A DNA stretch of 64,000 bases from a virus. Below are positions 1 to 64,000 of the stretch, piece by piece. A program made the position numbers and the translations under genes. The notes under the pieces are model-generated. The model made no database searches. It was not told the origin of the DNA and saw nothing but the letters and a program-made list of their open reading frames with translations. Where the stretch lies: the IMG/VR virus record IMGVR_UViG_3300044568_002742, positions 1 to 64,000 of that record. The stretch is one strand, 5' to 3'. Within the stretch, counting starts at the first letter, position 1. Every line of letters begins with the position of its first letter.

Positions 1-31
1 TCGTAATTGGTTTTTGTTGAGGTGGTTATGA
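1..31 (+). CDS. 3' end of a WFxLRW-family small gene (partial)
   Basis: Only the last codons are in the window: they read RNWFLLRWL and then TGA (29-31). This is the same C-terminal motif that ends the genes that follow, so the array continues to the left. The stop overlaps the ATG of the next gene as ATGA. Confidence 0.7.
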   Translation, partial: RNWFLLRWL

Positions 32-231
32 AAAGAGTAATATTTACAGATTATCCAGAACTTAATAAGTTAGCACGTGAAAATGATGCCAGCTTTCGAG
101 TTATTTCAAGTATAGGGAGAGTAAGGTTTTTACGTAATCTTGGATATAAATCAGCAGAATGGGTTCCTGGTACATATCAGTATTCATTGAGTGATGAAGA
201 TTATACTTGGTTTGTATTGAGGTGGGGGTAA
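28..231 (+). CDS. WFxLRW-family small protein, array member 1
   Basis: 67 aa, function unknown. It ends SDEDYTWFVLRWG, the C-terminal signature of the array. The start is the ATG of an ATGA overlap with the preceding gene; GAGGTGG just upstream is the ribosome-binding site and also encodes that gene's LRW. No signal peptide or membrane segment is seen. Confidence 0.8.
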   Translation: MKRVIFTDYPELNKLARENDASFRVISSIGRVRFLRNLGYKSAEWVPGTYQYSLSDEDYTWFVLRWG

Positions 232-234
232 TAA

Positions 235-441
235 ATGAGTAAATTTTTATATTCAGTTAGTTTGACTAAATTAGATATGGGCATGATAGACGAACGTACG
301 GCATGGTGTAATGAGCAATTTGGCAAAGGCCAATGGGAGTGGACTTGGGAAACTAATGATAACGATTTTTACAATATAGTTGAAATCTTTTACTTTAAAA
401 AAGAACAGTATAAAATTTGGTTTATATTGAGGTGGAGTTAA
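235..441 (+). CDS. WFxLRW-family small protein, array member 2
   Basis: 68 aa, unknown function. It shows the fuller domain: a central AWCNEQFGKGQWEW block followed by an aromatic strand and the end YKIWFILRWS. WCNEQFGKG is repeated exactly in array member 14 (2979-3215), which shows paralogy at protein level. It starts 3 nt after the previous stop. Confidence 0.82.
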   Translation: MSKFLYSVSLTKLDMGMIDERTAWCNEQFGKGQWEWTWETNDNDFYNIVEIFYFKKEQYKIWFILRWS

Positions 442-710
442 TGTCAATTCCTATTAATGAATGGGTCAATGAACAAAAATTTACATACTATTACATCATG
501 CCTAAGCCGCCCGCACTCGACCTTATAGGTGAGTATGAGGAAATAAAACAGTGGTTAAACTCGTCGACTATTACAGGTAAGTGGGACATGAGGACAGTAC
601 GCATTGACGAGAATACTTTGACAATTGGAGGTATGGAGTACTTAACTCGTTGTATTATATTATTTGAAAGAGAAGGCGATCGTAATTGGTTTTCATTGAG
701 GTGGAGTTGA
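441..710 (+). CDS. WFxLRW-family small protein, array member 3
   Basis: 89 aa, unknown function. It has a longer N-terminal part than its neighbours, a KQWLNSS...GKWDM middle and ends FEREGDRNWFSLRWS. It starts in a TAATG overlap. The Glu/Asp-rich turn before WF recurs in most members. Confidence 0.8.
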   Translation: MSIPINEWVNEQKFTYYYIMPKPPALDLIGEYEEIKQWLNSSTITGKWDMRTVRIDENTLTIGGMEYLTRCIILFEREGDRNWFSLRWS

Positions 711-901
711 AAATAATAGATTGTAGCGATTATGATAACTTCATGCATGACTATTGGGAACATGCAGAAGATTATGCCCCAACTATAACCGATTACCTCC
801 AAAAATGTGGATTTAGATCCATTGTCTTTATGAATGGAGCAAGATGGCAAATTAGCGATCAGGAATACACTTGGTTTATCTTGAAGTGGGGAGGAAAGTA
901 A
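707..901 (+). CDS. WFxLRW-family small protein, array member 4 (TTG start)
   Basis: 64 aa. The likely start is TTG at 707 in a TTGA overlap, because no ATG lies at the conserved junction. It ends ARWQISDQEYTWFILKWGGK, with LKW for LRW and two extra residues, so the motif varies at protein level and not only as a DNA repeat. A 70 nt gap with a promoter follows. Confidence 0.72.
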   Translation: MKIIDCSDYDNFMHDYWEHAEDYAPTITDYLQKCGFRSIVFMNGARWQISDQEYTWFILKWGGK

Positions 902-910
902 CAATTGATC

Positions 911-940
911 TTGACTAGTTGGATTAACTTATGTTATTAT
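911..940 (+). promoter_or_regulatory. Sigma-70-type promoter inside the array
   Basis: -35 TTGACT (911-916) and -10 TATTAT (935-940) with an 18 nt spacer, in the only sizeable gap of the array (902-971). It would drive array member 5 onward. Confidence 0.6.
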
Positions 941-971
941 TACATTTTATTGATAAAAACTCACAGCTACT

Positions 972-1241
972 ATGAAAATTTCTAAATTAGATAAAAGATT
1001 TAACCTCTACCGACATGGCTACAAATATTATGCAGAGACTGAAACAACGGACGAAGATACAAAGTTCTTTATGTGGGTTCGTTTTTGTGAAACTCAATGG
1101 GGAACTGGTCATTCACTTGCTAAAAATAGTAGATGGCAATATACCTTCAAATGGCACCCTAAAAAAAATATAATAGAATCTAGAATATTTTTTCGTAATG
1201 AAAAGGATATAATGTGGTTTACAGTAGGTACATCTGTGTGA
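972..1241 (+). CDS. WFxLRW-family small protein, array member 5 (divergent C terminus)
   Basis: 89 aa. It keeps the FCETQWGTG...SRWQYTFKW central block and FFRNEKDIMWF, but ends TVGTSV, so LRW is lost, probably by a frameshift at the junction. It follows the internal promoter and is the first gene of a new transcription unit. Confidence 0.78.
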   Translation: MKISKLDKRFNLYRHGYKYYAETETTDEDTKFFMWVRFCETQWGTGHSLAKNSRWQYTFKWHPKKNIIESRIFFRNEKDIMWFTVGTSV

Positions 1242-1438
1242 AAGACAACTATACAGTATGTATACATTGGGAAAGTATACCACGTACAGTTAGACGGAAT
1301 CTCATAGCTAATAAAAAGGCTGAAACATTTAGTATCATTGATGAAGAACTAGCTAAATTTAGTGGTAGGTATTCCAGGGAGCATTTATTTTTTGAAAGTG
1401 AAGCTCATTATAATTGGTTCTTATTGAGATGGTCATGA
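1238..1438 (+). CDS. WFxLRW-family small protein, array member 6 (GTG start)
   Basis: 66 aa, starting at GTG 1238 in a GTGA overlap. It ends FFESEAHYNWFLLRWS; array member 15 has nearly the same FESEAHFTWFMLRWS. Unknown function. Confidence 0.75.
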   Translation: MKDNYTVCIHWESIPRTVRRNLIANKKAETFSIIDEELAKFSGRYSREHLFFESEAHYNWFLLRWS

Positions 1439-1629
1439 ATATATTAAAGTTAAACTATCGACTATGGAAGTTTATATCATTTGATGAAAATGGTAAATTT
1501 AGGAATACCACACAAGTAAGACAATATGTTGAAAAATTTAATGGTAGATTATATCAATCAATTGGATATGGGATGATTACCTTTGAAAGTGAAAAAGATT
1601 TAACTTGGTTCGTGTTGAGGGTGGAGTGA
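1435..1629 (+). CDS. WFxLRW-family small protein, array member 7 (frameshifted end)
   Basis: 64 aa with an ATGA-overlap start. It ends FESEKDLTWFVLRVE. The junction has GAGGGTGG where the others have GAGGTGG, and this one extra G turns LRWS into LRVE. Unknown function. Confidence 0.76.
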   Translation: MNILKLNYRLWKFISFDENGKFRNTTQVRQYVEKFNGRLYQSIGYGMITFESEKDLTWFVLRVE

Positions 1630-1844
1630 TGAATAAAATTATAATACAATATGGTTGTTTTTTAGATAAAAAATTATATAATCTATGGTATGGCCATAAT
1701 GCACTACAGAGTCGATCTTGGATTGATTTTATTTCAACATTGGATGATAATATTATAAATGTTGAAAATAAATCAGATGAATATACCATTTTGACATTTA
1801 AAAATGAATCTGATAAGACTTGGTTTTTGTTGAGGTGGTCATGA
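1629..1844 (+). CDS. WFxLRW-family small protein, array member 8
   Basis: 71 aa, starting in a TGATG overlap. It ends FKNESDKTWFLLRWS. The middle is rich in Asn and Ile and lacks the WC block. Unknown function. Confidence 0.78.
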   Translation: MNKIIIQYGCFLDKKLYNLWYGHNALQSRSWIDFISTLDDNIINVENKSDEYTILTFKNESDKTWFLLRWS

Positions 1845-2083
1845 AATCGTTACATCGAGATGGCTTTCCAAGAAATGGTAGATACGAATTGTTCATTCAT
1901 AATGGTATAGTTCATTGCTACGATGACCCTTCCTTCAATACCCTTCAAGAAAGTGAAGAACTTCATACCTGGGTTAGACAACAACCAACAGATTTATGGA
2001 AGGGTATGGATCCCCCCCATGATAAAATTGCTTATTATTTACAACCCTCGTTATATCATTGGTTTTTGTTGAGGTGGTTATGA
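1841..2083 (+). CDS. WFxLRW-family small protein, array member 9
   Basis: 80 aa, ATGA-overlap start. The middle has HTWVRQQPTDLWKGM and the end is LYHWFLLRWL. Unknown function. Confidence 0.78.
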   Translation: MKSLHRDGFPRNGRYELFIHNGIVHCYDDPSFNTLQESEELHTWVRQQPTDLWKGMDPPHDKIAYYLQPSLYHWFLLRWL

Positions 2084-2307
2084 AAACATATGAGATGACC
2101 TTTGATGAACTACACGAACCGATCGTGTATCACGTTGTTGAAGATATACAATACAGTAATAGAGATCATATACTGCTCTGGTGTTACTCAACGTTTGGAA
2201 AATCAGACTCTCTTCAATTTGGTGGCAGATGGGAATGGAGCCATCGTAATACTATATATTTTAAAAATGACGCTGATCGTAATTGGTTCTTGTTGAGGTG
2301 GTCATGA
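2080..2307 (+). CDS. WFxLRW-family small protein, array member 10
   Basis: 75 aa, ATGA-overlap start. It carries LLWCYSTFGK...GGRWEW and ends FKNDADRNWFLLRWS. Together with members 2, 5, 12 and 14 it defines the consensus Wc.e.fG...W.w....F..e.d..WF.LRW. Confidence 0.8.
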   Translation: MKTYEMTFDELHEPIVYHVVEDIQYSNRDHILLWCYSTFGKSDSLQFGGRWEWSHRNTIYFKNDADRNWFLLRWS

Positions 2308-2537
2308 ACCCAATTGAAGTTAAGCTACCAACTTTTGGCCACGCACCATTATGGTGGAAAAATTTTATAAATGATTTGCGAGCCAACGATCCCTGGGGAA
2401 TTACCAATGAGGAAATTTCTCAGGCATTAGCCATACATGATATCGAGCATATTGAATGGGATAATCAGTTAAGGTATGCTAAACTGATATTTAATGATCC
2501 TAAAAAATATACTTGGTTTTTGTTGAGGTGGTCATGA
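2304..2537 (+). CDS. WFxLRW-family small protein, array member 11
   Basis: 77 aa, ATGA-overlap start. The N-terminal part (PLWWKNFINDLRAND) is unique. It ends FNDPKKYTWFLLRWS. Unknown function. Confidence 0.78.
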   Translation: MNPIEVKLPTFGHAPLWWKNFINDLRANDPWGITNEEISQALAIHDIEHIEWDNQLRYAKLIFNDPKKYTWFLLRWS

Positions 2538-2788
2538 CAATAATCAATACCAAAAGTTATATAAATGAATCAGATGAGAAATATTATGCGGCATCAATTA
2601 ATGGATTTCTTACTAGCCAGAAAAGAGAAATAACACGTTGGTGTGAAGAAACATTTGGTCCATCAGGATATCAGATAGTTGATAATCAGCTATGTGATTA
2701 TTGGCGGTGGCGAAATCATTTAATCTTTGATGAATTGGTATTTACAAATGAGAAAGATCGTAATTGGTTTTTGTTGAGGTGGAGTTGA
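2534..2788 (+). CDS. WFxLRW-family small protein, array member 12
   Basis: 84 aa, ATGA-overlap start. Its middle is TRWCEETFGPSGY...YWRWRNH and it ends FTNEKDRNWFLLRWS. A full-domain member of the paralogous family. Confidence 0.8.
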   Translation: MTIINTKSYINESDEKYYAASINGFLTSQKREITRWCEETFGPSGYQIVDNQLCDYWRWRNHLIFDELVFTNEKDRNWFLLRWS

Positions 2789-2982
2789 AAATAATTAAAA
2801 CAACCTATCCGGGGTGGATCGATCATCCCGTCTATGAATGTAAAAATTCAGATGATTATGATGAAGTTCGAGCTTGGATGTATCAAAACAATTGTGATCC
2901 TTTCATGTTGAGTTCTGGTTCTTGTGGATATGTATTTCAAGTTAGGAATAACCATGAATGGTTTATATTGAGGTGGTTGTGA
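2785..2982 (+). CDS. WFxLRW-family small protein, array member 13 (TTG start)
   Basis: 65 aa, starting at TTG 2785 in a TTGA overlap. Its first residues (LKII) match array member 4, the other TTG-start member. It ends VRNNHEWFILRWL. Confidence 0.72.
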   Translation: MKIIKTTYPGWIDHPVYECKNSDDYDEVRAWMYQNNCDPFMLSSGSCGYVFQVRNNHEWFILRWL

Positions 2983-3215
2983 ATAGTAAAGATAGAAGAA
3001 AACTTAAAAGAAAGTTTCCCTATATGGTTGAAGTAAAACGAATGTTTGTTAAACCATATGATTATTATTATGATCGTCAGACTGATATGGATCAATGGTG
3101 TAATGAGCAATTTGGCAAAGGTAATTGGGGTAGAGATGGTGCCTTCTGGTATGTTAGTATCTATAAATTTAAATTAAGTGAACATAAGAATTGGTTTTCT
3201 TTGAGGTGGTTATGA
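2979..3215 (+). CDS. WFxLRW-family small protein, array member 14 (GTG start)
   Basis: 78 aa, starting at GTG 2979 in a GTGA overlap. It contains DQWCNEQFGKGNWG, almost identical to member 2, and ends SEHKNWFSLRWL. The N terminus is Lys/Arg-rich. Confidence 0.76.
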   Translation: MNSKDRRKLKRKFPYMVEVKRMFVKPYDYYYDRQTDMDQWCNEQFGKGNWGRDGAFWYVSIYKFKLSEHKNWFSLRWL

Positions 3216-3430
3216 TGACATATAGGGTTAATGTTGATCTTAAACTCAATAACGAAGTTTGGAGGGCTTATGCAAATTCATATGAGGCATTCAAACACCC
3301 ATTAGGGCATATGGCCGGAAAATCTTTTTGGGACGCATACATGGCTGAACATAATGTCAAACTGGATGATGGAGAGCTTGTTTTTGAAAGTGAAGCACAT
3401 TTTACCTGGTTTATGTTGAGGTGGAGCTAA
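3212..3430 (+). CDS. WFxLRW-family small protein, array member 15
   Basis: 72 aa, ATGA-overlap start. It ends FESEAHFTWFMLRWS, close to member 6. Unknown function. Confidence 0.78.
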   Translation: MMTYRVNVDLKLNNEVWRAYANSYEAFKHPLGHMAGKSFWDAYMAEHNVKLDDGELVFESEAHFTWFMLRWS

Positions 3431-3723
3431 TGCGATATAAAATATTTGCCAATAAGGAGTATGAAAGACGTATAATAGGTAATCTTCGAATCATGGTGCC
3501 ACCATACGAACCAGAACCTGGCCGGATGGTATGTGGTAAAATACAAGAATGGTTAGAAGGTGAGGTGGGCCAATGGACGACAAAACATTGTAGGGAAATC
3601 TCCAAAGAGGAATATTCCTCTTATGACCCAGCATGTGATGGAATCGTTAATTGCATCAAAATAATGGGATATTGTACTGCTGAGGATTGGACCTTCTTTA
3701 CTTTAAAGTTCTATAATGACTAG
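3430..3723 (+). CDS. Terminal array member 16, divergent
   Basis: 97 aa, TAATG-overlap start. This last gene has the EWLEGEVGQW block but ends WTFFTLKFYND instead of WFxLRW. Because no gene follows, its end need not carry a ribosome-binding site. It overlaps the convergent 3698-4357 gene by 26 bp. Confidence 0.75.
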   Translation: MRYKIFANKEYERRIIGNLRIMVPPYEPEPGRMVCGKIQEWLEGEVGQWTTKHCREISKEEYSSYDPACDGIVNCIKIMGYCTAEDWTFFTLKFYND

Positions 3724-4357
3724 CAACCGCCTTGGTAAATCCCATGTCGATAATCACCGGAGAACCATTGTATAATCCCCAATTGGCCGCCCGGGAAAAA
3801 TCATCCAATTGAACATCAAAACCATATAGCTCCTGCAATAAATCTACATAATGGTGAAAAGTCTCCAACGACTCCTTGCCATAAAGCTTCACTACATCAT
3901 CGTTATGATCCTGTCCACGACCAGTCTGCGCATACTTGGCAGCATTTACCAACCACTCCAATTTACCACATCGCATCAGATCACACAACTGCTTCTGACT
4001 AGCCTTTTGAGCTTTCTCTACATGTATCCATACAGGCTCGGCATGCTCCTCATCATAATCAATTAATGGTATGATGATGCCCAATTGATTCAAATAACCA
4101 TCTGATAATAAATCCGCCTCAGCTTCATTCTGCATCATCCCACGGGCATTTTTGGCTACCTTCAATACAGTAGCGCGTCCCTGATAGGGTATGTCAAACG
4201 CCACTCTACTGGAACCTGCTCCTAACTTTTGTGCCCGCGCTACCGCATAATCTATTCTCCTCTTATAAGATTGTGCAGGTGTATATACAGCAGCATCCCA
4301 CTCAGTTGGCAATGGCGCTTCCATTATACTCTCTCTTATGATTTCTCTTATCTTCAT
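3698..4357 (-). CDS. Kinase-like fold protein with capsid-targeting-like N terminus
   Basis: 219 aa. Residues 1-9 are MKIREIIRE, which resembles the T4 capsid-targeting sequence with an (I/L)xxE prohead-protease site. The rest has protein-kinase-like elements in order: glycine loop LGAGSSRVAF (about 47-56), a Lys strand TVLKVAKN, a following Glu-rich helix, then DDFSRAANWG and VIIDMGF, which sit where the catalytic-loop Asn and DFG would be. The usual HRD is not clear, so activity is uncertain. GATAAATA lies 6 nt before the ATG. Inference: packaged in the head and injected. A related gene is at 31229-31855. Confidence 0.6.
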   Translation of the reverse strand: MKIREIIRESIMEAPLPTEWDAAVYTPAQSYKRRIDYAVARAQKLGAGSSRVAFDIPYQGRATVLKVAKNARGMMQNEAEADLLSDGYLNQLGIIIPLIDYDEEHAEPVWIHVEKAQKASQKQLCDLMRCGKLEWLVNAAKYAQTGRGQDHNDDVVKLYGKESLETFHHYVDLLQELYGFDVQLDDFSRAANWGLYNGSPVIIDMGFTKAVASHYRTLK

Positions 4358-4363
4358 ATAGGT

Positions 4364-4371
4364 TATTTATC
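4364..4371 (-). promoter_or_regulatory. T4-type late promoter box (GATAAATA)
   Basis: Read on the minus strand it ends 6 nt before the ATG of the kinase-like gene, so the transcript would begin at or near the start codon. Confidence 0.5.
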
Positions 4372-5224
4372 TCCTGGATAAAAGATCATGATAGATGGGA
4401 TGCTGTAATGCTTCTTCTGTTAACTTATCGCTCTTCTCCATATTCTCCTCTGCCCATAACGGACGAAAATTACTATGATGATTTAATCTTATGATCTCCT
4501 CCTCATTAACGCCAAATGCTACAGGGACTATATGATCCAGGTGCCATAAGGATCTATTATCCCAAGTCATCCCCGAATGAAACTGCACCTCTATATATTC
4601 ATAAAACTCTTCAAAACTACACCCAATTATCTTCATAGTATTAGATGACTTCCTATATCCTTTCTTTTGTAATGCACCTCTAATAGCACAACGAATACGC
4701 ATTGATAACGCATATAATGGTTCTTGTTGATATCTGTTTCTCATATGTGCATTTCGATTATCTCTGTTTTCTTCACTATATGCCTTGTCATATGCCGCTT
4801 TCTTATCTCTGTTCCCTTCATACCATGCCTTGTCATATGCCGCTTTCTTATCTCTGTTCCCTTCATACCATGCCTTGCTATATTCCTTTATCTTATCTTT
4901 GTTTTCTTCACGATATGCCGCTTTCTTATCTCTGTTCCCTTCATACCATGCCTTGCTATTTTCCTTTATCTTATCTCTGTTCCCTTCATACCATGCCTTG
5001 CTATTTTCCTTTATCTTATCTTTGTTTTCTTCCCTATATGCCTTTATCTTATCTTTGTTTTCTTCATAATATGCCTTTATCTTATCTCTATTAACTTCGT
5101 AATGTTTTTTACTAGATGCTTTATTACATACTTTACAATTAGAATGTAATCCATATTTTGCTCTAATATCCTTACTAAACTCCTCCCTACTCTTCTCTTC
5201 TTTACACTTACCACAATACTTCAT
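4367..5224 (-). CDS. HNH endonuclease with zinc-binding N terminus and charged repeats
   Basis: 285 aa. The N terminus has CGKC...CKVC (zinc-binding). The middle (about 45-150) is a run of 11-14 residue repeats of the type YREENKDKIK / AWYEGNRDKK. The C-terminal HNH core is WHLDHIVPVAFG...NHHSNFRPLWAEEN, with His-Asp-His and the downstream Asn. It is probably a free-standing homing endonuclease. The next gene, 5248-6018, is a close paralogue, so one arose by duplication. Confidence 0.82.
   Translation of the reverse strand: MKYCGKCKEEKSREEFSKDIRAKYGLHSNCKVCNKASSKKHYEVNRDKIKAYYEENKDKIKAYREENKDKIKENSKAWYEGNRDKIKENSKAWYEGNRDKKAAYREENKDKIKEYSKAWYEGNRDKKAAYDKAWYEGNRDKKAAYDKAYSEENRDNRNAHMRNRYQQEPLYALSMRIRCAIRGALQKKGYRKSSNTMKIIGCSFEEFYEYIEVQFHSGMTWDNRSLWHLDHIVPVAFGVNEEEIIRLNHHSNFRPLWAEENMEKSDKLTEEALQHPIYHDLLSRR
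4752..5100 (-). repeat. In-frame tandem repeats in the HNH gene
   Basis: Repeated units of about 33-42 bp (on the plus strand TATCTCTGTTCCCTTCATA and variants) encode the Lys/Glu/Asn repeats. They keep the reading frame, and long antisense ORFs over them are by-products. Confidence 0.7.
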
Positions 5225-5247
5225 CTTCTTCTCCCTCCTTGGATATA

Positions 5248-6018
5248 TTACATTCGACTAGCAATCAACTCATGATAGATAGGATGCAATAATGCCTCCT
5301 CCGTTAGCTTATCCTTCTTTTCTAAATTCTCTTCTGCCCATAATGGACGGAAATTACTGTAATGATTTAACCTAATGATCTCCTCTTTATTAGCACCAAA
5401 TGATACCGGCACTATATGATCCAAATGCCATAACTCCCGATTGTCCCACGACATCCCTGAATGAAATTGATTTTCTATATGCATACGGAACTCATCAAAA
5501 CTACATTCAAGTATTTTTGTAGTATTAGATGACTTCCTATATCCTTTCTTTTGTAATGCACCTCTAATAGCACAACGAATACGCAGTGTAATGGCAAATA
5601 ATGGATCTTGTTGATATCTGTTTGTTATACGTTCATTTCGCTTATCTCTGTTTTCTTCGTTATATATCTTTGAATATTCATTTCGCTTATCTTTGTTTTC
5701 TTCATGATATGCCTTGTTATATTCCATTGTCTTATCTTTGTTTTCTTCCCGCCATGCCTTATGCCATGCCTGTTGCTTATCTTTGTTTTCTTCACGATAT
5801 GCTTTTAGCTTATCTTTGTTTTCTTCACGATATGCTTTTAGCTTATCTTTGTTTTCTTCACGATATGCCTTATGCCATGCCTGTTGCTTATCTTTGTTTT
5901 CTTCACGCCATGCTTTACAACATCCTTTACAATTAGACGCTAATCCATCTTTCTTAGTAACATTCTTACTAAACTCTTCTATACTCTTTTCTTCTTTACA
6001 AGTGTTACAATACTTCAT
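5248..6018 (-). CDS. HNH endonuclease, paralogue of 4367-5224
   Basis: 256 aa from the ATG at 6018, which has a strong GGAGGGAGAAGAAG leader; an upstream in-frame ATG at 6063 is less likely. It has CNTC...CKGC, repeats of AYREENKDKLK type, and the HNH core WHLDHIVPVSFG...NHYSNFRPLWAEEN. The stretch RIRCAIRGALQKKGYRKSSN is shared exactly with its neighbour. The repeat number differs between the two, as expected for slippage. Confidence 0.82.
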   Translation of the reverse strand: MKYCNTCKEEKSIEEFSKNVTKKDGLASNCKGCCKAWREENKDKQQAWHKAYREENKDKLKAYREENKDKLKAYREENKDKQQAWHKAWREENKDKTMEYNKAYHEENKDKRNEYSKIYNEENRDKRNERITNRYQQDPLFAITLRIRCAIRGALQKKGYRKSSNTTKILECSFDEFRMHIENQFHSGMSWDNRELWHLDHIVPVSFGANKEEIIRLNHYSNFRPLWAEENLEKKDKLTEEALLHPIYHELIASRM

Positions 6019-6197
6019 CTTCTTCTCCCTCCTTGGATAATTGGCCATTATAACATATATCATTCATATTGTCAATAGTGCTAGCTGTGCATAATCATAT
6101 ATCCCCTATATTGCTAGCTGTGCGATCTATATCCCCCCATATCATATACATGATAATAATCCACGCTCAAGAGGCGTATAGAGGGACACATCTGCCC

Positions 6198-6536
6198 TGT
6201 GGATAACCCTGTGGATAACTTTCTCTCCTGTGGATAACTATTAGGGTTTATCCACATTTCTAAGTATGTATTACAACTATGCCCATTTTCACCATAGCCC
6301 ACCACATTATACCACTTTTCACCACCATCTGTCAACCTTTTTCTATAGTGCCCAGGAGGGTGAAAATTCTATCCTGCTAGCTGTGTAATGATATAACATC
6401 ACATAGGGGGAAAAGTTATCCACAGGCTATGTCATTGTTTTATAAGCCTTTCTAGACTTATCCACAGGCTAGGGCAAAGTTATCCACAGGTTTATCCACA
6501 GGCTAGAAGTTATCCACAGGCTAGAAGTTATCCACA
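6198..6536. repeat. Cluster of ten DnaA boxes
   Basis: Three reverse boxes at 6198-6237 face seven forward boxes at 6248-6536. All match TTATCCACA exactly. The last four sit about 12-18 bp apart. Confidence 0.85.
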
Positions 6537-6548
6537 GGTAGATAAGAC

Positions 6549-6577
6549 TTGCTAGCTGTGTAATGATGTGATATAAT
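6549..6577 (+). promoter_or_regulatory. Promoter with GCTAGCTG element
   Basis: TTGCTA (6549-6554), 17 nt spacer, TATAAT (6572-6577), upstream of the 6611 gene. Here the GCTAGC hexamer overlaps the -35 position. Confidence 0.55.
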
Positions 6578-6610
6578 GATAAGTATTATATTACAGTATG
6601 GAGTATTGAT

Positions 6611-6820
6611 ATGAATGATAAAGAAGTATTATTTGGCATGACATTTCCCACACATGAAGTAAGAGTAAAACGTGTAGATGGTTTGACCATTTGCTGGAAG
6701 GCCACTCATGATAAGGTTGACTTTGCAGTATTTGATGATGATGAAGCCGCGTTAGATTATATCATAGCGCCATTTCCGTCATTGTTCTGGCATATAGAAT
6801 TCCAGGACGAAGAAGTATAA
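6611..6820 (+). CDS. Small acidic early protein
   Basis: 69 aa, not recognised. It is acidic (FAVFDDDEAALDYI) and has no membrane segment. It is the first plus-strand gene after the DnaA-box region, with GGAG 7 nt before the ATG. Confidence 0.7.
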   Translation: MNDKEVLFGMTFPTHEVRVKRVDGLTICWKATHDKVDFAVFDDDEAALDYIIAPFPSLFWHIEFQDEEV

Positions 6821-6966
6821 ATACATTGTCAACCTGGTAATATCCTGGCAGCCATAAGTCCAGACACATGATATCACGAGATTGCTAGCTGTATATGTAT
6901 GAATTTCAAAACAACGCCGGGATACTGGTGTTTCCGTTTGTCCGCGATTTACCGAACAATTAATAC

Positions 6967-6995
6967 TTGACATTATCCTTCCGGTATGTTATACT
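6967..6995 (+). promoter_or_regulatory. Sigma-70-type promoter with inverted repeat
   Basis: TTGACA (6967-6972), 17 nt spacer, TATACT (6990-6995). CCGGTAT-GTT-ATACTGG pairs across the -10 with one wobble. It drives the three overlapping membrane micro-genes. Confidence 0.75.
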
Positions 6996-7018
6996 GGCAT
7001 TCACAATAAGGAGAAGTG

Positions 7019-7180
7019 ATGAAAGAAAGTAATAAGAACCGTAAGAAGAACCCTGGTATGAATATAGATGAGAGTGCGGCGGAGTGTCCGTTTGCCAGAC
7101 TGGCAACCCCGATAGAGTACATTATACTCTTTAGTGCGGCGCTTGTCACTATCGCGATTGGGTTGATGTTTGTAATATGA
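7019..7180 (+). CDS. Small membrane protein, first of three overlapping
   Basis: 53 aa. A charged N terminus (KNRKKNPG) is followed by one membrane segment, EYIILFSAALVTIAIGLMFVI, at the C terminus. AGGAG lies upstream of the ATG. It overlaps the next gene as ATGA. Function unknown; a lysis or envelope role is possible. Confidence 0.65.
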   Translation: MKESNKNRKKNPGMNIDESAAECPFARLATPIEYIILFSAALVTIAIGLMFVI

Positions 7181-7275
7181 AGATCCTGGGAAACATTCTA
7201 CTCATGATAGCAGCTGCTGCCATATCTACGATCACCATTGTGGTGATGGCCCAAGAGTTACTGCGCACATTGTGA
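7177..7275 (+). CDS. Membrane micropeptide
   Basis: 32 aa, mostly one hydrophobic helix (ILLMIAAAAISTITIVVMA). Coupled by ATGA to the preceding gene and by GTGA to the next. Confidence 0.55.
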   Translation: MKILGNILLMIAAAAISTITIVVMAQELLRTL

Positions 7276-7367
7276 TCAATTGGGTGCTGCTATGGTGTAT
7301 CGAGGCTGTATTAATCTGCGGTTATGTGGGATTGATTATAGCCTGGAAGAAAAAGTTTGACAAGTAG
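7272..7367 (+). CDS. Membrane micropeptide (GTG start)
   Basis: 31 aa with a hydrophobic helix (WCIEAVLICGYVGLIIAW) and a basic tail ending KKKFDK. The codons for its last residues contain the TTGACA of the next promoter. Confidence 0.5.
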   Translation: MINWVLLWCIEAVLICGYVGLIIAWKKKFDK

Positions 7368-7386
7368 ACCTTGCTAGCTGTATAAT
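7357..7386 (+). promoter_or_regulatory. Promoter with GCTAGCTG in the spacer
   Basis: TTGACA (7357-7362), 18 nt spacer ending TTGCTAGCTG, TATAAT (7381-7386). Drives 7413-7625. Confidence 0.8.
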
Positions 7387-7412
7387 ACACATAACTTAAC
7401 TGGGAGATGAAT

Positions 7413-7625
7413 ATGAATAAGCTTAAAGAGTGTCCACATTGCAGTGGTGAAGATCATGAATATCTAGAATATGAATTCGATCGTGAGACCAATACTTTGC
7501 TGCAGATAGTTGAGTGTTGTGATTGTGGGACCCAATGGAATGAAGTATACAACACTCAATACAGTGGCATCGATGATGTCAATGTACCACTTGGGCCCTT
7601 TGATTTAGATGAAGATATTGATTGA
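7413..7625 (+). CDS. Zinc-ribbon small protein
   Basis: 70 aa. CPHC near the N terminus and CCDC about 30 residues later form a likely zinc ribbon; the C terminus is acidic. The ATG at 7413 is preferred over 7407 because GGGAG lies 6 nt upstream of it. The 24665-24856 gene has the same layout. Its TGA stop lies inside the next TTGACA box. Confidence 0.72.
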   Translation: MNKLKECPHCSGEDHEYLEYEFDRETNTLLQIVECCDCGTQWNEVYNTQYSGIDDVNVPLGPFDLDEDID

Positions 7626-7651
7626 CATCCTGGCATTGCTAGCTGTATAAT
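7622..7651 (+). promoter_or_regulatory. Promoter with GCTAGCTG in the spacer
   Basis: TTGACA (7622-7627), 18 nt spacer ending TTGCTAGCTG, TATAAT (7646-7651). The preceding stop codon is the TGA of the -35 box. Confidence 0.8.
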
Positions 7652-7677
7652 ACACGTAACTTAACTTGGAGTACAAA

Positions 7678-7908
7678 ATGAAGATAACAGATAAACGAAC
7701 TATTTTGGTGAGAAGTGCCGGTGTAAGTTTCCACACTACTGCCGGTGCCATTCGTGAAGGTGTTGGCAATTATAGCAGCTTCAATGCTGCTTGTACATTG
7801 GCCCTAGGAGAGATGGAAAATTTCACCGATGAGGGGTCCAGGGATACCAGGGGAGTTATGGGGACCTGGCGGGGTGTTACTCTTCAATTGGACATGCTAG
7901 CTGTATGA
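7678..7908 (+). CDS. Small early protein
   Basis: 76 aa, not recognised; rich in Gly, Thr and Arg (RDTRGVMGTWRG). GGAG precedes the ATG. Its last codons (MLAV) are encoded by a GCTAGCTGT element, and it overlaps the next gene as ATGA. Confidence 0.72.
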   Translation: MKITDKRTILVRSAGVSFHTTAGAIREGVGNYSSFNAACTLALGEMENFTDEGSRDTRGVMGTWRGVTLQLDMLAV

Positions 7909-8084
7909 ATGATAATAATTATAACTTAGAATTATCCCCTGAACGGCATTATAAGTTAATTCAGGTATTGACCGCGTATACTGATGTATTGAATGTAGGG
8001 GAATGTACCGACCAGGATATGGACCAATTAAGAGAAGTATTGATTGATAGTTGGAAAAATAGATTTGACATGATGGATTGCTAG
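7905..8084 (+). CDS. Small acidic early protein
   Basis: 59 aa, not recognised, acidic, probably helical (SPERHYKLIQVLTAYTDVL). Its ATG is in an ATGA overlap, and its stop is the TAG inside GCTAGC of the next promoter. Confidence 0.68.
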   Translation: MNDNNYNLELSPERHYKLIQVLTAYTDVLNVGECTDQDMDQLREVLIDSWKNRFDMMDC

Positions 8085-8093
8085 CTGTATAAT
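8065..8093 (+). promoter_or_regulatory. Promoter with GCTAGCTG in the spacer
   Basis: TTGACA (8065-8070), 17 nt spacer ending TTGCTAGCTG, TATAAT (8088-8093), wholly or partly inside the 7905 gene. The transcript would start at about 8100, at the ATG of the next gene. Confidence 0.8.
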
Positions 8094-8097
8094 GGGA

Positions 8098-8421
8098 ATG
8101 AAGTTATTTGTATATGGGACTTTGAAGAAAGGTTTCCCCAATCATTCTGTATTAGGCAACGCGTTATTTGTTGGTTATCATACTACTAAACCAAACTATA
8201 CGATGTATGATATGGGAGCATATCCAAGTATAACAATGACAGGTAATACCGCGATTATTGGCGAGGTATATGAACTAGAAAGTTTAGATTACTGTGATCA
8301 ATTAGAGGGTTATCCTATGTTTTATGATAGAACCGAGATAGAAACAGAATATGGATTAGCTTGGGTATATCATTATTTTCCTAATAGCAAAAAAGTAATT
8401 GAAACTGGTATATGGAAATAG
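8098..8421 (+). CDS. Gamma-glutamylcyclotransferase-like (AIG2/GGCT) protein
   Basis: 107 aa. FVYGTLKKGFPNHSVL is the family's N-terminal YGTL signature; GEVYEL...LDYCDQLEGYPMFYDR matches its later core, including the usual acidic residue. The family cleaves gamma-glutamyl peptides or amines. Codon 8098 is preferred over 8092 because the -10 box covers 8092; the mRNA may be leaderless. Confidence 0.85.
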   Translation: MKLFVYGTLKKGFPNHSVLGNALFVGYHTTKPNYTMYDMGAYPSITMTGNTAIIGEVYELESLDYCDQLEGYPMFYDRTEIETEYGLAWVYHYFPNSKKVIETGIWK

Positions 8422-8422
8422 T

Positions 8423-8450
8423 TTGACAGCCTGAATTAATATGTTATAAT
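8423..8450 (+). promoter_or_regulatory. Sigma-70-type promoter
   Basis: TTGACA (8423-8428), 16 nt spacer, TATAAT (8445-8450). Drives 8481-8828. Confidence 0.75.
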
Positions 8451-8480
8451 AACCATTCATTAATCAACTTGGAGCATGAC

Positions 8481-8828
8481 ATGGCATATATGAATCAAGA
8501 ACGTAAGAAAGCAATCGCGCCGGCAGTAGCTGCGGTATTGAAGAAGCATGGTGTGAAGGGCAGCTTAGCGGTCCGGCACCATTCCACCTTAGTGTTGAAT
8601 TTACGTTCTGGTAAGATTGATTTCGATACTAGCTACGGCCGTAGTGTGAATAATTATTGGTATAAAGAGCACTATACCGGACCGGCGTTATCCTTCTTGA
8701 ATGAAGTCATGCCATTATTGAATACTGGTAACCATGACCGATCGGATATTCAATCTGATTACTTTGATGTTGGTTGGTATGTTGATATCAATATTGGTCA
8801 ATGGGATAAACCTTATATCTTGGAATAA
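8481..8828 (+). CDS. Conserved phage protein, LPD29-like
   Basis: 115 aa. LKKHGVKGSLAVRHHSTLVL followed by SGKIDF resembles a small domain common in phages (similar to LPD29, by memory of the motif only). Soluble. Start chosen from GGAGCATGAC-ATG. Confidence 0.7.
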   Translation: MAYMNQERKKAIAPAVAAVLKKHGVKGSLAVRHHSTLVLNLRSGKIDFDTSYGRSVNNYWYKEHYTGPALSFLNEVMPLLNTGNHDRSDIQSDYFDVGWYVDINIGQWDKPYILE

Positions 8829-8832
8829 ACAT

Positions 8833-8861
8833 TTGACAGTACTGGCTAGTAGTGGTATACT
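8833..8861 (+). promoter_or_regulatory. Sigma-70-type promoter with inverted repeat
   Basis: TTGACA (8833-8838), 17 nt spacer, TATACT (8856-8861); GGCTAGTAGT in the spacer pairs imperfectly with ATACTATCC. Confidence 0.75.
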
Positions 8862-8886
8862 ATCCATTCATTCATCAGGGGGTTTT

Positions 8887-9018
8887 ATGTATATTGTACA
8901 TTATTGGGCAAAATGTTCTATTGTGGGTGAATATCTCGATCATCAAAAATTTGATGATTATGAGATGGCGAGGAAGTTTGCTAGGAAGCATGGCGAACGG
9001 GTAATGAGAATATTATAA
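8887..9018 (+). CDS. Small early protein
   Basis: 43 aa, not recognised (MYIVHYWAKCSIVGEY...). It starts after GGGGG at 8887; the longer upstream ORF lies in another gene and its promoter. Confidence 0.65.
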   Translation: MYIVHYWAKCSIVGEYLDHQKFDDYEMARKFARKHGERVMRIL

Positions 9019-9019
9019 C

Positions 9020-9048
9020 TTGACAACTGCCAAGGATGGCGGTATAAT
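9020..9048 (+). promoter_or_regulatory. Sigma-70-type promoter, hairpin spacer with AGGA loop
   Basis: TTGACA (9020-9025), 17 nt spacer, TATAAT (9043-9048). CTGCCA-AGGA-TGGCGG pairs with one wobble. It drives repeat cassette 1. Confidence 0.75.
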
Positions 9049-9064
9049 GTCAAGATGGAAAACA

Positions 9065-9125
9065 CTTGCTAGGATGGCATGTTGGCAGTCAATGCATATC
9101 CAGTAATTTCAAAGGTAGGTTGGTT
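9065..9125 (+). ncRNA. Repeat cassette 1 (small RNA or micropeptide)
   Basis: It shares TAGGATGGCATG, then GGCAGTC..., then CCAGTAATTTCAAAGGTAGG with four other copies. A reading frame MLAVNAYPVISKVGW runs from 9080 and here continues to about 42 codons. Whether the RNA or the peptide is the product is open. Confidence 0.5.
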
Positions 9126-9266
9126 GTTATTTGACATAAATGCGAAGCAAGTTGGTCTGGCCATATATGTCTTCCCTTGGCGGGCTTCACTTCTAATCCT
9201 TAGATGATGTGTCTATTATACAGCATAGTTTATTCATGTCAATAGGTAGAATAAAATAAAATAAAG
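9126..9266 (+). other. Gene-free stretch after cassette 1
   Basis: Apart from the C-terminal extension of the cassette reading frame (to about 9205) no gene is seen. GAAGC and GCTTC around 9150-9190 could pair as a weak hairpin. Confidence 0.4.
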
Positions 9267-9294
9267 TTGACAAGATGTTTTGATGTGTTATACT
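9267..9294 (+). promoter_or_regulatory. Sigma-70-type promoter
   Basis: TTGACA (9267-9272), 16 nt spacer, TATACT (9289-9294). Drives 9324-9527. Confidence 0.75.
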
Positions 9295-9323
9295 ATGTAC
9301 AACTTAAACGAAGTGGAGCAAGA

Positions 9324-9527
9324 ATGATGGAAGATGATAGATTTACACCTTCAGATTATATGTCTAATGCGGAGTATATGGCTGAAGCATTATTTCAGTA
9401 TGCTAGTGTATATGGTGAAGAGCGTCAAGATGAGGAATGGATATCTTCCCCATATGATACTTGGGAGAAAAACCCGCATTATAGAGGATTGCCAGGACGT
9501 CATCCAGAAGAAGATTACGACGAATAA
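9324..9527 (+). CDS. Small acidic early protein
   Basis: 67 aa, not recognised, strongly acidic with many Tyr and Met. GGAGCAAGA precedes the ATG pair at 9324/9327. Confidence 0.7.
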   Translation: MMEDDRFTPSDYMSNAEYMAEALFQYASVYGEERQDEEWISSPYDTWEKNPHYRGLPGRHPEEDYDE

Positions 9528-9531
9528 AAGA

Positions 9532-9561
9532 TTGACAACAATGGCTAGTAGGTGATATACT
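9532..9561 (+). promoter_or_regulatory. Sigma-70-type promoter with 10 bp inverted repeat
   Basis: TTGACA (9532-9537), 18 nt spacer, TATACT (9556-9561). ATGGCTAGTA (9541-9550) pairs perfectly with TACTAGCCAT (9558-9567). Confidence 0.85.
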
Positions 9562-9586
9562 AGCCATTCACTCATTGGAGCATATC

Positions 9587-9841
9587 ATGGAATTAAAACA
9601 ATTCAAACAAGAACTTAAAGCACTAGGTTTTAAGGTATCTATCAAGTCACAATCATATGGTCGTCATGCAACATATATTCATAAAGGAATGGATGAAGCA
9701 TTGACCTTTAATGTATTCACGCCAGAGCGTCTTAAACGATGGACACCATTACGGGAATGGCAAACTGCTAATCAAGTACGACTTGGGGTATTACGTCAAA
9801 GAGAACAAATTCATGGATTATGTAATCTAGTAATCAATTAA
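9587..9841 (+). CDS. Small basic early protein
   Basis: 84 aa, not recognised. Lys/Arg-rich N terminus (KQFKQELKALGFKVSIKSQ). GGAGCATATC leader. Confidence 0.72.
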   Translation: MELKQFKQELKALGFKVSIKSQSYGRHATYIHKGMDEALTFNVFTPERLKRWTPLREWQTANQVRLGVLRQREQIHGLCNLVIN

Positions 9842-9844
9842 TAC

Positions 9845-9873
9845 TTGACAACTGGTTAGTATTACCCTATACT
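9845..9873 (+). promoter_or_regulatory. Sigma-70-type promoter with inverted repeat
   Basis: TTGACA (9845-9850), 17 nt spacer, TATACT (9868-9873). CTGGTTAGTAT pairs with ATACTAGCCAG with one wobble, loop TACCCT. Confidence 0.82.
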
Positions 9874-9900
9874 AGCCAGAACATTCATTAGGAGCAGAAT

Positions 9901-10278
9901 ATGAGAGATTACACTACCTTATTGGAAACCACACGTGACCAGTTTGACATCGTTGTAGATAAGGCATACGAGGATGGTATTCATCCAAGAGATTGTTTTG
10001 ATGATAGCATTGATCCAGAAACCAATAAGCCATACTTTGACATTGATCAGATGTGTAGAGATATTGATGATGGTGACTTGGATTGGTTTTTCTTACGCAC
10101 ACGAGTATTCTATAAAGGTGTAGAACTTGCCGAAGAATTCTTAGGTGGATGCATGTATAAAGATGCCATTGATGTATTGACAGATGGTACAGCGGAGGAT
10201 CAAATTGAGCAAGCATTATATTCAGCAAAAAATGAAGCAAAGATATTAAAAGATATGTTTGCTTCTTTGGAAGTTTAA
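9901..10278 (+). CDS. Acidic early protein
   Basis: 125 aa, not recognised. Many Asp residues (DDSIDPETNKPYFDID; CRDIDDGDLDWF). GGAGCAGAAT leader. Confidence 0.75.
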   Translation: MRDYTTLLETTRDQFDIVVDKAYEDGIHPRDCFDDSIDPETNKPYFDIDQMCRDIDDGDLDWFFLRTRVFYKGVELAEEFLGGCMYKDAIDVLTDGTAEDQIEQALYSAKNEAKILKDMFASLEV

Positions 10279-10312
10279 TGTTATACTAGCCATTCACTTT
10301 TAGGAGCAGAAC

Positions 10313-10501
10313 ATGAATGAGAACGAAGTCCTTAAACAATGTCAAGCATATGCATTAGGTTATCACGATGGATTGACCTATGGCAATGAAGAAACCAGAG
10401 ATACCATTGATGATCCTTACCGTCATTATTATAAGATTGGTTATGAACGTGGCGTGAGTGATTATTGTGACGAAGCACATCCCGAAGATACTTTCAACTA
10501 G
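10313..10501 (+). CDS. Small early protein
   Basis: 62 aa, not recognised. It contains AYALGYHDGLTYG and YKIGYERGVSDY, two similar Gly-Tyr segments suggesting an internal duplication. A TATACT box (10282-10287) precedes it, with no clear -35. Confidence 0.7.
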   Translation: MNENEVLKQCQAYALGYHDGLTYGNEETRDTIDDPYRHYYKIGYERGVSDYCDEAHPEDTFN

Positions 10502-10512
10502 GAGAAGACATT

Positions 10513-11028
10513 ATGCCAAATTGGTGCCAGAACTATGTAACCTTAACACATGAAGACCCAGCGATGATTGAAAAAGCATTGGGGGCATTCAGGAAAGGTG
10601 ATTTCTTCAAAGAACTTGTTCCCAGACCAGAAGAGGAAGAAGAGAATTGGTATTCTTGGAACATTGATAATTGGGGTACCAAATGGGATGTTGGTGATGA
10701 AGATGGTGTAGGCGATGATATGGATGAGAATATGTTATCATTACATTTTGATAGTGCGTGGTCGCCACCTATTGCCGGATATGAGAAGTTAGAAGAACTA
10801 GGTTTTACAGTTGAGGGTTATTACTGTGAGGAAGGAATTGGATTTTGCGGATTGTATGCTTGTGGTCTTGATGATTGCTATGATATAGAGGGCGATTCCA
10901 AATGGGTAGTTGAGAACATCCCAAAAGAGATCGACGAGATGTTTGCAATATCTGAGAATATGGATATGTGGGAACAAGATCAAGCCGAAGAAGAACTTAG
11001 AAATAAATCAACTAACGAAGAACAATAA
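10513..11028 (+). CDS. YubB/DUF1281 ferredoxin-like domain protein
   Basis: 171 aa. MPNWCQNYVTLTH at the N terminus and NWGTKWDV with DSAWSPP are hallmarks of the YubB ferredoxin-like family found on plasmids and phages. Molecular function unknown. It starts 11 nt after the preceding gene, with its own GGAG. Confidence 0.85.
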   Translation: MPNWCQNYVTLTHEDPAMIEKALGAFRKGDFFKELVPRPEEEEENWYSWNIDNWGTKWDVGDEDGVGDDMDENMLSLHFDSAWSPPIAGYEKLEELGFTVEGYYCEEGIGFCGLYACGLDDCYDIEGDSKWVVENIPKEIDEMFAISENMDMWEQDQAEEELRNKSTNEEQ

Positions 11029-11029
11029 G

Positions 11030-11058
11030 TTGACAAGTGGCTAGTATTACCCTATACT
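11030..11058 (+). promoter_or_regulatory. Sigma-70-type promoter with 9 bp inverted repeat
   Basis: TTGACA (11030-11035), 17 nt spacer, TATACT (11053-11058). GGCTAGTAT pairs with ATACTAGCC, loop TACCCT. Confidence 0.85.
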
Positions 11059-11085
11059 AGCCAGAACATTCACTTGGAGCATATC

Positions 11086-11346
11086 ATGAAAAACTTAAAC
11101 ACCTATATTGTACAACAAAACTTTTGGAGAGGTTATGCCAACTTACCATTGTTTGATATCAAGAACTTATCCGCCAGTGATGTAACTGAACTGGCTGATG
11201 CATTAAGTAGCAACTTATCACCAGAGAACTTACATTGTGATGGTGAGATCACCATTACCGAAGCACGCGCCAAGTATGCGTATTACCTTAAGGTAATCCG
11301 TGAATTGGAAAAAGTAGGACATCACTTCACTATTACTGATCTTTAA
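11086..11346 (+). CDS. Small early protein
   Basis: 86 aa, not recognised, mixed alpha helix with EITITEARAKYAYYLKVIRELEKV. GGAGCATATC leader. Confidence 0.72.
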   Translation: MKNLNTYIVQQNFWRGYANLPLFDIKNLSASDVTELADALSSNLSPENLHCDGEITITEARAKYAYYLKVIRELEKVGHHFTITDL

Positions 11347-11349
11347 TAC

Positions 11350-11377
11350 TTGACAGATCTGGCTGGTATGTTATACT
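11350..11377 (+). promoter_or_regulatory. Sigma-70-type promoter with 11 bp inverted repeat
   Basis: TTGACA (11350-11355), 16 nt spacer, TATACT (11372-11377). CTGGCTGGTAT-GTT-ATACTAGCCAG pairs with one G-T. Confidence 0.85.
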
Positions 11378-11404
11378 AGCCAGAACATTCATTAGGAGCA
11401 GAAC

Positions 11405-11689
11405 ATGTACAAGAAAGAAATGTTAAAGTTATTAAAGGCTAATGTTGGCAAGGGTGTAAGTTTCTACCTTGGTAGCACTTATATGTCCCCGTATAAGGAC
11501 AACTGGTATATCCTACCATTCACCAATGATGATTTACTCAGGGTAGTTTCACTTGACAGCGATAAAAAAGCATGGGTTACTGATCCAGATACCGTTATTA
11601 CTGATACGACATTCAAGCCAAAAAACATAATGACATTCTCTATTACTCATTTTAGAATTGATCAATTAGTTGGTGTAACTATTTTTTAA
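11405..11689 (+). CDS. Early protein
   Basis: 94 aa, not recognised. Beta-rich with repeated Asp-Thr (DPDTVITDTTF). GGAGCAGAAC leader. Confidence 0.72.
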   Translation: MYKKEMLKLLKANVGKGVSFYLGSTYMSPYKDNWYILPFTNDDLLRVVSLDSDKKAWVTDPDTVITDTTFKPKNIMTFSITHFRIDQLVGVTIF

Positions 11690-11716
11690 TAACTAGCCAA
11701 TTGGGGGCATCACATC

Positions 11717-11971
11717 ATGGCATTATGTAAAGTAGCAAAAGAACATTACAATCTCTTACAAGCAATGAAGTATCAATGGGAGAATCCGCCAGCGGGTTTT
11801 AATTCCCAATATGATGCCGTCAAGGCAGAGAAGCATAAACGAGTTGAGAAGTTAGTCAAGGCTGGTTTAGATGCTTATCATTCAACCTTGAAGCGAGTTG
11901 GTATGGACGAGTATTATGATTTGATGGATGCTCGTGAAAAAGAGTTGCGATTACTATATAGTGGGGTATAA
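11717..11971 (+). CDS. Helical basic early protein
   Basis: 84 aa, not recognised, Lys- and Glu-rich helices (YDAVKAEKHKRVEKLVKAG). GGGGGC leader, no separate promoter, so probably co-transcribed with 11405. Confidence 0.7.
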   Translation: MALCKVAKEHYNLLQAMKYQWENPPAGFNSQYDAVKAEKHKRVEKLVKAGLDAYHSTLKRVGMDEYYDLMDAREKELRLLYSGV

Positions 11972-11972
11972 T

Positions 11973-12134
11973 ATGTTAAAACGATATATGGTAGTGTTAG
12001 AATTACGGGTAGAGGATGAAGAAGCCATTGACTTTACTTGGTTGGAGGAAGTCATTGGTGAACATCTTACTGAGGGTGGTGGTGAACACGTTAAGGTATC
12101 ATGGCACAAGCCATATATCGAAGAAATATGTTGA
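11973..12134 (+). CDS. Small early protein
   Basis: 53 aa (MLKRYMVVLELRVED...), not recognised. It starts 1 nt after the previous stop. Its own TGA is part of the next TTGACA box. Confidence 0.68.
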   Translation: MLKRYMVVLELRVEDEEAIDFTWLEEVIGEHLTEGGGEHVKVSWHKPYIEEIC

Positions 12135-12158
12135 CATCATCTTTTAATCTGTTATAAT
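12131..12158 (+). promoter_or_regulatory. Sigma-70-type promoter overlapping a stop codon
   Basis: TTGACA (12131-12136), 16 nt spacer, TATAAT (12153-12158). Confidence 0.78.
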
Positions 12159-12189
12159 AATCACAACTTAAACGTAATTGGAGATCAAC

Positions 12190-12567
12190 ATGGGATATAG
12201 AAGCGAAGTAGCAATCAAGGTATATGGTAAGGAAGAAAACATGGTAGGCTTTAAGAAAGCCTATGATGAGGCACTTGCCCAACTACCCGAGGTGGAACAA
12301 GGTTACATTGATGATTTGATGCGTGATAATGAGAGAAACGGGTTTGATGATAATGTTTTTACCTTTCATGCCGATTATATAAAGTGGTATGTAGGCTATG
12401 ACTATGTTGGTGTAAATTTCTTCATGGGCTTATTAGAACTTGTTGATGACTTGGGAGTTAATTCTGAGTTCGTGCGAATTGGTGAGGAGTATGATGACGT
12501 TGAAACAGACTATCGAGGTGATTGTGAATATATTCTTGGTGTAACTAGAATGATAGATGGAATTTAA
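12190..12567 (+). CDS. Conserved phage early protein
   Basis: 125 aa. MGYRSEVAIKVYG and the later HADYIKWYV fit a family seen in many phages (recognised by pattern only); function unknown. GGAGATCAAC leader. Confidence 0.72.
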   Translation: MGYRSEVAIKVYGKEENMVGFKKAYDEALAQLPEVEQGYIDDLMRDNERNGFDDNVFTFHADYIKWYVGYDYVGVNFFMGLLELVDDLGVNSEFVRIGEEYDDVETDYRGDCEYILGVTRMIDGI

Positions 12568-12585
12568 ATATTATTAAGGAATGAC

Positions 12586-13353
12586 ATGCTATTTATTTTT
12601 AAAAAGAAGACAATCGTATTAGATTGTATAACATCAAACTTGGGTATATTTAACTATTACCCGATAGTTAAATCTAGCACAAATTTGCCTACTTGGTGGA
12701 AGAATTTACCTGAAAGTTTTGTATGTGGTAGAACACCAGAATTTGACAAATTAGATAGACATTCATCAACGATGAAAAAGTGTTCAGGGTTTATTGATTT
12801 GCATAAAAACAGTATTGTCATTCCATCAAATTGTGATGTAAAGATACAAACAACCGAGAGTGGAATATTTGGATATCAATTTTCAGATTCAAGTGGAATG
12901 GAAAACTTTTCTATTGATTCGCATTCCCGTGAAGAATTTGGTAGTGAACTTGATCATCTTATACATTTAAAGATAATATCCCCGTGGTTATTATTTGAAA
13001 AAACAGGTATTAACTTTCATGTATGTATGCCATTTTGGCATCATATTAAAACATTAGATAAAGTCTTTATACCGCCCGGCATAGTCAATTATAAATATCA
13101 GCACACATCACATATCAATATGTTTGTGCCAAGAGCCGATGACCTAATTGAATTCACTGCTGGAACACCGTTATTACACCTCATACCATTGACGGAACGT
13201 AAGGTAGAAGTCAAGAACCATATAGTTGATGATGCTGAGTTTTTAAAATTACACAAACATGCTGGATTACGATCAAGATTTTTAAACTCATATATGTTAC
13301 AAAAGAAAATTTTAAAAGCAAGCAATAAATGTCCTTTTAATTTTAAAAATTGA
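12586..13353 (+). CDS. Conserved phage protein of unknown function
   Basis: 255 aa, one of the largest early proteins. It has PTWWKNLPESF, MKKCSGFIDL, and a Trp/His-rich middle (PFWHHIKTL). It resembles a family seen in aquatic T4-like phages, with no known activity. It follows 12190 without its own promoter. Confidence 0.7.
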   Translation: MLFIFKKKTIVLDCITSNLGIFNYYPIVKSSTNLPTWWKNLPESFVCGRTPEFDKLDRHSSTMKKCSGFIDLHKNSIVIPSNCDVKIQTTESGIFGYQFSDSSGMENFSIDSHSREEFGSELDHLIHLKIISPWLLFEKTGINFHVCMPFWHHIKTLDKVFIPPGIVNYKYQHTSHINMFVPRADDLIEFTAGTPLLHLIPLTERKVEVKNHIVDDAEFLKLHKHAGLRSRFLNSYMLQKKILKASNKCPFNFKN

Positions 13354-13382
13354 TTGACAAGTGGTTGGTATTACCGTATACT
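13354..13382 (+). promoter_or_regulatory. Sigma-70-type promoter with inverted repeat
   Basis: TTGACA (13354-13359), 17 nt spacer, TATACT (13377-13382). GGTTGGTAT pairs with ATACTAGCC through wobbles. Confidence 0.8.
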
Positions 13383-13408
13383 AGCCATTCACTTTTAGGA
13401 GCAATGAT

Positions 13409-13606
13409 ATGACAAGTTACAATCACGGGTTTGATGTATGTTTCGATATAGAAACAAGCAAAGAAGTAGAACGGATTACCAATCGAGAATTAATAATAGC
13501 ATTGGAATCCAGAATACGAAGATTACGAGCTGAGTTTATTGATGCCGATACCTTAGATAGTCCAGCGAGTGATTGCTTTGGTTATATGGATTCATATGAG
13601 GTATAA
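13409..13606 (+). CDS. Small early protein
   Basis: 65 aa, not recognised. Charged helix (NRELIIALESRIRRLRAEF). GGAGCAATGAT leader; TAATG overlap with the next gene. Confidence 0.7.
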   Translation: MTSYNHGFDVCFDIETSKEVERITNRELIIALESRIRRLRAEFIDADTLDSPASDCFGYMDSYEV

Positions 13607-13773
13607 TGATGGCAACTTATAAGATTACCCAAATGGTTGAAGAATTGTATTATATCGAGGCTGATTCAGAAGATGATGCCCTTGAAATATTATACGCTGG
13701 TGTTGATGAACCTACTCAATATGGTTCAATGAATATAACTGATATAACTTTATGTGGAGCAGATGATGAATGA
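13606..13773 (+). CDS. Small acidic early protein
   Basis: 55 aa (MMATYKITQMVEELYYIEADSEDDALEIL...). Start in a TAATG overlap. Its 3' end carries the GGAGCAG ribosome-binding site of the next gene and overlaps that gene by 11 bp. Confidence 0.68.
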   Translation: MMATYKITQMVEELYYIEADSEDDALEILYAGVDEPTQYGSMNITDITLCGADDE

Positions 13774-14032
13774 TATAGAATTAGTTAAAAGAATGGCACA
13801 AGACGCTAGTGTAATTATATATGATGGGATTGGCTATCAGGTATGTAATTGTGATTTTGATGATAGCAATTTACTTGACGATGATGAAGAAATGGGCATG
13901 ACTGTATTAGATGAAGAAACCCAAGATAGTATGTTCATCGCCTATAGTGAAGTTGATTTAGAACGTGATATGTTTTATAAGTTAGTAGTGATGGACGAGA
14001 ATGAGTATAAAGTAGTTGACACAGTAGAATAA
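13763..14032 (+). CDS. Acidic early protein
   Basis: 89 aa, not recognised. A short basic N terminus, then an acidic stretch (DFDDSNLLDDDEEMG). The start may be 13763 or 13766, both after GGAGCAG. Confidence 0.7.
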   Translation: MMNDIELVKRMAQDASVIIYDGIGYQVCNCDFDDSNLLDDDEEMGMTVLDEETQDSMFIAYSEVDLERDMFYKLVVMDENEYKVVDTVE

Positions 14033-14044
14033 TCCCAGTATAAT
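14016..14044 (+). promoter_or_regulatory. Sigma-70-type promoter inside a gene end
   Basis: TTGACA (14016-14021), 17 nt spacer, TATAAT (14039-14044), overlapping the last codons of 13763-14032. Confidence 0.75.
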
Positions 14045-14071
14045 AACCTGTAACTTAACTAGGAGCAGACA

Positions 14072-14374
14072 ATGAATGAACCAATAGGTGCAAATGTCAA
14101 AATCAAATGGTTGGATGAAACATTCCATCCAGAACATGAAGTTGAAACATATTGGGTACACTTCTCATTCAGTGAAGAACCAGACTTCTCTGAATGTACT
14201 GGGGAGGAAGTAGACCAACATGGAGTTCATGACTGGGATATATTCTATTATGTCGCTAATGAGAAAGAATTAGAAGACCTGATGAATGATGATCCGTATG
14301 ATGGTTATGTGATATTGGATTACAAATTAGTTTATAGCATTGAAGAAATGTTAATTAATAAAAGAAATTCTTGA
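14072..14374 (+). CDS. Acidic early protein
   Basis: 100 aa, not recognised. Asp/Glu-rich with EDLMNDDPYDGYVILDY. GGAGCAGACA leader. Confidence 0.72.
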   Translation: MNEPIGANVKIKWLDETFHPEHEVETYWVHFSFSEEPDFSECTGEEVDQHGVHDWDIFYYVANEKELEDLMNDDPYDGYVILDYKLVYSIEEMLINKRNS

Positions 14375-14398
14375 CAAATGTGTCTGGTATGTTATACT
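14371..14398 (+). promoter_or_regulatory. Sigma-70-type promoter with 11 bp inverted repeat
   Basis: TTGACA (14371-14376), 16 nt spacer, TATACT (14393-14398). GTGTCTGGTAT-GTT-ATACTAGACAC: compared with the 11350 promoter, both arms changed together. Confidence 0.88.
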
Positions 14399-14425
14399 AG
14401 ACACAACATCAACTAGGAGCAGAAC

Positions 14426-14656
14426 ATGAATACCGATATAGCAGATTTTGTAGATGTCCTTGCCAGTAATCTAGATTATAATGGCTCATTATCATTAGCC
14501 GAGCGGGATATGGCAGTAACCAAGTTATTACAACATTGGGCGAAACAGATTGATTATGATGACTTATTAGATTATTATATATCTGGTCAAGAAAATTACT
14601 TGACAGAGCTACCAGATAGTGAGATAATAGAAACCGTAAAGGAAGAACTCCTTTAA
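14426..14656 (+). CDS. Acidic early protein
   Basis: 76 aa, not recognised, helical and acidic. GGAGCAGAAC leader. It is followed by a structured gene-free region. Confidence 0.7.
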   Translation: MNTDIADFVDVLASNLDYNGSLSLAERDMAVTKLLQHWAKQIDYDDLLDYYISGQENYLTELPDSEIIETVKEELL

Positions 14657-14803
14657 CCGATTATTACTGTAAGGGACGATGCCTAAGAGGATGACCGTAT
14701 ATTTTGGGGTGGGTCAGCATCAATGAACCCCATTAGGGCAAGTCGCATTTTTGAATGGACACACTATATTTTTTTGGGTGTAGCCTTGCCAATATTAAGA
14801 TTA
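14657..14803 (+). ncRNA. Structured untranslated region, possible small RNA
   Basis: No ORF. GGGGT (14706-14710) pairs with ACCCC (14727-14731), and GGCAAG near 14737 can pair with CTTGCC near 14785. It runs into the terminator that follows, so it is either a long 3' UTR or a processed RNA. Confidence 0.4.
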
Positions 14804-14839
14804 GGATATAATAGAAACTACTATTATATCCTTTTTTTT
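14804..14839 (+). terminator. Rho-independent terminator
   Basis: GGATATAATAG, loop AAACTA, CTATTATATCC: a perfect 11 bp stem followed by eight T. Confidence 0.9.
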
Positions 14840-14853
14840 GTTTAAAATAAAGT

Positions 14854-14881
14854 TTGACAAACCTATTCAATATGTTATACT
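14854..14881 (+). promoter_or_regulatory. Sigma-70-type promoter
   Basis: TTGACA (14854-14859), 16 nt spacer, TATACT (14876-14881). Drives 14911-15204. Confidence 0.78.
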
Positions 14882-14910
14882 AATCACAACTTAAACGAGG
14901 AGCAAATCAA

Positions 14911-15204
14911 ATGAATGAATTAACTTATACTATCATCAATGGTCAATGGGACAAAATTCAAATGTCAAGTGGTCGTGGATCGGTACTGACTACCTATGAT
15001 AAACTGGTAGAATTATTTGGCGAACCTGAAATAACCAATTGCGGTAAGACTCAGGTAGAATGGGATATTGAATGGAGTGATGGCACAATATCGACTATCT
15101 ATGATTGGAAATGCTATGGTGAAGAACCAGAAGAAATAACCGAATGGAACATTGGTGGCTTTGATGGCAACTCATTATACTATGTTGAAGAACTGCTAAA
15201 ATAA
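14911..15204 (+). CDS. Conserved small phage protein
   Basis: 97 aa. TYDKLVELFGEPE...KTQVEWDIEWSDGTISTIYDWK...EWNIGG resembles a small family common in phages; role unknown. GGAGCAAATC leader. Confidence 0.75.
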   Translation: MNELTYTIINGQWDKIQMSSGRGSVLTTYDKLVELFGEPEITNCGKTQVEWDIEWSDGTISTIYDWKCYGEEPEEITEWNIGGFDGNSLYYVEELLK

Positions 15205-15206
15205 AT

Positions 15207-15234
15207 TTGACAAATGTGTCTGGTATGTTATACT
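15207..15234 (+). promoter_or_regulatory. Sigma-70-type promoter with inverted repeat
   Basis: TTGACA (15207-15212), 16 nt spacer, TATACT (15229-15234). GTCTGGTAT-GTT-ATACTAGAC. Confidence 0.82.
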
Positions 15235-15263
15235 AGACTGACTTTAACAAAGGAGCAAATAAA

Positions 15264-15563
15264 ATGGCAATAGATTACCGAGTAACAGTATTCATCCCAG
15301 ACGAAGTTCTACACCATTATTGGGAAGATGGATTAAAGACTGGATTGGAAATGCTATCATTTGAAGGCGACATAGAAGATGTTTATTGTGGTAACTGGGT
15401 AGTTGAGTTTGATGCGTACAATAAAGCCGTCAATGCGGAAATCGAACTGGAAGCATTAGTTGAACGATATACGTTATCATATAAACGATTGACTTCCGCG
15501 AAGGAAATGACCATTGCGGAGATTGAAGAAAAGTTAGGACATCCAATCAAGATAGTAAAATAA
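15264..15563 (+). CDS. Early protein
   Basis: 99 aa, not recognised; soluble, acidic N half and basic C half. GGAGCAAATA leader. Confidence 0.72.
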   Translation: MAIDYRVTVFIPDEVLHHYWEDGLKTGLEMLSFEGDIEDVYCGNWVVEFDAYNKAVNAEIELEALVERYTLSYKRLTSAKEMTIAEIEEKLGHPIKIVK

Positions 15564-15565
15564 AT

Positions 15566-15594
15566 TTGACAAGTGGTTATTATTCCATTATAAT
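15566..15594 (+). promoter_or_regulatory. Sigma-70-type promoter with perfect 11 bp inverted repeat
   Basis: TTGACA (15566-15571), 17 nt spacer, TATAAT (15589-15594). GTGGTTATTAT (15573-15583) pairs with ATAATAACCAC (15590-15600), loop TCCATT. Confidence 0.88.
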
Positions 15595-15622
15595 AACCAC
15601 AACATCAACCGAGGAGCAAATC

Positions 15623-15775
15623 ATGGAATTAACATATAGTACAACATTGTACTTTGAAGTACCAGAAGAATATACCCCAGATGAATATATAAGATTCTTG
15701 GAAAAATTCCCAAGAATGGATATGGTTAGTTTTGCAACTGATGTCGGTGATGGTGGATGGGGAGTAGAAGAATGA
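15623..15775 (+). CDS. Small acidic early protein
   Basis: 50 aa, not recognised, ending TDVGDGGWGVEE. GGAGCAAATC-ATG decides the start. Confidence 0.68.
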   Translation: MELTYSTTLYFEVPEEYTPDEYIRFLEKFPRMDMVSFATDVGDGGWGVEE

Positions 15776-15825
15776 ATACAATAGATTTAAAATTATCATT
15801 ATCAACAAAGGAGCAAAGATCATGA
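15772..15825 (+). CDS. 17-codon coupling ORF
   Basis: ATGA overlap with the preceding gene and ATGA overlap with the next. It encodes MNTIDLKLSLSTKEQRS across the leader of 15822-16016. It may only serve translational coupling, or be chance. Confidence 0.3.
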   Translation: MNTIDLKLSLSTKEQRS

Positions 15826-16016
15826 GTTGTTTTTTCGGTATCACTAAGGCGAAGAAAGAAGCATTCATTAAAGCATATATGAACACAACCGCGCGGGTAA
15901 GTGAAGAAGAATTGCGGGAGTTCTTTTATGACCACAATACAGTAGCAGAAGCAGATCATATTATGGACTGTTGGTTGCTATGGTGTGATGGATTTGAACA
16001 TAACGGGGTGGTATAA
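15822..16016 (+). CDS. Small early protein
   Basis: 64 aa, not recognised; contains CFFGITKAKKEAF and two Cys/Trp residues late. GGAGCAAAGATC leader. Confidence 0.7.
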   Translation: MSCFFGITKAKKEAFIKAYMNTTARVSEEELREFFYDHNTVAEADHIMDCWLLWCDGFEHNGVV

Positions 16017-16189
16017 TGAAAAAGATTAATTTAGAGATGAGTTTAGAACAGTTCTTATCATTAAAGGCATTGCTCTTATATGTATTGGATAACGAGCAGG
16101 ACAGTTATGATGAGTATGTAGAGGAATGTGGTGATATGGGTAACCATATCTACTCATATGCCTTATCGGTAGCAGAAGCCCTTAAATAA
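16016..16189 (+). CDS. Small acidic early protein
   Basis: 57 aa (MKKINLEMSLEQFLSLKALL...), helical, not recognised. TAATG overlap with the preceding gene. Confidence 0.68.
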   Translation: MKKINLEMSLEQFLSLKALLLYVLDNEQDSYDEYVEECGDMGNHIYSYALSVAEALK

Positions 16190-16203
16190 AATTGGAGTAC
16201 AAC

Positions 16204-16356
16204 ATGATTGACTTAACCAAGCTGGAACATCTAGTAGAAGAAATCACCGATATGTCAGCCGACCAACTTTGGGATTTGGCTAAGTTGTTAAACCGAGCCA
16301 GTCCTGTTAATGCCAATATATTAAAAGCAGACCTTGACTTTGTTGAATCAATGTAA
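16204..16356 (+). CDS. Small helical early protein
   Basis: 50 aa (MIDLTKLEHLVEEITDMSAD...), not recognised. GGAGTACAAC leader. Its last codons contain the next promoter. Confidence 0.68.
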   Translation: MIDLTKLEHLVEEITDMSADQLWDLAKLLNRASPVNANILKADLDFVESM

Positions 16357-16362
16357 TATAAT
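16334..16362 (+). promoter_or_regulatory. Sigma-70-type promoter inside a gene end
   Basis: TTGACT (16334-16339), 17 nt spacer, TATAAT (16357-16362); the -10 box abuts the stop codon of 16204-16356. Confidence 0.72.
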
Positions 16363-16392
16363 AATCACACATTAACACATTGGAGCAAGCAA

Positions 16393-16557
16393 ATGAACAT
16401 ATATGAAATAACATTATCCAATAGATTGAATGAAGATGAGTTTGTTCTTTCAATCGGTACTGCGGTAGATGAGGAAACAGCAATCAAAGAATGCTTAGAA
16501 ACATTTACCTTTCATGATATCGAATCTATCAATATCATTCCAGAAGAATTCTACTAG
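16393..16557 (+). CDS. Small early protein
   Basis: 54 aa (MNIYEITLSNRLNEDEFVLS...), not recognised. Its layout is similar to 13606-13773: a strand, then an acidic helix. GGAGCAAGCAA leader. Confidence 0.68.
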   Translation: MNIYEITLSNRLNEDEFVLSIGTAVDEETAIKECLETFTFHDIESINIIPEEFY

Positions 16558-16566
16558 GAGCAAGAC

Positions 16567-17187
16567 ATGGGATTAGATCAATATTTTTATGCCAGCAAGA
16601 CCTTATCGGCATTCAAGAAGAAAGAGAAGCTATATATTGATTATTTCAATACTGTAGACGAACCAGATATGGACACCGATGAGGGATTATTCGTATCTGA
16701 ATTTTGGGGCAATGGTGCGGTAATCAGTAAAGGCTTAGACGGATTGCCTACCTTAGATGGACAAGTCGGTACTATACGGATGGTTAAACGTATGGGTGAT
16801 ACCTATCAGGTAAGCACAGAAGCAATGTATTGGAGAAAATCCAATCAAGTTCATAATTGGTTTGTAGAACATCCACAAGGTGGCATTGATGATTGCGGGT
16901 ATCATCCAGTAGGTGTGAATCATTTGGTGGATTTGCAAGAACGCGTCACTCAGATATTAGATGGGTTGGTGATGCCAAGAGGTAATAAACCCAACTGGAT
17001 GGCACCATCAGTTAATGAATCAACTGCGAGGAAGTTATTACCTGCCACAAGTGGTTTCTTCTTTGGCTCTACGGATTATAACGAATGGTATTTTTATGAT
17101 TTACATGAAACCAAGAAGTTTTTACGAAAAGTATTGAAGCAGTCTACACGCAAGAATTGGTCGTTCATGTATCACAGTTCTTGGTAG
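16567..17187 (+). CDS. Conserved phage protein (MGLDQY family)
   Basis: 206 aa. It begins MGLDQYFYASK and carries EAMYWRKSNQVHNWFVEH, a His/Trp segment, and ATSGFFFGSTDYNEWYFYDL, the signature of a widespread phage family of unknown function. GGAGCAAGAC leader; follows 16393 directly. Confidence 0.8.
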   Translation: MGLDQYFYASKTLSAFKKKEKLYIDYFNTVDEPDMDTDEGLFVSEFWGNGAVISKGLDGLPTLDGQVGTIRMVKRMGDTYQVSTEAMYWRKSNQVHNWFVEHPQGGIDDCGYHPVGVNHLVDLQERVTQILDGLVMPRGNKPNWMAPSVNESTARKLLPATSGFFFGSTDYNEWYFYDLHETKKFLRKVLKQSTRKNWSFMYHSSW

Positions 17188-17195
17188 AGAGAGAG

Positions 17196-17224
17196 TTGAC
17201 ATAATCAATATGAGCCATTATAAT
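17196..17224 (+). promoter_or_regulatory. Sigma-70-type promoter with perfect 20 bp palindrome
   Basis: TTGACA (17196-17201), 17 nt spacer, TATAAT (17219-17224). TGAGCCATTA and TAATGGCTCA meet without a loop (17211-17230), centred on the -10. Confidence 0.88.
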
Positions 17225-17253
17225 GGCTCATCAACAAATAGGAGCAAAATCAC

Positions 17254-17325
17254 ATGATAGTAGCAATAACGGTATTATTTCTCGGTAGCGTCGTATTTGG
17301 TTATCTTTTAGCGAGGTGGTTATAA
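17254..17325 (+). CDS. Membrane micropeptide
   Basis: 23 aa, one membrane helix (AITVLFLGSVVFGYLL) ending ARWL. GCGAGGTGGTTATAATG encodes its end and also gives the ribosome-binding site for the next gene, the same trick as in the 1-3723 array. GGAGCAAAATC leader. Confidence 0.6.
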   Translation: MIVAITVLFLGSVVFGYLLARWL

Positions 17326-17495
17326 TGTATCAAGTTCATTACCATAATGGCATCATCTCATTTCATACAACCTTGGATAATGCAAAACTACTAGCACGCA
17401 AAGAACAAATAGATTACCAGATAATCGATACGGGGATAAATGAAATAATATGGGATATCAATGATGATATCTTGGAACATCTCGAAAGTACTTGA
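17325..17495 (+). CDS. Small early protein
   Basis: 56 aa (MYQVHYHNGIISFHTTLDNA...), not recognised. TAATG overlap with the preceding micropeptide. Confidence 0.68.
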   Translation: MYQVHYHNGIISFHTTLDNAKLLARKEQIDYQIIDTGINEIIWDINDDILEHLEST

Positions 17496-17661
17496 TTTAT
17501 ATAAAGATTAAATTAAAACGCGTTTAAACAGCATTATAATTACCACTACCCTTGGTGGTACCAAGGGTAAGGTATTTTAAGTGTTGAAAAAGTGAAAAAG
17601 TCTCTTATAAGCTATTGATTTATAAGAGGTGAAAACTAAGTTTTTTTCTGTAGAATAAAGC
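17496..17661 (+). ncRNA. Gene-free stretch with two strong hairpins
   Basis: TATAAT (17535-17540) is followed by TACCCTTGG-TGGTA-CCAAGGGTA (17547-17569) and then CTCTTATAA...TTATAAGAG (17602-17628), with T7 at 17641. It may be a small RNA or a terminator region; no ORF is seen. Confidence 0.4.
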
Positions 17662-17689
17662 TTGACAGGATGTTTTAATGTGTTATAAT
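17662..17689 (+). promoter_or_regulatory. Sigma-70-type promoter
   Basis: TTGACA (17662-17667), 16 nt spacer, TATAAT (17684-17689). Confidence 0.78.
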
Positions 17690-17717
17690 AACTCATCATC
17701 ACAACTAGGAGCAATAT

Positions 17718-17936
17718 ATGAATGACATTGAATTAAACGCCATCAAGATATCGACAAGATTTCACTTCAGTGAAGTGGAAGATGATGAGTTGGAAATCTA
17801 TGGAGCATTATCTAATTCGGATACCGATGATGAGTTCCCCTATGTGGTATGGCGACCATTTGAAGATATGGCTAATGATCAATTATGGGATAGTGTTGAG
17901 GCATTGAAGGACGATATCATGAGGACATTTAAATGA
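17718..17936 (+). CDS. Acidic early protein
   Basis: 72 aa, not recognised (EVEDDELEIYGALSNSDTDDEF). GGAGCAATAT leader; ATGA overlap with the next gene. Confidence 0.7.
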   Translation: MNDIELNAIKISTRFHFSEVEDDELEIYGALSNSDTDDEFPYVVWRPFEDMANDQLWDSVEALKDDIMRTFK

Positions 17937-18166
17937 AGACATTTGATAAAACACTTAATATTGATGCCAGTAAATTTACAACTTATGCAGTAAAGAGAAA
18001 GCTAGAAGATATCTTATTGGATATCTATGGTGATAACTTACATAAAGAACGATATGTGGAACAATCTTTGTCCAATGACCCACAGGTATTATTTCTATAT
18101 TATTCTGATATGAAACATGTTGCAACATGGAATAGTAATAAACGAGGTGGTTGGATATTTTGTTGA
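17933..18166 (+). CDS. Small early protein
   Basis: 77 aa, not recognised. Ends KRGGWIFC; its TGA stop is inside the TTGACA of the next promoter. Confidence 0.7.
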   Translation: MKTFDKTLNIDASKFTTYAVKRKLEDILLDIYGDNLHKERYVEQSLSNDPQVLFLYYSDMKHVATWNSNKRGGWIFC

Positions 18167-18190
18167 CAGGATGTTTTAATGTGTTATAAT
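18163..18190 (+). promoter_or_regulatory. Sigma-70-type promoter overlapping a stop codon
   Basis: TTGACA (18163-18168), 16 nt spacer identical to the 17662 promoter, TATAAT (18185-18190). Confidence 0.8.
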
Positions 18191-18218
18191 AGTCCTAACT
18201 TAAACGAAGGAGCATAAC

Positions 18219-18446
18219 ATGTTGAAACCAGAGATAAGACGGTATAGTGAAATTGCACAAACATTTATCACTAATGATAGCAAACGACATAACGGTAATG
18301 GAGAGATATGCTATCCATATGCCTTTGGTTATAGCTTATCAGAGATGGCTTGGACTCTTGAAAAATTATCATTGAATAAAAGACAAATAAAAATATTAAA
18401 AGAGTTGACAACAAAGCTAGAAGCTGATATAATAGATATAACTTAA
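18219..18446 (+). CDS. Small early protein
   Basis: 75 aa, not recognised; C-terminal helix KRQIKILKELTTKLEADI. GGAGCATAAC leader. Its last 14 codons contain the next promoter. Confidence 0.7.
   Translation: MLKPEIRRYSEIAQTFITNDSKRHNGNGEICYPYAFGYSLSEMAWTLEKLSLNKRQIKILKELTTKLEADIIDIT
18405..18433 (+). promoter_or_regulatory. Sigma-70-type promoter inside a gene
   Basis: TTGACA (18405-18410), 17 nt spacer, TATAAT (18428-18433), all within the coding region of 18219-18446. Confidence 0.75.
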
Positions 18447-18459
18447 CTGGGAGCAGATC

Positions 18460-18630
18460 ATGAACATAGAAGCAAAACGACTAGCAGTAATTGAGGATGC
18501 CTTTGATACTTGTTTGAATGATAGCCATTATTTGATGTTCATCTTAAAAGATCACTATGGTAATTTATCAGATGAAGATGTTGAAAAATATTATGAAGAT
18601 GCGTTTGGTGATAAGCCAGATTGCTTGTAG
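18460..18630 (+). CDS. Small acidic early protein
   Basis: 56 aa (MNIEAKRLAVIEDAFDTCLN...), helical, not recognised. GGGAGCAGATC leader. Confidence 0.68.
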   Translation: MNIEAKRLAVIEDAFDTCLNDSHYLMFILKDHYGNLSDEDVEKYYEDAFGDKPDCL

Positions 18631-18640
18631 GAAATAAAAC

Positions 18641-18669
18641 TTGACAATGTGGTTATTACTCGATATAAT
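18641..18669 (+). promoter_or_regulatory. Sigma-70-type promoter with 10 bp inverted repeat
   Basis: TTGACA (18641-18646), 17 nt spacer, TATAAT (18664-18669). GTGGTTATTA pairs with TAATAACCAC. Confidence 0.85.
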
Positions 18670-18699
18670 AACCACAACATAAATTAACTGGAGCAGAGA

Positions 18700-19488
18700 A
18701 TGAATTTACTAGAAAGTGATGAACAAATTATGGAACGTCTTAGAGAACGATTTGAAATTCTCGAGGATATGACCAAAGCATGTAAGGCAGGCAAGGTACG
18801 GGCATTATTAGTTAGTGGTGCGCCTGGGGTAGGTAAGAGTTTCGGTGTAGAGAAAGTTCTAAGTGGACATGATGTATTCGCCACTATAGCACAAGACAAA
18901 TCACTTAAGAAATATGAAGTAGTTAAAGGTGCCATTACCGCACTGGGATTGTATGCCAAGTTATATGAATATAAAGGTGATAAGAACATATTGGTATTTG
19001 ATGATTGTGATAACTTGTTCTATGATGAATTATCATTGAACTTATTGAAAGCGGCATTGGATACAAGCGAGAAGCGTACATTAAATTGGAATGCAGAAAG
19101 TTATAAATTGAGAGATGAAGGCATTCCTAGTTCATTTGAATTCAAAGGCGGAGTGGTATTCATCACCAATGTAGATTTTGAACATATCCGTAGTAAGAAA
19201 TTGCGCGACCATTTAGCCGCATTATCTTCACGATGTCATTACTTGGATTTGACAATTCATAGTGAACGTGATAAGATTTTACGAATTAAACAGATCGTCG
19301 CTGATGGGATGTTAAATAAACATCAAATAACAGAAGAAGATAAAATTGATGTAGTGAACTTCATTACAGAAAATAAACAACACCTGAGAGAGTTGTCATT
19401 ACGTACAGTTATAAAATGTGCTGACTTGTGTGCTAGTTTCCCAGATAAATGGAAACGTGTCGCAGAAATGACATTAATGAAAAAGTAA
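18700..19488 (+). CDS. AAA+ ATPase of viral origin
   Basis: 262 aa. Walker A GAPGVGKS (about residues 40-47), Walker B ILVFDDCD, a sensor-1-like VVFITN with Asn, and later Arg residues (SSRCHYLDL) fit a small AAA+ ATPase. Related phage proteins exist, but the substrate is not known. It carries no DNA-binding domain that I can see. The anti-RBS RNA lies directly downstream, perhaps on the same transcript. GGAGCAGAGA leader. Confidence 0.82.
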   Translation: MNLLESDEQIMERLRERFEILEDMTKACKAGKVRALLVSGAPGVGKSFGVEKVLSGHDVFATIAQDKSLKKYEVVKGAITALGLYAKLYEYKGDKNILVFDDCDNLFYDELSLNLLKAALDTSEKRTLNWNAESYKLRDEGIPSSFEFKGGVVFITNVDFEHIRSKKLRDHLAALSSRCHYLDLTIHSERDKILRIKQIVADGMLNKHQITEEDKIDVVNFITENKQHLRELSLRTVIKCADLCASFPDKWKRVAEMTLMKK

Positions 19489-19489
19489 A

Positions 19490-19680
19490 ACCCCCCCCCA
19501 GAGGCGCAAGCCTCAATAATAGATAAGTGAGTAGGATTGCTCCCTGAAAACTTATCCAATAAAGTATTGAATAGGAAGGATTGCTCCCCTGATAATTCAT
19601 TACTCCTGAGGACATTGTCCTCATTAACAAGCCCTAATATCGACGGTTGCTCCCCTAGATATCAGGGCTTTTTTTTGTTT
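19490..19680 (+). ncRNA. Multi-hairpin RNA with three anti-RBS loops
   Basis: No ORF. Hairpins in order: GAGGC-GCAA-GCCTC (19501-19514); GATAAGT/ACTTATC (19522-19556); TGAAT/ATTCA (19568-19599); GAGGAC-ATT-GTCCTC (about 19608-19622); AAGCCCT...AGGGCTT with T8 (terminator). The second, third and last each present TTGCTCC (19537-19543, 19581-19587, 19647-19653) between the stem arms. TTGCTCC is the exact complement of GGAGCAA, the ribosome-binding site of most early genes. Inference: a trans-acting translational repressor RNA, made from its own promoter or processed from the AAA+ transcript. Confidence 0.65.
19630..19677 (+). terminator. Rho-independent terminator of the anti-RBS RNA
   Basis: AAGCCCTAATATC pairs with GATATCAGGGCTT around a loop holding GGTTGCTCCCC, followed by eight T. 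Confidence 0.88.
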
Positions 19681-19686
19681 AGGCTA

Positions 19687-19714
19687 TTGACAAAGTAATC
19701 CAATCAAGTATAAT
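19687..19714 (+). promoter_or_regulatory. Sigma-70-type promoter
   Basis: TTGACA (19687-19692), 16 nt spacer, TATAAT (19709-19714). Confidence 0.78.
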
Positions 19715-19746
19715 AGACACATCATCAACACCTTGGAGCAAATACC

Positions 19747-20421
19747 ATGACAATAGTTAAAGCAAAGTTAGTCCTCGACATTACCTATGATACCACAGAA
19801 TTACAGGAAGATGGTGCGGATTTAGTTAAAGGACATTTAGAAGCATTGATGGATACTATATCTGGCGATGGCGATTTATCAGGTTATAATGATATGACAG
19901 TTGAGGAATGGTCGGTAAAGGTTGCCACTCATGAAATCAAAACCCGTATCACCTATGATGAATTTGAAGAAAAGTATCAACCGATTAAGAATCATTTAGA
20001 TGATAACGCATCCTATGATGGGGTTATGTATGAAACCTTTGGTGATGAAGTCCAATATATTTTATCACTAGCTAATGACGAACATCATAAAGAAAGAGTA
20101 TGGACAGTCATTGGTGATTGTAATGCCACAGTGGTAGTATCGGGTTATCATTTGGTCAATAGACTTGGTTATATTATCACCAGTAAGCCATTAGAGCAAG
20201 ACTACATGGAGGTATATGACCCAGACTTAATCAAAGCAGTAGGCGATGAAGTATATTGGGAAGATTGCGACAATGATGAATCTTCTGGTTATTACACCAT
20301 AGCGAAAATTAAAACACCAAGTGGTAAATTGACTGGTACTAGCGATGACGATGATACCATCATTCTATTAACTAATGAAGATGGTGCTGAAACCGAAGTA
20401 TGCTATTACGAAATATCTTAA
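19747..20421 (+). CDS. Acidic early protein
   Basis: 224 aa, not recognised; acidic, beta-rich, with EVYWEDCDNDESSGYYTIAKI near the C terminus. The leader GGAGCAAATACC is a match for the anti-RBS RNA. Confidence 0.75.
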   Translation: MTIVKAKLVLDITYDTTELQEDGADLVKGHLEALMDTISGDGDLSGYNDMTVEEWSVKVATHEIKTRITYDEFEEKYQPIKNHLDDNASYDGVMYETFGDEVQYILSLANDEHHKERVWTVIGDCNATVVVSGYHLVNRLGYIITSKPLEQDYMEVYDPDLIKAVGDEVYWEDCDNDESSGYYTIAKIKTPSGKLTGTSDDDDTIILLTNEDGAETEVCYYEIS

Positions 20422-20452
20422 CAATGCTAGCTGTATCATAGGCGTATAATGC

Positions 20453-20481
20453 TTGACATGCTGGGTAGTATCATGTATACT
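20453..20481 (+). promoter_or_regulatory. Sigma-70-type promoter with perfect 11 bp inverted repeat
   Basis: TTGACA (20453-20458), 17 nt spacer, TATACT (20476-20481). CTGGGTAGTAT (20461-20471) pairs with ATACTACCCAG (20477-20487), loop CATGT. A GCTAGCTGT element lies at 20426-20434. Confidence 0.88.
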
Positions 20482-20507
20482 ACCCAGAACAAATGAAGGA
20501 AAAGACA

Positions 20508-20669
20508 ATGCAGGAATATGACGTAACATTAAGAGAGTATCACGAGGGTAGATGGTTGGATGAAATTGTATTTGAATGTTCAGCCGATGACCACGCACAT
20601 GCTCAAGAACAAGCAGAGAATGCCTACCCAGATTGTATAGTGATGAGAGTAGAATTATATGAACAGTAA
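20508..20669 (+). CDS. Small acidic early protein
   Basis: 53 aa (MQEYDVTLREYHEGRWLDEI...), not recognised. AAGGAAAAGACA leader, different from the GGAGCA type. Overlaps the next gene. Confidence 0.68.
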   Translation: MQEYDVTLREYHEGRWLDEIVFECSADDHAHAQEQAENAYPDCIVMRVELYEQ

Positions 20670-20835
20670 CGGACATTATATCAGCACTCATGCGAGGGCT
20701 ATTGCCCCGATGAATGAAATAAAACATGAAACAGATGTAATGATATACACGATCATAATTGCAATCTTTATATCAATCATAATCAGCTGTGTGAATGATA
20801 TCAGTAATTCAATAGAAAAGCTATGGAAAAATTAG
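20659..20835 (+). CDS. Small membrane protein
   Basis: 58 aa with one strong membrane segment (MIYTIIIAIFISIIISC) flanked by a soluble N terminus. It overlaps both neighbours, so translation is probably coupled. Confidence 0.62.
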   Translation: MNSNGHYISTHARAIAPMNEIKHETDVMIYTIIIAIFISIIISCVNDISNSIEKLWKN

Positions 20836-21368
20836 AAAGAGATACCCCCGAGCTATTAATCACCATAGATAATTTTTTATCCAAGAGTGATAACAAAATA
20901 ATAACTGATGCCTTTTTAGCACAGAGTGGATTAAGGTGGACTGATAATGATATCAATAATGTCAATAAAGAAAAAGATTTGGTTACATCTAAAATTTTAA
21001 ATGAAGTTAATAAGCATTTTAGTTTAGAGAACATGGTAGGATATGAAGGCTGGGCTAGATGGAATAATAGTATTCCGGATTGGCATTATGATGTAGATGA
21101 ACATGTGTGGTTTCATGACAAAATAATGAAAACACCTATATGTAGTATTGTCTACTATGGTGTGATTAAAGATTTAGTTGGTGGTGAATTCGTTTCAGAA
21201 ACACATAGCATAAAACCTAAAGAAAATATGTTATTGATATTTGCACCAAAAATATACCATAAGGTAAATCAATATACTGGTGAACGTATGGGTATTGCCA
21301 TTAACCCATGGGCATTCAAACCCGCTGATTACGTTATACAACCCAGCAGAACCAGAGCTATTTTTTAA
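20823..21368 (+). CDS. 2OG-Fe(II) oxygenase
   Basis: 181 aa. DWHYDVDEHVW supplies the HxD metal motif; the distal His is in APKIYHKV and the 2OG-binding Arg in GERMGIAINPW. Prolyl-hydroxylase-like double-stranded beta-helix fold by motif. The substrate is unknown. One of three such enzymes in the window. Confidence 0.82.
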   Translation: MEKLERDTPELLITIDNFLSKSDNKIITDAFLAQSGLRWTDNDINNVNKEKDLVTSKILNEVNKHFSLENMVGYEGWARWNNSIPDWHYDVDEHVWFHDKIMKTPICSIVYYGVIKDLVGGEFVSETHSIKPKENMLLIFAPKIYHKVNQYTGERMGIAINPWAFKPADYVIQPSRTRAIF

Positions 21369-21369
21369 C

Positions 21370-21398
21370 TTGACTTACTGAAGCAGACATGACATAAT
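21370..21398 (+). promoter_or_regulatory. Sigma-70-type promoter with inverted repeat
   Basis: TTGACT (21370-21375), 17 nt spacer, CATAAT (21393-21398). AGACAT pairs with ATGTCT across the -10. A GCTAGCTGTATATAT element follows at 21415. Confidence 0.65.
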
Positions 21399-21441
21399 GT
21401 CTGACAACACACTTGCTAGCTGTATATATGGGAGGGGAAGA

Positions 21442-21702
21442 ATGAAATCATGTCCAATGTTGGAAAAAGCCTATCAGGCAGAATATTACAAGAATAATAT
21501 CGAGAAGATTAAAGAACAACGTAGACAATATTACCAGAATAACAAAGCTGCATTTGCTGCCAGAGGGAGGGCATCACGCGCTGCCAACCCAGAACTAACC
21601 AAACTGGTAGATAGATTGATTTATGAAAGAACACGCGAGGATAAGATTGCCAGATCAAAAGCACGTTATTGGAAATTGAAGAAAGAAAGAGAAGAAGCAT
21701 AA
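21442..21702 (+). CDS. Basic coiled-coil-like protein
   Basis: 86 aa, Lys/Arg/Gln-rich (YYKNNIEKIKEQRRQYYQNN...KARYWKLKKEREEA). It resembles the repeat region of the HNH proteins at 4367-6018 without the HNH core, so it could be a remnant or a nucleic-acid-binding protein. The start follows GGAGGGGAAGA. Confidence 0.7.
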   Translation: MKSCPMLEKAYQAEYYKNNIEKIKEQRRQYYQNNKAAFAARGRASRAANPELTKLVDRLIYERTREDKIARSKARYWKLKKEREEA

Positions 21703-21866
21703 TGTATATTTTATTAATAGCACTATATAGTGGTGAGGTACTTCACACCTATCACGATACCTCCCAGGAATGTGAACGGGCATTATACCAGGCGATTGAT
21801 GAGGGCAGGAGAAAAAAGATAGCGGATATTAAATGTTTTGATGCCAAAACTTACTATCAGGATTGA
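21702..21866 (+). CDS. Small early protein
   Basis: 54 aa (MYILLIALYSGEVLHTYHDT...), TAATG-overlap start. The N terminus is hydrophobic but short. Not recognised. Confidence 0.68.
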   Translation: MYILLIALYSGEVLHTYHDTSQECERALYQAIDEGRRKKIADIKCFDAKTYYQD

Positions 21867-21868
21867 CT

Positions 21869-22123
21869 ATGATACGCGCAGGTTCCCAAATGAAATGGCA
21901 CTTAGCAGAAACCCCACCACCATTAGAGATTGAAGAATTCAATCGAATGGAATCAATACCAGTATTGGCATACTTGGGCAATAGCGTAGGTGCTGTAATG
22001 ACAGTGGTTAAGTATAGCAGATATACCGACGAGGAAGAAGGATGTTGGATTGATAATGGAAGCGAGGCATGGGATGTATCGGGTGTTATAACACATTGGC
22101 AATTTTTACCACCGACTCCTTGA
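21869..22123 (+). CDS. DUF551-like protein
   Basis: 84 aa. GCWIDNGSEAWDVSGVITHWQFLPPTP matches the DUF551 C-terminal pattern (Trp, then THW.PLP.P), common in prophages; function unknown. The start is taken 2 nt after the preceding stop. Confidence 0.78.
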   Translation: MIRAGSQMKWHLAETPPPLEIEEFNRMESIPVLAYLGNSVGAVMTVVKYSRYTDEEEGCWIDNGSEAWDVSGVITHWQFLPPTP

Positions 22124-22147
22124 CATCTATGACTATTGTGTTATACT
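22120..22147 (+). promoter_or_regulatory. Sigma-70-type promoter overlapping a stop codon
   Basis: TTGACA (22120-22125), 16 nt spacer, TATACT (22142-22147). Confidence 0.77.
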
Positions 22148-22177
22148 AGACACAACTTAACACCAACGGAGCAAATC

Positions 22178-22411
22178 ATGGAATCACCAACTATCAAATA
22201 CCCAGCAAATGGCACGGCTTATAAATTACTCAATGGTGTGTTGATGTTCGCACCATTAGATAATGATAATGTCATCATTGAGGCATTTGGGGAAGAAGAT
22301 TGGGGCGAGGTTGACTTTGACCGATTATCTACCGTGGATAGCCTATATCCCAAACAAGCCTTATTTGTTCTCAAAACCACTATGGAGATGAATGATTATT
22401 TGTTGAAATAA
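22178..22411 (+). CDS. Acidic early protein
   Basis: 77 aa, not recognised (EAFGEEDWGEVDFDRL). GGAGCAAATC leader decides the start. Confidence 0.72.
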   Translation: MESPTIKYPANGTAYKLLNGVLMFAPLDNDNVIIEAFGEEDWGEVDFDRLSTVDSLYPKQALFVLKTTMEMNDYLLK

Positions 22412-22415
22412 GTGC

Positions 22416-22443
22416 TTGACTTAGTCCACGGATGGACTATAAT
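22416..22443 (+). promoter_or_regulatory. Sigma-70-type promoter, hairpin spacer with CGGA loop
   Basis: TTGACT (22416-22421), 16 nt spacer, TATAAT (22438-22443). TAGTCCA-CGGA-TGGACTA pairs perfectly. Confidence 0.85.
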
Positions 22444-22476
22444 AGACACAACATCAACACCAACGGAGCAAACATC

Positions 22477-22668
22477 ATGATATTATCTACACCAGAACAA
22501 ATCAACAAATTCCAATTACTAACTTTGAAGTCAGCATTAAAGTTAGAAGTTTTGGGAATGGCAAGACGAGGAAAATCAGCCAATACAATGGCTTGCCAAT
22601 TACTAGGATTACCAAAGGGAACAAAAAAAGAAATAACCCTAGCAAAGTTAATTGAATATATCGGATAA
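22477..22668 (+). CDS. Small basic early protein
   Basis: 63 aa, Lys-rich, probably helical (KLEVLGMARRGKSANTMACQLLGLPKGTKKE). The spacing suggests a small helix-turn-helix, which I cannot confirm. Confidence 0.7.
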   Translation: MILSTPEQINKFQLLTLKSALKLEVLGMARRGKSANTMACQLLGLPKGTKKEITLAKLIEYIG

Positions 22669-22674
22669 AAGGTA

Positions 22675-22703
22675 TTGACAAGGGCAAGGATGCCCTGTAT
22701 AAT
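22675..22703 (+). promoter_or_regulatory. Sigma-70-type promoter, hairpin spacer with AGGA loop
   Basis: TTGACA (22675-22680), 17 nt spacer, TATAAT (22698-22703). AGGGCA-AGGA-TGCCCT pairs perfectly. Drives repeat cassette 2. Confidence 0.85.
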
Positions 22704-22710
22704 TACATCA

Positions 22711-22800
22711 TCAAATCACAGGGAAGCAATGGCAGGAAGCCATGTCGGCAGTCGATGCGTATCCAGTAGTTTCAAAGGTAGGTCGTCTTTAAAAAATAAT
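22711..22800 (+). ncRNA. Repeat cassette 2 (small RNA or micropeptide)
   Basis: Hairpin ATGGC-AGGAA-GCCAT (22729-22743), then GCA-GTCGA-TGC, then CCAGTAGTTTCAAAGGTAGG. Two nested frames exist: 26 codons from 22729 and MSAVDAYPVVSKVGRL from 22742. Confidence 0.55.
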
Positions 22801-22811
22801 AAAAAATAAAG

Positions 22812-22839
22812 TTGACAAGTAGTAATTACCTGTTATAAT
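22812..22839 (+). promoter_or_regulatory. Sigma-70-type promoter
   Basis: TTGACA (22812-22817), 16 nt spacer, TATAAT (22834-22839). The same spacer type recurs at 26044 and 26910, each right after a cassette. Confidence 0.8.
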
Positions 22840-22870
22840 AATCACAACATCAACACCAACGGAGCAAATC

Positions 22871-23086
22871 ATGTTAGATTTAGTAAACGCAGTAAGACGT
22901 CATGCAATGGCAAATTATGACGTAGATGGCTGGGACTATTTGGTAGAGTGCTATGACGATGGCGACATCATTGAAATTATATCAGATGCTGAAGCAACAA
23001 CCGTGCCAGAAGCAATAAAGGCAGTTCATAAAGAAGTAAAATTCCAAGATGATTATCGAAAAGAAATTCAATCAACCGAGTTTTAA
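22871..23086 (+). CDS. Conserved small phage protein
   Basis: 71 aa. GWDYLVECYDDGDIIEII followed by an Ala/Glu helix and FQDDYRKEI resembles a small family seen in many phages; function unknown. Confidence 0.73.
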   Translation: MLDLVNAVRRHAMANYDVDGWDYLVECYDDGDIIEIISDAEATTVPEAIKAVHKEVKFQDDYRKEIQSTEF

Positions 23087-23090
23087 TTAC

Positions 23091-23118
23091 TTGACATAAC
23101 ACAGGGACGTGTTATAAT
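23091..23118 (+). promoter_or_regulatory. Sigma-70-type promoter, hairpin spacer
   Basis: TTGACA (23091-23096), 16 nt spacer, TATAAT (23113-23118). TAACAC-AGGGAC-GTGTTA. Confidence 0.85.
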
Positions 23119-23149
23119 AATCACAACATCAACACCAACGGAGCAAATC

Positions 23150-23404
23150 ATGGCTTATCTAGCTAAAGTTCAATCAAGTATTTCTGGTATCCCTTGCTTA
23201 ATAGGGGTAATGACATACGCCAATGTAAAACCTTGGAAGGGCTCAGCTCATTCTTGCCCATCAGACCTTGATTATTATGGTTACTGTGAGATGGAATATG
23301 ACGTTTTAGACCGTAAAGGTTATATGGCAAATTGGTTATCCAAAAAAATTACCGATTATGATATAGAGCGAATCGAGGAAGCCGTACATAATCATTTTAA
23401 TTAA
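23150..23404 (+). CDS. Early protein
   Basis: 84 aa, not recognised; contains HSCPSDLDYYGYCEMEYDVLDRKG, reminiscent of a small phage family. GGAGCAAATC leader. Confidence 0.7.
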   Translation: MAYLAKVQSSISGIPCLIGVMTYANVKPWKGSAHSCPSDLDYYGYCEMEYDVLDRKGYMANWLSKKITDYDIERIEEAVHNHFN

Positions 23405-23408
23405 CCTA

Positions 23409-23437
23409 TTGACAAGGGCAACGGATTGCCCTATAAT
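23409..23437 (+). promoter_or_regulatory. Sigma-70-type promoter, hairpin spacer with CGGA loop
   Basis: TTGACA (23409-23414), 17 nt spacer, TATAAT (23432-23437). AGGGCAA-CGGA-TTGCCCT is a perfect 7 bp stem. Confidence 0.87.
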
Positions 23438-23465
23438 ATCAGCTTACCAACTAGGAGCAACCAAA

Positions 23466-23627
23466 ATGAAAGATTTTATCGCATTCTACAAAGAAAAACA
23501 AATCGTAGTTCAAGCCAATTCCTCATATGAGGCACAAGAAACGGCTGCAAAGCTATTCAGGGCAAAGAAGTCCTATGAGGTATCTGTATTCTTAGCTGAT
23601 AAAGCCGTCAATACCGCAAGTATATAA
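23466..23627 (+). CDS. Small basic early protein
   Basis: 53 aa (MKDFIAFYKEKQIVVQANSSYEAQ...). The pattern resembles small phage proteins whose Ala/Lys helix follows YEAQE. GGAGCAACC leader. Confidence 0.7.
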   Translation: MKDFIAFYKEKQIVVQANSSYEAQETAAKLFRAKKSYEVSVFLADKAVNTASI

Positions 23628-23634
23628 AATAAAC

Positions 23635-23662
23635 TTGACAATGCACATGGACGTGTTATACT
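23635..23662 (+). promoter_or_regulatory. Sigma-70-type promoter, ATGGAC loop class
   Basis: TTGACA (23635-23640), 16 nt spacer with CAC-ATGGAC-GTG, TATACT (23657-23662). Drives repeat cassette 3. Confidence 0.8.
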
Positions 23663-23669
23663 AGACACA

Positions 23670-23755
23670 TCAAATCAGGAAAGACATGCTAGGATGGCAT
23701 GACGTCGTAACAACGAGAGTCCAGCAATTTCAAAGGTAGCTTGTCTTTTAAAAAA
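23670..23755 (+). ncRNA. Repeat cassette 3 (divergent copy)
   Basis: Hairpin CATGC...GCATG (23685-23701) with AGGAT in the loop, then TCGT-AACA-ACGA, then CCAGCAATTTCAAAGGTAGC. The peptide frame of the other copies is interrupted (in-frame TGA), which favours an RNA product. Confidence 0.5.
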
Positions 23756-23769
23756 TAAAAAAAATAAAG

Positions 23770-23797
23770 TTGACAAAGTATTTAATTCAAGTATAAT
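23770..23797 (+). promoter_or_regulatory. Sigma-70-type promoter
   Basis: TTGACA (23770-23775), 16 nt spacer, TATAAT (23792-23797). Confidence 0.78.
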
Positions 23798-23823
23798 AAC
23801 ATCATACCAACTAGGAGCAAATC

Positions 23824-23988
23824 ATGAAAAAGAAATTCTTTGTACATTATACCGATCTTATGTGTGATCAAGCATGCATTGCTGAAGTTTATGCGTATGA
23901 TATCGAAGACGTAATGGAAGACTTCGACTACTCAGCTATACAGGTTGATTATATTAATACCGAAGCCGAGGAACAAGAAGAAAAATAA
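23824..23988 (+). CDS. Small acidic early protein
   Basis: 54 aa (MKKKFFVHYTDLMCDQACIAEV...), acidic tail EAEEQEEK. Not recognised. GGAGCAAATC leader. Confidence 0.7.
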   Translation: MKKKFFVHYTDLMCDQACIAEVYAYDIEDVMEDFDYSAIQVDYINTEAEEQEEK

Positions 23989-23990
23989 AA

Positions 23991-24019
23991 TTGACAAGTG
24001 GTTATTATTCCATTATAAT
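23991..24019 (+). promoter_or_regulatory. Sigma-70-type promoter with inverted repeat
   Basis: TTGACA (23991-23996), 17 nt spacer, TATAAT (24014-24019). GTGGTTATTAT pairs with ATAATAATCAC through one wobble, loop TCCATT. Confidence 0.85.
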
Positions 24020-24051
24020 AATCACAACATCAACACTTTGGAGCAAATCGT

Positions 24052-24252
24052 ATGACTAGATACAAACAGAATTGGTTTGAAACCTTGAATTCCGCATTAG
24101 AATCTGAAGGTCTGGTAGACTTATGGCCTCTTGGTACCAATGTATCATACGGGGAAAATGTCCGCTTTACGACCGAGTGTGGCAAGCACATCTCAGTATA
24201 TCGCGAAAATGATGGCCGATACGAAAGGCCAATCCACTATAAGGTAAAATAA
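24052..24252 (+). CDS. Small early protein
   Basis: 66 aa, not recognised; ends YERPIHYKVK. GGAGCAAATCGT leader. Confidence 0.7.
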   Translation: MTRYKQNWFETLNSALESEGLVDLWPLGTNVSYGENVRFTTECGKHISVYRENDGRYERPIHYKVK

Positions 24253-24254
24253 AC

Positions 24255-24282
24255 TTGACAATGCACATGGACGTGCTATAAT
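24255..24282 (+). promoter_or_regulatory. Sigma-70-type promoter, ATGGAC loop class
   Basis: TTGACA (24255-24260), 16 nt spacer with GCAC-ATGGAC-GTGC, TATAAT (24277-24282). Confidence 0.85.
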
Positions 24283-24313
24283 ATAATCTCTTTCAAAGCA
24301 ATCGGAGCAAACC

Positions 24314-24508
24314 ATGTTACAAGCAATCTACCCAACTAAGAAAGCGTTAAAAGAATCAATCGGCAAACAATTAAATTACCGTGAAACATCTATGTTCGGC
24401 TTAGAGTTTACACCAAATGGTAAATTCTGCGTAGCTGATGGAAGCCAAGCTAGAAAATGGTTTGCTGAAGTATGGATGGAAAATGGATTAATCGCTAAAG
24501 TAAAATAA
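24314..24508 (+). CDS. Small basic early protein
   Basis: 64 aa with FTPNGKFCVADGSQARKWFAEVWMENGLIAKVK, a strand-helix pattern found in several small phage proteins. GGAGCAAACC leader. Confidence 0.7.
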   Translation: MLQAIYPTKKALKESIGKQLNYRETSMFGLEFTPNGKFCVADGSQARKWFAEVWMENGLIAKVK

Positions 24509-24510
24509 AC

Positions 24511-24538
24511 TTGACATAGCACATGGACGTGCTATAAT
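24511..24538 (+). promoter_or_regulatory. Sigma-70-type promoter, ATGGAC loop class
   Basis: TTGACA (24511-24516), 16 nt spacer, TATAAT (24533-24538). TAGCAC-ATGGAC-GTGCTA, 6 bp. Confidence 0.87.
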
Positions 24539-24567
24539 GGTACATCATCAAAACTTTGGAGCAAACC

Positions 24568-24654
24568 ATGACAGTTATGCAAATGAACACCATAATACAT
24601 CTTGTTGGATTGGCGATAATCGCAATCGCAATCATAGTACATAAATTCTGCTAG
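24568..24654 (+). CDS. Membrane micropeptide
   Basis: 28 aa, one hydrophobic helix (IIHLVGLAIIAIAIIV), GGAGCAAACC leader. Its stop overlaps the AGGAGG of the next gene. Confidence 0.58.
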   Translation: MTVMQMNTIIHLVGLAIIAIAIIVHKFC

Positions 24655-24664
24655 GAGGTAATAT

Positions 24665-24856
24665 ATGATGGATGACGAGGAATATCTCAACGCTGGCGGA
24701 AATATCTGCCCATTTTGTAACAGTATAGAAATTCAAGAAGTTGGTAGCACCAACATCGAAGATGGTGTAGGCTGGCAGTTAATTGAATGTCTGGATTGCG
24801 ATAAAGAATGGATCGACACCTATGCCTTAACTGGTTTTGTATTACCCCACTGCTAG
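24665..24856 (+). CDS. Zinc-ribbon small protein
   Basis: 63 aa with CPFC and CLDC about 30 residues apart, the same layout as 7413-7625. Probably a zinc ribbon. TAGGAGG leader; start at 24665 or 24668. Confidence 0.73.
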   Translation: MMDDEEYLNAGGNICPFCNSIEIQEVGSTNIEDGVGWQLIECLDCDKEWIDTYALTGFVLPHC

Positions 24857-24870
24857 GAGATAATAAGAAC

Positions 24871-25098
24871 ATGGATACAAAAAAAGAAGAGGTTAGAGTA
24901 TTACTTTACCCTGTTGATGACTATGACCGTGAACAGGCGGAAGACATGGAAAACAAGGCATACACTATGGAAGAACTCAAAAGGGTATTGCCTGAAGATG
25001 TTATTAGTTATTCATTGGCGGACTTTATGAATGAGTGTAATGACCAAGAAATTGAATTAGAAGGTTATTGGTTAAGCTATATTAGGGTAGAACTATGA
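24871..25098 (+). CDS. Acidic early protein
   Basis: 75 aa, not recognised; resembles small phage proteins with YTMEELKRVL...YSLADFMNECND. AGGAGATAATAAGAAC leader decides the start. Confidence 0.7.
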   Translation: MDTKKEEVRVLLYPVDDYDREQAEDMENKAYTMEELKRVLPEDVISYSLADFMNECNDQEIELEGYWLSYIRVEL

Positions 25099-25120
25099 AT
25101 GCACACTGCTAGGAGATAAT

Positions 25121-25216
25121 ATGCCAACATTAGAAGATCGATATAATAGCTATTGCCATTTTGCTGAACAAATGGGCTGGTATGTTAAAACATTCGACGA
25201 ATGGCTAGACAGCTAA
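25121..25216 (+). CDS. Micropeptide
   Basis: 31 aa (MPTLEDRYNSYCHFAEQMGW...), AGGAGATAAT leader as for its upstream neighbours, so probably in the same operon. Not recognised. Confidence 0.58.
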   Translation: MPTLEDRYNSYCHFAEQMGWYVKTFDEWLDS

Positions 25217-25221
25217 AAAGA

Positions 25222-25249
25222 TTGACAAGTGGTTATTAGCTGGTATAAT
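25222..25249 (+). promoter_or_regulatory. Sigma-70-type promoter
   Basis: TTGACA (25222-25227), 16 nt spacer, TATAAT (25244-25249). Confidence 0.77.
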
Positions 25250-25280
25250 GACACATCATCAACATCAACGGAGCAAACAA

Positions 25281-25475
25281 ATGAAATTAACACCAGAGCA
25301 GGAATTATTTTTCGGCACAGAATTAGTAAGTCTATTGAACTTAAAGGAAAAGAATGGATTGTATAAAACTGACTTTGGTGTAAAGACAGCCAAATCATTG
25401 GGAGCAATGATTGAAAGTTTATATCACGCTCATATAGCAGACAATAAAGAAACCCATATTAATTCACAATTCTAG
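25281..25475 (+). CDS. Small early protein
   Basis: 64 aa, helical, not recognised. GGAGCAAACAA leader decides the start. Confidence 0.7.
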   Translation: MKLTPEQELFFGTELVSLLNLKEKNGLYKTDFGVKTAKSLGAMIESLYHAHIADNKETHINSQF

Positions 25476-25503
25476 TTGACATAGTACAAGGACGTGCTAT
25501 AAT
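25476..25503 (+). promoter_or_regulatory. Sigma-70-type promoter
   Basis: TTGACA (25476-25481), 16 nt spacer with TAGTAC-AAGGAC-GTGCTA (one wobble), TATAAT (25498-25503). Confidence 0.82.
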
Positions 25504-25532
25504 AACTCATCATCAACGAAAGGGGAAAAGCA

Positions 25533-25712
25533 ATGACTTATTATGACGTATGTTTTTGGGGCGGAAATTACTACACCAGAGAAGTAAGACCACATTCTAC
25601 CACAGTCTATATGGATACTGTAATATCATCACACGATGACCCCGACGAAGCTCAATTAGAAGCAGATCGCCTTCAAGCAGAATTTGAAAACGACCCAGCA
25701 AATTGGGAGTAA
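25533..25712 (+). CDS. Small acidic early protein
   Basis: 59 aa (MTYYDVCFWGGNYYTREVRP...), ending NDPANWE. GGGGAAAAGCA leader. The DNA encoding its end is repeated downstream of the next gene. Confidence 0.7.
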   Translation: MTYYDVCFWGGNYYTREVRPHSTTVYMDTVISSHDDPDEAQLEADRLQAEFENDPANWE

Positions 25713-25902
25713 TACCATGCAAAAATACCTTATAGCATTGCCAATATTCAAAGGCGGGATAGGTTTTAACCACCCCACAATATTAGTTAGCGCTGTTAAT
25801 AAAAGCGATGCCATAGCTATAGCAAGGCATTTAAAACCTGATTGTAATATAGGTGATGTCAAACAAGTCCATTACTAAAACGACCCAGCAAATTGGGAGT
25901 AA
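25690..25902 (+). repeat. Direct repeat flanking the 25717 gene
   Basis: ACGACCCAGCAAATTGGGAG followed by TAA occurs at 25690-25712 and 25880-25902. The first copy codes for the C terminus of 25533-25712. The second is non-coding, so the 25717 gene was inserted or a segment was duplicated. Confidence 0.75.
25717..25878 (+). CDS. Small early protein
   Basis: 53 aa (MQKYLIALPIFKGGIGFNHP...), not recognised. GGGAGTAATACC leader. It is flanked on both sides by a 23 bp direct repeat. Confidence 0.68.
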   Translation: MQKYLIALPIFKGGIGFNHPTILVSAVNKSDAIAIARHLKPDCNIGDVKQVHY

Positions 25903-25909
25903 AATAAAT

Positions 25910-25937
25910 TTGACATAGCACAGGGACGTGCTATAAT
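25910..25937 (+). promoter_or_regulatory. Sigma-70-type promoter, AGGGAC loop class
   Basis: TTGACA (25910-25915), 16 nt spacer with TAGCAC-AGGGAC-GTGCTA, TATAAT (25932-25937). Drives repeat cassette 4. Confidence 0.85.
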
Positions 25938-25940
25938 GTC

Positions 25941-26030
25941 ATCAAATCACAGGAAAGCAATGGCAGGAGGCCATGTCGGTAGTTAATACGTATCCAGTAG
26001 TTTCAAAGGTAACTCGTCTTTAAAAAAATA
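25941..26030 (+). ncRNA. Repeat cassette 4
   Basis: ATGGC-AGGAG-GCCAT hairpin (25960-25974), GTA-GTTAA-TAC, CCAGTAGTTTCAAAGGTAAC. Nearly identical to cassette 5. The frame MSVVNTYPVVSKVTRL starts at 25973. Confidence 0.55.
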
Positions 26031-26043
26031 TAAAAAATAAATG

Positions 26044-26071
26044 TTGACAAGTAGTAATTACCTGTTATAAT
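26044..26071 (+). promoter_or_regulatory. Sigma-70-type promoter
   Basis: TTGACA (26044-26049), 16 nt spacer, TATAAT (26066-26071). Confidence 0.8.
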
Positions 26072-26105
26072 AATCACAACATCTCAAAACGACTGGAGCA
26101 AGTCA

Positions 26106-26447
26106 ATGACCAAAGCTGAAATAATCGCATTATTGAACACTAATGACAAAGCTATCGCTAGAGCATTGGTGGTATTGAATGAAAGACAAACCGCAACAGA
26201 ACAGCACTCAGGTGCTACCATCAACCAAAATGGCGAGGGCTTTACACCAGCCGATGCCTATATGGGTACAAGTATGGCAAATGGCGTTATCAAGTATGGT
26301 AGATTGACCGAAAAGCAATTAGCATACTGGAGGCAACCAAACGCCAAAGGCACGCCACGTATCAACAAATACGCAGGTCAATTATTGGCTATCGCTCAGG
26401 CAAAGGCAAGATTGGCGATTGCCAATATGGAAAGAGAATTAGCATAA
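26106..26447 (+). CDS. Conserved phage protein
   Basis: 113 aa. TNDKAIARALVVLNERQTATEQ, GFTPADAYMGTSMANGV and RINKYAGQLLAIA mark a family present in many phages and plasmids; function unknown. GGAGCAAGTCA leader. Confidence 0.8.
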   Translation: MTKAEIIALLNTNDKAIARALVVLNERQTATEQHSGATINQNGEGFTPADAYMGTSMANGVIKYGRLTEKQLAYWRQPNAKGTPRINKYAGQLLAIAQAKARLAIANMERELA

Positions 26448-26452
26448 TGGTA

Positions 26453-26481
26453 TTGACAAGTGGCTATTACCATGCGATAAT
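26453..26481 (+). promoter_or_regulatory. Sigma-70-type promoter with 10 bp inverted repeat
   Basis: TTGACA (26453-26458), 17 nt spacer, GATAAT (26476-26481). GTGGCTATTA pairs with TAATAGCCAC. Confidence 0.82.
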
Positions 26482-26513
26482 AGCCACATCATCAACACAT
26501 TGGAGCAAATCAA

Positions 26514-26765
26514 ATGGCTAGAATCAACACCCTAACAAGTATGGCTGAAAGTTTACAAATTGAATTAATCTCACTAGAGGAAAAGTTCCTGCATAGAGCA
26601 ATGAACTTAAACCCGCACTTACCAATGGGTGACGGTTTTAAAAACCAATGGATTGACGAGCGACAAGCCATTCGCGCTAAACGAGCAGAGCTAGACAAAG
26701 TAATCAAAGAAATCGATGACCTAAATGGCAATGACCAATATCGAGAAAAATATCTACATTTTTAG
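26514..26765 (+). CDS. Helical early protein
   Basis: 83 aa, coiled-coil-like (RAIRAKRAELDKVIKEIDDLN). Not recognised. GGAGCAAATCAA leader. Confidence 0.72.
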   Translation: MARINTLTSMAESLQIELISLEEKFLHRAMNLNPHLPMGDGFKNQWIDERQAIRAKRAELDKVIKEIDDLNGNDQYREKYLHF

Positions 26766-26793
26766 TTGACATAGCACAGGGACGTGCTATAAT
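26766..26793 (+). promoter_or_regulatory. Sigma-70-type promoter, AGGGAC loop class
   Basis: TTGACA (26766-26771), 16 nt spacer with TAGCAC-AGGGAC-GTGCTA, TATAAT (26788-26793). Drives repeat cassette 5. Confidence 0.85.
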
Positions 26794-26796
26794 GTC

Positions 26797-26886
26797 ATCA
26801 AATCACAGGGAAGCAATGGCAGGAGGCCATGTCGGTAGTTAATACGTATCCAGTAGTTTCAAAGGTAACTCGTCTTTAAAAAAATA
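26797..26886 (+). ncRNA. Repeat cassette 5
   Basis: Almost the same sequence as cassette 4, including promoter class and A-rich tail. Micropeptide frame from 26829. Confidence 0.55.
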
Positions 26887-26909
26887 TAAAAAAATAAATG
26901 AAAATAAAT

Positions 26910-26937
26910 TTGACAAATGGTAATTACCTGTTATAAT
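26910..26937 (+). promoter_or_regulatory. Sigma-70-type promoter
   Basis: TTGACA (26910-26915), 16 nt spacer, TATAAT (26932-26937). Confidence 0.8.
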
Positions 26938-26967
26938 AATCACAACATCAACAAAGGAGCAAACCAA

Positions 26968-27075
26968 ATGATTGAAGATACATTAGCTTTTGCGGAATAC
27001 GAAGCCTATCTGGAATTTCAAGCCGAATTTAACGAGCCTTGGCCAGACTTAGCCGAGGAAATATTTTTCATCTAA
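26968..27075 (+). CDS. Acidic micropeptide
   Basis: 35 aa (MIEDTLAFAEYEAYLEFQAE...), highly acidic. Own promoter and GGAGCAAACC leader. Confidence 0.62.
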   Translation: MIEDTLAFAEYEAYLEFQAEFNEPWPDLAEEIFFI

Positions 27076-27079
27076 GGGA

Positions 27080-27107
27080 TTGACACAGCACATGGACGTG
27101 CTATAAT
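27080..27107 (+). promoter_or_regulatory. Sigma-70-type promoter, ATGGAC loop class
   Basis: TTGACA (27080-27085), 16 nt spacer with AGCAC-ATGGAC-GTGCT, TATAAT (27102-27107). Confidence 0.85.
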
Positions 27108-27136
27108 GGTACATCATCAACAAAGGAGCAAACATC

Positions 27137-27592
27137 ATGGCAACATCACATCAAGTAACTGTATTCTTTAATCCCAGCCTACCCTTTTCAAAAGAAGACA
27201 AAGCCAAATATAAAAAGTTGAAATTATGTGCGGAGTGTACTGATGACTATATCTTTTTTGATCTAGACTCGGCAACAGATACCGCAGTTAAAAAATTCGT
27301 GGCAGACTTCAAAGAACTAAGTGGATTAGATAATCCAACCATACGGTATAATATATACATGGAAGCACCAGAATATACGTGGGATTTAATAGACTCTGAT
27401 GACTTCAATGAGGCATTTGCCAATCATTTCGGCAATGGTTACGACATAGTATGTGGTGATGAGTTTTTTGTAAGTGGCGATACCAGAGAGGAAGCCAAAG
27501 ACAAGTTAAAACAAGTTAAAGCATTTGTAAAAGAATATATAAAAAATCAAAAACGTAATAGACTGCTAACACGATTAGAACAATACGCCTAA
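27137..27592 (+). CDS. Early protein
   Basis: 151 aa, not recognised. Mixed fold with a basic C-terminal helix (KDKLKQVKAFVKEYIKNQKRNR). GGAGCAAACATC leader. Confidence 0.73.
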   Translation: MATSHQVTVFFNPSLPFSKEDKAKYKKLKLCAECTDDYIFFDLDSATDTAVKKFVADFKELSGLDNPTIRYNIYMEAPEYTWDLIDSDDFNEAFANHFGNGYDIVCGDEFFVSGDTREEAKDKLKQVKAFVKEYIKNQKRNRLLTRLEQYA

Positions 27593-27598
27593 TATTAC

Positions 27599-27626
27599 TT
27601 GACATAGTACATGGACGTGCTATAAT
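27599..27626 (+). promoter_or_regulatory. Sigma-70-type promoter, ATGGAC loop class
   Basis: TTGACA (27599-27604), 16 nt spacer with TAGTAC-ATGGAC-GTGCTA (one wobble), TATAAT (27621-27626). Confidence 0.84.
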
Positions 27627-27653
27627 GGTACATCATCAACAAAGGAGCAAATC

Positions 27654-27917
27654 ATGTTAGAAAACGTAAGCAATCTATCACCAGAAGAAGTTTTGAACTA
27701 TATCGAAATGCCAGTCCATGCCAGCCGTGTAATCAACGAATTAATGGATCAGGTAGCTGAACTCGAAACAACCGTAGAAACACTGGAAAATATTCAAAGC
27801 GACCTCGAAAATTACTATCATGACCTTGAACATATCATCAACCAAGACCGCGTCAATTATGATAATATCATAGCAGAGTTAAAGCAATTAAGCCATAGAA
27901 TGTATTTGACAATATAA
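27654..27917 (+). CDS. Coiled-coil early protein
   Basis: 87 aa. A long heptad-like helix (INELMDQVAELETTVETLENIQ...) indicates a coiled coil. GGAGCAAATC leader. Confidence 0.72.
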   Translation: MLENVSNLSPEEVLNYIEMPVHASRVINELMDQVAELETTVETLENIQSDLENYYHDLEHIINQDRVNYDNIIAELKQLSHRMYLTI

Positions 27918-27934
27918 CCATATGGAGCAAAGCA

Positions 27935-28237
27935 ATGGCAAAGAAAGACAATAAACAATTGATGATCGACCTAAATGCCTATAAGCAATTAGAACGCGAG
28001 GTGAAAGAGTTAAAAGCCCAATTATCTTCCTCTTATCATTTTGCACACCAAACCATAGACAAGGCATCAATCGATCGATTACTCGGTAGTGGTGTATTGT
28101 TAGAATTGACTGGCATAGGCGGTAAAGAAATTATCTCACCAGTAATGATCCTCAATGGATTGAGCAAAGAAACCATCGAGGCACTAAAGGCAGACTTCAA
28201 ACGAAGCTACGATTATGCAACTGAGTTAAGAGTGTAA
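27935..28237 (+). CDS. Early protein with coiled coil
   Basis: 100 aa, N-terminal coiled coil (YKQLEREVKELKAQL) then a mixed domain. GGAGCAAAGCA leader. The TTGACA at 27906 has no -10 at the normal distance, so it is probably co-transcribed with 27654. Confidence 0.7.
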   Translation: MAKKDNKQLMIDLNAYKQLEREVKELKAQLSSSYHFAHQTIDKASIDRLLGSGVLLELTGIGGKEIISPVMILNGLSKETIEALKADFKRSYDYATELRV

Positions 28238-28244
28238 AAAGAAT

Positions 28245-28273
28245 TTGACATATGGTTATTATTCCATTATAAT
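28245..28273 (+). promoter_or_regulatory. Sigma-70-type promoter with inverted repeat
   Basis: TTGACA (28245-28250), 17 nt spacer, TATAAT (28268-28273). TATGGTTATTAT pairs with ATAATAATCATA through one wobble. Confidence 0.85.
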
Positions 28274-28304
28274 AATCATAACATCAACACATTGGAGCAA
28301 ACGC

Positions 28305-28565
28305 ATGACACCAAGCAAATTAAAATGGGAAGTTCAAAACACCAACACGGATAAGTATTTTTTCACCAGAGATACCATGAAGTTCTTTGGCGATACCATG
28401 TCCAATTATGGCGTTAGAGCCAAACCAGTAATGGTCAATGGTCAGACCTGCTGGGAGCTTTATCGCAGACGAGCAGTAAAGAATAACATAATCGATTCAG
28501 CGTTTTTTGATGTTATTACATTCAAACGAGTAATTCCAAACGTCAGTATAGTGGAATGCTCATAA
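28305..28565 (+). CDS. Basic early protein
   Basis: 86 aa, not recognised; GQTCWELYRRRAVKNN in the middle. GGAGCAAACGC leader decides the start. Confidence 0.7.
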   Translation: MTPSKLKWEVQNTNTDKYFFTRDTMKFFGDTMSNYGVRAKPVMVNGQTCWELYRRRAVKNNIIDSAFFDVITFKRVIPNVSIVECS

Positions 28566-28571
28566 TAATAC

Positions 28572-28599
28572 TTGACAATGCACATGGACGTGCTATAAT
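28572..28599 (+). promoter_or_regulatory. Sigma-70-type promoter, ATGGAC loop class
   Basis: TTGACA (28572-28577), 16 nt spacer with GCAC-ATGGAC-GTGC, TATAAT (28594-28599). Confidence 0.85.
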
Positions 28600-28628
28600 G
28601 ACTCATCATCAACAAAGGAGCAAACACC

Positions 28629-28832
28629 ATGGCATCATTAATTACCGTTTCCAAAAAACCCAACTTCCAATCACAGCACCCGAACTCACCAAAGATGCTA
28701 TCAGCAATTTGCCTTCAAATATGCGGTGGTGGTCTGACCACTACACAAACCGCACAAGCAATGGAATTACAATCCAAAATACTGGCAAACGGCAAAGCAA
28801 CCAAGAACAAATATACCATCACACTAGCGTAA
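28629..28832 (+). CDS. Small basic early protein
   Basis: 67 aa, Lys/Gln/Thr-rich, not recognised. GGAGCAAACACC leader decides between two overlapping frames. Confidence 0.66.
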   Translation: MASLITVSKKPNFQSQHPNSPKMLSAICLQICGGGLTTTQTAQAMELQSKILANGKATKNKYTITLA

Positions 28833-28836
28833 ATGC

Positions 28837-28864
28837 TTGACAATGCACATGGACGTGCTATAAT
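28837..28864 (+). promoter_or_regulatory. Sigma-70-type promoter, ATGGAC loop class
   Basis: TTGACA (28837-28842), 16 nt spacer with GCAC-ATGGAC-GTGC, TATAAT (28859-28864). Confidence 0.85.
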
Positions 28865-28893
28865 GGTACATCATCAACAAAGGAGCAAACCAC

Positions 28894-29265
28894 ATGATTA
28901 AAATAATTAATGACAATGGCAGACCTTGGGCAATCGAAATAGCAGATGATCTAGTGTCATTCTATGATGCCCGTTATGAGCATACAGACCTAGGCCAGTT
29001 TGTTTCAAAGTATTATATCAAGACAATTCTAGAAGGCAATAGCGGTTTATGTCTAGATGGTGGCGTTCCTGATTGGTCAATCTCACAAGCAGGTATGCAG
29101 AGAATTCGAGCTTGGATTAAAGCACAACAAGCAACAGAATACTTTACCGTGTGGGCGGGAGGGACTGAAGTCAATGACTTTAACCTGACTGAAGAGCAAG
29201 CACACATTATCGCAGAACAATTCAAAGTTCTGGGTTATGACGATATTATAATCGAACGAGTATAA
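28894..29265 (+). CDS. Conserved phage protein, two small domains fused
   Basis: 123 aa. The first part (LVSFYDARYEHTDLGQFVSKYY...GLCLDGGVPDWSI) and the second (FTVWAGGTEVNDFNLTEEQAHIIA...GYDDIIIE) each resemble small proteins that occur alone in other phages. Function unknown. A GCTAGCTGT element follows at 29267. Confidence 0.76.
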   Translation: MIKIINDNGRPWAIEIADDLVSFYDARYEHTDLGQFVSKYYIKTILEGNSGLCLDGGVPDWSISQAGMQRIRAWIKAQQATEYFTVWAGGTEVNDFNLTEEQAHIIAEQFKVLGYDDIIIERV

Positions 29266-29286
29266 TGCTAGCTGTAAATATATCAC

Positions 29287-29315
29287 TTGACAGCCACACC
29301 CGCGTTTGATACACT
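29287..29315 (+). promoter_or_regulatory. Weak sigma-70-type promoter
   Basis: TTGACA (29287-29292), 17 nt spacer, TACACT (29310-29315). Confidence 0.6.
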
Positions 29316-29349
29316 ATGCACTCACTAACACACATATGGAGCAACACAC

Positions 29350-29505
29350 ATGACTAAGAAACACTTTATCGAAATGGCTAAAATCATCAAAATGAATCAA
29401 GACCTGATTGCCCGTAAACAAACCGCTGATGATTTTGCCAAGATGGCTATACAGGCCAATCCACGTTTCAACAAAGAAACATTCTTTAAGGCTTGCGGAA
29501 TTTAA
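29350..29505 (+). CDS. Small basic phage protein
   Basis: 51 aa (MTKKHFIEMAKIIKMNQDLI...NPRFNKETFFKACGI). The KHF...N.RFd...F...CG pattern is common among small phage proteins. GGAGCAACACAC leader. Confidence 0.72.
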   Translation: MTKKHFIEMAKIIKMNQDLIARKQTADDFAKMAIQANPRFNKETFFKACGI

Positions 29506-29521
29506 AAAACCACTGTATAAT
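29493..29521 (+). promoter_or_regulatory. Promoter with 5' leader hairpin
   Basis: TTGCGG (29493-29498), 17 nt spacer, TATAAT (29516-29521). The transcript then begins with ATGGTTAAG...CTTAACCAT, a 9 bp hairpin at about 29530-29556. Confidence 0.6.
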
Positions 29522-29577
29522 ATCACTCAATGGTTAAGGGATCGGCTCTTAACCATAACCACTTTTGAGGATCTGAT

Positions 29578-29808
29578 ATGAACGAAGTTATTACCCGACC
29601 TTCCTTCCAAACCATCGAACAAGCTTGGGAATGGCTTGGAGAAATGGATTTGGAATACTCAGATAATTGCCGATTTGCATTTACCGACGATCATACCGCT
29701 GTGGGTAAGTACGAAGATCAACAAAACCACGGCTGTTGTGGCTCATTCGATGCCATCATTGAAGTCGATGGCAGAAGAGCATATATCGGCTGTAATTACG
29801 GTCACTAG
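29578..29808 (+). CDS. Small early protein
   Basis: 76 aa, not recognised; contains NHGCCGSFDAIIEVDGRRAYIGCNYGH, Cys- and Gly-rich, similar to a small phage family. GAGGATCTGAT leader. Confidence 0.7.
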   Translation: MNEVITRPSFQTIEQAWEWLGEMDLEYSDNCRFAFTDDHTAVGKYEDQQNHGCCGSFDAIIEVDGRRAYIGCNYGH

Positions 29809-29850
29809 CAGGACACCAGCAGGACACCAGCAGGACACCAGCAGGACACC
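29807..29850 (+). repeat. Four 11 bp direct repeats
   Basis: AGCAGGACACC four times, directly after the stop of 29578-29808. Confidence 0.85.
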
Positions 29851-29882
29851 AGCACCAGCAAAAATTTATTTTCATTAGGGTA

Positions 29883-29910
29883 TTGCTTTATTGATTCAAC
29901 GTGGTATAAT
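29883..29910 (+). promoter_or_regulatory. Promoter with 5' leader hairpin
   Basis: TTGCTT (29883-29888), 16 nt spacer, TATAAT (29905-29910), followed by GGTTTGGGA-TTG-TCCCAAACC (29919-29939), which would cap the mRNA 5' end. Confidence 0.6.
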
Positions 29911-29957
29911 TATTTCACGGTTTGGGATTGTCCCAAACCACTACGGGAGCAAACCAA

Positions 29958-30500
29958 ATGATTACTGTTAATACTATTAAGGCACTATTGGCTAACTTAA
30001 CTGGCACTACATTCGCTAACATCGATTACACCACTGTAGTGCCTACCAGTGCTGGCAATAAGCATATCACTATCACTAAGCACACTAACGCTAATGTACA
30101 GTTATTCAATGGCATAAAAGATTATGCTAACGTGTACTTGAAAGCAGTACAAAGAACGGCTAACAAGCTGGATAACAATCCAGAGAACGTAGAAAACTTC
30201 ATCGTGTCGCCTACTTGGTTTAATCATAGTGATGATTGCTTCAGCCTAGTTAATCATAATAAAACTGGTGATGCTTATCTGTTTGCCATCTATAATAACG
30301 CTAAATCAGAATACTTCATTGATGGCGTTAAGGCATCAAAACAAGCCGTAGCGACCTATTTAACTCCTAGTGCCAGCAAGGCATTACTTGGTGACGGAAC
30401 GGTCTATAACGCTACCAATGACGTTACCCATAACGTTACCGTCCGCACCATAGCATTGGCTAACATCAATACCATCAAGGCGATGGGCGCGACCATCTAG
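29958..30500 (+). CDS. Early protein, last of the early block
   Basis: 180 aa, rich in Asn, Thr and Ala, not recognised (AYLFAIYNNAKSEYFIDG in the middle). GGGAGCAAACC leader. A strong GC hairpin follows. Confidence 0.72.
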   Translation: MITVNTIKALLANLTGTTFANIDYTTVVPTSAGNKHITITKHTNANVQLFNGIKDYANVYLKAVQRTANKLDNNPENVENFIVSPTWFNHSDDCFSLVNHNKTGDAYLFAIYNNAKSEYFIDGVKASKQAVATYLTPSASKALLGDGTVYNATNDVTHNVTVRTIALANINTIKAMGATI

Positions 30501-30509
30501 GCGACCATC

Positions 30510-30532
30510 ACGTCCCCCCAATGGGGGGACGT
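30510..30532 (+). terminator. Strong GC hairpin ending the early block
   Basis: ACGTCCCCCC-AAT-GGGGGGACGT, a perfect 10 bp stem with no T run. It may stop or protect the 3' end of the last early mRNA. Confidence 0.6.
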
Positions 30533-31228
30533 ACCATACCTGATTATCATTGTCAAATTTATTTTGTGATGACGACCACGATCATAGTTTTTTTATTTTG
30601 TCAAATTTATTTTGCGAGAGGGGCGATCATGCATTTTTACATTTGTCAAATTTTTTTGAAGTTGCCGTGAAAAACTTTTTGATTTTATCTTCTATTTTAT
30701 CTTCTATTTTATCTGCTATTTTATCTGCTATTTTATTTCTACTCTTCTAAAAACAAGTAGTATGTGCAAAAACAGGTCGCACAAAGTTTAAGTAGTGTAT
30801 ATCAATTTTCTACGGATAAATTTTTTATTTCGTCAAAATCCGAAATTACTACCCAGAGAGAATGGAAATGTTCCACAAACTCTATCAATTCTTTTTTAAG
30901 AATATAAGAGTTCGTAGGGTAATAAAAAAGTAAGTAGGCATACTAGAAAACGGTTTTGAAAAATTCGCCAAAAAAATTTTCCACGATTGTGGAAAAACTT
31001 TATCCTTACCCTGTTCGACTCTATAGATTCTTAAAAAACCTTTTGAGTTTATGAGAATGAATGGGAGTGACGGGGGGGGTGAAAAGTAAGTGGGGGTATA
31101 TCGGGAATGGATTTCAAATTTTTCTGGAAAATTTTTTTAAATTTGTTGAATTTGAAAAATCCTGTAGGATATAAAAAATTTTCACGATTGTGAAATAATA
31201 GTAAGTGTGGTGGTTTTTCAAAAAATAG
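30533..31228. repeat. Gene-free AT-rich region with repeats
   Basis: TGTCAAATTTATTTTG occurs at about 30551 and 30599, with a third partial copy at about 30643. Around 30685-30735, TCTATTTTATC-type units repeat about five times. From 30750 to 31228 I see no gene, only A/T runs and a G8 tract near 31071. Confidence 0.6.
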
Positions 31229-31855
31229 TTAGAATATTGGATCTGTAATTACGGGGATATCACCGCGCATCATCATATTTCTGGAGCTCAGATCGAGTAG
31301 GTAATTTGATTTAGCCATATCGTACAAGACAGTAAAGATACCGGGATATTTTTCTTTAAACTTAAGCATAGTTTGTTGATAGTCTTGGTCCAGGTCATGT
31401 AGTTCTCTTCTTGCGAATAATCTAAAGATAGGAGCGACGTTATTAAATTCATTATTAAAAAAGGTATTAGACATAGGTGACAATTTTTCGACTCTAATGA
31501 CGTAAGTCGTATCATTAATTTTTATAAGATTACCTTTTATTTTGGGAAGGTTTTCGTTATGTTGATTAGTTTTTGCGTATTTAAAAAAGTGAATATAGCC
31601 AGGGTCATCTTTAAAGATTTTGAATATCCATGGATAGTTAGGATGTTCATAGACACCGGCAAAATTACCGGAACCCAGATATTTAAATCCGTGGTCAGTC
31701 ATATAATTTTGCCATTTTGTTAATTGATCTTCTCTATTATATTCTCGTTCATATTTAGCCATTGTTCCTGCATGGGCTTTTGGGTTTTTGAATATAGCAT
31801 TGGCTTGTTGGTAGTGTGGATTAGTTTTATAACCTGATAGTTCATCGATTTTCAT
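31229..31855 (-). CDS. Second kinase-like fold protein
   Basis: 208 aa. Glycine loop YLGSGNFAGVYE (about 59-70), Lys strand WIFKIFK, then near the C terminus LLDLSSRNMMM and VITDPIF, matching the DxxxxN catalytic loop and the DFG position. The Asp and Asn of the loop are kept. The N terminus MKIDELSGY is a weaker form of the capsid-targeting-like start. AATAAATA lies 5 nt before the ATG. Probably a virion-borne kinase-like effector. Confidence 0.6.
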   Translation of the reverse strand: MKIDELSGYKTNPHYQQANAIFKNPKAHAGTMAKYEREYNREDQLTKWQNYMTDHGFKYLGSGNFAGVYEHPNYPWIFKIFKDDPGYIHFFKYAKTNQHNENLPKIKGNLIKINDTTYVIRVEKLSPMSNTFFNNEFNNVAPIFRLFARRELHDLDQDYQQTMLKFKEKYPGIFTVLYDMAKSNYLLDLSSRNMMMRGDIPVITDPIF

Positions 31856-31860
31856 AATGA

Positions 31861-31868
31861 TATTTATT
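31861..31868 (-). promoter_or_regulatory. T4-type late promoter box (AATAAATA)
   Basis: 5 nt before the ATG of 31229-31855, minus strand. Confidence 0.5.
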
Positions 31869-31904
31869 TGTTTATTAGTTAATAAATATGATAAAGGAAT
31901 TTGA

Positions 31905-32438
31905 ATGAAGGTAAGAGAAATAATAAATGAAGCGCATCATTCTATAATAGCGACTATGGAAATTGGTGATTGGATATTAGATATTGATTCCCATTATATT
32001 GCCACGATTGCGGATCGTAGTAATAAGGTAAATGCCAAAGAAGTAACTAGTATAATATCATTTGCGTGTTTGTATTCAGAAGAGTTAAAGAAGCTACCTA
32101 GAGGAACGGGGGCATTTGTACAAGACACTGTATCTAATATATCTATATTTTTGCATCGATATAAAAACCAGCCTAATCGATTACGACTGGAGACTGTTTT
32201 GACACCGGACATGACTCCAAAGGATCGTATTATTAGGATAACGGTTCCATCTACTAATACCAAGATGTCGAGGAAGGATATAAAAAACATAGAGCGTGTA
32301 AGGATGGATACCCAATTGAGGGGTAGGGACAGTGTTAGTCAAGATTATGAAAACAACAAAGATGTGATTGATGCTATGTCTACTATGGATAGAAATCAGC
32401 GTAGGGTGTTAAAAAAGAATTTAGCGCGTATTAGATAG
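31905..32438 (+). CDS. Protein with capsid-targeting-like N terminus
   Basis: 177 aa. Starts MKVREIINEA (IINE, a T4 gp21-type IxxE site). The rest is not recognised; the C terminus is basic (RNQRRVLKKNLARIR). AATAAATA lies about 16 nt upstream, then AAGGAA. Confidence 0.65.
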   Translation: MKVREIINEAHHSIIATMEIGDWILDIDSHYIATIADRSNKVNAKEVTSIISFACLYSEELKKLPRGTGAFVQDTVSNISIFLHRYKNQPNRLRLETVLTPDMTPKDRIIRITVPSTNTKMSRKDIKNIERVRMDTQLRGRDSVSQDYENNKDVIDAMSTMDRNQRRVLKKNLARIR

Positions 32439-32442
32439 TGAC

Positions 32443-32601
32443 ATGTTAAATAAGAGTGGATTAGTTGAACCTAAGCATCGATATTCAAAGCGTGAAAAAG
32501 CAAGAGCTGAACCGTATGATTATGTGGATAAAGTATTGTCTACGCATTCAGGCAAAGAAGTAGACCGAGTTAGCAAATTAGCAGAGAGATTGCTTAGATG
32601 A
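32443..32601 (+). CDS. Small basic protein
   Basis: 52 aa (MLNKSGLVEPKHRYSKREKA...), not recognised. It starts 4 nt after the preceding stop and overlaps the next gene as ATGA. Confidence 0.62.
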   Translation: MLNKSGLVEPKHRYSKREKARAEPYDYVDKVLSTHSGKEVDRVSKLAERLLR

Positions 32602-33197
32602 AGATAAAAGACATTATAGTAGAGATGAGTCAGTTGATCGATCCAGTAATAAGCCTATTAGCTAATCCGACTCGTAATTTAGAGCAATACAAATCTTTCA
32701 TGCAACAAGTTCGCTATGATCCTCTCTACACGGTTGTTGGTCGTTTGGGTGATGTTCTTCTATATAGTGGTAATAATGGGCATGTTCATCAATACATTGC
32801 CGTTGATCCAACGCGAGAGCGTATTGTATATAAGATGGAATTTAAAGTTCATCAGCATAGGTTATTGGGGAGTTATGTCGTGCAGGAATGGTTATGGGCG
32901 GATCCCTCCTACAAGTTAGATCTTCCCAGTAGGGTATTTGAAGAGTTGTTAGCGGATTATTTGACTGTTGTGTGTGATGCGGAGCAGACTGAGTTGGGTA
33001 AGAAGTTTTGGTTAAAGCAATTGAGTAAGGCATTTAGTCGGGGATTGTCTGTCCTCTATGTAGATTTTTCCAACAATGTCAAGATAGTGGTACCCGATAT
33101 GCCTTCCCTCAATGCTTTTGATCGTCGGTATAAGATATGGACACGATTGGAATCATCTACCAATCGTGTTTTTGCCATTAGCACGATTGTAAAATAA
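32598..33197 (+). CDS. Protein with capsid-targeting-like N terminus
   Basis: 199 aa. Starts MKIKDIIVEM (IIVE). The rest is soluble, mixed alpha/beta and unrecognised. ATGA overlap with the preceding gene. Confidence 0.65.
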   Translation: MKIKDIIVEMSQLIDPVISLLANPTRNLEQYKSFMQQVRYDPLYTVVGRLGDVLLYSGNNGHVHQYIAVDPTRERIVYKMEFKVHQHRLLGSYVVQEWLWADPSYKLDLPSRVFEELLADYLTVVCDAEQTELGKKFWLKQLSKAFSRGLSVLYVDFSNNVKIVVPDMPSLNAFDRRYKIWTRLESSTNRVFAISTIVK

Positions 33198-33200
33198 ATA
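33193..33200 (+). promoter_or_regulatory. T4-type late promoter box (AATAAATA)
   Basis: 4 nt before the ATG of the 33205 micropeptide. Confidence 0.45.
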
Positions 33201-33204
33201 CATT

Positions 33205-33291
33205 ATGTTTTACCGTGATCCCTTGCTATTATGTAGTGTAATCATAATAGCAATCCTACTTGATCTGTTAGAAGATCTATTTTACCTTTAG
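33205..33291 (+). CDS. Membrane micropeptide (MFY.DP.LLC family)
   Basis: 28 aa (MFYRDPLLLCSVIIIAILLD...), one membrane helix. A paralogue is at 34979-35083 with the same start and the same late-promoter spacing, so both are probably real. Confidence 0.6.
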   Translation: MFYRDPLLLCSVIIIAILLDLLEDLFYL

Positions 33292-33293
33292 GG

Positions 33294-33731
33294 TTACCAT
33301 TTACGGCAAGACCAGTATCTCGCTTTAGTTCTCGGTCCTGGGTTATCGCAATTATGTCTAGCGCGAAAACTTTTGCGTCTAGCTGGGTTTGATTTTTTGA
33401 TACGCATATTAGGGTCGCCGAAGTTTACTTTTTTGATATTGCCAGTACTGGGGTCTCTAACATAGACTTTAAATTTCTTGACATCGCCTTGTTGTGGTTT
33501 ACCGAGTGTAACTGAATGTCCCTGGTAATCTGCTTCATCCAGCATATCTTCATTATAGTACAAATCACCATATGCCTCATAGAAGTCATCGCCATGATAG
33601 GTTTCCTCAATGGCAACACAGTTATTAACTCTGGTATCACCTTTCATCTTACTGCCTTGTTTTTTGTATCCTTTCCAGCATTTAGCATCTAGGCGTTGTT
33701 TAGTTTCTGATATTATTTCGAGTATTTTCAT
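33294..33731 (-). CDS. Capsid-targeted-type phage protein with basic Cys-rich C terminus
   Basis: 145 aa. Starts MKILEIISET (IISE). CWKGYKKQGSKMK and VNNCV follow, and the C terminus RRKSFRARHNCD...KARYWSCRKW is conserved in many aquatic T4-like phages; possibly nucleic-acid-binding. TAATG overlap with the upstream gene. Confidence 0.72.
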   Translation of the reverse strand: MKILEIISETKQRLDAKCWKGYKKQGSKMKGDTRVNNCVAIEETYHGDDFYEAYGDLYYNEDMLDEADYQGHSVTLGKPQQGDVKKFKVYVRDPSTGNIKKVNFGDPNMRIKKSNPARRKSFRARHNCDNPGPRTKARYWSCRKW

Positions 33732-34951
33732 TAGTGTATCATCAGGTATGTATTGAGTACATCCCTCCTTTTAGCTGCTAGGTCACCCGCCCCTGGTGGT
33801 ACGATGACATTCCACACTGGTTTATCCCCGAGTGGTAATTGTATTACTTGGTTGTAGGTTATGATAGATTCTTTACTGATATTAAATCCTGTCACCATTC
33901 TATCCTTAAAGGTAGAGAGTGATTGTTCATCTTTAAATTGAACCTGTCCGGATTTATCTTTAATTTTTTTATTTCCCTTTTTGGCAATCAAATCATTGAA
34001 CATGCTACTGGGGATAACTTCTGCCCTGAGTACGACATTGCCTTGTTTTTCATAATCGGCAACTTGTCTAGCTTGGCTGGTAGTAGAACCTGTAGAGAAT
34101 CTATTGAGCCAATTAGGAGGAGTATTTCCCGTGATGGCGATAGCCATTTTGGTATAGGCATAGAATTCCACATTGGGATTCTTATTAGCGATATTGTAGG
34201 CGAGGTCGAGGTATTCCTTACTGAAAAAATCTCCTGCATCGTGCCATCGAACCACCAGTTTAATCATTCTAGCCTGTAGTCTCTTTTCCGTATTGGCGAT
34301 TGTTGCGTTAATCATATTAGCGAAGCCAGTTGGGTCATTGAGGAGGAAATTAAGATATCGAGCTGCGCTCATGCTACTACCTGGGAATTGTCTATATCCG
34401 CCTTTTCTCGCATAGCAGAAAATTTTACATTCTCCTGCTCCCGGGCAGGTATTGACATCGACGAACTCCATAGTTTCCTCATCTACAACTAAACCCGATA
34501 GAGCAGGCAGGGTGATATCGAAGATTACTTCATTGCTCCCACTGGAGGTTTTCATCTTTTTATTACCCGTTAGGGCGAAGTTATCGGCTTGTTGTGGTGT
34601 AGTCTTGCCTGATTTTTTCATCTTGCTATTAACGGCGATGACATTTTTGGCATTTGGTCTAACCATAATCTGTTTAGCTAATTCTTGCAGATCCCATTCT
34701 TCGCCGGTATCGTTAAGGACTTTAAGATTACTGGCATGAAGGATAGGGCGTAGTTTATCCTTGGTACTGGTATGTGTTTTGCTTTTAATCCTACCGGCAT
34801 AATCATGAATATCCCCATGTGATAATCTGGTATGTGGAGCATTAAGGTGGATAGCCTCATCGATATCTTGATCGACTGGGCCGAGTACCTCTACGGGGAA
34901 ACCGCCTAATTGGCGTTGTTTCATTTCTGTAATTACTTCTAATATCTTCAT
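33731..34951 (-). CDS. GP88-like protein with capsid-targeting-like N terminus
   Basis: 406 aa. Starts MKIL-EVITEM. CPGAGECKIFCYARKGGY (C-x5-C-x3-C) and VVRWHDAGDFFSKEYL match the phage GP88 family, whose function is unknown; the Cys cluster could bind metal or an Fe-S cluster. The length is typical of the family plus the N-terminal tag. CATAAATA lies 6 nt before the ATG. Confidence 0.75.
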   Translation of the reverse strand: MKILEVITEMKQRQLGGFPVEVLGPVDQDIDEAIHLNAPHTRLSHGDIHDYAGRIKSKTHTSTKDKLRPILHASNLKVLNDTGEEWDLQELAKQIMVRPNAKNVIAVNSKMKKSGKTTPQQADNFALTGNKKMKTSSGSNEVIFDITLPALSGLVVDEETMEFVDVNTCPGAGECKIFCYARKGGYRQFPGSSMSAARYLNFLLNDPTGFANMINATIANTEKRLQARMIKLVVRWHDAGDFFSKEYLDLAYNIANKNPNVEFYAYTKMAIAITGNTPPNWLNRFSTGSTTSQARQVADYEKQGNVVLRAEVIPSSMFNDLIAKKGNKKIKDKSGQVQFKDEQSLSTFKDRMVTGFNISKESIITYNQVIQLPLGDKPVWNVIVPPGAGDLAAKRRDVLNTYLMIH

Positions 34952-34957
34952 AAAAGG

Positions 34958-34965
34958 TATTTATG
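34958..34965 (-). promoter_or_regulatory. T4-type late promoter box (CATAAATA)
   Basis: 6 nt before the ATG of the GP88-like gene; lies back-to-back with the plus-strand box at 34967. Confidence 0.5.
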
Positions 34966-34966
34966 A

Positions 34967-34974
34967 AATAAATA
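34967..34974 (+). promoter_or_regulatory. T4-type late promoter box (AATAAATA)
   Basis: 4 nt before the ATG of the 34979 micropeptide. Confidence 0.45.
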
Positions 34975-34978
34975 ATAG

Positions 34979-35083
34979 ATGTTTTATAAAGATCCAGTAC
35001 TTTTATGTATAGCGGTAATGGTCATATTAGCGATAGTAAAAGTATCGCTTGATATCTTCTATCAATCAGTTTTACCAGGTTGA
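34979..35083 (+). CDS. Membrane micropeptide (MFY.DP.LLC family)
   Basis: 34 aa (MFYKDPVLLCIAVMVILAIV...), one membrane helix, paralogue of 33205-33291. Overlaps the convergent 35062 gene by 22 bp. Confidence 0.6.
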   Translation: MFYKDPVLLCIAVMVILAIVKVSLDIFYQSVLPG

Positions 35084-36063
35084 AATTTTTGAAATTGTCC
35101 CTTGCTGCCTCTAATGCTAACTGGTGGGACAAAGCCTGTAGTTGGGTTTCTTGAATTAGCGGCGATTTCTGTTCCGTTATTAAAGCTATTACTTGGGGTA
35201 TTTTGTCTTACATTTTTAATTTTTGCCTTTTCCCAATTATATCCTGCTTTATGACCGGAGCAATCTTTTGTACATTGTCTACCGTGGAATGTCAATTCAT
35301 TAAATATCTCTTCATCCAATTCTTTAAATATTTTCTCCAGTCCTTCCTCGTAGGTGAAGTCTGAGCGTTTGCCATATTTTGGGTCTTTGAGTAGAATAAG
35401 TCCGCCGATTTGAATGGCGCGTGAGCCGGACAGTACTGGTCGTCGATTGCTTCTATCATAGAAGAAAGAATGTCGTCTAGGGTCCATACCTATTTGTATC
35501 CAGTCAGGGTCTGACATGGCAATGTTGGCTTGTTCTCTTGCTTCTTCCGTAGAGGCATTTTCCCACGATCCGGTAATAGTCGCTAGTGGATATTTAGAAA
35601 TTTCCCCTCTGGCGATATGGATTGGGTGACCTTTTTTATCTATTGCGTTATCATGTGAGATATGCATGCTGGCATTATTGATAATTGCGGTTGGTTTATG
35701 GGAGATTGAATCTCCTATTTGGCCCGTTGAGGTACCGGCATGTATGGTAGGTGCCCAGACGTTATGTCTCGTATAGGCGGGAATATCTAATCTCAGATGA
35801 ACAATTTGTCCTTGTGGAATTTCTGCATCGATCTTATCAGCTTGTCCTTTACCCTTAAGACCTCTTTCTAGGTCTTGTCTGGTTGCGCTTACTGGTAGTT
35901 CCTCATAGGGTGTTACTGGACGGTATTTACCGACGAGTTTCCAATATTCTCGTGAGGACATTTCGCCATCGTGAACTTTTTGGGCAGCGGCGATCAATTC
36001 AGGATGTTTATCATCGAATTCCTTATGTGATTTATTATTTTCAAGTAAGTCTTGTATTTTCAT
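35062..36063 (-). CDS. Late protein with capsid-targeting-like N terminus
   Basis: 333 aa. Starts MKIQDLLEN. The central part (RLDIPAYTRHNVWAPTIHAG...IHIARGEISKYPLATITGSW...DPRRHSFFYDR) resembles a domain in large phage polyproteins; activity unknown. GATAAATA lies 4 nt before the ATG. Confidence 0.65.
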   Translation of the reverse strand: MKIQDLLENNKSHKEFDDKHPELIAAAQKVHDGEMSSREYWKLVGKYRPVTPYEELPVSATRQDLERGLKGKGQADKIDAEIPQGQIVHLRLDIPAYTRHNVWAPTIHAGTSTGQIGDSISHKPTAIINNASMHISHDNAIDKKGHPIHIARGEISKYPLATITGSWENASTEEAREQANIAMSDPDWIQIGMDPRRHSFFYDRSNRRPVLSGSRAIQIGGLILLKDPKYGKRSDFTYEEGLEKIFKELDEEIFNELTFHGRQCTKDCSGHKAGYNWEKAKIKNVRQNTPSNSFNNGTEIAANSRNPTTGFVPPVSIRGSKGQFQKFQPGKTD

Positions 36064-36067
36064 CTAG

Positions 36068-36075
36068 TATTTATC
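36068..36075 (-). promoter_or_regulatory. T4-type late promoter box (GATAAATA)
   Basis: 4 nt before the ATG of 35062-36063. Confidence 0.5.
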
Positions 36076-36781
36076 CCTTTATACCTGGTATATTGGCATT
36101 TGCCCATTCGACTGTGTTGAAAATTTGTTCTACTGAGTGGCTTTCTATTATTCCATGATTGTCCGGTACTGGAGGGGATATTTTGTAATCGCTCAATGGT
36201 TTAATCTCACTTCCATTTAACCGTAATGCCTTGACGTCTATATTGGAAAATTCCATATTGGGACTTTCTTTCTTTCCAAAATGATCTAATACTTGTTTTG
36301 CGGTATCTTCTTTATTGAGGAAAAAATCATTTGATTTAATCCACAGTACATCTTCGGTCTTTTTCATTTTTAGAACACAGGCCGCCCAGAAGATAGCATG
36401 AAGTTGCAATATAGTTTCTGGTTCTAAATGTGATAGTTCCGTTCCTTTAATTTCCTTCCACCATGTGCCATATAGTTGTTTCCTACCGGCAATCCATTCA
36501 TCACTACAGGTGGTCATTTTAACTAGATATTGGTCGAGTGGTCTATAGAGGAATACTTTTGGACCAGGTGGTTTAAAGGCTATTATGGTTGCGATACTTT
36601 GAAATTTAACAATCGAGTCATAATAATCTGTTATTTCATCAGGGCATTTAGTGTTATTAAACAGACCGTGTGTCCAAGGTGGTTCACTAAAAGTTTGTTG
36701 GCAATTTGACAATAACGAGGTTAGTAATGTCGACCCACATCTGGCAACGTGATATATTTGATAAAGTTCACTCTCATGCAT
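36071..36781 (-). CDS. Sulfotransferase-like protein
   Basis: 236 aa from the ATG at 36781. IYHVARCGSTLLTSLL is a PAPS 5'-phosphosulfate loop as in sulfotransferases, and FLYRPLDQYLVK fits the 3'-phosphate motif region. The acceptor is unknown; its place next to the tail fibres suggests modification of a surface glycan or virion part. The start is in an 8 nt overlap with the 2OG oxygenase gene. Confidence 0.72.
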   Translation of the reverse strand: MHESELYQIYHVARCGSTLLTSLLSNCQQTFSEPPWTHGLFNNTKCPDEITDYYDSIVKFQSIATIIAFKPPGPKVFLYRPLDQYLVKMTTCSDEWIAGRKQLYGTWWKEIKGTELSHLEPETILQLHAIFWAACVLKMKKTEDVLWIKSNDFFLNKEDTAKQVLDHFGKKESPNMEFSNIDVKALRLNGSEIKPLSDYKISPPVPDNHGIIESHSVEQIFNTVEWANANIPGIKG

Positions 36782-37418
36782 TTTGTATATATTCGTCGGG
36801 AGAACGATTAGTAATAGAGAGGAATTGTGATATACAATATCGTCCATTTCCCTCCCAATAGTCATCTTCATTGATTGCCACTTCCTTTACCGCATGTTGA
36901 ATATATCCAGGAAAGATAATGATGGAATTATCCTCACAGTTAAAAGTATAATCATATTCTGGAAAATACACCTCCCCACCGGCAAATTGCTTAGGAGTTT
37001 TGTGAAAATAAGAGAACAATAAAAAATCGTTCCTCCAATCAGTATGGGGATCATATTTGTCCCCATTATAATAATATCTAACTTTTGTAATAAATCGTGA
37101 TATACGACTAAGCCGTAGATAGGATGGCCATTGTTCTATTGCCGATTGGATAACTTCATTGTTCAAAATAGTATTATAGATTGTAAGTATATTGGAAAGT
37201 TCAGGTATCCTATATGCTTCTTCTAAACATAACGCACGACTAGATGTACTTCCCCCTAGTCCTCCTGCACCATGATGAATTCCTGGTAGGAAAAGTTTAG
37301 TTTCTTTTGTCAAAAATTTGAGTTCTTCCCATATATCTTTAAGTTGATCTTCATCAAAAAAATTACTACCTAGAATATGAGGAAATGGAGTTTTTATTAG
37401 CTCTACTGTTCTCATCAT
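36774..37418 (-). CDS. 2OG-Fe(II) oxygenase
   Basis: 214 aa. YDPHTDWRND gives HxD, IQHAVKEV the distal His, and GRYCISQFLSI the Arg. GGEVYFPEYDYTF fits the prolyl-4-hydroxylase-like core. Its ATG overlaps the preceding gene's stop, so it is part of the tail-fibre operon. Confidence 0.82.
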   Translation of the reverse strand: MMRTVELIKTPFPHILGSNFFDEDQLKDIWEELKFLTKETKLFLPGIHHGAGGLGGSTSSRALCLEEAYRIPELSNILTIYNTILNNEVIQSAIEQWPSYLRLSRISRFITKVRYYYNGDKYDPHTDWRNDFLLFSYFHKTPKQFAGGEVYFPEYDYTFNCEDNSIIIFPGYIQHAVKEVAINEDDYWEGNGRYCISQFLSITNRSPDEYIQNA

Positions 37419-37708
37419 AGATGTTCAAAAAATCGTCTAGGTGGTATAGTCTGGCGTGGCAGTAATGGAGGAGCGACGAAGATATCTTGTTCTGGGTCAT
37501 ACGTCATTCCTATACTGGCAAAGATACCTCTATAATTGCCAGTATAGGAAGTTTGTTTCCAACTGGTGCCAGGACCATGAAGCATCTGACAAAACGCTAT
37601 TCCTTGTTGTTCGCTTTCTTGCCCGGTATCATCTATAATATCACTGTTGTCAACAACAATAACTTCTATCACTATATTATTTTCGTCTATTTTTGCAAAG
37701 TGTGCCAT
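37415..37708 (-). CDS. Tail-fibre-associated conserved protein
   Basis: 97 aa. MAHFAKIDENNIVIEVIVVDN and WKQTSYTGNYRGIFASIGMTYD define a family found next to tail-fibre genes in aquatic T4-like phages; probably a structural or virion-associated protein. Confidence 0.8.
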   Translation of the reverse strand: MAHFAKIDENNIVIEVIVVDNSDIIDDTGQESEQQGIAFCQMLHGPGTSWKQTSYTGNYRGIFASIGMTYDPEQDIFVAPPLLPRQTIPPRRFFEHL

Positions 37709-37714
37709 AATCTT

Positions 37715-40303
37715 TTAATTAAATGTTAATGTTCCAGAACCTGTAAATTCATGGAAGAAATATGCAGTTCCGCCTACGGTTGCCGTATAGGTAGAACCGC
37801 CCCCTGTTGCTTTCGCTACTGAACCGGGATATCGAATAATTATTATACCGGACCCACCCGTTGAAGAAACTGGTGTTAACGCACTAGATGATCCTCTAGC
37901 ACCGCCTCCGGTATTTGCTGGAGCTGAAGCAATCGTAGGATATGTGGAACTTCCATTATTTCCGCTAGTTCCGAGATTACCTGCACCATCAGCGCCTCCG
38001 CCTCCGCCACCACCATAAGCAACAATGTTTGCAACGCCTCCTTTAAATAACGCTAAGTCATATCCTGTACCACCAGTAGCACCATTGTTTGACGTTACAT
38101 TGGCTCCAACACTGTTTTTCCCACCGCCGCCACCGGAACCGGTAACGGTACCCTGTGTTGTGCCTGCTGTTCCGCCAGCATATCCCTGTCCCGATATTCC
38201 AGTTCCCACTACAGAAGATGCTAGTGGGTAATTATATGACGCCCCAGCCCCCGATCCTCCATTTCTACTAACAGAAGATACACCTTCTGGTGCGCCATTC
38301 CCACCACCTATAGCTGTGGTAACTGCTGCCCCACCAGAAGTTAATGCATAATAGGAATTTGACGCTACAGTAGTGGCACCTCCTCCAGCACCAACTGTAA
38401 TATAAAGAACTTGTCCAGTAGTACTGCTACCGGTAGTGGTTAATAATCCACCAGCGCCTCCGCCTCCTGCGCCAATATGTCGAGCTGCGACGACATCATC
38501 ATCAGCCAAGCCAGCTGGTGCATAAGACACATATGTAGTGGCGGTGGCACCACCACCACCCATGAGTAACATATCCCATGAGACAGCTGCAGCTGTTGGA
38601 GTAACTTGATTACTTATAGTACTTGCCGAACTTGTCCCTGCTGAGTTAGTAGCCGTAACAGTAAAGGTATAAGGAGTGCCAGCTGTTAATCCAGCAACGG
38701 TAATTGTACCAGACCCTGCTTGACTTACCATACCGGTAATTCCACCCGGGTTACTTGTTGCCGTATAGGTGGTAATTGTTGCTCCACCGTTTGCCGATGG
38801 AGCATAGAAAGGTACTGAAGCCTGTTCTACTCCAGCAGTTACTCTTCCAATAATTGGTGCTAATGGTACGTTTGCTGTAACTGCACTTGTACTGTTTGAA
38901 TTAGCCGATATTGATCCACCAGAATTAGTGGCAGTTACTACACATCGTATGGTTGATCCAACATATGTCTGGTCAATCACATAGGTGTTTGAAGTGGCAC
39001 TTGGTATATTGGTTGTTCCATATTGCCATTGATACAAATAAGTTATACCCGTACCTGTCCAAGTACCAGTAGTACTTGATAGAGTTTGTCTTACCTGTGC
39101 GGTTCCTGATACCACTGGTGCTACGGTATTGACTGCGATTGCTACCGGGGGTGTGATTTGATTACTTGGACTACTTGCTGAACTTGTCCCTACTGAGTTA
39201 GTAGCCGTAACGGTAAATGTATAATCAGTTGATTGTGCCAAACCATTAACTGTAATGGTACCAGATCCCGCTTGACTTAACGTACCGGTAATTCCGCCAG
39301 GGCTACTTGTTGCCGTATAGGTGGTAATAGTTGCCCCGCCATTATCAGTTGGTGCTGTAAATGCCACAGTTGCTGAAGTTGATGAGGTTGCTGTTGCTGT
39401 TCCTATAGTTGGAGCCAACGGTACAACTGCGGTTATCGCAGTGGTATTATTTGAATTAGCCAATACAGCACCACCACTATTAGTGGCAGTTACTACACAT
39501 CGTATGGTTGACCCAGAGTATGTTGGTTCAACTACATAGGTGCTTGATGTTGCACTTGGTATATTGGTTGTTCCATATTGCCATTGATACGAGTAAGTTA
39601 TACCTGTACCTGTCCAAGTACCAGTAGTACTTGATAGGGGTTGTCTTACCTGTGTGGTTCCTGATGCCACTGGTGCTACGGTATTGACTGGAACTGGCGT
39701 TCCTACTGTAACTTGATTACTTGGACTACTTGCTGAACTTGTCCCTACTGAGTTAGTAGCCGTAACAGTAAATGTATAAGGCGTGCCGTTTGTCAATCCA
39801 TTAACTGTAATGGTACCAGACCCTGCTTGACTTAATGTGCCGGTAATTCCGCCCGGGTTACTTGTTGCCGTATAGGTGGTAATAGTTGCCCCGCCATTAT
39901 CAGTTGGTGCTGTAAATGCCACGGTTGCTGAAGTTGGGGATACCCCAGCTGCTATTCCTATAGTTGGTGCCGATGGCACAGCGGCGATAACCGCAGTGGT
40001 ATTTGTGGTATTAGCTGAAATTATGTTTCCAAAATTTGATGCCGTGACCACACATCGTATGGCTGATCCAACATATGTCTGGTCAATCACATAGGTGCTT
40101 GATGTGGCACTTGGTATATTGGTTGTTCCATATTGCCATTGATACGAGTAAGTTATTCCAAATCCCGTCCATGTCCCTGTTGAAACGCTCAATAGTTGTC
40201 TTGCTTGTGTGGTACCAGATATAACTGGCACTACTGTATTGACCGGGCGTGGGAATGTCGTATATGTAAGTCCTTTATTTGCTAATGTGGTAATCCGTGG
40301 CAT
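37715..40303 (-). CDS. Tail fibre / adhesin with Ig-like and fibronectin-III repeats
   Basis: 862 aa. Three pairs of domains: an Ig-like unit (WTGTGITYSYQWQYGTTNIP) followed by FN3 units (APTIGTATA...GGATITTYTATS...YTFTVTATNSVGTSSAS). The C-terminal 250 residues are a Gly-rich domain (GGGGGGADGAG type). This is a typical receptor-binding or decorating fibre. The near-identical repeats make recombination easy. Confidence 0.85.
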   Translation of the reverse strand: MPRITTLANKGLTYTTFPRPVNTVVPVISGTTQARQLLSVSTGTWTGFGITYSYQWQYGTTNIPSATSSTYVIDQTYVGSAIRCVVTASNFGNIISANTTNTTAVIAAVPSAPTIGIAAGVSPTSATVAFTAPTDNGGATITTYTATSNPGGITGTLSQAGSGTITVNGLTNGTPYTFTVTATNSVGTSSASSPSNQVTVGTPVPVNTVAPVASGTTQVRQPLSSTTGTWTGTGITYSYQWQYGTTNIPSATSSTYVVEPTYSGSTIRCVVTATNSGGAVLANSNNTTAITAVVPLAPTIGTATATSSTSATVAFTAPTDNGGATITTYTATSSPGGITGTLSQAGSGTITVNGLAQSTDYTFTVTATNSVGTSSASSPSNQITPPVAIAVNTVAPVVSGTAQVRQTLSSTTGTWTGTGITYLYQWQYGTTNIPSATSNTYVIDQTYVGSTIRCVVTATNSGGSISANSNSTSAVTANVPLAPIIGRVTAGVEQASVPFYAPSANGGATITTYTATSNPGGITGMVSQAGSGTITVAGLTAGTPYTFTVTATNSAGTSSASTISNQVTPTAAAVSWDMLLMGGGGATATTYVSYAPAGLADDDVVAARHIGAGGGGAGGLLTTTGSSTTGQVLYITVGAGGGATTVASNSYYALTSGGAAVTTAIGGGNGAPEGVSSVSRNGGSGAGASYNYPLASSVVGTGISGQGYAGGTAGTTQGTVTGSGGGGGKNSVGANVTSNNGATGGTGYDLALFKGGVANIVAYGGGGGGGADGAGNLGTSGNNGSSTYPTIASAPANTGGGARGSSSALTPVSSTGGSGIIIIRYPGSVAKATGGGSTYTATVGGTAYFFHEFTGSGTLTFN
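38800..40250 (-). repeat. Near-identical Ig/FN3 coding repeats
   Basis: A unit of about 560 bp occurs about two and a half times (start points near 40200, 39640 and 39050), with long identical stretches such as the CATATTGCCATTGATAC boxes. Confidence 0.75.
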
Positions 40304-40309
40304 ATATTA

Positions 40310-41248
40310 TTACCCGTAAGTGCCCAGTGACCCAGTCACCGTATAGCTACTAGTAGCGGTACAGATAAATGTAAAACTTACAAAATCAGTTTTATTCGCA
40401 TATCCGGCAGGGGTAACACCAGCTAACCATTTAATAGTTTGACTGGCTGAATTAATAGTTAATACATTTGGAATATAAGCAGTTGATCCTTGTGAAATAA
40501 TTATCGTAACGGACATCGTCTGTCCGGCAGTAGTTGGTATATTTGTAAAATTTGCGGTAATATTTGCCGCATTGCTCCCTAATGTAAAAATTCCACCAGA
40601 GGAAAAATCAAGTGTTACTGCGTTTAATATAATTGATGTACTTGTAAATTTTTCAACAGTTTGCTGTATAGTAGTCGCACCAGTTAATGTCACCCCTGAT
40701 ATTGTCGGGGTTGTGTCAAATACAATTTTTCCAGTTCCAGTTGCGCCAGTTGCCGTAACTCCTTCCACTGTAATATGTCCAGTAAATGACGGACTTGCTA
40801 ATGGTGCTTTTGCTGATAATGCGGTGGTAATAGTGCTTGCATAATTTGCATCATCGCCTAATGCTGCTGCTAATTCATTTAATGTGTCAAGAGCTGGTGG
40901 GGCAGCATCAAGTAAATCACTGATAGCAGTAGAAATGGCAGAATTCATATCGACCGTATCTGTGTAGCTGGCCAGTGTTAAACTTGTCACATACGAGGTT
41001 AATGTTTCAGTCAGTTCAATATCTGTCACATATGGGTTCAATGCAGTGGTCAGTTCACTTTGACTTATTGTATTGTCATTGACCCACGCCTGTGATGCTA
41101 ATGACCTACCACCTCTCAATGATCCATCCATGATACGAATAGTTTGGTTGGTGTTATCATAGAAAATTTCTCCAACTTCGCCTGTTTTTTTATCAAGTAC
41201 AGTTGAAGAATTTGCTATTAATCTTATTGATCGATTTACGGTTGTCAT
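40310..41248 (-). CDS. Tail-fibre-type structural protein
   Basis: 312 aa. GEIFYDNTNQTIRIMDGSLRGG and DTLNELAAALGDDANYASTI followed by PLASPSFTGHITVEG are widespread in phage tail fibres. Ser/Thr-rich, beta-structured. Directly upstream of the Ig/FN3 fibre. Confidence 0.82.
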   Translation of the reverse strand: MTTVNRSIRLIANSSTVLDKKTGEVGEIFYDNTNQTIRIMDGSLRGGRSLASQAWVNDNTISQSELTTALNPYVTDIELTETLTSYVTSLTLASYTDTVDMNSAISTAISDLLDAAPPALDTLNELAAALGDDANYASTITTALSAKAPLASPSFTGHITVEGVTATGATGTGKIVFDTTPTISGVTLTGATTIQQTVEKFTSTSIILNAVTLDFSSGGIFTLGSNAANITANFTNIPTTAGQTMSVTIIISQGSTAYIPNVLTINSASQTIKWLAGVTPAGYANKTDFVSFTFICTATSSYTVTGSLGTYG

Positions 41249-41270
41249 TATACTAATCCTTGTAGATTAG

Positions 41271-41278
41271 TATTTATA
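41271..41278 (-). promoter_or_regulatory. T4 late promoter, perfect TATAAATA
   Basis: 23 nt before the ATG of 40310-41248, a normal T4 late spacing. Confidence 0.75.
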
Positions 41279-41279
41279 T

Positions 41280-42728
41280 CTATTCTGGGAAGTTATTTAA
41301 AAGATCTCTAAGTTTACTACTTTTGATCTCTGCGGTAACTTTACCAATTTCAGCCCCGTTAGTTGGGTCTATTACTGAGCTTTTTTGTTTAAGGTTATTC
41401 AAAAGATTGCTACCGGTAGATTGAGCGGCGTCATAATCATTTTCATCACAATCTGTTATCCGCAAAGTATCGATATCATACTCCAAATCTATCTTCATAC
41501 CAACGCCACTTGAGCTTCTAGTTTTCATAAGTTGTATTTGATACCTACCACGTTCACGCATAGCTCTACTTGTAAAGATACCAAACACGTTATCGGCAGT
41601 TTGTATCTTAGATAGTCCACCTGATATATGACTATGATCAAATTCAACTTCTTCAACCGCACCTCTATTCAGCTGTGCCGCTGTGACAAATATACAGTTC
41701 TTTTCCACAGCCAAATTTCTAAGTTCCTCACTAACGTATTTGTCTTTGATAAACAAATCAGTTGGGCTAATCTTTTTGCTTATGGGCATGAGTAGATCCA
41801 AGTAATCCACTAATAATACATCAACTTTGCGTCCAAGTTTAATTTCGTATTCTTTAAGATACGCTCTAATATCGTTAGCAGTTTTACCGCTTGGCATATA
41901 TTTTACTTGGAATGTACCAGATTTCTTACCAATCATTTTAACTTTTATTTCTACATCGTCTAGATTCTTAAACACTTCTCTAGTTGGTATTCCAGTAAGC
42001 ATACTATCAATACGCATACTCACAAGTTCTTCACTAAGTTCAAGTGTTAAGTACACAACATTCAATCCTTGTAATGCCCAGTTACATCCTAGATTAGCCA
42101 AAAATAAACTTTTACCAGCACCAGAACCTCCAGCAAAGATATTCAATTCTCCTCGATTCATACCGCCAAATAGTTTATCATCAACTGATTTCCAACCAGT
42201 GGTTATCTGTCCATTCTTATCTTTAATCTTCATAAGTCTAGTTCTTGGATCTAAGAAATAGTCAGTACCAAGATCTTTCTGCAAACCTACTTGTAATGCT
42301 TTTTTAATTATAGCCTCCACAGGACCATATTCACCCTTTTCAAGTAAGTCAGATGATTCTAGGATTGCTTTTTCAAGACCTTTATGTATAATAAAAGTTT
42401 CAAAGTCGTTTAACAGCCAATCAAAGTGTTCTTCTTTTAAATCGTATGATACTTTAAAGTTGCTATTAGTAGCTGCATTTATTATGTCTTGAGTGGGCAT
42501 TATATTATGATTTTCTACATATTCATTAATAAATGCTGCGGCTTGTTGTAGTTTTCGATCAAACAATGTATGATCAAAAATGCTTTGACATCTAGCAAAT
42601 GTAGCTGCATCTGCAAGCATCATTTCTAAATATAATTTTTGTATATCGTGTCCATAATCTATGTTTTGTTTCATAATTTCCTGTATCCTGTATCTAGTTA
42701 TTAATTCTTTTTGGTATATCGTGTCCAT
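41280..42728 (-). CDS. 41: Replicative DNA helicase (T4 gp41 / DnaB type)
   Basis: 482 aa. Walker A GGSGAGKSLF, Walker B VDVLLVDYLDLL, and QLNRG plus the C-terminal RecA-like motifs fit the hexameric 5'-3' helicase that works with the gp61-type primase upstream. The first about 29 residues come from a 72/73 bp tandem repeat. With one repeat copy, the frame would join the upstream ORF 42694-43041 into a single protein. The start given is the first ATG in this frame. Confidence 0.85.
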   Translation of the reverse strand: MDTIYQKELITRYRIQEIMKQNIDYGHDIQKLYLEMMLADAATFARCQSIFDHTLFDRKLQQAAAFINEYVENHNIMPTQDIINAATNSNFKVSYDLKEEHFDWLLNDFETFIIHKGLEKAILESSDLLEKGEYGPVEAIIKKALQVGLQKDLGTDYFLDPRTRLMKIKDKNGQITTGWKSVDDKLFGGMNRGELNIFAGGSGAGKSLFLANLGCNWALQGLNVVYLTLELSEELVSMRIDSMLTGIPTREVFKNLDDVEIKVKMIGKKSGTFQVKYMPSGKTANDIRAYLKEYEIKLGRKVDVLLVDYLDLLMPISKKISPTDLFIKDKYVSEELRNLAVEKNCIFVTAAQLNRGAVEEVEFDHSHISGGLSKIQTADNVFGIFTSRAMRERGRYQIQLMKTRSSSGVGMKIDLEYDIDTLRITDCDENDYDAAQSTGSNLLNNLKQKSSVIDPTNGAEIGKVTAEIKSSKLRDLLNNFPE

Positions 42729-42858
42729 AATCTATGTTTTGTTTCATAATTTCCTGTATCCTGTATCTAGTTATTAATTCTTTTTGTATATCGTGTCCAT
42801 AATCTATGTTTTGTTTCATAATTTCCTGTATCCTGTATCTAGTTATTAATTCTTTTTG
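42641..42858. repeat. Triplicated 72-73 bp repeat at the helicase 5' end
   Basis: Copies start at 42641 (73 bp), 42714 (72 bp) and 42786 (73 bp), identical except for one G. The 72 bp copy keeps frame (24 aa: KELITRYRIQEIMKQNIDYG...); the extra base between the other two shifts it. It is either recent slippage, a switch, or an assembly error. Confidence 0.9.
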
Positions 42859-43041
42859 GTATATATTGTTCCATTCTTCCTGTGTACTAATATTAAAACA
42901 TAAGTTAATAGCAGTTTGTGCATCTATATCAGAGACTAGTTCTGTGTTTAATAGTTCTAATAGTTCATCAAACACAGATTGTGGTAAGCCTAAACCATCG
43001 GGTCCTCCATGTTTAGGTATTTTAATCACTCTCTGAACCAT
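42694..43041 (-). CDS. ORF upstream of and partly fused by repeat to the helicase
   Basis: 115 aa. The unique part is MVQRVIKIPKHGGPDGLGLPQ and SDIDAQTAINLCFNISTQEEW, followed by two full repeats and a frameshifted end (PKRINN). Removing the extra base would continue it into the helicase. It may be the helicase N-terminal extension or a separate small protein. It overlaps the primase end by 16 nt. Confidence 0.65.
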   Translation of the reverse strand: MVQRVIKIPKHGGPDGLGLPQSVFDELLELLNTELVSDIDAQTAINLCFNISTQEEWNNIYQKELITRYRIQEIMKQNIDYGHDIQKELITRYRIQEIMKQNIDYGHDIPKRINN

Positions 43042-43994
43042 TTCTTTGCTCTAAGTCTTATCTTCAATGGATATGTTTCTATTGATTGTTTAATCAGCCA
43101 TAAGGTTGCCAATCTACCTAATTTAACCACCGCATCATTTACATCTTTGATGCCGTCTGGCCATTCTGGCATACTAACGCTCCAACCATATTCAATTGCT
43201 TGTTCGACAGTTTTTGGACCCTCATGATCTCTATCTGGAACTAATACGATTTCTTTACCGAGTTGTTTTAATAGCCAATATTGACTTTCTTTAATTTCCG
43301 ATCCCATGATAGAACATCCCTGAATACTAATGGCATCAATTGGTCCTTCGCATACTATGACGAAAGTTCTATCATCATGTTGAGCATCGATATTGAATAC
43401 ATACCCGGGTTGTTGATCTGATAGATATTTTGGCTTGGCATCATTAATAGCTCTAGCGGTATATCCAACTATTTCGTTCTTGTAATAGAATGGTATTATC
43501 AATCTATTATCATAACCAATTTTTGGCGTCCAATAAAAATTATAATCAGTCAAATATAGATTTCTACCATTAAGGTATTCTAAAATTGGTACTAGCTTGG
43601 TCGGCATATCGTCTAATAAATCCATAATGGCTACTGCATCGATAGGCAATGCCCTACTGGTAAATTTAGGAATAGGAGAAATAACAGCCAAGGTACTTTG
43701 TTCATGTAATAGCCGTAATGCTTCAAAGCTCAACTGAGTAATTGTTGAATCGCCGACACCAAGATGAGTCAGGAACTCTTTCATATTTTTACTTAATGAA
43801 CGACCTGGTTGCCAACTTGCTTTAACGCCACAATTAAAGCAATGATAACTAACTGCATCACCGGCATTGAATATCAATCCACCACGTTGTCTTTTATCAT
43901 CACAACACGGGGCGTTAAACGAAATCCACCCACTAGGAGTTTGTTTTCGTTTAGCTGGAAGGTATGAAAGGATTGTTTCTGTTATAATGCTCAT
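43026..43994 (-). CDS. 61: DNA primase (T4 gp61 type)
   Basis: 322 aa. N-terminal zinc finger (CC...CFNC), then a TOPRIM core with VIVCEGPIDAIS and LVPDRDHEG supplying the Glu and DxD residues. It makes primers and acts with the helicase encoded downstream. Confidence 0.87.
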   Translation of the reverse strand: MSIITETILSYLPAKRKQTPSGWISFNAPCCDDKRQRGGLIFNAGDAVSYHCFNCGVKASWQPGRSLSKNMKEFLTHLGVGDSTITQLSFEALRLLHEQSTLAVISPIPKFTSRALPIDAVAIMDLLDDMPTKLVPILEYLNGRNLYLTDYNFYWTPKIGYDNRLIIPFYYKNEIVGYTARAINDAKPKYLSDQQPGYVFNIDAQHDDRTFVIVCEGPIDAISIQGCSIMGSEIKESQYWLLKQLGKEIVLVPDRDHEGPKTVEQAIEYGWSVSMPEWPDGIKDVNDAVVKLGRLATLWLIKQSIETYPLKIRLRAKKWFRE

Positions 43995-44002
43995 ATAGAG
44001 CT

Positions 44003-44031
44003 ATTATACTACATTACGGTGATGTTGTCAA
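44003..44031 (-). promoter_or_regulatory. Sigma-70-type promoter for the primase
   Basis: Minus strand TTGACA (44031-44026), 17 nt spacer, TATAAT (44008-44003); overlaps the end of 44009-45091. Confidence 0.8.
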
Positions 44032-45091
44032 GTAATCCTGAATAATTAACACCAGAAACTACACTAGTACCATTTCCAACAGCGGCTGTACCAATCCACG
44101 TTATGCCACTAATAGAACCCATTGTGTAACTAGATCCTATTCCAGCTACGGAAGTAACCGTGACGATTACATCATTAATACCATCGACCCCGCCTAGTTG
44201 TCCACCTAAAATTTTAATTAACGCTCCAGCCATATAACCAGTTCCACTATTGCGAACAATCACCTGATATGATTCATTTGACCGAATCACGTCGAAGTTT
44301 GCCCCGATTCCAGTCTGGGATGTCGCTTGATAGGATATTCTAAAATATTTGTAAGAATTCACTGGTATGTTTGAGCCGAATGGAATAATTCCTGTGAACA
44401 ATCCATCGGCTGGAAGTTGTGTCCATGAACCAAATGGCTTACCCGCCGCCCTAAATGCCTCTACGGAAATCGTTTCATTGGTCGTCGCATCTATCCATAT
44501 AGTACCGACGAAGCCAGTTACCTGTATGGCAAATGTCATAGTAGGGGTAGTAACTGCCTCATAGAAGGTAGCTGGTATTGCGCTAGAGTGATATATGGGG
44601 TTGCCATGTAGATCAATTTCTGCAGTAAAGGATTTATAGATTCTTTCGTTTCTTATTACTGGCATTGCGTCACCGACTAATTCTATGGTGCCAACTGCTC
44701 CAAATTTAGAATTAGCATATAACATCACATCATTGCCATTTTTAATGGCGCTGACGCTATATTTGAGATATTGCTCGGTCAAGTCAACCAGGTCTTCTTG
44801 TGGGATAATAGTTGTACCGATACCTTTGATAAGAGTTGGCGTAATGACATATGGGCTATTTGGGAGTGCATACCCACTAGCATCCATGACATTCATTTCT
44901 ATTTGACTAATGGTTGTTAGATCTATTCGTTTTTGATCAGCATTTTTAATGTCGAACTCAATAGTATTATCAATACCATTATATATTTTTATATTTCGTT
45001 GATACACGTTTGTAAACTCCACGGAAAATCCGGCCAGATCAGCTAAAAGCTCTACTCTATTTGGGTATAAATAACTTGATATTTTTTGCAT
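44009..45091 (-). CDS. Structural virion protein of aquatic T4-like phages
   Basis: 360 aa. SSYLYPNRVELLADLAGFSVE and NVYQRNIKIYNGIDNTIEFDIKNADQ are shared by a structural family of marine T4-like phages. The C-terminal half is Gly/Ser/Thr-rich and beta-structured. Possibly a tail or baseplate part. Confidence 0.72.
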   Translation of the reverse strand: MQKISSYLYPNRVELLADLAGFSVEFTNVYQRNIKIYNGIDNTIEFDIKNADQKRIDLTTISQIEMNVMDASGYALPNSPYVITPTLIKGIGTTIIPQEDLVDLTEQYLKYSVSAIKNGNDVMLYANSKFGAVGTIELVGDAMPVIRNERIYKSFTAEIDLHGNPIYHSSAIPATFYEAVTTPTMTFAIQVTGFVGTIWIDATTNETISVEAFRAAGKPFGSWTQLPADGLFTGIIPFGSNIPVNSYKYFRISYQATSQTGIGANFDVIRSNESYQVIVRNSGTGYMAGALIKILGGQLGGVDGINDVIVTVTSVAGIGSSYTMGSISGITWIGTAAVGNGTSVVSGVNYSGLLDNITVM

Positions 45092-45137
45092 ACAGCCAAA
45101 ATCCTTTTAATTGGTGAATTGTTAAACACCTGATTAA

Positions 45138-45145
45138 TATATTTA
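45138..45145 (-). promoter_or_regulatory. T4-type late promoter box (GATAAATA), minus strand
   Basis: About 47 nt before the 45091 ATG. Confidence 0.4.
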
Positions 45146-45159
45146 TCGTAATGTTATAT

Positions 45160-45167
45160 GATAAATA
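45160..45167 (+). promoter_or_regulatory. T4-type late promoter box (GATAAATA)
   Basis: 18 nt before the ATG at 45186. A perfect TATAAATA also lies at 45066-45073 on the plus strand. Confidence 0.5.
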
Positions 45168-45185
45168 TTTCCATGGAAATTATAA

Positions 45186-45557
45186 ATGACTACACTTAGA
45201 GACAATATAGAACAAAACCTGCCATTTATCAGCGTAATAACATATGGTGGCAATGAATACATAGGAATAATCATTAACCAAGATCAATATGTGACTAGCT
45301 TTTATGATTATAATTCAATCAAGACGCCAGAAGAAAAAACTGCGTTTTTAGAGATAGGAGAGATATGGTGGTGGGAATCTAACCGACAGTTTCCAATATC
45401 TATATTTTGTAAATCACAATTAAAACCGTATAGTCATGCGGTTAAAACATTTAATAGTAAGGATACTCGAATAATATTGGGCCCAGTTGTAAATTTAATG
45501 GAGCTTACTATTAAACGAGTAAAACGTAAATCAATCACTCTTGTTCGTAAAGGTTAA
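45186..45557 (+). CDS. Conserved T4-like phage protein
   Basis: 123 aa. FISVITYGGNEYIGIIINQDQ and GEIWWWESNRQFPISIF are conserved in T4-like phages; function unknown. It is the only plus-strand gene between 35 and 64 kb and overlaps the convergent neighbour by 27 bp. Confidence 0.75.
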   Translation: MTTLRDNIEQNLPFISVITYGGNEYIGIIINQDQYVTSFYDYNSIKTPEEKTAFLEIGEIWWWESNRQFPISIFCKSQLKPYSHAVKTFNSKDTRIILGPVVNLMELTIKRVKRKSITLVRKG

Positions 45558-46112
45558 TTGTTCTATTAACAAGTTCATTTGTACAACGATGGCCATCGCG
45601 TAACTAATCGCATGTGCCTTCTTAAAGTAATATTCATTTGTGGTTGGTTTAATCCAGACCTCGTTCATTATCGTAATCCAGTCTTTCCCAATCAGATAAC
45701 GCTTTGCGGGTCTTATCATCGATAGGACGGCAGCTAATTGTTCCACTGAAGTCGGCTGGGTCGTTCTCAGAATATCTCCGTGCCCGTTCAAATGAAATAG
45801 CAGATTTACAAATTCGTCTTGTTTTAATAGGTCCCATATAGGCTCAGTCTCCATAAGGTTAGATAAGTGTTCATGGTCTCTCACGCCATTATACACATGT
45901 ACATTCAAGAAATCTATCTTAAAGTATCCTCTTTTTTCAGCAGTCTTATAATCTATTGTACTCAAATTAGTAATTGGATTATAAGGAATTGCATGTACAT
46001 ACACTCCAGTATTATGAACATTCAATTCGACATCAGTTTGCCGTGATGCCACTATATGTTTTAGTTTATTCAATGCTTCTTTTCTATCGAAGAAATCTAT
46101 ATCGATATCCAT
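45531..46112 (-). CDS. Miniature PolIII-alpha-like (C-family polymerase) protein
   Basis: 193 aa. Four blocks line up in order with the bacterial DnaE/PolC palm and thumb: DIDIDFFDR (two catalytic Asp), HNTGVYVHAI...DYKTAEKRGYFKIDFLN (third catalytic Asp), LMETEPIWDLL...VEQLAAVLSMIRP, and YYFKKAHAISYAMA (compare FNKSHSAAYAL). DnaE is about 1160 aa, so this is a minimal core lacking PHP, fingers and OB parts. Polymerase activity is not assured. Its role in the phage is unknown. Its ATG abuts the zinc-finger gene's end at 46112. Confidence 0.72.
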   Translation of the reverse strand: MDIDIDFFDRKEALNKLKHIVASRQTDVELNVHNTGVYVHAIPYNPITNLSTIDYKTAEKRGYFKIDFLNVHVYNGVRDHEHLSNLMETEPIWDLLKQDEFVNLLFHLNGHGDILRTTQPTSVEQLAAVLSMIRPAKRYLIGKDWITIMNEVWIKPTTNEYYFKKAHAISYAMAIVVQMNLLIEQLTFTNKSD

Positions 46113-46807
46113 TATAATCTCGATGCCGTAATTACTTCGTTGACAATCGCAACATCATTTGGTAGTTTTCTAAATCGCATCATCCAAAATTGTGGGTCGA
46201 TGACTACACTGATTGCCGACAATTGCCCATCATCTAGTTTCTTCAAAAGAGATTTTCCAGATTGACAATTAAGTATCAACCAGGGACTAATCTTACCATC
46301 TTTTATGTCATAGGTAGCACGTGATAAACTTACATAAGAGAAGTATTGATCCCATGAGGAATTATTAACATCCGCCCATTCTAGCATGTGATTGATACTA
46401 CGTTCTAGGGCAGTAGCGACATTTTCTGTTCTTATTAGATCAACTACGTACTTATCATATAAGTCATCTCTACACCAATGATCTAATTTAACCCCACTAC
46501 GCACTACGTACTGGATAAACTTAAATGGATACAAAGGCTTAACGTTGCTTACAAAACTTCCAAACTTTACAAAAGCATTATAATAAGGACTTTTACAAAA
46601 ATCTAGATAAACTAATTCAACTTGTCTATTTTGATTTTGTTTAAGAAATGTATTATATGCTTCAAATCCCAACACTACATGTTTTTCATTTTGGGCTAAT
46701 GCTCTGCGTTTTTGCTCGCAAACATGCGTGAAAAGTGTACTTTCCCGTGTATAGCCGTGATTGCAATATTGACAAATATAAGGTTTCGTAGTTGCTAATG
46801 CCATCAT
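46112..46807 (-). CDS. C2H2 zinc-finger protein
   Basis: 231 aa. Residues 10-32 hold CQYCNHGYTRESTLFTHVC, a C2H2-type finger with the last His replaced by Cys. The rest is a conserved domain of T4-like phages with no known activity. It overlaps both neighbours by 1-4 nt. Confidence 0.72.
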   Translation of the reverse strand: MMALATTKPYICQYCNHGYTRESTLFTHVCEQKRRALAQNEKHVVLGFEAYNTFLKQNQNRQVELVYLDFCKSPYYNAFVKFGSFVSNVKPLYPFKFIQYVVRSGVKLDHWCRDDLYDKYVVDLIRTENVATALERSINHMLEWADVNNSSWDQYFSYVSLSRATYDIKDGKISPWLILNCQSGKSLLKKLDDGQLSAISVVIDPQFWMMRFRKLPNDVAIVNEVITASRL

Positions 46808-47295
46808 TTTAATGCTTTTTTAATTTCAGTTTCTGTCAGACCACAATCCTTAGCCAGCGATTTTAATTCTTTATCTGTTATAATTGATGCCAGTATTTCA
46901 ATATCGACCATTTTTTTATTAGGATAGAAATCAGCTAAGAATGCTATTTTTTTATTGTTACTTTTTCCTGTTTTCTTTTTGTTTCCAATCCATTCATGAT
47001 AGAATAATTTCTTACCATCATAACTGCACATACATAACAATTGCCATAATAGTTTTGGATGTTTCTGTATAGTGTTCCAGTCTTTGTTAAAATATTCATT
47101 TACAGATAGGACAAAATGTTCTTGTATTTCTCTAGTAGTACCCTTTACATTACTGATATAACGATTGAGATTGTATAAGTCGCCAATAATTTCTTTACGA
47201 CCTTCCTCGGTTGATGCATCCCACAAATCTTTTATTCCAAGATCTACAGCTGGTATCATATCTTTAAATAGATCTATATGTGTATTTTTGCCCAT
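46804..47295 (-). CDS. Conserved T4-like phage protein
   Basis: 163 aa. HPKLLWQLLCMCSYDGKKLFYHEWIG with a C-terminal small helical domain (LASIITDKELKSLAKDCGL) is a family of marine T4-like phages. It could be a replication accessory by position, but this is not shown. Confidence 0.65.
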   Translation of the reverse strand: MGKNTHIDLFKDMIPAVDLGIKDLWDASTEEGRKEIIGDLYNLNRYISNVKGTTREIQEHFVLSVNEYFNKDWNTIQKHPKLLWQLLCMCSYDGKKLFYHEWIGNKKKTGKSNNKKIAFLADFYPNKKMVDIEILASIITDKELKSLAKDCGLTETEIKKALK

Positions 47296-47300
47296 ATGGT

Positions 47301-47329
47301 ATTATATCCTATCTAGTGTAAAAAGTAAA
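47301..47329 (-). promoter_or_regulatory. Possible sigma-70-type promoter
   Basis: Minus strand TTTACT (47329-47324), 17 nt spacer, TATAAT (47306-47301), just before the 47295 ATG. Confidence 0.5.
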
Positions 47330-47335
47330 TAACTA

Positions 47336-47968
47336 TTATTCAAGATTATCTTTTGGTTCTAATGCGACATCAAATGCCATTACTGTCCTATGACCAGTAC
47401 CATTCCACGGATACACGGTATGTGGCAAATGACTGGGAAATAGTATAACGGTACCTGCTTGTGGATTATACTTCCAGGTATCGTTCATGATAAATTTACC
47501 AACATCTTTAGTAAATGGTAATCTAAATAATATTTGACTGTCAGATGGCAAACTATCAAATGCCAAATCTGGAGTACTTATGTACATATTACCACTTAAA
47601 TTGCCACCAGGATGAGTGTGCATTTCTTGATATTGTCCCGCATATTGGCGAATAGTCCATATACTAGTTACTGTTGGTTTACAATATTTTAACTCCTCAG
47701 TACCTGATTGTGCGATAATCAATTCTAAATATCCTTGGCAGATTGTCTCCAACCAAGATATCAACCAAGATACATCTAATCCAATTTCATTTGGGTATAC
47801 TTGTATTTGTTGACCACCTCGAATACTGATGAGTGGATTATTTGCATCATTTAATTCAGGTCTTCCATGTAACATCTCTGCCAAATTATAAATCTGGCTA
47901 AATTCCACTGGTGGAATTTGATCTATCGCAATAGTTACTGGTTGAAAATATGCTACTTTTAATGCCAT
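47336..47968 (-). CDS. 2OG-Fe(II) oxygenase (PF13759-like)
   Basis: 210 aa. YQEMHTHPGGNLSGNMYIS (HxH or HxD-type metal site), PSHLPHTVYPWNG (distal His) and HRTVMAFD (Arg) match the putative 2OG-Fe(II) oxygenase family of T4-like phages. Substrate unknown. Confidence 0.83.
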   Translation of the reverse strand: MALKVAYFQPVTIAIDQIPPVEFSQIYNLAEMLHGRPELNDANNPLISIRGGQQIQVYPNEIGLDVSWLISWLETICQGYLELIIAQSGTEELKYCKPTVTSIWTIRQYAGQYQEMHTHPGGNLSGNMYISTPDLAFDSLPSDSQILFRLPFTKDVGKFIMNDTWKYNPQAGTVILFPSHLPHTVYPWNGTGHRTVMAFDVALEPKDNLE

Positions 47969-47981
47969 GGCTATATTCCTA

Positions 47982-48488
47982 TTAAAGTAATTTATCTAAA
48001 TGTATCATTTCACTTTGTCTGGAAACTTCTTTCACAAAGTAAGCACATTCAGGTTTATGTGTAGATTGTAATGGGGTTGCTAATAATTGCCCATTTTTCA
48101 TTTTTGGAAAATACCACTTCACATCATTGTAAAAGTTTATAATCTCAACTGGTTTAAATTCTAATCTAAATGAACTAAGTGGATTATATATGAATGCATC
48201 GAATCCCCTATCATTTAAACTAGTTAATGGTAGTATTTCAATATTGGTCGCACTACTACTATCACCAACCGCTATACACCAATCTAACGGCATAGTTACT
48301 TCATCATCGCCAATTTTTAGTACCATTGCCGGAGCATTGAATGATTCTAAAAATATCAATGGGACGAAAAAGAAATCTGGGTCTTGAGGATTGCTGTTGT
48401 CCAATACAGCAAATCTAGTAGTATCATCTACTTCATCTGGTAGATTATTTAATGAAAATGTAATGTTGTCTAATGTTAAAATTTGCAT
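47982..48488 (-). CDS. Conserved T4-like phage protein
   Basis: 168 aa from the ATG at 48488. RFAVLDNSNPQDPDFFFVPLIFLE, MPLDWCIAVGD and SLNDRGFDAFIYNPLSSFR are highly conserved in marine T4-like phages. Unknown function, found beside uvsW. Confidence 0.75.
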   Translation of the reverse strand: MQILTLDNITFSLNNLPDEVDDTTRFAVLDNSNPQDPDFFFVPLIFLESFNAPAMVLKIGDDEVTMPLDWCIAVGDSSSATNIEILPLTSLNDRGFDAFIYNPLSSFRLEFKPVEIINFYNDVKWYFPKMKNGQLLATPLQSTHKPECAYFVKEVSRQSEMIHLDKLL

Positions 48489-48496
48489 GTATGTCC

Positions 48497-49963
48497 TTAT
48501 TTGTTCCAATCTACTTTTGTTAAAGTGAAAGGGTATTTTGCATCTTTATAAAATTTCTTCCTTTCGGTAAGATGCCGTTTAGCAAACTTACAAGTAGAAG
48601 TAATATCCCATATTTGTACAAAGTCCTTATCTTCCGCCTTCCTAATACCTCGGCCAATAGATTGTATAACTCTGGTAAAACTCTTGCCTGATTCCAATAT
48701 GACTAAATTAAATATACGGGGAATATTCAAACCTACTGCGGCAACTCCATATGTCGCTACAATAATTTTGTTATCACTAGTTCTAATTTCATCATATTCG
48801 ATCTTTCTATCTTTTGTTTTAACATCACCACTTACAAAAACAGCACCATCAATTTCATTAATGAGAAACTTTCCAGAATCAATTCTATTGACCAATACTA
48901 GTGTGTTACCAGTTTCCGCAATTGTTTTAATCATTTTACTAATGTATATCATTCTATCATCATTGGTAACTAGATACTTCAATTCATCCGCATATGCGAC
49001 AAATTCGGGCAAGTCAATCAACTGTGTGATATTCACATGACATCCAGACAGTACGCCTATTTCTTGTAATTCGTGTGCCTTAATACCACCTACTACTCGT
49101 CCTAAACTGGCAAATATACTTTCATATTCAAATGCCAACTTGGGAACAGTACCGGTCAATCCCCAACGAATTGGAGCATTACACAAGTTCTGGGTTAACA
49201 GATTTTTTAGAACATCAGCTTTTGCCATATGCACTTCGTCAACAATAACGGTTTTAACTTCATGTAAAAATTCAGCTAAGGTAATTACATCATGTTCAGA
49301 ATTCTTACTTTTCTTATCAAAAATATTAAGACTTTGCCAAGTACAAATAGTATGGGTCTTATACAAATCTTTACGATCTCCATAATAAACACCAACATCC
49401 AATCCACAATTGATAAAATCTTCTTCTGTCTGTTCTACCAATGATTTATTCGGGACAATGATTATTGACCGACCAAATTGTTCAGACAATTGTGATAAGG
49501 TAGCAGTAGTGATTGTCTTACCCGCACCAGTGGCAATTTCCTGTAATGATTGTGGATTCGTCAAGAACGCATTGACTGCAGCAACTTGATAATCTCGCAA
49601 CATAATTGGCTGTCCTGCCTGTCCATGACCAGGTGGCCATACTTTGCCTTGATCAGCCCAATAATTTTCTGTCACCATATTGAATGTTAGATTGATTGGT
49701 GTTCTTTCATCAACCACATCCTCAATTGCAATTCCCATGCTATCAAGAATTTCCAATATTGTTTCTAATTGGCTCAGATAGCCATTGCCACCTAGACCAA
49801 ATAAACTTACCGTACCATCCCATCTGCCCAACTTAAAAGAAGGACGATGACGGGCAGTTGGATCTTCATATTTAAATTTTGCTGCTAATTTTTTTCTTGC
49901 GACAAGAGGTAAATTTTCTAATTTTATGTTTACCTCATCTCTAATGATTAATCTTACTGACAT
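48497..49963 (-). CDS. uvsW: UvsW-type DNA/RNA helicase
   Basis: 488 aa. SF2 helicase: ATGAGKT (Walker A), VIVDEVHMAK (DEVH box), GLTGT (motif III), QSIGRGIRK (motif VI). The N-terminal 100 residues match the UvsW DNA-binding domain. It unwinds branched DNA and R-loops and helps switch T4 from origin-dependent to recombination-dependent replication. Confidence 0.92.
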   Translation of the reverse strand: MSVRLIIRDEVNIKLENLPLVARKKLAAKFKYEDPTARHRPSFKLGRWDGTVSLFGLGGNGYLSQLETILEILDSMGIAIEDVVDERTPINLTFNMVTENYWADQGKVWPPGHGQAGQPIMLRDYQVAAVNAFLTNPQSLQEIATGAGKTITTATLSQLSEQFGRSIIIVPNKSLVEQTEEDFINCGLDVGVYYGDRKDLYKTHTICTWQSLNIFDKKSKNSEHDVITLAEFLHEVKTVIVDEVHMAKADVLKNLLTQNLCNAPIRWGLTGTVPKLAFEYESIFASLGRVVGGIKAHELQEIGVLSGCHVNITQLIDLPEFVAYADELKYLVTNDDRMIYISKMIKTIAETGNTLVLVNRIDSGKFLINEIDGAVFVSGDVKTKDRKIEYDEIRTSDNKIIVATYGVAAVGLNIPRIFNLVILESGKSFTRVIQSIGRGIRKAEDKDFVQIWDITSTCKFAKRHLTERKKFYKDAKYPFTLTKVDWNK

Positions 49964-49981
49964 TTAATATTCCTTATTATT

Positions 49982-51160
49982 TCAATAACAGCTCTCCATT
50001 AGAAGAGGGGCATGTTCTGAATGTGTTATTATTAAATCACATCGAGCAGCATATATTGATGTTTTACTACTATGTAAATTGTTACTGAAACTGTTGCTAA
50101 GGGAAATTACACTCATTGGTTGCCAATCGGTTCGTATAAAGAACTTTGGTAATTTACTAAAATGCACACCTGCCACTACTGTATTGTTATCCAATAAACA
50201 ATTATATTTTTTTTCAGAAATTATATGGTTGAACTCATGTCCACATGAATTTTTCAACCTAACATAAATTCCTATTTTATCACAAATACCAACTTCCTCC
50301 AAGGCATTTGATACTTCTTTTAATTTTTGGGTAGCCAATAAAGGATCAAATGTATCAAATGTAAAAAGAATTGGGAGTCGTTGTAATTCTATTAATGAAC
50401 GGAGTATATCAACTAATGAATATTTCATGCTATCAATCCATATTTTGGAAGTTTTTCTGGTAGCAATCATGCCGGACAATGTCGTTTCATCAACCGAATG
50501 TTCAGCTATATATTGATACCGATGTCCACGATCCATTATTATTAATTTGTCAGTCACATTCGCAGATTGTAAATTATCTGGTAATTCAGTTAATATATTT
50601 TTATCAACGATATTTGATACTAAAAATTGATTTCTAATAGTATCTTCATCCCAGGCAGATATGATAGAATAATAATTTAACAGATTTGTGTCAATGTCAA
50701 AGCCACATTCTTTCAACATAGCTACAAGTGCGTAGATATTTTTTTCAGTAATGTCAGCATGGTATAATTTACCATTGGTAATTTGACGTACAAAATTACA
50801 CTTGAACATTAACGAACGTAATGCTGGGGAGTATGAAAATGAAATGACTATCACGGGTATGTCATTATGAACAGATAAAAATAATTTTCGAATATTTTCT
50901 ATCTGTCTAAATGGCGCAGACCAATTTGATGGTGTTGATAATATCTGCTCGATTGACGCATCTTTAATAGCTAGAGCTAATTGATGTCTAGTAAGGACAC
51001 TGACCAACAATTTAGATTGATCTTCGGTAATGAACCAGTTATTATTTACTGCGGATGCCAGACTACGTAATAGCTTTACATCTTTAGGTGGTAGTAGTGT
51101 TTCTAATGGAATTTCAGAATCACCAACTAGGTGTATTAATAATTGATCTATAGTTTTCAT
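49982..51160 (-). CDS. Large protein of unknown function in the recombination operon
   Basis: 392 aa from the ATG at 51160 (MKTIDQLLIHLVGD); an upstream ATG at 51196 lies inside the promoter. Not recognised. Soluble, mixed alpha/beta; no nucleotide-binding motif seen. Lies between uvsW and uvsY. Confidence 0.68.
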   Translation of the reverse strand: MKTIDQLLIHLVGDSEIPLETLLPPKDVKLLRSLASAVNNNWFITEDQSKLLVSVLTRHQLALAIKDASIEQILSTPSNWSAPFRQIENIRKLFLSVHNDIPVIVISFSYSPALRSLMFKCNFVRQITNGKLYHADITEKNIYALVAMLKECGFDIDTNLLNYYSIISAWDEDTIRNQFLVSNIVDKNILTELPDNLQSANVTDKLIIMDRGHRYQYIAEHSVDETTLSGMIATRKTSKIWIDSMKYSLVDILRSLIELQRLPILFTFDTFDPLLATQKLKEVSNALEEVGICDKIGIYVRLKNSCGHEFNHIISEKKYNCLLDNNTVVAGVHFSKLPKFFIRTDWQPMSVISLSNSFSNNLHSSKTSIYAARCDLIITHSEHAPLLMESCY

Positions 51161-51167
51161 TGAAGGT

Positions 51168-51196
51168 ATTATACACCAGGAATTAAGAAAAGTCAA
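51168..51196 (-). promoter_or_regulatory. Sigma-70-type promoter
   Basis: Minus strand TTGACT (51196-51191), 17 nt spacer, TATAAT (51173-51168), driving 49982-51160 and uvsW. Confidence 0.75.
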
Positions 51197-51221
51197 TAGG
51201 TATATTAGAAATATACCTATT
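51195..51221 (-). terminator. Hairpin after uvsY
   Basis: AATAGGTATATT-AGA-AATATACCTATT, a perfect 12 bp stem just past the 51226 stop, with only a short T stretch after it. Confidence 0.6.
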
Positions 51222-51225
51222 ATAA

Positions 51226-51681
51226 TTATATATTTGCGTCTTCCATACCGGCTACACGTAACCGAATTATGTTGCTTAACGCATATGATTTTTGGTCAAA
51301 AGCTTTCGTGATACCCAACCATTTATTTCGTATGAGGGCAAACTCATTGATCATTTTTTCAAAGTCAACAACGTCTGCCTCACCTTCAATAAATCGATCA
51401 CAATCTCTGCTACTTAAAGCTCGATTATAATTTTCTAGATATTTTCTAAAATGTTGGCTTTTTAATCTACGAAGTTCGATGTTAAGGTATTCTAAAATTG
51501 CTTCGATCTCTTGTAATTGACCGAACCTATGCTCAACAAGACCTGGCATTGATGCCGCTGCTTTTTCAACATTGCCAACAATATTACATTCTCGTTTCGC
51601 AACTAATATTTCAGATTCGAAGAACGCAATAGCTGTTGGAATTTTAGTTATATCTCTAGCTATATCAGAATACCAACTCAT
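51226..51681 (-). CDS. uvsY: UvsY-like recombination mediator
   Basis: 151 aa, close to T4 UvsY (137 aa). Helical, with the conserved C-terminal KWLGITKAFDQKSYALSNIIRLRVAGMED. UvsY loads UvsX on gp32-covered DNA. It lies in the same operon as uvsX. Confidence 0.8.
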   Translation of the reverse strand: MSWYSDIARDITKIPTAIAFFESEILVAKRECNIVGNVEKAAASMPGLVEHRFGQLQEIEAILEYLNIELRRLKSQHFRKYLENYNRALSSRDCDRFIEGEADVVDFEKMINEFALIRNKWLGITKAFDQKSYALSNIIRLRVAGMEDANI

Positions 51682-51923
51682 TAAAAATCCAAGTCTTTAA
51701 TGTCGTCATCATCCTCTTCTTCATCCTCATCATCTTCAAGATAATAAGCAATAGCTTGATCCAATACAGGATCTGCTCCAGTAGCACCTTGCAGTACTCT
51801 ATCACGAACGCCATAATCTGCCAGCATTTCTATATATCTTTCGGCAACTAGTTCTGTTTGCTTCTTATCGATGTAATCAGAAAATAATAGCCAAAAATCC
51901 CCTATTTGTGTTTCATTCAACAT
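51681..51923 (-). CDS. Conserved small protein between uvsX and uvsY
   Basis: 80 aa. LFSDYIDKKQTELVAERYIEMLADYGVRD with an acidic tail (DDEDEEEDDDDIKD). The same small gene follows uvsX in other T4-like phages. Overlaps uvsX by 11 nt. Confidence 0.75.
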   Translation of the reverse strand: MLNETQIGDFWLLFSDYIDKKQTELVAERYIEMLADYGVRDRVLQGATGADPVLDQAIAYYLEDDEDEEEDDDDIKDLDF

Positions 51924-52992
51924 ATTCTTCAATTTCCTCTAATGTATCTTCAATTGTAATAATTGAACTTGGATTAGCGGCGAATTCTACCATAACAGTA
52001 TCTAAACATGCATTAGTGTTATGTTCCCATTCTTTACGATACTGTTTAAGTTCAGTACCATCCGCCAATACATATTTAAGTCTATTGCCGTCTTTTTGTA
52101 AAAGTCCTTTTTGTTCAAAGACATCAACCAAACCACTATATGGGTTCATCCCAGTAGTATATGGTATTTTTAATTGAACACCTTCAAATGGTTTTGAATA
52201 TCTAGTTTTCATAATTTTACAAGCAGCTCTAATACCATTAACTTCTTTGGTTTTATTACCGTCGAGATCTTCTTTTAGTTTCATTTTCTTCATCGCAACT
52301 ACAATAGAGGATGCATAAACGAAACCTTGCCCACCTGAAATTTTATCATCAGGATCAAACATATCCTGCGAGGCATATGTATGATTGGTACATACCATAC
52401 CGACATTATAGCTACCAAACATATTAACACAATTACGAACAAGTGCGGTAAGTGCTTTAGGTTTGCGACCCATATCACCTTTTAAGTCACCTGCTTCAAA
52501 CTGGTTAATGTCTGTGGGGGTAAGTAACATGCCCAATGAATCAATAACAAACAATACTTTAGGACGATTTTCTTCTGGCATTGTTTTATATTCTTTCATA
52601 AACTCACTGATTGTTTTAGCTACATCATCGATCATAGCCATATTGAGTTTAAGCAGGTGTTCCTCACTGGTATTAACACCGAGTGCTTGTAACCAAGATT
52701 CATCTAAAGCATTTTCACTATCGATTAATACAACATAGATGCCTTGTTCTTGTGCGTGTTTTACAATGTTACCTGAACAAATGTAACTCTTACCAGCACC
52801 AGACTCTCCTGCAAATACAGTAACTTTTCCAAGTGGAATACCTTTATTAAAGTCTGAGCTAATAAGATAATTGAGAGCATAGTTTCCAGTGCTTACCCAA
52901 TCAGTAGGATCATTAAATCCTACACCTAATCCATCAATACTTTTGGTTAGGGTTTTACGAAATTTTGATAAATCGAAGGCTTTTGTCGCCAT
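51913..52992 (-). CDS. uvsX: UvsX recombinase (RecA family)
   Basis: 359 aa. Walker A GESGAGKSY, VVLIDSENALDES, and KVLFVIDSLGML (Walker B) fit UvsX/RecA. It makes filaments on ssDNA and drives strand invasion in T4-type recombination-dependent replication. Confidence 0.93.
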   Translation of the reverse strand: MATKAFDLSKFRKTLTKSIDGLGVGFNDPTDWVSTGNYALNYLISSDFNKGIPLGKVTVFAGESGAGKSYICSGNIVKHAQEQGIYVVLIDSENALDESWLQALGVNTSEEHLLKLNMAMIDDVAKTISEFMKEYKTMPEENRPKVLFVIDSLGMLLTPTDINQFEAGDLKGDMGRKPKALTALVRNCVNMFGSYNVGMVCTNHTYASQDMFDPDDKISGGQGFVYASSIVVAMKKMKLKEDLDGNKTKEVNGIRAACKIMKTRYSKPFEGVQLKIPYTTGMNPYSGLVDVFEQKGLLQKDGNRLKYVLADGTELKQYRKEWEHNTNACLDTVMVEFAANPSSIITIEDTLEEIEEYVE

Positions 52993-53012
52993 ATAATTCT
53001 CCTAGTAGAAAT

Positions 53013-53037
53013 AGTGGGGAGATCCATTCTCCCCACT
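53013..53037 (-). terminator. Hairpin between gp32 and uvsX genes
   Basis: AGTGGGGAG/CTCCCCACT, a 9 bp stem with loop ATCCATT. Could lower readthrough or protect the gp32 mRNA 3' end. Confidence 0.6.
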
Positions 53038-53047
53038 GGTTATGATA

Positions 53048-54028
53048 TTATTGTGCTTGACTGCGACTACGAATCATCGCAAGTATATCTTGAGCACGGT
53101 TATCACTACTAGTTGTTTCTACAGCAGTAGTTTCTACAACGGGAGTTTCAACAACAGTTGTTTCGACGATACCAGAAGTTGATTGTACTGGTGCACGTTG
53201 AGTTGCTTGAGTTGGATCACCAGTTGCTTGGTTTAATCCGGCTGGTTTGAAGTATTGTCCCCAACGTGCCGCATCATATGCTTCACCATCGACCGATGCT
53301 TCAAACATTTCCATCATAACACGTAATTCAACGTCATTTGGTTTTTTAGGTAGGAAGCTGGATAGGTTATTCAATCCATGTTTAGAAACTGAAGATTGTT
53401 CAATATCAGTTAATGGACGTGTACGACGACTCCAATTAGAAGTAGAGTAATCAGCATATCCGCCTTTACTTCCTTTTTTCAATCTGAAATCCAGACCATT
53501 AACATAATCAGTTGGCATATCTTCTAATTCTGGATCAACCAATGCTGCTTTAATTAATGTGAAAATTTGTGGACCGATAATAAATCTACGTACTGGATTT
53601 TCTGGTTTATCTTGTTCATTCAATCCATCTTCAGCTACTAATCCTTGAAAGATATATGAACGTTTTTTCCAATATTTTCTTCCCATCTCTTCCATAGCTG
53701 GATCTTTGAACCAACCTCTAACTTCTGATAGAATTGGACATACTGATCCATCATTGTACATTTCTACACATGGGACCTGTACTGTAATTTGTTTACTATC
53801 CGCTTCGCCTTTAATACCCGCGAATGGTAATTTAATCATTGCTCTTTCTACCCAAAAGTAAATGTTGTCTTGATCGCCGTCTGGGAGAAATCGAAGGACT
53901 GAGTCTTTGCCTTCTTGGATATTCCAAAATGGATAAATTGAATTATCACTTTGAAATCTTTGATTTGTATCTGAAGAACCTGTTTCAGATTGTTTTAATT
54001 TTGCACGAATTTCTGCTAATGTAGCCAT
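53048..54028 (-). CDS. 32: gp32-type single-stranded DNA-binding protein
   Basis: 326 aa. VPCVEMYNDGSVCPILSEVRGWFKD and KYWKKRSYIFQG match the gp32 OB-fold core; the C terminus is low-complexity and mildly acidic, as expected for the protein-interaction tail. It coats ssDNA for replication and recombination. It has two upstream promoters and a leader hairpin. Confidence 0.9.
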   Translation of the reverse strand: MATLAEIRAKLKQSETGSSDTNQRFQSDNSIYPFWNIQEGKDSVLRFLPDGDQDNIYFWVERAMIKLPFAGIKGEADSKQITVQVPCVEMYNDGSVCPILSEVRGWFKDPAMEEMGRKYWKKRSYIFQGLVAEDGLNEQDKPENPVRRFIIGPQIFTLIKAALVDPELEDMPTDYVNGLDFRLKKGSKGGYADYSTSNWSRRTRPLTDIEQSSVSKHGLNNLSSFLPKKPNDVELRVMMEMFEASVDGEAYDAARWGQYFKPAGLNQATGDPTQATQRAPVQSTSGIVETTVVETPVVETTAVETTSSDNRAQDILAMIRSRSQAQ

Positions 54029-54075
54029 TGTTATATTCCCTTATATTTGCCTTAATTGGACTTTAGTTTTTGCCT

Positions 54076-54105
54076 TTAGTTAGCTAAGCAACCTTGCTTA
54101 ACTAA
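54076..54105 (-). promoter_or_regulatory. Leader hairpin of the gp32 gene
   Basis: TTAGT...ACTAA enclosing TAAGCAA-CC-TTGCTTA, about 50-80 nt upstream of the ATG. T4 gp32 controls its own translation through a folded leader, so this may be the counterpart. Confidence 0.5.
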
Positions 54106-54117
54106 AAATACATACAT

Positions 54118-54146
54118 ATTATATGCGATATTATTTATCTTGTCAA
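54118..54146 (-). promoter_or_regulatory. Sigma-70-type promoter for gp32
   Basis: Minus strand TTGACA (54146-54141), 17 nt spacer, TATAAT (54123-54118). Confidence 0.82.
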
Positions 54147-54205
54147 GTTTTATTTTAACAATTTGTTGATAAAGAATTAGTTCTAACTCAACAACGCATA
54201 TAAGG

Positions 54206-54234
54206 ATTATACACGCCGTTGGTTATATTGTCAA
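54206..54234 (-). promoter_or_regulatory. Second sigma-70-type promoter for gp32
   Basis: Minus strand TTGACA (54234-54229), 17 nt spacer, TATAAT (54211-54206), 88 bp upstream of the first. Confidence 0.82.
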
Positions 54235-54246
54235 GCTATTTTTTAA

Positions 54247-55365
54247 TTATTTTCCACTCAAACTTATTATTCTAGCAAGATCTTGGTCATACCCAAATGA
54301 TACATGTTCACTAATGGGTGATGCCAATTCTGCATTTTGTTTAGCGGCATAATCAGAGCCAAATTCTTTTTCATAGGCCAGCACACGTTGTGTATCTGGA
54401 CCCATTATGCCATCAGGTTTCAGTTCGTATCCTTTAGCGATTAATTCTTTTTGTAGTTTAAGTACTGCTGGGTCTGCTTTTGTAGTAGGGTGTGGAGCAG
54501 GAGCGGGTGCAGGAGCGGGTGCAGGAGCGGGTGCAGGAGCGGGCGCTGGTGGTTCAGTAGGAATATCTGCAGCTGAAAATGGTTTTGCCGCTGCTGGATC
54601 TACTGATGGAATATTTGCTGCCGAAAATGGCTTAGCTTGTCCAGGTTTACGTTGGTTAGCTCGTGCAGTACCAGTAATATCCATAGAGTTTTCATCAGGT
54701 ATTGGTTGACCAAAAAAAGATGCCTCTACCATATTCATATATTTCTTCATAGAATCACTCAACGAAATGTCTTCTTTTAAACCAAATTGACTGCCAGTGG
54801 ATTTTGATTGTGCTGCTGCTTGATCCCATGCAGATGTAGGTGCTGCTGGTTGTGCGCCAGTAGCAGGTTTCGAAGCAGCTAAATTGTATGCATGTTGTTG
54901 TTCTGGAGACATTTTAAGATAAGCATCCATTTCCGTTGCTCTATCATGTGCACCACCTGTTGCAAATTCTTGCTGAGCTGCTTGCGTGGCAGGTCCCATA
55001 ATGCCATCAGCTTTAATTTTTGCACCACGAGCTATTAATTCTTTTTGAATTCTCAAAACTTCTGGATCTGGTGCTTGACGAGGTTTAGCAGCGGCTGGCT
55101 TAGCCTGTGGTTTGGCAGCAGTACCGGCAGCAGTACCGGCAGCAGTTTGGGCAGCGTTATATCCCTTGGAAACATCACCGGAAAAACCCTTAATGGCATT
55201 GGTAATACCAGGTTGTTTTGTAGCCCATCTATTGGCAATGTCAGAACCTATTCCACCAAGCCATTCGCCAACACCATCATTTAGTTGTGAATTTTCAATT
55301 ATTGCCATTTTTTCTTGTAAGGCTGATACTTTTTGATTTAAATCTTGTTCTGTAACTTTTTTCAT
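54247..55365 (-). CDS. Peptidoglycan-binding-domain virion protein
   Basis: 372 aa. Two PG_binding_1-like units: RIQKELIARGAKIKADGIMG (about 104-123) and KLQKELIAKGYELKPDGIMG (about 300-320). They are separated by an Ala/Pro linker. No lytic catalytic domain is seen. Perhaps a virion protein that contacts the cell wall. Confidence 0.75.
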   Translation of the reverse strand: MKKVTEQDLNQKVSALQEKMAIIENSQLNDGVGEWLGGIGSDIANRWATKQPGITNAIKGFSGDVSKGYNAAQTAAGTAAGTAAKPQAKPAAAKPRQAPDPEVLRIQKELIARGAKIKADGIMGPATQAAQQEFATGGAHDRATEMDAYLKMSPEQQHAYNLAASKPATGAQPAAPTSAWDQAAAQSKSTGSQFGLKEDISLSDSMKKYMNMVEASFFGQPIPDENSMDITGTARANQRKPGQAKPFSAANIPSVDPAAAKPFSAADIPTEPPAPAPAPAPAPAPAPAPAPHPTTKADPAVLKLQKELIAKGYELKPDGIMGPDTQRVLAYEKEFGSDYAAKQNAELASPISEHVSFGYDQDLARIISLSGK

Positions 55366-57569
55366 TATAATAATCCTGCGTTTCTTTTAATTTGTGCCAT
55401 GACACCCTCTGCCAATGGTTGTTCTTTCATAACTTTTATGTTGTTTAATAGGCTACTTTCACGAGTATCGATATGTTCTTCATTGGGTTTTTTAACACCC
55501 GCCAATCTCAACACATCATTTTGTTGTTGATCATTTTCTTCTGAACTCGGGTCCATTTTACTAATCATCATTAATACTCGTTTAACATCATCATCGGTTG
55601 CGGATGGACATTCACCATCTTCCACTGCTTTTGCTATTTTAATTTTAGCGCGAGTTCCCCCGATAGTAAAGTTACGTTCTTCTTTATTCCAAAATCCAAC
55701 AATAGTTTTTAATAATTGATCTACACCAGATTCTTGTGGTTCGATACTTTCTTCCTCATAACCACATTCCATTGGTGTCATACCACATTCTTTAATTACG
55801 TCGCGAATAGTCATGCCTTCAGCGAATGGTGTATCCAATGTCGCACCAGCAGTTTTTGCTTTAGCCAATTTAGCTTTCATTTTCATTGATTTGCTAACAC
55901 TTTCTGCCATTGGCACAGGTGGTTGACCAGGAACTGGTGGCGCTGTTTCAGGGGGCATTGCTTCAGGGGGCATTGCTTCTGGTGGTAATTCTGGAGCAGG
56001 AGCAGGTGGTATTGCTTCTGGCGCCGATGGCACATCAGTTCCACCTATTTCCGCAGGATCTTCAGTTGTCAATGCTGGTAACAATCCTAATAATTCTGGA
56101 TTTTTATCCAATATATAATCTTTAATTTCTTGACGAATTTCCTCGTCAGTACTCAATGCTTCAATCTTATTAGTTAATTCTGGGTCATTTATAATGCCAT
56201 GTAGTGCTAGCATACCAGGAGTACCACCTGCCAACTCAGAAGATAATAATATATTAAGTTCTTCAATTGCTTTATTTTGAGCAGCTGGATATGAACTAAA
56301 TATGCCATCGTTATCTTCAGCTACTATGCTTTCAATAAATGATTCAAATGCCATTTCAGGATTAAATGATTCATCCTTCTTGCCAAATTTTTCCTTCCAT
56401 GCTTTAGAACGTTCTTCTTCTTCAGCAGAAGCTTTCGCATGGCGTTCTTCTTTTTCCTTTTTACCTTTTTCCCAATAATCGCTATCGCCAAAACCTTGTT
56501 TTTTCAATCTTTTAGACAACGCTTCTTTACCAAATGCTTCGTCAAGCAAATCATCAGCATCTATTTCACGAATTGGTAATTCACTTTCATCTACGATATT
56601 GTACAAATATGGAAATACCCCTTTCAATTCTTCATTAAACGTGCGAACTGTCAACCGATCAACCCAATCATTCATTATTTCTTCTGGGATAATTCTTTCT
56701 TCTGCTTCATTAAATGATTCAGCAAATGCTTCATAAAACGAGCCACGTTGTAAATTATGCACTTCTTTCTTAACTGCTTCGATACGTTCTAAAACCTTAT
56801 TAGTTACCGAACCCATTGCTTCAGAAACTTGTTCTTGTCTGGTAACATAACCTTTGAATTTACGTAATTGTGCCAATTCTTCACTCAATCCAGTAATATG
56901 CCTACCAATTGAATCATATGGATTGCCGCCATGTTTTATATGTTCGGCTAATGCACGAGCACCATGAAGATGTTTATATGGATATTTGAATCTTTCGCCA
57001 TCGGCATTTTCTATATAGATGCCTTTAATATGCTGAGACCTGCCAGCGGCAAAATCTGGGTTAATAGGTTGAGAATGTTTTACAATCAAACGTGCTTCAC
57101 CTAAATCTTGATAACTGATACGACTAGTACCAAACATTTTACTTTCCATCACTGGGGTTTCCTTTGGTAATTCTATTTGAATTTCTTTTGGTTTGGCTTG
57201 AAATTCATAATCTCTTTTGTCTAAATTGCTTTTGCCAATATTTTGTACATCAAAGTTTAATAACCGAGTTTTGGCAAATTTCCTAAATGATCGGATAAAT
57301 CTAAATGCGTCATGATATTGTGAAGATGTATCATTAGCAAAATCACCGCTAACTTGTATTACTATTCCATCATCGGCATCTAACGTAATGGCAATAGTGC
57401 CAAGTGGATTACCATTCTCCTCATATTCAAATTCAAAAAATCTGGCATTTGGAATATCACTCTTTTTTGTTAATACTTGTGCGTTTTCATCCCCGATTTT
57501 AATATCTGGGAAACGCGTTTGTATTTTACCATATAGGTCTAACGCAACTTTATCTAAATTATTGTCCAT
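55365..57569 (-). CDS. Large conserved protein near terminase
   Basis: 734 aa from the ATG at 57569. Contains an Ala/Pro-rich middle (PPEAMPPEAMPPE) and the conserved VDRLTVRTFNEELKGVFPYLYNIVDESE. Similar large proteins lie beside terminase in aquatic T4-like phages; a structural role is likely but unproven. AATAAATA lies 4 nt upstream. Confidence 0.7.
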   Translation of the reverse strand: MDNNLDKVALDLYGKIQTRFPDIKIGDENAQVLTKKSDIPNARFFEFEYEENGNPLGTIAITLDADDGIVIQVSGDFANDTSSQYHDAFRFIRSFRKFAKTRLLNFDVQNIGKSNLDKRDYEFQAKPKEIQIELPKETPVMESKMFGTSRISYQDLGEARLIVKHSQPINPDFAAGRSQHIKGIYIENADGERFKYPYKHLHGARALAEHIKHGGNPYDSIGRHITGLSEELAQLRKFKGYVTRQEQVSEAMGSVTNKVLERIEAVKKEVHNLQRGSFYEAFAESFNEAEERIIPEEIMNDWVDRLTVRTFNEELKGVFPYLYNIVDESELPIREIDADDLLDEAFGKEALSKRLKKQGFGDSDYWEKGKKEKEERHAKASAEEEERSKAWKEKFGKKDESFNPEMAFESFIESIVAEDNDGIFSSYPAAQNKAIEELNILLSSELAGGTPGMLALHGIINDPELTNKIEALSTDEEIRQEIKDYILDKNPELLGLLPALTTEDPAEIGGTDVPSAPEAIPPAPAPELPPEAMPPEAMPPETAPPVPGQPPVPMAESVSKSMKMKAKLAKAKTAGATLDTPFAEGMTIRDVIKECGMTPMECGYEEESIEPQESGVDQLLKTIVGFWNKEERNFTIGGTRAKIKIAKAVEDGECPSATDDDVKRVLMMISKMDPSSEENDQQQNDVLRLAGVKKPNEEHIDTRESSLLNNIKVMKEQPLAEGVMAQIKRNAGLL

Positions 57570-57573
57570 AGTA

Positions 57574-57581
57574 TATTTATT
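57574..57581 (-). promoter_or_regulatory. T4-type late promoter box (AATAAATA)
   Basis: 4 nt before the 57569 ATG, overlapping the end of the terminase C-terminal gene. Confidence 0.5.
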
Positions 57582-58689
57582 AAAAATTAGTTGAAACATA
57601 GATGGGCAATGGTGCTTCCCACTCAGTGTTTATTTCGTCTATGCTGAGGGTTTCAAATACAAATGGGTCCCATTCTGCTAGCACCACGCTCATTCGTATA
57701 ATTAGTAATAATGCCGAAACTAAGTCGTCATGTTGCCCCGCCTTTGCTTTAAAACTTACCCCTGATGCGATAAAAGTTTTCAATTCGCTCAATAGCACTC
57801 GACTATTAATGACCATTTTATCTTCTTCTATCAAAAATTTCAGTCTAGCACATGATGATATTTTGTTACCAAATGTAGTATTGAAACCTTTTCTAAACTT
57901 TTTTACATGCCCTTTTCGCAATGGTTCGCTTAAGAATAACCCAGGAAACGTCTCTTCTCCTAGATTTTCAACAACTACCAGAGCACTTTCTCCAACATTA
58001 TTATTCTCGATTGACCAGTATATACTATTTGTATTTTCCATGCCTATTTCATCTTGAATATATCGTATCACATCTCTAAATATCTTAACTTGTCCCTGTA
58101 TAGGAGTAAGGTTATGTTGCCATTCTGCCACCTGTGTAAAACTAGGCAATTCAAATACTTGAATACCACCATAATCTCCACCAGTTCCCAAACTTGGGTC
58201 TAATGCCAACAAATACAAATGACCAGGGGTTGGTTTTTTATACCATCTAACTTGTCCCATTTTTAATATTGGTTCTTTACCCACTAAATCTGACAGTTTA
58301 AGACTGCTAACTAATGTTTCATCATAGATTAAAAATTCGCAATTTTTGATTAAAATGTCATTTGCATAATATCTATGATTTTTTTCAACATTGAAGAGAT
58401 CATATACCGGCTCTTCATCTAACAGCCATTTAACAGATACAACATTATCAAGTTTACCATTAACTAATATTTTTTGTTTAGGCAACAATAATCTACCTTC
58501 GATCGGTTTAAATCCATTAAGAAAATATTTATGATCAGGTGTGCTCATAAGTGAATGATGCTGCGTAGTTACCTGAAGGATTTTTTTAACACCTTTAACT
58601 AAAATCCCATCAAAATTGCTCCAACCGGTATCAGTCAGAACTGTTAATCCTAACTTATTTTTTATTAATTCTTCCGCGTGTAAATCCAT
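57580..58689 (-). CDS. 17: Split intein C-half 2 fused to TerL nuclease domain
   Basis: 369 aa. Residues 1-116 are the C-terminal part of a split intein: STPDHKYF (block B), EEPVYDLFNVEKNHRYYANDILIKN (blocks F and G) ending Asn before +1 Cys. The extein CEFLIYDETL onward is the TerL nuclease domain: LLALDPSLG (Asp), SIENNNVGE (Glu), GQHDDLVSALL (Asp), the T4 gp17 metal-site pattern. It needs trans-splicing to the middle fragment (59461-60204). Confidence 0.88.
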   Translation of the reverse strand: MDLHAEELIKNKLGLTVLTDTGWSNFDGILVKGVKKILQVTTQHHSLMSTPDHKYFLNGFKPIEGRLLLPKQKILVNGKLDNVVSVKWLLDEEPVYDLFNVEKNHRYYANDILIKNCEFLIYDETLVSSLKLSDLVGKEPILKMGQVRWYKKPTPGHLYLLALDPSLGTGGDYGGIQVFELPSFTQVAEWQHNLTPIQGQVKIFRDVIRYIQDEIGMENTNSIYWSIENNNVGESALVVVENLGEETFPGLFLSEPLRKGHVKKFRKGFNTTFGNKISSCARLKFLIEEDKMVINSRVLLSELKTFIASGVSFKAKAGQHDDLVSALLLIIRMSVVLAEWDPFVFETLSIDEINTEWEAPLPIYVSTNF

Positions 58690-59434
58690 TAAGTTCCGTT
58701 CCTTCTTTAAATTGTTTATTAATTACTCCGTTGTTATACCAATTCATACCTCGTTTTGATAATTGTAATTTAGGAAGCCTTCCTTTAATGAATCCGTCAG
58801 GACAGCTATCTTTATATGTCTCAATAACTCCATTGTTAAACCATTGCTTGCCTTTTGCCGAGCCTGGTTTTCCTTTTTTAGATTCGCTTATCTTTTTTGC
58901 TCGTATTGGACATTTGGTAAACTCATAATATCCTGGATGGCTTCTAACTAATCGTTGTGTTTCCCGTTCAGTTTCTGACCATTTAGTGCCTAATGTACGA
59001 CCGCCGATTCCCGGACGAGTCATGCCCTTGTTGTATGGAACGGTTCCTTTTCGTTGGATACTTAGTAATTGTTTAGTTTTTTCGGTGTGCTTATATCCAG
59101 TACAACCATCACCACCTACTGTTTTATTTGTCAACGGCCCAGTATGATCGATTAATCTCCCGTACTGTTTAATTAGATCAATTTCAAGAGATTTTGCTGC
59201 TGCATCAGTTAAATCAAGTTGATACAGTTCTATAATAGGTGTTAAATTTTGAGCTAATATTCTAGAAATTACTGCAAATTTTAAATGATTACAGGTAGTT
59301 TCTGCAGTTTCTGATAAATGATCTTTATATCGGCTTCCGTGGCCTTTACCAATATAAAACGGTTGATCTGCTAAAATACTCATATAACTTACTGTAATGT
59401 TAATTGGTGTTTTATAAATATATACATAATACAT
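58655..59434 (-). CDS. GIY-YIG homing endonuclease in the terminase break
   Basis: About 259 aa from the ATG at 59434 (in-frame ATG also at 59449). YVYIYKTP...PFYIGKGHGSRYKDHL is the GIY-YIG core; the C terminus has two WFNNGV/WYNNGV...GFIKGR units as in phage GIY-YIG enzymes' DNA-binding repeats. It probably cuts terminase genes lacking this break. It overlaps the next gene by 35 nt. Confidence 0.85.
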   Translation of the reverse strand: MYYVYIYKTPINITVSYMSILADQPFYIGKGHGSRYKDHLSETAETTCNHLKFAVISRILAQNLTPIIELYQLDLTDAAAKSLEIDLIKQYGRLIDHTGPLTNKTVGGDGCTGYKHTEKTKQLLSIQRKGTVPYNKGMTRPGIGGRTLGTKWSETERETQRLVRSHPGYYEFTKCPIRAKKISESKKGKPGSAKGKQWFNNGVIETYKDSCPDGFIKGRLPKLQLSKRGMNWYNNGVINKQFKEGTELNGFTRGRINKK

Positions 59435-59439
59435 ATTAG

Positions 59440-59447
59440 TATTTATC
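59440..59447 (-). promoter_or_regulatory. T4-type late promoter box (GATAAATA)
   Basis: 5 nt before the 59434 ATG of the GIY-YIG gene. Confidence 0.5.
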
Positions 59448-59460
59448 ATTTCGTCATATA

Positions 59461-61105
<1,645 letters not shown>

Positions 61106-61732
61106 TTAAATAATCTGTGTAGGATTGTATAATCGTACATATAGATCTTGTAATGTAATATCTTCTTCAACCAATGTTATTTTATTTCGTATTTTAACAG
61201 TAGAATCACCATCAAGACAATATAATAATGAAATAGACATACCTCGACCAGTTGTACCAGTGGTTGTTTGACTTACTATTCTGGAACCATTGTCAAATTC
61301 CAATGAACCTTTATTATAACTTACTACCCCGGCTCGTAAAAAATCAGGACATAATTCATATCCATATCTAATACGTTGCATAATTTCTTGCGCACCAGTA
61401 AATTTATGAGCGGCTACCAATATAGTTTGGTCGGGATGAAACATAGCAAACCATAATAGATATGCTGATGCGCAGGTGGTTTTCCCAGATTGTCGTGGCA
61501 ACATATTAATATTAAAACGATTATTATGATAACTGCTTAGTAGGCGTTCTTGATATTCAAATGGTTCAAATAATAATTTACCCTTAACCGCGTGTTGGAT
61601 ATGAAAGAAATATTTTGAGAAGTGTAGATACCCAAAGTCAGGGTCCATACATAGCATCATGTCTTGAATTTGTTGTTCAGTCCATTGTTGTTTTATATGT
61701 GCTTTTTTTGTTAGTGAATTATCTGCTGCCAT
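61106..61732 (-). CDS. 17: TerL N-terminal fragment with split intein N-half 1
   Basis: 208 aa from the ATG at 61732. The extein has the TerL ATPase Walker A, LPRQSGKTT, and ends GMSISLLY, just before Walker B. Residues from CLDGDSTVKIRNKI onward are a 37 aa N-terminal intein piece. Such short N-halves characterise atypical split inteins (known from TerL in the AceL-TerL intein). The product alone has no Walker B, so it should be inactive until spliced. Confidence 0.88.
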   Translation of the reverse strand: MAADNSLTKKAHIKQQWTEQQIQDMMLCMDPDFGYLHFSKYFFHIQHAVKGKLLFEPFEYQERLLSSYHNNRFNINMLPRQSGKTTCASAYLLWFAMFHPDQTILVAAHKFTGAQEIMQRIRYGYELCPDFLRAGVVSYNKGSLEFDNGSRIVSQTTTGTTGRGMSISLLYCLDGDSTVKIRNKITLVEEDITLQDLYVRLYNPTQII

Positions 61733-61746
61733 AATGTTATTTACAT

Positions 61747-61773
61747 AAAAAATGGGCACGGAGCCCATTTTTT
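61747..61773. terminator. Bidirectional Rho-independent terminator before terL
   Basis: AAAAAATGGGC-ACGGA-GCCCATTTTTT, 11 bp with A and T runs on both sides, between 61791-62390 and terL. Confidence 0.88.
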
Positions 61774-61790
61774 AGTTTATGTAATTTATA

Positions 61791-62390
61791 TTATCGACTC
61801 TTTACTTCATTATATAAATTGTTTAAATTTCTTATTAATGATTCATCGACTTTTCGTAATGGATTGCTTCCAGGAGCTCTCGATGATGGACTTGGTCCAC
61901 CTTTGCTCGCTAGGTCATCTCCAATTGCAGTTACTGCGGCAATGCCATATGTTTTAGGACCAGAAAATCCCTTGGCTGAATTTTCAAAATCATCTTCTAA
62001 TTCTTCTTCACCGCCGAGTATCATATCAGCAGGAACTTCGTGTTGAGGTTCTTGTGGTTCGTACTCTTCGTATGATTCGGCAGGATTACCAATAACAACA
62101 ACTTCTTCTGGCTCTTCTGGTTCATCATGTGATATCTGCGGTGCCATCATTGGTCCCGCTGGCTCTTCTGGTTGTTTATCGATATTTTTTAATATATCCA
62201 TAAGGTCCCGAATACCATTAGAACCTTGACCAGTAATAGATACATTCATGTTTACGGTATCTTGTTGGACAGGCTGGTCAGGTGTTCCATCACAGGCACA
62301 TTCGCTTAATGATTCATCCAATGATTCATCCAACGGTTTTACTGGCTTATCCAAGTTTGCAATTTTTTTATATAATTCTTCAAAATTCAT
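61791..62390 (-). CDS. Acidic Pro-rich protein between terS and terL
   Basis: 199 aa, highly acidic and Pro-rich middle (EPEEPEEVVVIG...), conserved C terminus (GPKTYGIAAVTAIGDDLASKGGP). Not recognised; perhaps head-associated. Confidence 0.7.
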   Translation of the reverse strand: MNFEELYKKIANLDKPVKPLDESLDESLSECACDGTPDQPVQQDTVNMNVSITGQGSNGIRDLMDILKNIDKQPEEPAGPMMAPQISHDEPEEPEEVVVIGNPAESYEEYEPQEPQHEVPADMILGGEEELEDDFENSAKGFSGPKTYGIAAVTAIGDDLASKGGPSPSSRAPGSNPLRKVDESLIRNLNNLYNEVKSR

Positions 62391-62391
62391 T

Positions 62392-63015
62392 TTATTTTCC
62401 TATTGTAGCGGCGGTTGGTTTTTCAATTTTTTGAGAACCGACTGCGCTAACTGTACCTATTTTTTTATCAGCTTTAACCGTGGTAACTTTTTCACTCGGT
62501 GCTTTTTTAGCTAAAATTTTATCATTGACACCTTTATATTGCGTGCCTTGATGTTTTTCTTTACCCAATTCTTTCAATAGGCTCATGATATGTTTATCAC
62601 CGACGACGTCTTGATGCGAAGATTTATCATAGTCAGTTCCCAATAGTGGAATGTCACTTTTCTCATCATAGGCATGATTAATGGCATCTTCGTCCTGTTC
62701 GCTTGATGTACGAATTTTAACACAACTATGTGATAAGTTTAATGCTTCAGCTACCAAGTTTTGAATCTGTACAGTAGTTGCTGGATAGCACAAATCTGCT
62801 TCAAACATCGTTACACTGACATTTTGATGCGAAGGAAAGTCCGCTTGTGTTTCTTGGATGGGTGTAGTTTTAGCTTCTGAAAAAGTTTCAACCTTATATC
62901 TATCCAATACTGATTTGATTTTATCAGCAGCTTCCGCATCTTGATCGCCCACGATTTTAATCTTAAAATTATAGGTTTGTTTGCTTTCTATTAAGTGTTC
63001 TCTAAATGATTTCAT
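62392..63015 (-). CDS. Protein with capsid-targeting-like N terminus near terS
   Basis: 207 aa. Starts MKSFREHLIESKQ, close to the T4 internal-protein start MKTYQEFI. A ferredoxin-like first domain (NFKIKIVGDQDAEAADKIKSVL) follows. AATAAATA lies upstream at 63034-63041. Confidence 0.66.
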   Translation of the reverse strand: MKSFREHLIESKQTYNFKIKIVGDQDAEAADKIKSVLDRYKVETFSEAKTTPIQETQADFPSHQNVSVTMFEADLCYPATTVQIQNLVAEALNLSHSCVKIRTSSEQDEDAINHAYDEKSDIPLLGTDYDKSSHQDVVGDKHIMSLLKELGKEKHQGTQYKGVNDKILAKKAPSEKVTTVKADKKIGTVSAVGSQKIEKPTAATIGK

Positions 63016-63033
63016 TATGTAATCCCAATACTG

Positions 63034-63041
63034 TATTTATT
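63034..63041 (-). promoter_or_regulatory. T4-type late promoter box (AATAAATA)
   Basis: 18 nt before the 63015 ATG. Confidence 0.5.
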
Positions 63042-63516
63042 TCATATTCTTTAATTTCTCAAGTAAGGAATTTCGATCTGCTACTACAAATCCCTCCCCT
63101 TGAATGTCAATGCTATTATCAGTTGGCGTAGCATCATTGTCTAGTTTTTGTTTTTTAAGTTGAAGTTCAATCATCTTAAGTTTCTTATCTATTTTGGCAG
63201 ATTTAGCATCTATGGCATTTTTCAACATACTGGATGCTACCTCAAATACCCTTGCTGAATATCGTGCTTCTACATTCATGCCCAAATCCATCAAATCATC
63301 ATATGCCTGAGTAGCCCTGGTAGCCAACTCATCAAATTCCGTATCTGATATGTCTCCCAACCCTTTAACATGTGGCAATGCTGCTGAAATTTTATCAAAC
63401 TCTGATATATTTCTAAAATTTTTAGGAGCTGGTTTTATTTGGTTATGTTTTATTTCTTCCGCATTGGCAATTACTTTACTTTCCGGTAAGTTTAAAAGTT
63501 CTTCAAGTTTCTTCAT
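63037..63516 (-). CDS. 16: Small terminase (T4 gp16 type)
   Basis: 159 aa, close to T4 gp16 (164 aa). YDDLMDLGMNVEARYSARVFEVASSMLKNAIDAKSAKIDKKLKMIELQLKK is the central coiled coil that makes the gp16 ring. It recognises DNA for packaging and stimulates TerL. Confidence 0.83.
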   Translation of the reverse strand: MKKLEELLNLPESKVIANAEEIKHNQIKPAPKNFRNISEFDKISAALPHVKGLGDISDTEFDELATRATQAYDDLMDLGMNVEARYSARVFEVASSMLKNAIDAKSAKIDKKLKMIELQLKKQKLDNDATPTDNSIDIQGEGFVVADRNSLLEKLKNMK

Positions 63517-63524
63517 GCTATTAC

Positions 63525-63962
63525 TTATCTTCCACCTTGATGGAAAAGGTCATTTTCGTTAAGTATTCTAAATTTAATACCTTGCTGCTTACACCACGCA
63601 TATGCTGCTGTCCATTTGGCTTGGTTTTTTATAAACTGTGCTTGATTATATTTACTTTTTCCTACCTTTTCGAAAATTTGTTGACTGGCGGGTTTTATTT
63701 CAATTAATTCAACATTTAATTTATTATTTTTATCAAGATATTGAATAAAGAAGTCTGGAACATATATGGTATTTCTACCACTCAATGGATCTTTATAGGG
63801 TATGTTTACTGCTTCACTTGCCCATTTTTGTATACTTGGACTAGTGTCACAAAAATTCATAAATGACAGTTCCCAACTAGATCTATATTGTGGTATTTTA
63901 GTACCTATATATTTGCTAGGATTCTTCATGTTAAATTTACCTTTTGCAAATTTATGGCTCAT
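63525..63962 (-). CDS. Head-completion nuclease-like protein (T4 gp4/gp50 type)
   Basis: 145 aa. YRSSWELSFMNFCDTSPSIQKWASE and VPDFFIQYLDKNNKLNVELIEIKP give a Glu, a PD and an ExK, a PD-(D/E)XK-like nuclease core. T4 gp4/gp50 has the same pattern and completes the head before tail joining. Confidence 0.83.
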   Translation of the reverse strand: MSHKFAKGKFNMKNPSKYIGTKIPQYRSSWELSFMNFCDTSPSIQKWASEAVNIPYKDPLSGRNTIYVPDFFIQYLDKNNKLNVELIEIKPASQQIFEKVGKSKYNQAQFIKNQAKWTAAYAWCKQQGIKFRILNENDLFHQGGR

Positions 63963-64000
63963 ACTAATATATTACGTGCTTCATAAGTGTCGACAATTGG

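What the first reader, a model, noticed from the sequence alone, without database searches (positions are those of the whole stretch)
8423..28864. Early promoters whose spacer and -10 form inverted repeats that change together
Some 25 or more of about 45 TTGACA/TATAAT promoters contain an inverted repeat spanning spacer and -10. The sequence differs but pairing is kept: GGCTAGTAT/ATACTAGCC (11039), GTGTCTGGTAT/ATACTAGACAC (14380), GTGGTTATTAT/ATAATAACCAC (15573), CTGGGTAGTAT/ATACTACCCAG (20461), TGAGCCATTA/TAATGGCTCA (17211), TAGTCCA/TGGACTA (22422), AGGGCAA/TTGCCCT (23415), TAGCAC/GTGCTA (24516). Paired changes imply selection for the fold or dyad itself. Many loops are (C/A)GGA, TGGA or the complement TCCA. 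One fixed operator would keep its sequence, so a structural role is more likely. N4 hairpin promoters are the nearest known idea.
Basis: partly seen in the sequence, partly recalled or inferred. Interest (0 to 1): 0.9.

Follow-up and report, generated by a model that had tools for sequence, protein, structure and literature searches.

The report
RNA hairpins written over phage promoters
In this large phage, the short RNA hairpins that seem to close one gene's message share their DNA letters with the promoter of the next gene, so the paired letters change together but the hairpin is probably not part of how the promoter works.

Summary
Of 49 distinct early promoters, 12 carry dyads scoring 9 or more (shuffles 0.06; arms swapped between promoters 1.7). 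Both hairpin classes covary in the window. A matching hairpin covaries in 16 orthologous promoters of relatives (99.4% of cells paired).

The interpretation shifts. The fold behaves like an RNA hairpin of the coding strand. With promoter hexamers excluded, stem mismatches are G·T 45 to A·C 7. Four-base loops are GNRA/UNCG in 12 of 21 on the sense strand and 1 of 21 on the antisense strand.

The hairpin does not belong to the promoter. It starts a median 11 nt after the upstream stop codon but slides from upstream of the -35 to the -10. It almost never lies in the next gene's own leader (1 seen, 16.7 expected). In the window, 21 of 35 promoters that directly follow an ORF have it, and 0 of 14 others do.

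Best reading: an mRNA 3'-end or boundary hairpin sharing bases with the next gene's promoter, not an operator or N4-type promoter. The RNA fold is well supported; 3'-end protection is inferred, without transcript data.

The parts
8843..8866 (+). class B hairpin over promoter 8833-8861
   Evidence: TGGCTAGTA gtggta TACTATCCA, one mismatch
9026..9043 (+). class A hairpin, loop core AAGGAT, over promoter 9020-9048
   Evidence: ACTGCCA agga TGGCGGT with one G.T
9540..9568 (+). class B hairpin over promoter 9532-9561
   Evidence: 11 bp, sense dG -15.1
9852..9879 (+). class B hairpin over promoter 9845-9873
   Evidence: 10 WC + 1 G.T
11038..11063 (+). class B hairpin over promoter 11030-11058
   Evidence: 10 bp
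11358..11384 (+). class B hairpin over promoter 11350-11377
   Evidence: 11 WC + 1 G.T, dG -17.5
13360..13389 (+). class B hairpin over promoter 13354-13382
   Evidence: 9 WC + 3 G.T; sense dG -13.9, antisense -3.7
14379..14405 (+). class B hairpin over promoter 14371-14398
   Evidence: 11 WC + 1 G.T
15218..15238 (+). class B hairpin over promoter 15207-15234
   Evidence: 8 WC + 1 G.T
15573..15600 (+). class B hairpin over promoter 15566-15594
   Evidence: 11 bp
17210..17231 (+). class B-like hairpin (TATA of the -10 as loop) over promoter 17196-17224
   Evidence: 9 bp
18648..18676 (+). class B hairpin over the promoter of the AAA ATPase gene (18641-18669)
   Evidence: 11 bp
20461..20487 (+). 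class B hairpin over promoter 20453-20481
   Evidence: 11 bp
22422..22439 (+). class A hairpin, loop core ACGGAT
   Evidence: TAGTCC/GGACTA
22681..22696 (+). class A hairpin, loop core AAGGAT
   Evidence: AGGGCA agga TGCCCT
23096..23115 (+). class A hairpin, loop AGGGAC
   Evidence: ATAACAC/GTGTTAT, paired change relative to ATAGCAC/GTGCTAT
23415..23432 (+). class A hairpin, loop core ACGGAT
   Evidence: AGGGCAA cgga TTGCCCT
23998..24025 (+). class B hairpin
   Evidence: 10 WC + 1 G.T
24263..24276 (+). class A hairpin, short stem
   Evidence: GCAC atggac GTGC
24516..24535 (+). class A hairpin
   Evidence: ATAGCAC/GTGCTAT
25232..25252 (+). weak partial class B hairpin
   Evidence: 6 WC + 1 G.T; sense dG -6.2, antisense -1.4
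25481..25500 (+). class A hairpin
   Evidence: one T.G wobble
25915..25934 (+). class A hairpin
26460..26487 (+). class B hairpin over promoter 26453-26481 (GATAAT)
26771..26790 (+). class A hairpin
27085..27104 (+). class A hairpin
   Evidence: one C.A towards the outer end
27604..27623 (+). class A hairpin
   Evidence: one T.G wobble
28251..28280 (+). class B hairpin
   Evidence: 11 WC + 1 G.T
28580..28593 (+). class A hairpin, short stem
   Evidence: GCAC atggac GTGC (read from the sequence)
28845..28858 (+). class A hairpin, short stem
   Evidence: GCAC atggac GTGC (read from the sequence)
14803..14840 (+). ordinary intrinsic terminator (12-bp stem + T run); the next promoter, 14854, has no dyad
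19629..19678 (+). terminator-like stem + T run; the next promoter, 19687, has no dyad

Best explanation
The dyads are RNA hairpins of the coding strand that sit just after the stop codon of the upstream gene, at the boundary between two transcription units. The early region is so compact that the next gene's sigma-70 promoter is written over the same 30-40 bases. The promoter therefore fixes some letters of each arm, and the other arm must follow to keep the pairing. The hairpin exists only in RNA made from an upstream promoter, because it almost always lies before the next start site. It most likely forms or protects the 3' end of the upstream mRNA, by blocking 3'-to-5' exonucleases after Rho-dependent or untidy termination or after cleavage, and so keeps the small early mRNAs separate and stable. 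Shown by computation: dyad excess, covariation, coding-strand specificity, anchoring to the stop codon, exclusion from the next leader. Inferred: which enzymes act on it and that it stabilises 3' ends.
For: (1) Excess and covariation. (2) Coding-strand specificity, with scoring blind to strand: interior G.T 78 vs A.C 9 in 93 non-redundant hairpins of promoter-bearing gaps, against 275:179 for dyads in coding windows, Fisher p 3e-8. With all promoter hexamer bases excluded, 45 vs 7, and 28 hairpins vs 2 lean to G.T (p 9e-7). Four-base loops outside hexamers are GNRA/UNCG in 12 of 21 on the sense strand, 1 of 21 on the antisense strand. (3) Anchoring: start a median 11 nt after the stop codon (IQR 8-16); centre upstream of the -35 in 27, over it in 11, in the spacer in 39, in the -10 in 7, downstream in 2. 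(4) Exclusion from the next leader: 1 of 86 past the start site vs 16.7 expected. (5) Window: MFE at or below -7 in 21 of 35 promoters directly after an ORF vs 0 of 14 others, energy difference p 1.3e-6; relatives 68/309 vs 46/394, p 9e-6. Window promoters after a terminator or an ncRNA-like unit lack a clear dyad (9267, 14854, 17662, 19687, 23770, 26044, 26910). (6) Gap upstream of the ATPase gene: in different relatives the hairpin lies upstream of the -35, around it, in the spacer, or beside a -10 with no -35. (7) Intrinsic terminators are few in 20 kb, so read-through RNA is expected. (8) Rho-terminated transcripts are known to be trimmed back to a stem-loop (PMC9927376).
Against: No transcript map exists for any of these phages. 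In relatives only about a quarter of promoter-bearing gaps have a strong hairpin, and promoters with no called upstream ORF have them nearly as often (13% vs 17%; automated ORF calls). Gaps without a detected promoter also have some (14% vs 19%). Over all 49 window promoters the sense strand does not fold more stably than the antisense. Some window promoters directly after ORFs have none (8423, 12131, 18163). Class B position relative to the -10 is nearly constant within the window, as expected if the copies are related.
Confidence: 0.62

Rival explanations
1. The hairpins are endonuclease processing sites (RNase III, as in T7 early mRNA, or another nuclease) that cut polycistronic early RNA into single-gene messages.
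For: Placement between genes in sense RNA, often beside promoters. A T7 0.7-like kinase family match, annotated as regulating RNase III and RNase E, lies next to the early region at 31229-31855 (PHROG E 1.3e-13).
Against: Most stems are 8-12 bp with small loops, short for RNase III (own knowledge). The kinase match is absent from ten relatives' records searched, though some are fragments, and Pfam does not support it.
Confidence: 0.15
2. They are transcription terminators of a kind that needs little or no U-tract, insulating each promoter from upstream polymerase.
For: Some relatives' hairpins look like classic terminators (AAAGACCCT...AGGGTCTTT). Promoters downstream of a true terminator lack the dyad.
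Against: Only 9% have at least 5 T in the 8 nt after the stem; mean 2.5 T.
Confidence: 0.12
3. The hairpins bind an RNA-binding protein such as host CsrA/RsmA; the class A hexaloop ANGGAN with a 'GGA' loop is the CsrA-type motif (from memory).
For: Class A loops are ANGGAN on at least four unlike stems (CAC/GTG, GTCC/GGAC, GGCA/TGCC, GGGC/GCCC). GGA also sits in the hairpin loop of the five ncRNA-like copies.
Against: Class B and the relatives have no GGA-loop pattern. No CsrA in the 71-kb record. The class A copies are partly one family, so loop identity may be descent.
Confidence: 0.06
4. The dyad is part of the promoter: cruciform or hairpin DNA read by a polymerase (N4-like), or a symmetric operator.
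For: Overlap with the -35/-10 region; nearly fixed register of class B within the window.
Against: Coding-strand asymmetry of wobble pairs and loops; floating position; no shared sequence; absence from promoters not preceded by an ORF.
Confidence: 0.05

Closest known systems
T4 intercistronic CUUCGG hairpins (Tuerk et al. 1988, as cited in PMC8948821)
   Same: Very stable RNA hairpins, mainly in intergenic regions of a large phage, with free stem sequence and G-U pairs allowed; some relatives here have UNCG loops.
   Different: Loops here are mostly GNRA, CCAAAA-type or ANGGAN rather than UUCG, and the stems are systematically overwritten by consensus sigma-70 promoters.
T7 RNase III sites next to phage promoters (own knowledge)
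   Same: RNA hairpins at gene boundaries lying close to promoters.
   Different: T7 sites are longer, bulged RNase III substrates beside T7-RNAP promoters; here short perfect stems share the letters of host-type promoters.
Rho-terminated mRNAs trimmed back to a 3' stem-loop (PMC9927376)
   Same: A stem-loop that marks the stable 3' end left after exonuclease trimming.
   Different: Shown for a host operon; here proposed for dozens of phage gene boundaries and overlapping promoters.
N4 virion RNA polymerase hairpin promoters
   Same: A hairpin near the start site.
   Different: N4 uses a template-strand DNA hairpin (own knowledge); here the fold is coding-strand, floats, and comes with -35/-10 hexamers.
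Cluster K mycobacteriophage ESAS (PMC3203893)
   Same: Inverted repeats upstream of many phage genes.
   Different: ESAS arms keep a consensus sequence and sit beside a translation-start motif; here sequence is free and position follows the upstream stop codon.

Membership tests
N4-type hairpin promoter | hairpin on the template strand | tested here: not met
   wobble and tetraloop asymmetry favour the coding strand
N4-type hairpin promoter | hairpin at a fixed place relative to the start site | tested here: not met
   centre spans about -65 to +2.5 relative to the -10 across relatives
N4-type hairpin promoter | giant virion RNA polymerase gene | tested here: inconclusive
   largest ORF in the window 862 aa, a tail/virion-type match; the record is a fragment of a probably larger genome
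N4-type hairpin promoter | no host-type -35/-10 | tested here: not met
   TTGACA-16..18-TATAAT throughout
Sequence-specific operator | shared half-site sequence | tested here: not met
   arms vary freely; 99.4% pairing in 16 orthologues with five pairs changed on both sides
Intrinsic terminator | stable sense RNA hairpin | tested here: met
Intrinsic terminator | U-tract after the stem | tested here: not met
   at least 5 T in 8 nt in 9%
Intercistronic RNA hairpin (T4 type) | located in intergenic sense RNA | tested here: met
Intercistronic RNA hairpin (T4 type) | cUUCGg loop | tested here: not met
   UNCG is a minority; GCAA is commonest among 4-base loops
3'-end protecting stem-loop | mapped mRNA 3' ends at the hairpin | not testable with these tools
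   no transcript data
RNase III site | cleavage by RNase III | not testable with these tools
   stem lengths mostly below those of classic sites (own knowledge)
CsrA/RsmA site | ANGGAN hexaloop on a stem | tested here: met
   class A in the window only
CsrA/RsmA site | binding by CsrA | not testable with these tools
   CsrA not in the record; host unknown

The most novel reading that the evidence does not exclude
A clade of jumbo phages uses a compact, reusable boundary module in which a sequence-free 3' RNA hairpin and the next gene's consensus promoter share the same bases, so that dozens of small early genes are expressed as separate, individually protected messages without ordinary terminators.
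Probability: 0.4. Interest if true: 0.72.

Novelty: new variant of a known kind. Interest (0 to 1): 0.6.

Why it matters
If right, it shows how a phage packs the end of one message and the start of the next into about 35 bases, with two codes (promoter hexamers and RNA pairing) read from the same letters. It explains an apparent promoter motif as a read-through RNA feature, warns against reading dyads in promoters as operators, and gives a ready set of natural boundary modules to test. The blind wobble and tetraloop strand test is a general way to tell RNA hairpins from DNA dyads.

Tried and rejected
N4-like reading: no support. Operator: no shared sequence. Rfam: nothing credible. tRNAs: none. 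Megablast of the early region against phages: no match. Pattern search for the class A spacer in IMG/VR: two hits, not followed further. PA5oct early region: few such promoters and no clear dyads. A relative by the 224-aa early protein: only about 42% partial matches. Comparing sense and antisense folding energy over all promoters: no difference, probably because many promoters have no dyad and loops weigh in; replaced by the mismatch-type and tetraloop tests. Quasipalindrome template switching was considered: it could make perfect dyads but not GNRA/UNCG loops on one strand, stop-codon anchoring, or exclusion from leaders. Strand-biased mutation could make G.T pairs but not the loop bias. Some G.T pairs came from fixed promoter letters; the count was redone without hexamer bases and the result held.
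Full report
What was given. The window is part of a 71,067-base virus record. Its structural and replication genes resemble those of jumbo myoviruses (terminase closest to Sinorhizobium phage Phosso, Pseudomonas phage PA5oct and Agrobacterium phage Atu_ph07 at 44-50% identity; DnaB-type helicase, primase, UvsX, SSB). The early region, about 7-29 kb on the + strand, is a chain of very small genes, most with their own consensus promoter.

Is the observation right? Yes. I listed 51 promoters and scored inverted repeats with a scheme that treats both strands alike. Among the 49 distinct ones, 12 score 9 or more, against 0.06 with shuffled spacers and 1.7 when a spacer is joined to another promoter's right-hand side. 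Same-register class B promoters keep 97.4% of pairs with three pairs changed on both sides; class A likewise keeps 93.8% with three. Class B couples the fifth -10 base to the left arm: TATACT goes with G and TATAAT with T at the partner position.

Is it DNA or RNA? In RNA, G-U is a pair and A-C is not; the reverse holds on the other strand. A duplex operator, a cruciform or chance cannot tell the strands apart. I therefore scanned all gaps between co-directional genes in the window and about 80 relative loci (sharing the AAA ATPase at 18700-19488), penalising G.T and A.C equally. In 93 non-redundant hairpins from promoter-bearing gaps the interior mismatches are 78 G.T and 9 A.C; dyads in coding sequence give 275:179 (Fisher p 3e-8). 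Because some G.T pairs come from fixed promoter letters, I removed every pair touching a -35- or -10-like hexamer: 45 vs 7, and 28 hairpins vs 2. Independently, four-base loops outside hexamers are GNRA or UNCG in 12 of 21 when read on the coding strand and 1 of 21 on the other. These are RNA tetraloops; GNRA-type loops can also be stable in DNA (own knowledge), so a coding-strand ssDNA hairpin is not strictly excluded, but nothing else points to it.

Does it belong to the promoter? The promoter upstream of the ATPase gene is the clearest case. In 16 distinct relatives the hairpin exactly fills the spacer, ACAnnnnn-NNNN-nnnnnTGT before TATAAT, with 99.4% of cells paired, five pairs changed on both sides, and a covariation score of 0.571 vs 0.167 shuffled. 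But in other orthologues of the same gap it lies upstream of the -35 (L082), around it (L012, L024, L061, L086, L087), beside a -10 with no -35 (L017, L038, L078), or in the leader (L020, L031, L046). Over 86 hairpins, the start is a median 11 nt after the stop codon (IQR 8-16), whereas the centre ranges from about 65 nt upstream of the -10 to inside it. Only 1 of 86 is centred past the predicted start site, where 16.7 would be expected from random placement in the gap. So the hairpin follows the upstream gene and avoids the next gene's own message.

The window agrees. Promoters directly after an ORF: 21 of 35 have a sense hairpin of -7 kcal/mol or better; promoters overlapped by an ORF or not preceded by one: 0 of 14. 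Promoters after a true terminator (14854, 19687), or after one of five ncRNA-like units (9267, 22812, 23770, 26044, 26910), have no clear dyad or only a weak one. Divergent promoters in relatives: 0 of 9, too few to weigh.

How it most likely works. RNA reading through from an upstream promoter carries the hairpin about 11 nt after its stop codon. Most hairpins lack a U-tract, so they are not ordinary terminators. Rho-terminated RNAs are trimmed by exonucleases back to a stem-loop (PMC9927376), and an element of this kind would give each small early gene a defined, stable 3' end. The -35/-10 of the next gene lies on the same bases for economy of space. The fold, its strand, covariation and placement are shown; the 3'-end role and the enzymes are inferred. 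Endonuclease processing and unusual termination are the main rivals, and protein binding is possible for class A (ANGGAN loops, the CsrA-type motif), though CsrA is not in the record.

Compared with what is known. Phages, T4 above all, carry intergenic CUUCGG hairpins (PMC8948821), and T7 has RNase III sites close to promoters (own knowledge). N4 promoters and cluster K ESAS (PMC3203893) differ in strand, anchoring or sequence conservation. I found no description of a set of sequence-free, covarying RNA hairpins overwritten by consensus promoters, but the literature search was limited to open papers.

Weak points. All promoters and genes are predictions; ORF calls in relatives are automated; only about a quarter of relatives' promoter gaps have strong hairpins; gaps without a detected promoter have some too; the window's own copies are partly related, so the independent weight comes mostly from relatives.

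Noticed in passing
window 6198-6536: Ten perfect TTATCCACA DnaA boxes (7 on +, 3 on -) within 340 bases; possibly an origin or a DnaA-titrating site.
   Followed up: partly
window 6079-8079, also 20425, 21414, 29266: TGCTAGCTGT occurs 12 times, only on the + strand, sometimes as the extended -10 of a promoter (TGCTAGCTGTATAAT) and sometimes without one.
   Followed up: no
window 9049-9130, 22704-22800, 23663-23760, 25938-26035, 26794-26900: Five copies of an about 90-nt ncRNA-like unit directly after class A promoters, with a covarying hairpin whose loop holds GGA and an invariant TTTCAAAGGTA; no Rfam match.
   Followed up: partly
window 1-3720: Tandem array of small ORFs ending in a similar C-terminus (W-F-x-L-R-W) with repeated 'TTGGTTTTTGTTGAGGTGGT' spanning each gene junction.
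   Followed up: no
window 31229-31855 (-): 208-aa protein matching the PHROG of a T7 0.7-like kinase said to act on RNase III and RNase E (E 1.3e-13); not found in ten relatives' records, no Pfam match.
   Followed up: partly
window 57580-59449 (-): Terminase large-subunit ORF matches only the C-terminal third of the family profile and a homing endonuclease ORF lies next to it, suggesting an intron or intein.
   Followed up: no
window 4367-6063 (-): Two adjacent endonuclease VII-like proteins (only 4367-5224 searched) with many internal tandem repeats.
   Followed up: no
L017, L053, L071 and other relatives: Relatives' promoter spacers often hold CCAAAA or TTTTGG; several are loops of hairpins whose arms contain both the -35 and part of the -10 (ATAGCGCACTTGAC...GTTAAGTGCGCTAT).
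   Followed up: partly

Follow-up and report, generated by a model that had tools for sequence, protein, structure and literature searches.

A candidate 3' UTR repressor of a phage early regulon, with hairpin loops complementary to a shared leader tag

Directly downstream of an AAA+ ATPase gene in a viral genome fragment lies an RNA element whose hairpin loops are complementary to the ribosome-binding-site tag of dozens of early genes. The preferred reading, to which we assign a probability of roughly 0.75, is that this element is an autogenous anti-ribosome-binding-site 3' UTR that has taken over a regulon and represses the translation of early genes. The structure, the complementarity and the co-variation of loops with leaders are supported by sequence comparison; expression, repression as opposed to activation, and timing are what we infer from them. 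Somewhat less certain, but still fairly probable, is that its own leader tag spread to dozens of the early genes and thereby made the autogenous hairpin the chief repressor of a regulon. It would then be the RNA equivalent of T4 RegA, its loop and tag co-evolving as a private code with different versions in different phage lineages.

The window, meaning the whole stretch of DNA that was analysed, comprises 64,000 nt of a 71,067-base virus record. The nearest relatives of its terminase are those of two jumbo phages, PA5oct and Phosso, and sizes of up to 345-383 kb occur among related records; the group consists of uncultured, probably giant bacterial viruses. The minus strand at 31229-31855, bordering the early block, encodes a protein with similarity to kinases of the T7 gp0.7 type (phrog_15752), a family that inhibits host transcription and has RNase III and RNase E among its substrates.

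Three plus-strand copies of the motif TTGCTCC, starting at 19537, 19581 and 19647, each fall in a predicted hairpin loop of the RNA element (Table 1), and according to the fold prediction one or two C of each copy could close its loop. For positions 19489-19680 the predicted folding energy is -57 kcal/mol (z = -4.2), which no shuffle equals. An earlier, sequence-only reading of this DNA had described these loops, a strong terminator at the end of the RNA and GGAGCAA as the common early leader. Positions and predicted folds agree with that description, the third hairpin being followed by eight T, and the leader counts given below bear out the last point. The same reading had noticed TTGCTCC nowhere else on the plus strand of this block, which holds for the early block but not for the rest of the window, where four additional plus-strand copies lie, every one past 34 kb. 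Counting both strands of the window, TTGCTCC is observed 42 times against 5.5 expected. Rfam searches gave no family for the RNA element at gathering threshold; what they returned were tRNAs and weak hits to families unrelated to it. Nine consecutive C (19491-19499) lie directly 3' of the ATPase stop codon.

Table 1. Positions of the ATPase gene, the RNA element, the promoters and the proposed target leaders in the window
Feature	Position	Strand	Basis or score
Early block, 44 GGAGCA leaders (32 of them GGAGCAA), proposed targets	8471..29960	+	
Consensus sigma-70-type promoter TTGACA-17-TATAAT before the ATPase	18641..18669	+	12/12 matches
ATPase leader GGAGCAG; against the loops, 6 Watson-Crick pairs and one G-U	18690..18696	+	Leader listing
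AAA+ ATPase gene, PHROG_1250 (T4 NrdC.10 family), 262 aa	18700..19488	+	E 4e-85
Hairpin without TTGCTCC motif	19501..19514	+	Fold prediction
Hairpin 1, loop TTGCTCC 19537-19543	19522..19556	+	-10.3 kcal/mol, z -3.5
Hairpin 2, loop TTGCTCC 19581-19587	19563..19604	+	-9.1 kcal/mol, z -1.8; weakest of the three
Second hairpin without TTGCTCC motif	19607..19623	+	Fold prediction
Hairpin 3, loop TTGCTCC 19647-19653, then eight T; doubles as terminator	19629..19676	+	-16.6 kcal/mol, z -3.9
Consensus promoter for the tagged gene that follows (19747-20421), separating that gene from the RNA	19687..19714	+	Perfect match

Every one of the 44 GGAGC leaders listed across 8-31 kb reads GGAGCA and lies about 4-9 nt ahead of an ATG. 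GGAGCAA with an ATG no more than 10 nt downstream occurs 34 times in the window versus 1.4 by chance. Leader counts, here and in the relatives, are based on mechanical ORF calls. The tag is found at none of the 35 minus-strand ORF starts examined, which belong mostly to the late block. Many of the tags at 8471-18690 read GGAGCAG or GGAGCAT, and past 19.7 kb all read GGAGCAA; from this difference between upstream and downstream tags, a graded pairing strength across the early block is possible.

Judging from the placement of promoters in related loci, the RNA element most likely belongs to the ATPase mRNA as its 3' UTR. A promoter with at least 10/12 matches is located upstream of the ATPase in 82 of 122 loci, and a promoter-like site within 250 nt upstream of the RNA in 1 of 122, a count that leaves an sRNA with its own promoter unsupported. 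In the window, the promoter at 18641 is the probable driver of the ATPase mRNA together with the RNA element. The transcript probably starts there and not near 19490, after the ATPase gene, where the sequence-only reading had let the RNA begin. The 3' UTR may act in place or, after processing or release, as an sRNA.

Relatives were gathered by searching IMG/VR with the ATPase, which yielded more than 300 loci. The hairpins are found immediately 3' of the ATPase in most close relatives and within about 0.9 kb in the others. The strongest evidence against chance is co-variation, seen in some 146 related loci, where the loop and the leader tag vary jointly: TTCGCTCC occurs with GGAGCGAA, GCCCTC with GAGGGC and, in the window, TTGCTCC with GGAGCAA. 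Counted over related and hence non-independent loci, the leaders are GGAGCGA (595), GGAGCAA (61) and GAGGGCA (2) at the 114 distinct loci with TCGCTCC loops, and GAGGGCA (140), GGAGCAA (14) and GGAGCGA (2) at the 32 loci with GCCCTC loops. The window, which is the sole genome found with its loop type, has 30 GGAGCAA, 0 GGAGCGA and 0 GAGGGCA when counted like the relatives. A CUCC:GGAG core is expected from any anti-Shine-Dalgarno loop, so the specific signal lies only in the 3-4 extra bases. When leaders are aligned on the Shine-Dalgarno core only, the bases after the core are conserved as the loop complement in the RNA-bearing phages (0.57-0.95); in the relatives without the loops their conservation is only 0.38-0.44 and they are A-rich. 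The latter relatives serve as an internal control, and ribosome binding therefore does not explain the bases that follow the core.

The hairpins themselves vary in a way that preserves their form. Stems of 7 bp around the motif are formed by 87% of copies with their own flanks versus 35-36% with a flank from another locus. Stem sequences differ among loci yet pair inside each, with all four Watson-Crick pair types at nearly every position, and the predicted unpaired probability is 0.83-0.88 for the motif versus 0.44-0.46 for the whole region. Each RNA has 2-5 hairpin loops where the tag is widespread and a single one where it is not, and the tagged leaders form a block surrounding the RNA. Given these comparisons, base pairing between loops and leaders is very likely. 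The sequence-only reading had proposed such pairing and had named relatives as the place to look for constant loops on changing stems; in these relatives a change in the loops goes with a change in the leaders, and the loop-leader match is kept while the stems vary and still pair.

Viral contigs were scanned for three TTGCTCC copies, and among the matches listed none has the ATPase by tblastn; DNA searches of cultured phages gave no match. Locus L039 was considered as an extra leader type (ACACTAGG) and was rejected and not counted; it carries one ordinary A-type loop.

In 100 of 140 loci the tag in the ATPase's own leader is intact. In most relatives this leader is most likely itself a target, which would place self-regulation at the core of the system. 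Many ATPase relatives without the three main tags have a downstream hairpin loop that complements that ATPase's own ribosome-binding site. Own-leader/loop pairs of this kind in distant relatives are GGAGCTA/TAGCTCC, GAGTGAGA/TCTCACTC, GGAGCCAAC/GTTGGCTCC and GGAGGTT/AACCTCC, and the own-leader sequences matched by a single hairpin include GGAGCTA, GAGTGAGA and GGAGCCAA. Most such distant loci have a single start-codon tag, that of the ATPase, and a single copy of its complement, shortly 3' of the ATPase.

When each ATPase leader is tabulated against the anti-motif downstream of it, the table is close to diagonal for six types (81/88, 27/28, 4/5, 8/8, 14/14 and 1/1), counts that overstate the agreement because the groups were chosen after the match was seen; in its 'other' row, 35 of 76 ATPase leaders of other types are unmatched. 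An unpicked test on 55 distinct leader cores, dominated by two large types, finds the own-core complement in 42% of loci versus 6% for a swapped core. The loop types require 12 changes on an ATPase tree that is a quick build with long branches flagged, which suggests that the loop-leader match has been maintained through several sequence changes. In PA5oct, the nearest cultured phage, an 8-nt match of the 3' UTR to the ATPase leader lies inside a stem, and a match of 8 nt arises with about 9% of shuffled leaders. The T4-like phages (L211, L212) and RcSimone-Hastad have a coding gene directly after the ATPase and no such hairpins.

In the proposed mechanism, the early ATPase mRNA would carry a 3' UTR with three hairpins, the last of them the terminator, whose loops expose UUGCUCC. 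These loops would pair with a 6-8-nt tag, composed of the Shine-Dalgarno core and the following bases, in the ATPase leader and in about 44 early leaders. The pairing would hide the ribosome-binding site and lower the translation of tagged genes as the RNA accumulates, putting the ATPase under negative feedback and damping the early genes in a timed manner. The predicted energy of loop:leader pairing is -12.4 to -14.2 kcal/mol versus -6.3 to -8.4 for the leader with the 16S tail; because the pairing would cover the Shine-Dalgarno sequence and is predicted to be the stronger of the two, repression of the ATPase and all tagged genes is predicted. For the window loop, the predicted energy with A-type leaders (-11.1) is nearly equal to that with its own leaders (-11.4). 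A few targets would exceed the RNA in number unless the RNA is abundant. Distant relatives would have kept a simpler form, a single hairpin directed against the ATPase's own ribosome-binding site only, and the likely history is that self-repression came first, after which the tag spread through the early genes and the hairpins multiplied.

Other explanations share parts of this evidence. The 3' UTR could repress the ATPase alone, the tag elsewhere belonging to promoter-leader cassettes that were copied without regulatory meaning. Several relatives do have the tag solely at the ATPase, and runs of early leaders have flanking sequence in common, as copying would produce. However, across clades and hundreds of leaders it is the tag, not the remaining leader, that follows the loop, and the larger number of loops where the tag is widespread also speaks against this explanation, which we consider unlikely. 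An artefact in which the motif arose from inverted leader cassettes would account for its being the reverse complement of a repeated leader, but the flanks make locus-specific stems unrelated to the leader cassettes, and the idea was rejected on the stem test with own and swapped flanks. Hairpins that bind a protein are also disfavoured, since a protein reading one motif would prefer the same sense in both RNAs. With at least six tag sequences matching their own loops, chance or artefact of any of these kinds is barely credible.

Two alternatives accept the pairing and change its consequence. By covering the GGAG of early mRNAs, the RNA could protect or activate them, either shielding them from a nuclease or storing them; T4 RegB, which acts at GGAG in early leaders (PMC3014915), is an example of the kind of nuclease concerned. 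The covered sequence is, however, the Shine-Dalgarno itself, 4-9 nt from the ATG, so initiation should be blocked, and the RegB family has no match in eight records, in a search run without a working positive control. Protection or activation is quite improbable. The RNA could also be the target, with tagged mRNAs binding the 3' UTR and altering the fate of the ATPase mRNA as a reverse sponge. That the RNA belongs to the ATPase transcript and that the tagged mRNAs are numerous would suit such an arrangement, but the loops match the Shine-Dalgarno region and no other leader parts, and multiplied loops fit a regulator of many, making the reverse sponge very unlikely.

Several elements of the preferred reading, repression by an anti-ribosome-binding-site 3' UTR, have known counterparts, the closest being NfeR1, icaR and, in function, T4 RegA. 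The rhizobial sRNA NfeR1 (alpha-r14) has three hairpins with identical anti-Shine-Dalgarno loops; its stems differ, its loops are redundant, and pairing at the ribosome-binding site blocks translation of its targets (PMC10746234). The phage RNA likewise has several identical anti-Shine-Dalgarno loops on differing stems. NfeR1, however, is an sRNA of the host that has a promoter to itself and carries the generic motif CCUCCUCCC, which is absent from the phage RNA (loops TTGCTCC, TTCGCTCC or GCCCTC), whereas the phage RNA is apparently a 3' UTR whose loops have extra bases matching a dedicated, co-evolving tag of dozens of phage genes. The sequence-only reading had suggested that a multi-loop RNA able to block dozens of early mRNAs would be a new kind of phage early-shutoff switch; RNAs with several identical anti-Shine-Dalgarno loops on differing stems already have a precedent in bacteria.

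In the icaR mRNA of Staphylococcus aureus, UCCCCUG in the 3' UTR pairs with the mRNA's own Shine-Dalgarno region and lowers translation, and RNase III cuts the resulting duplex, in a case of self-regulation only (PMC3868564). The single-hairpin relatives follow the same logic of a 3' UTR motif that complements the ribosome-binding site of its own mRNA; unlike in icaR, the phage pairing is shorter and within hairpin loops, and in some lineages the tag has spread to a regulon. T4 RegA controls some 30 early mRNAs at the regions where their translation is initiated (PMC3014915). The phage RNA resembles it in being complementary to many early ribosome-binding sites, a relation preserved despite sequence change, although RegA and RegB are proteins. 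The RegA family, like RegB, had no match in eight records, again in a search with no working positive control. Phage sRNAs such as PreS, VpdS, sar and c4 pair with mRNAs, some at translation initiation sites (PMC12197685), but each of those described there has one or a few targets, and none aims at a leader of dozens of phage genes. Multi-loop anti-Shine-Dalgarno architecture, pairing of a 3' UTR with its own Shine-Dalgarno and a RegA-like role are each known. A search of open-access papers gave no description of a single phage RNA that combines all three with a tag that spreads and co-evolves.

Early shutoff in large phages is understood chiefly through proteins; if the preferred reading is true, an RNA does that work here, and the sequence-readable code of tag and loop would permit regulon prediction in uncultured phages. 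Self-regulating and regulon forms both exist among the relatives, which makes the transition between them directly testable, and the matched loop/leader pairs would be ready orthogonal translational switches for study.

Mixed or differing tags were seen at loci L082, L340, L249 and L452. The last of these, on a contig of a Flavobacteriaceae MAG, has GCCCTC-type loops and AGAGGAGCAC leaders, a match that needs one bulged A, and its tag is perhaps in transition. Nine loci (L401, L404, L405, L407, L411, L412, L417, L435 and L441) share, 3' of the ATPase, one and the same loop of about 27 nt, CTCCTCTGTCTGCGTCACTCTCACTC. One part of this loop matches the ATPase's own leader GAGTGAGA, and in several loci the TGTCTGC within it matches the ATPase codons after the ATG (ATGCAGACA), giving a two-part match to one start region.
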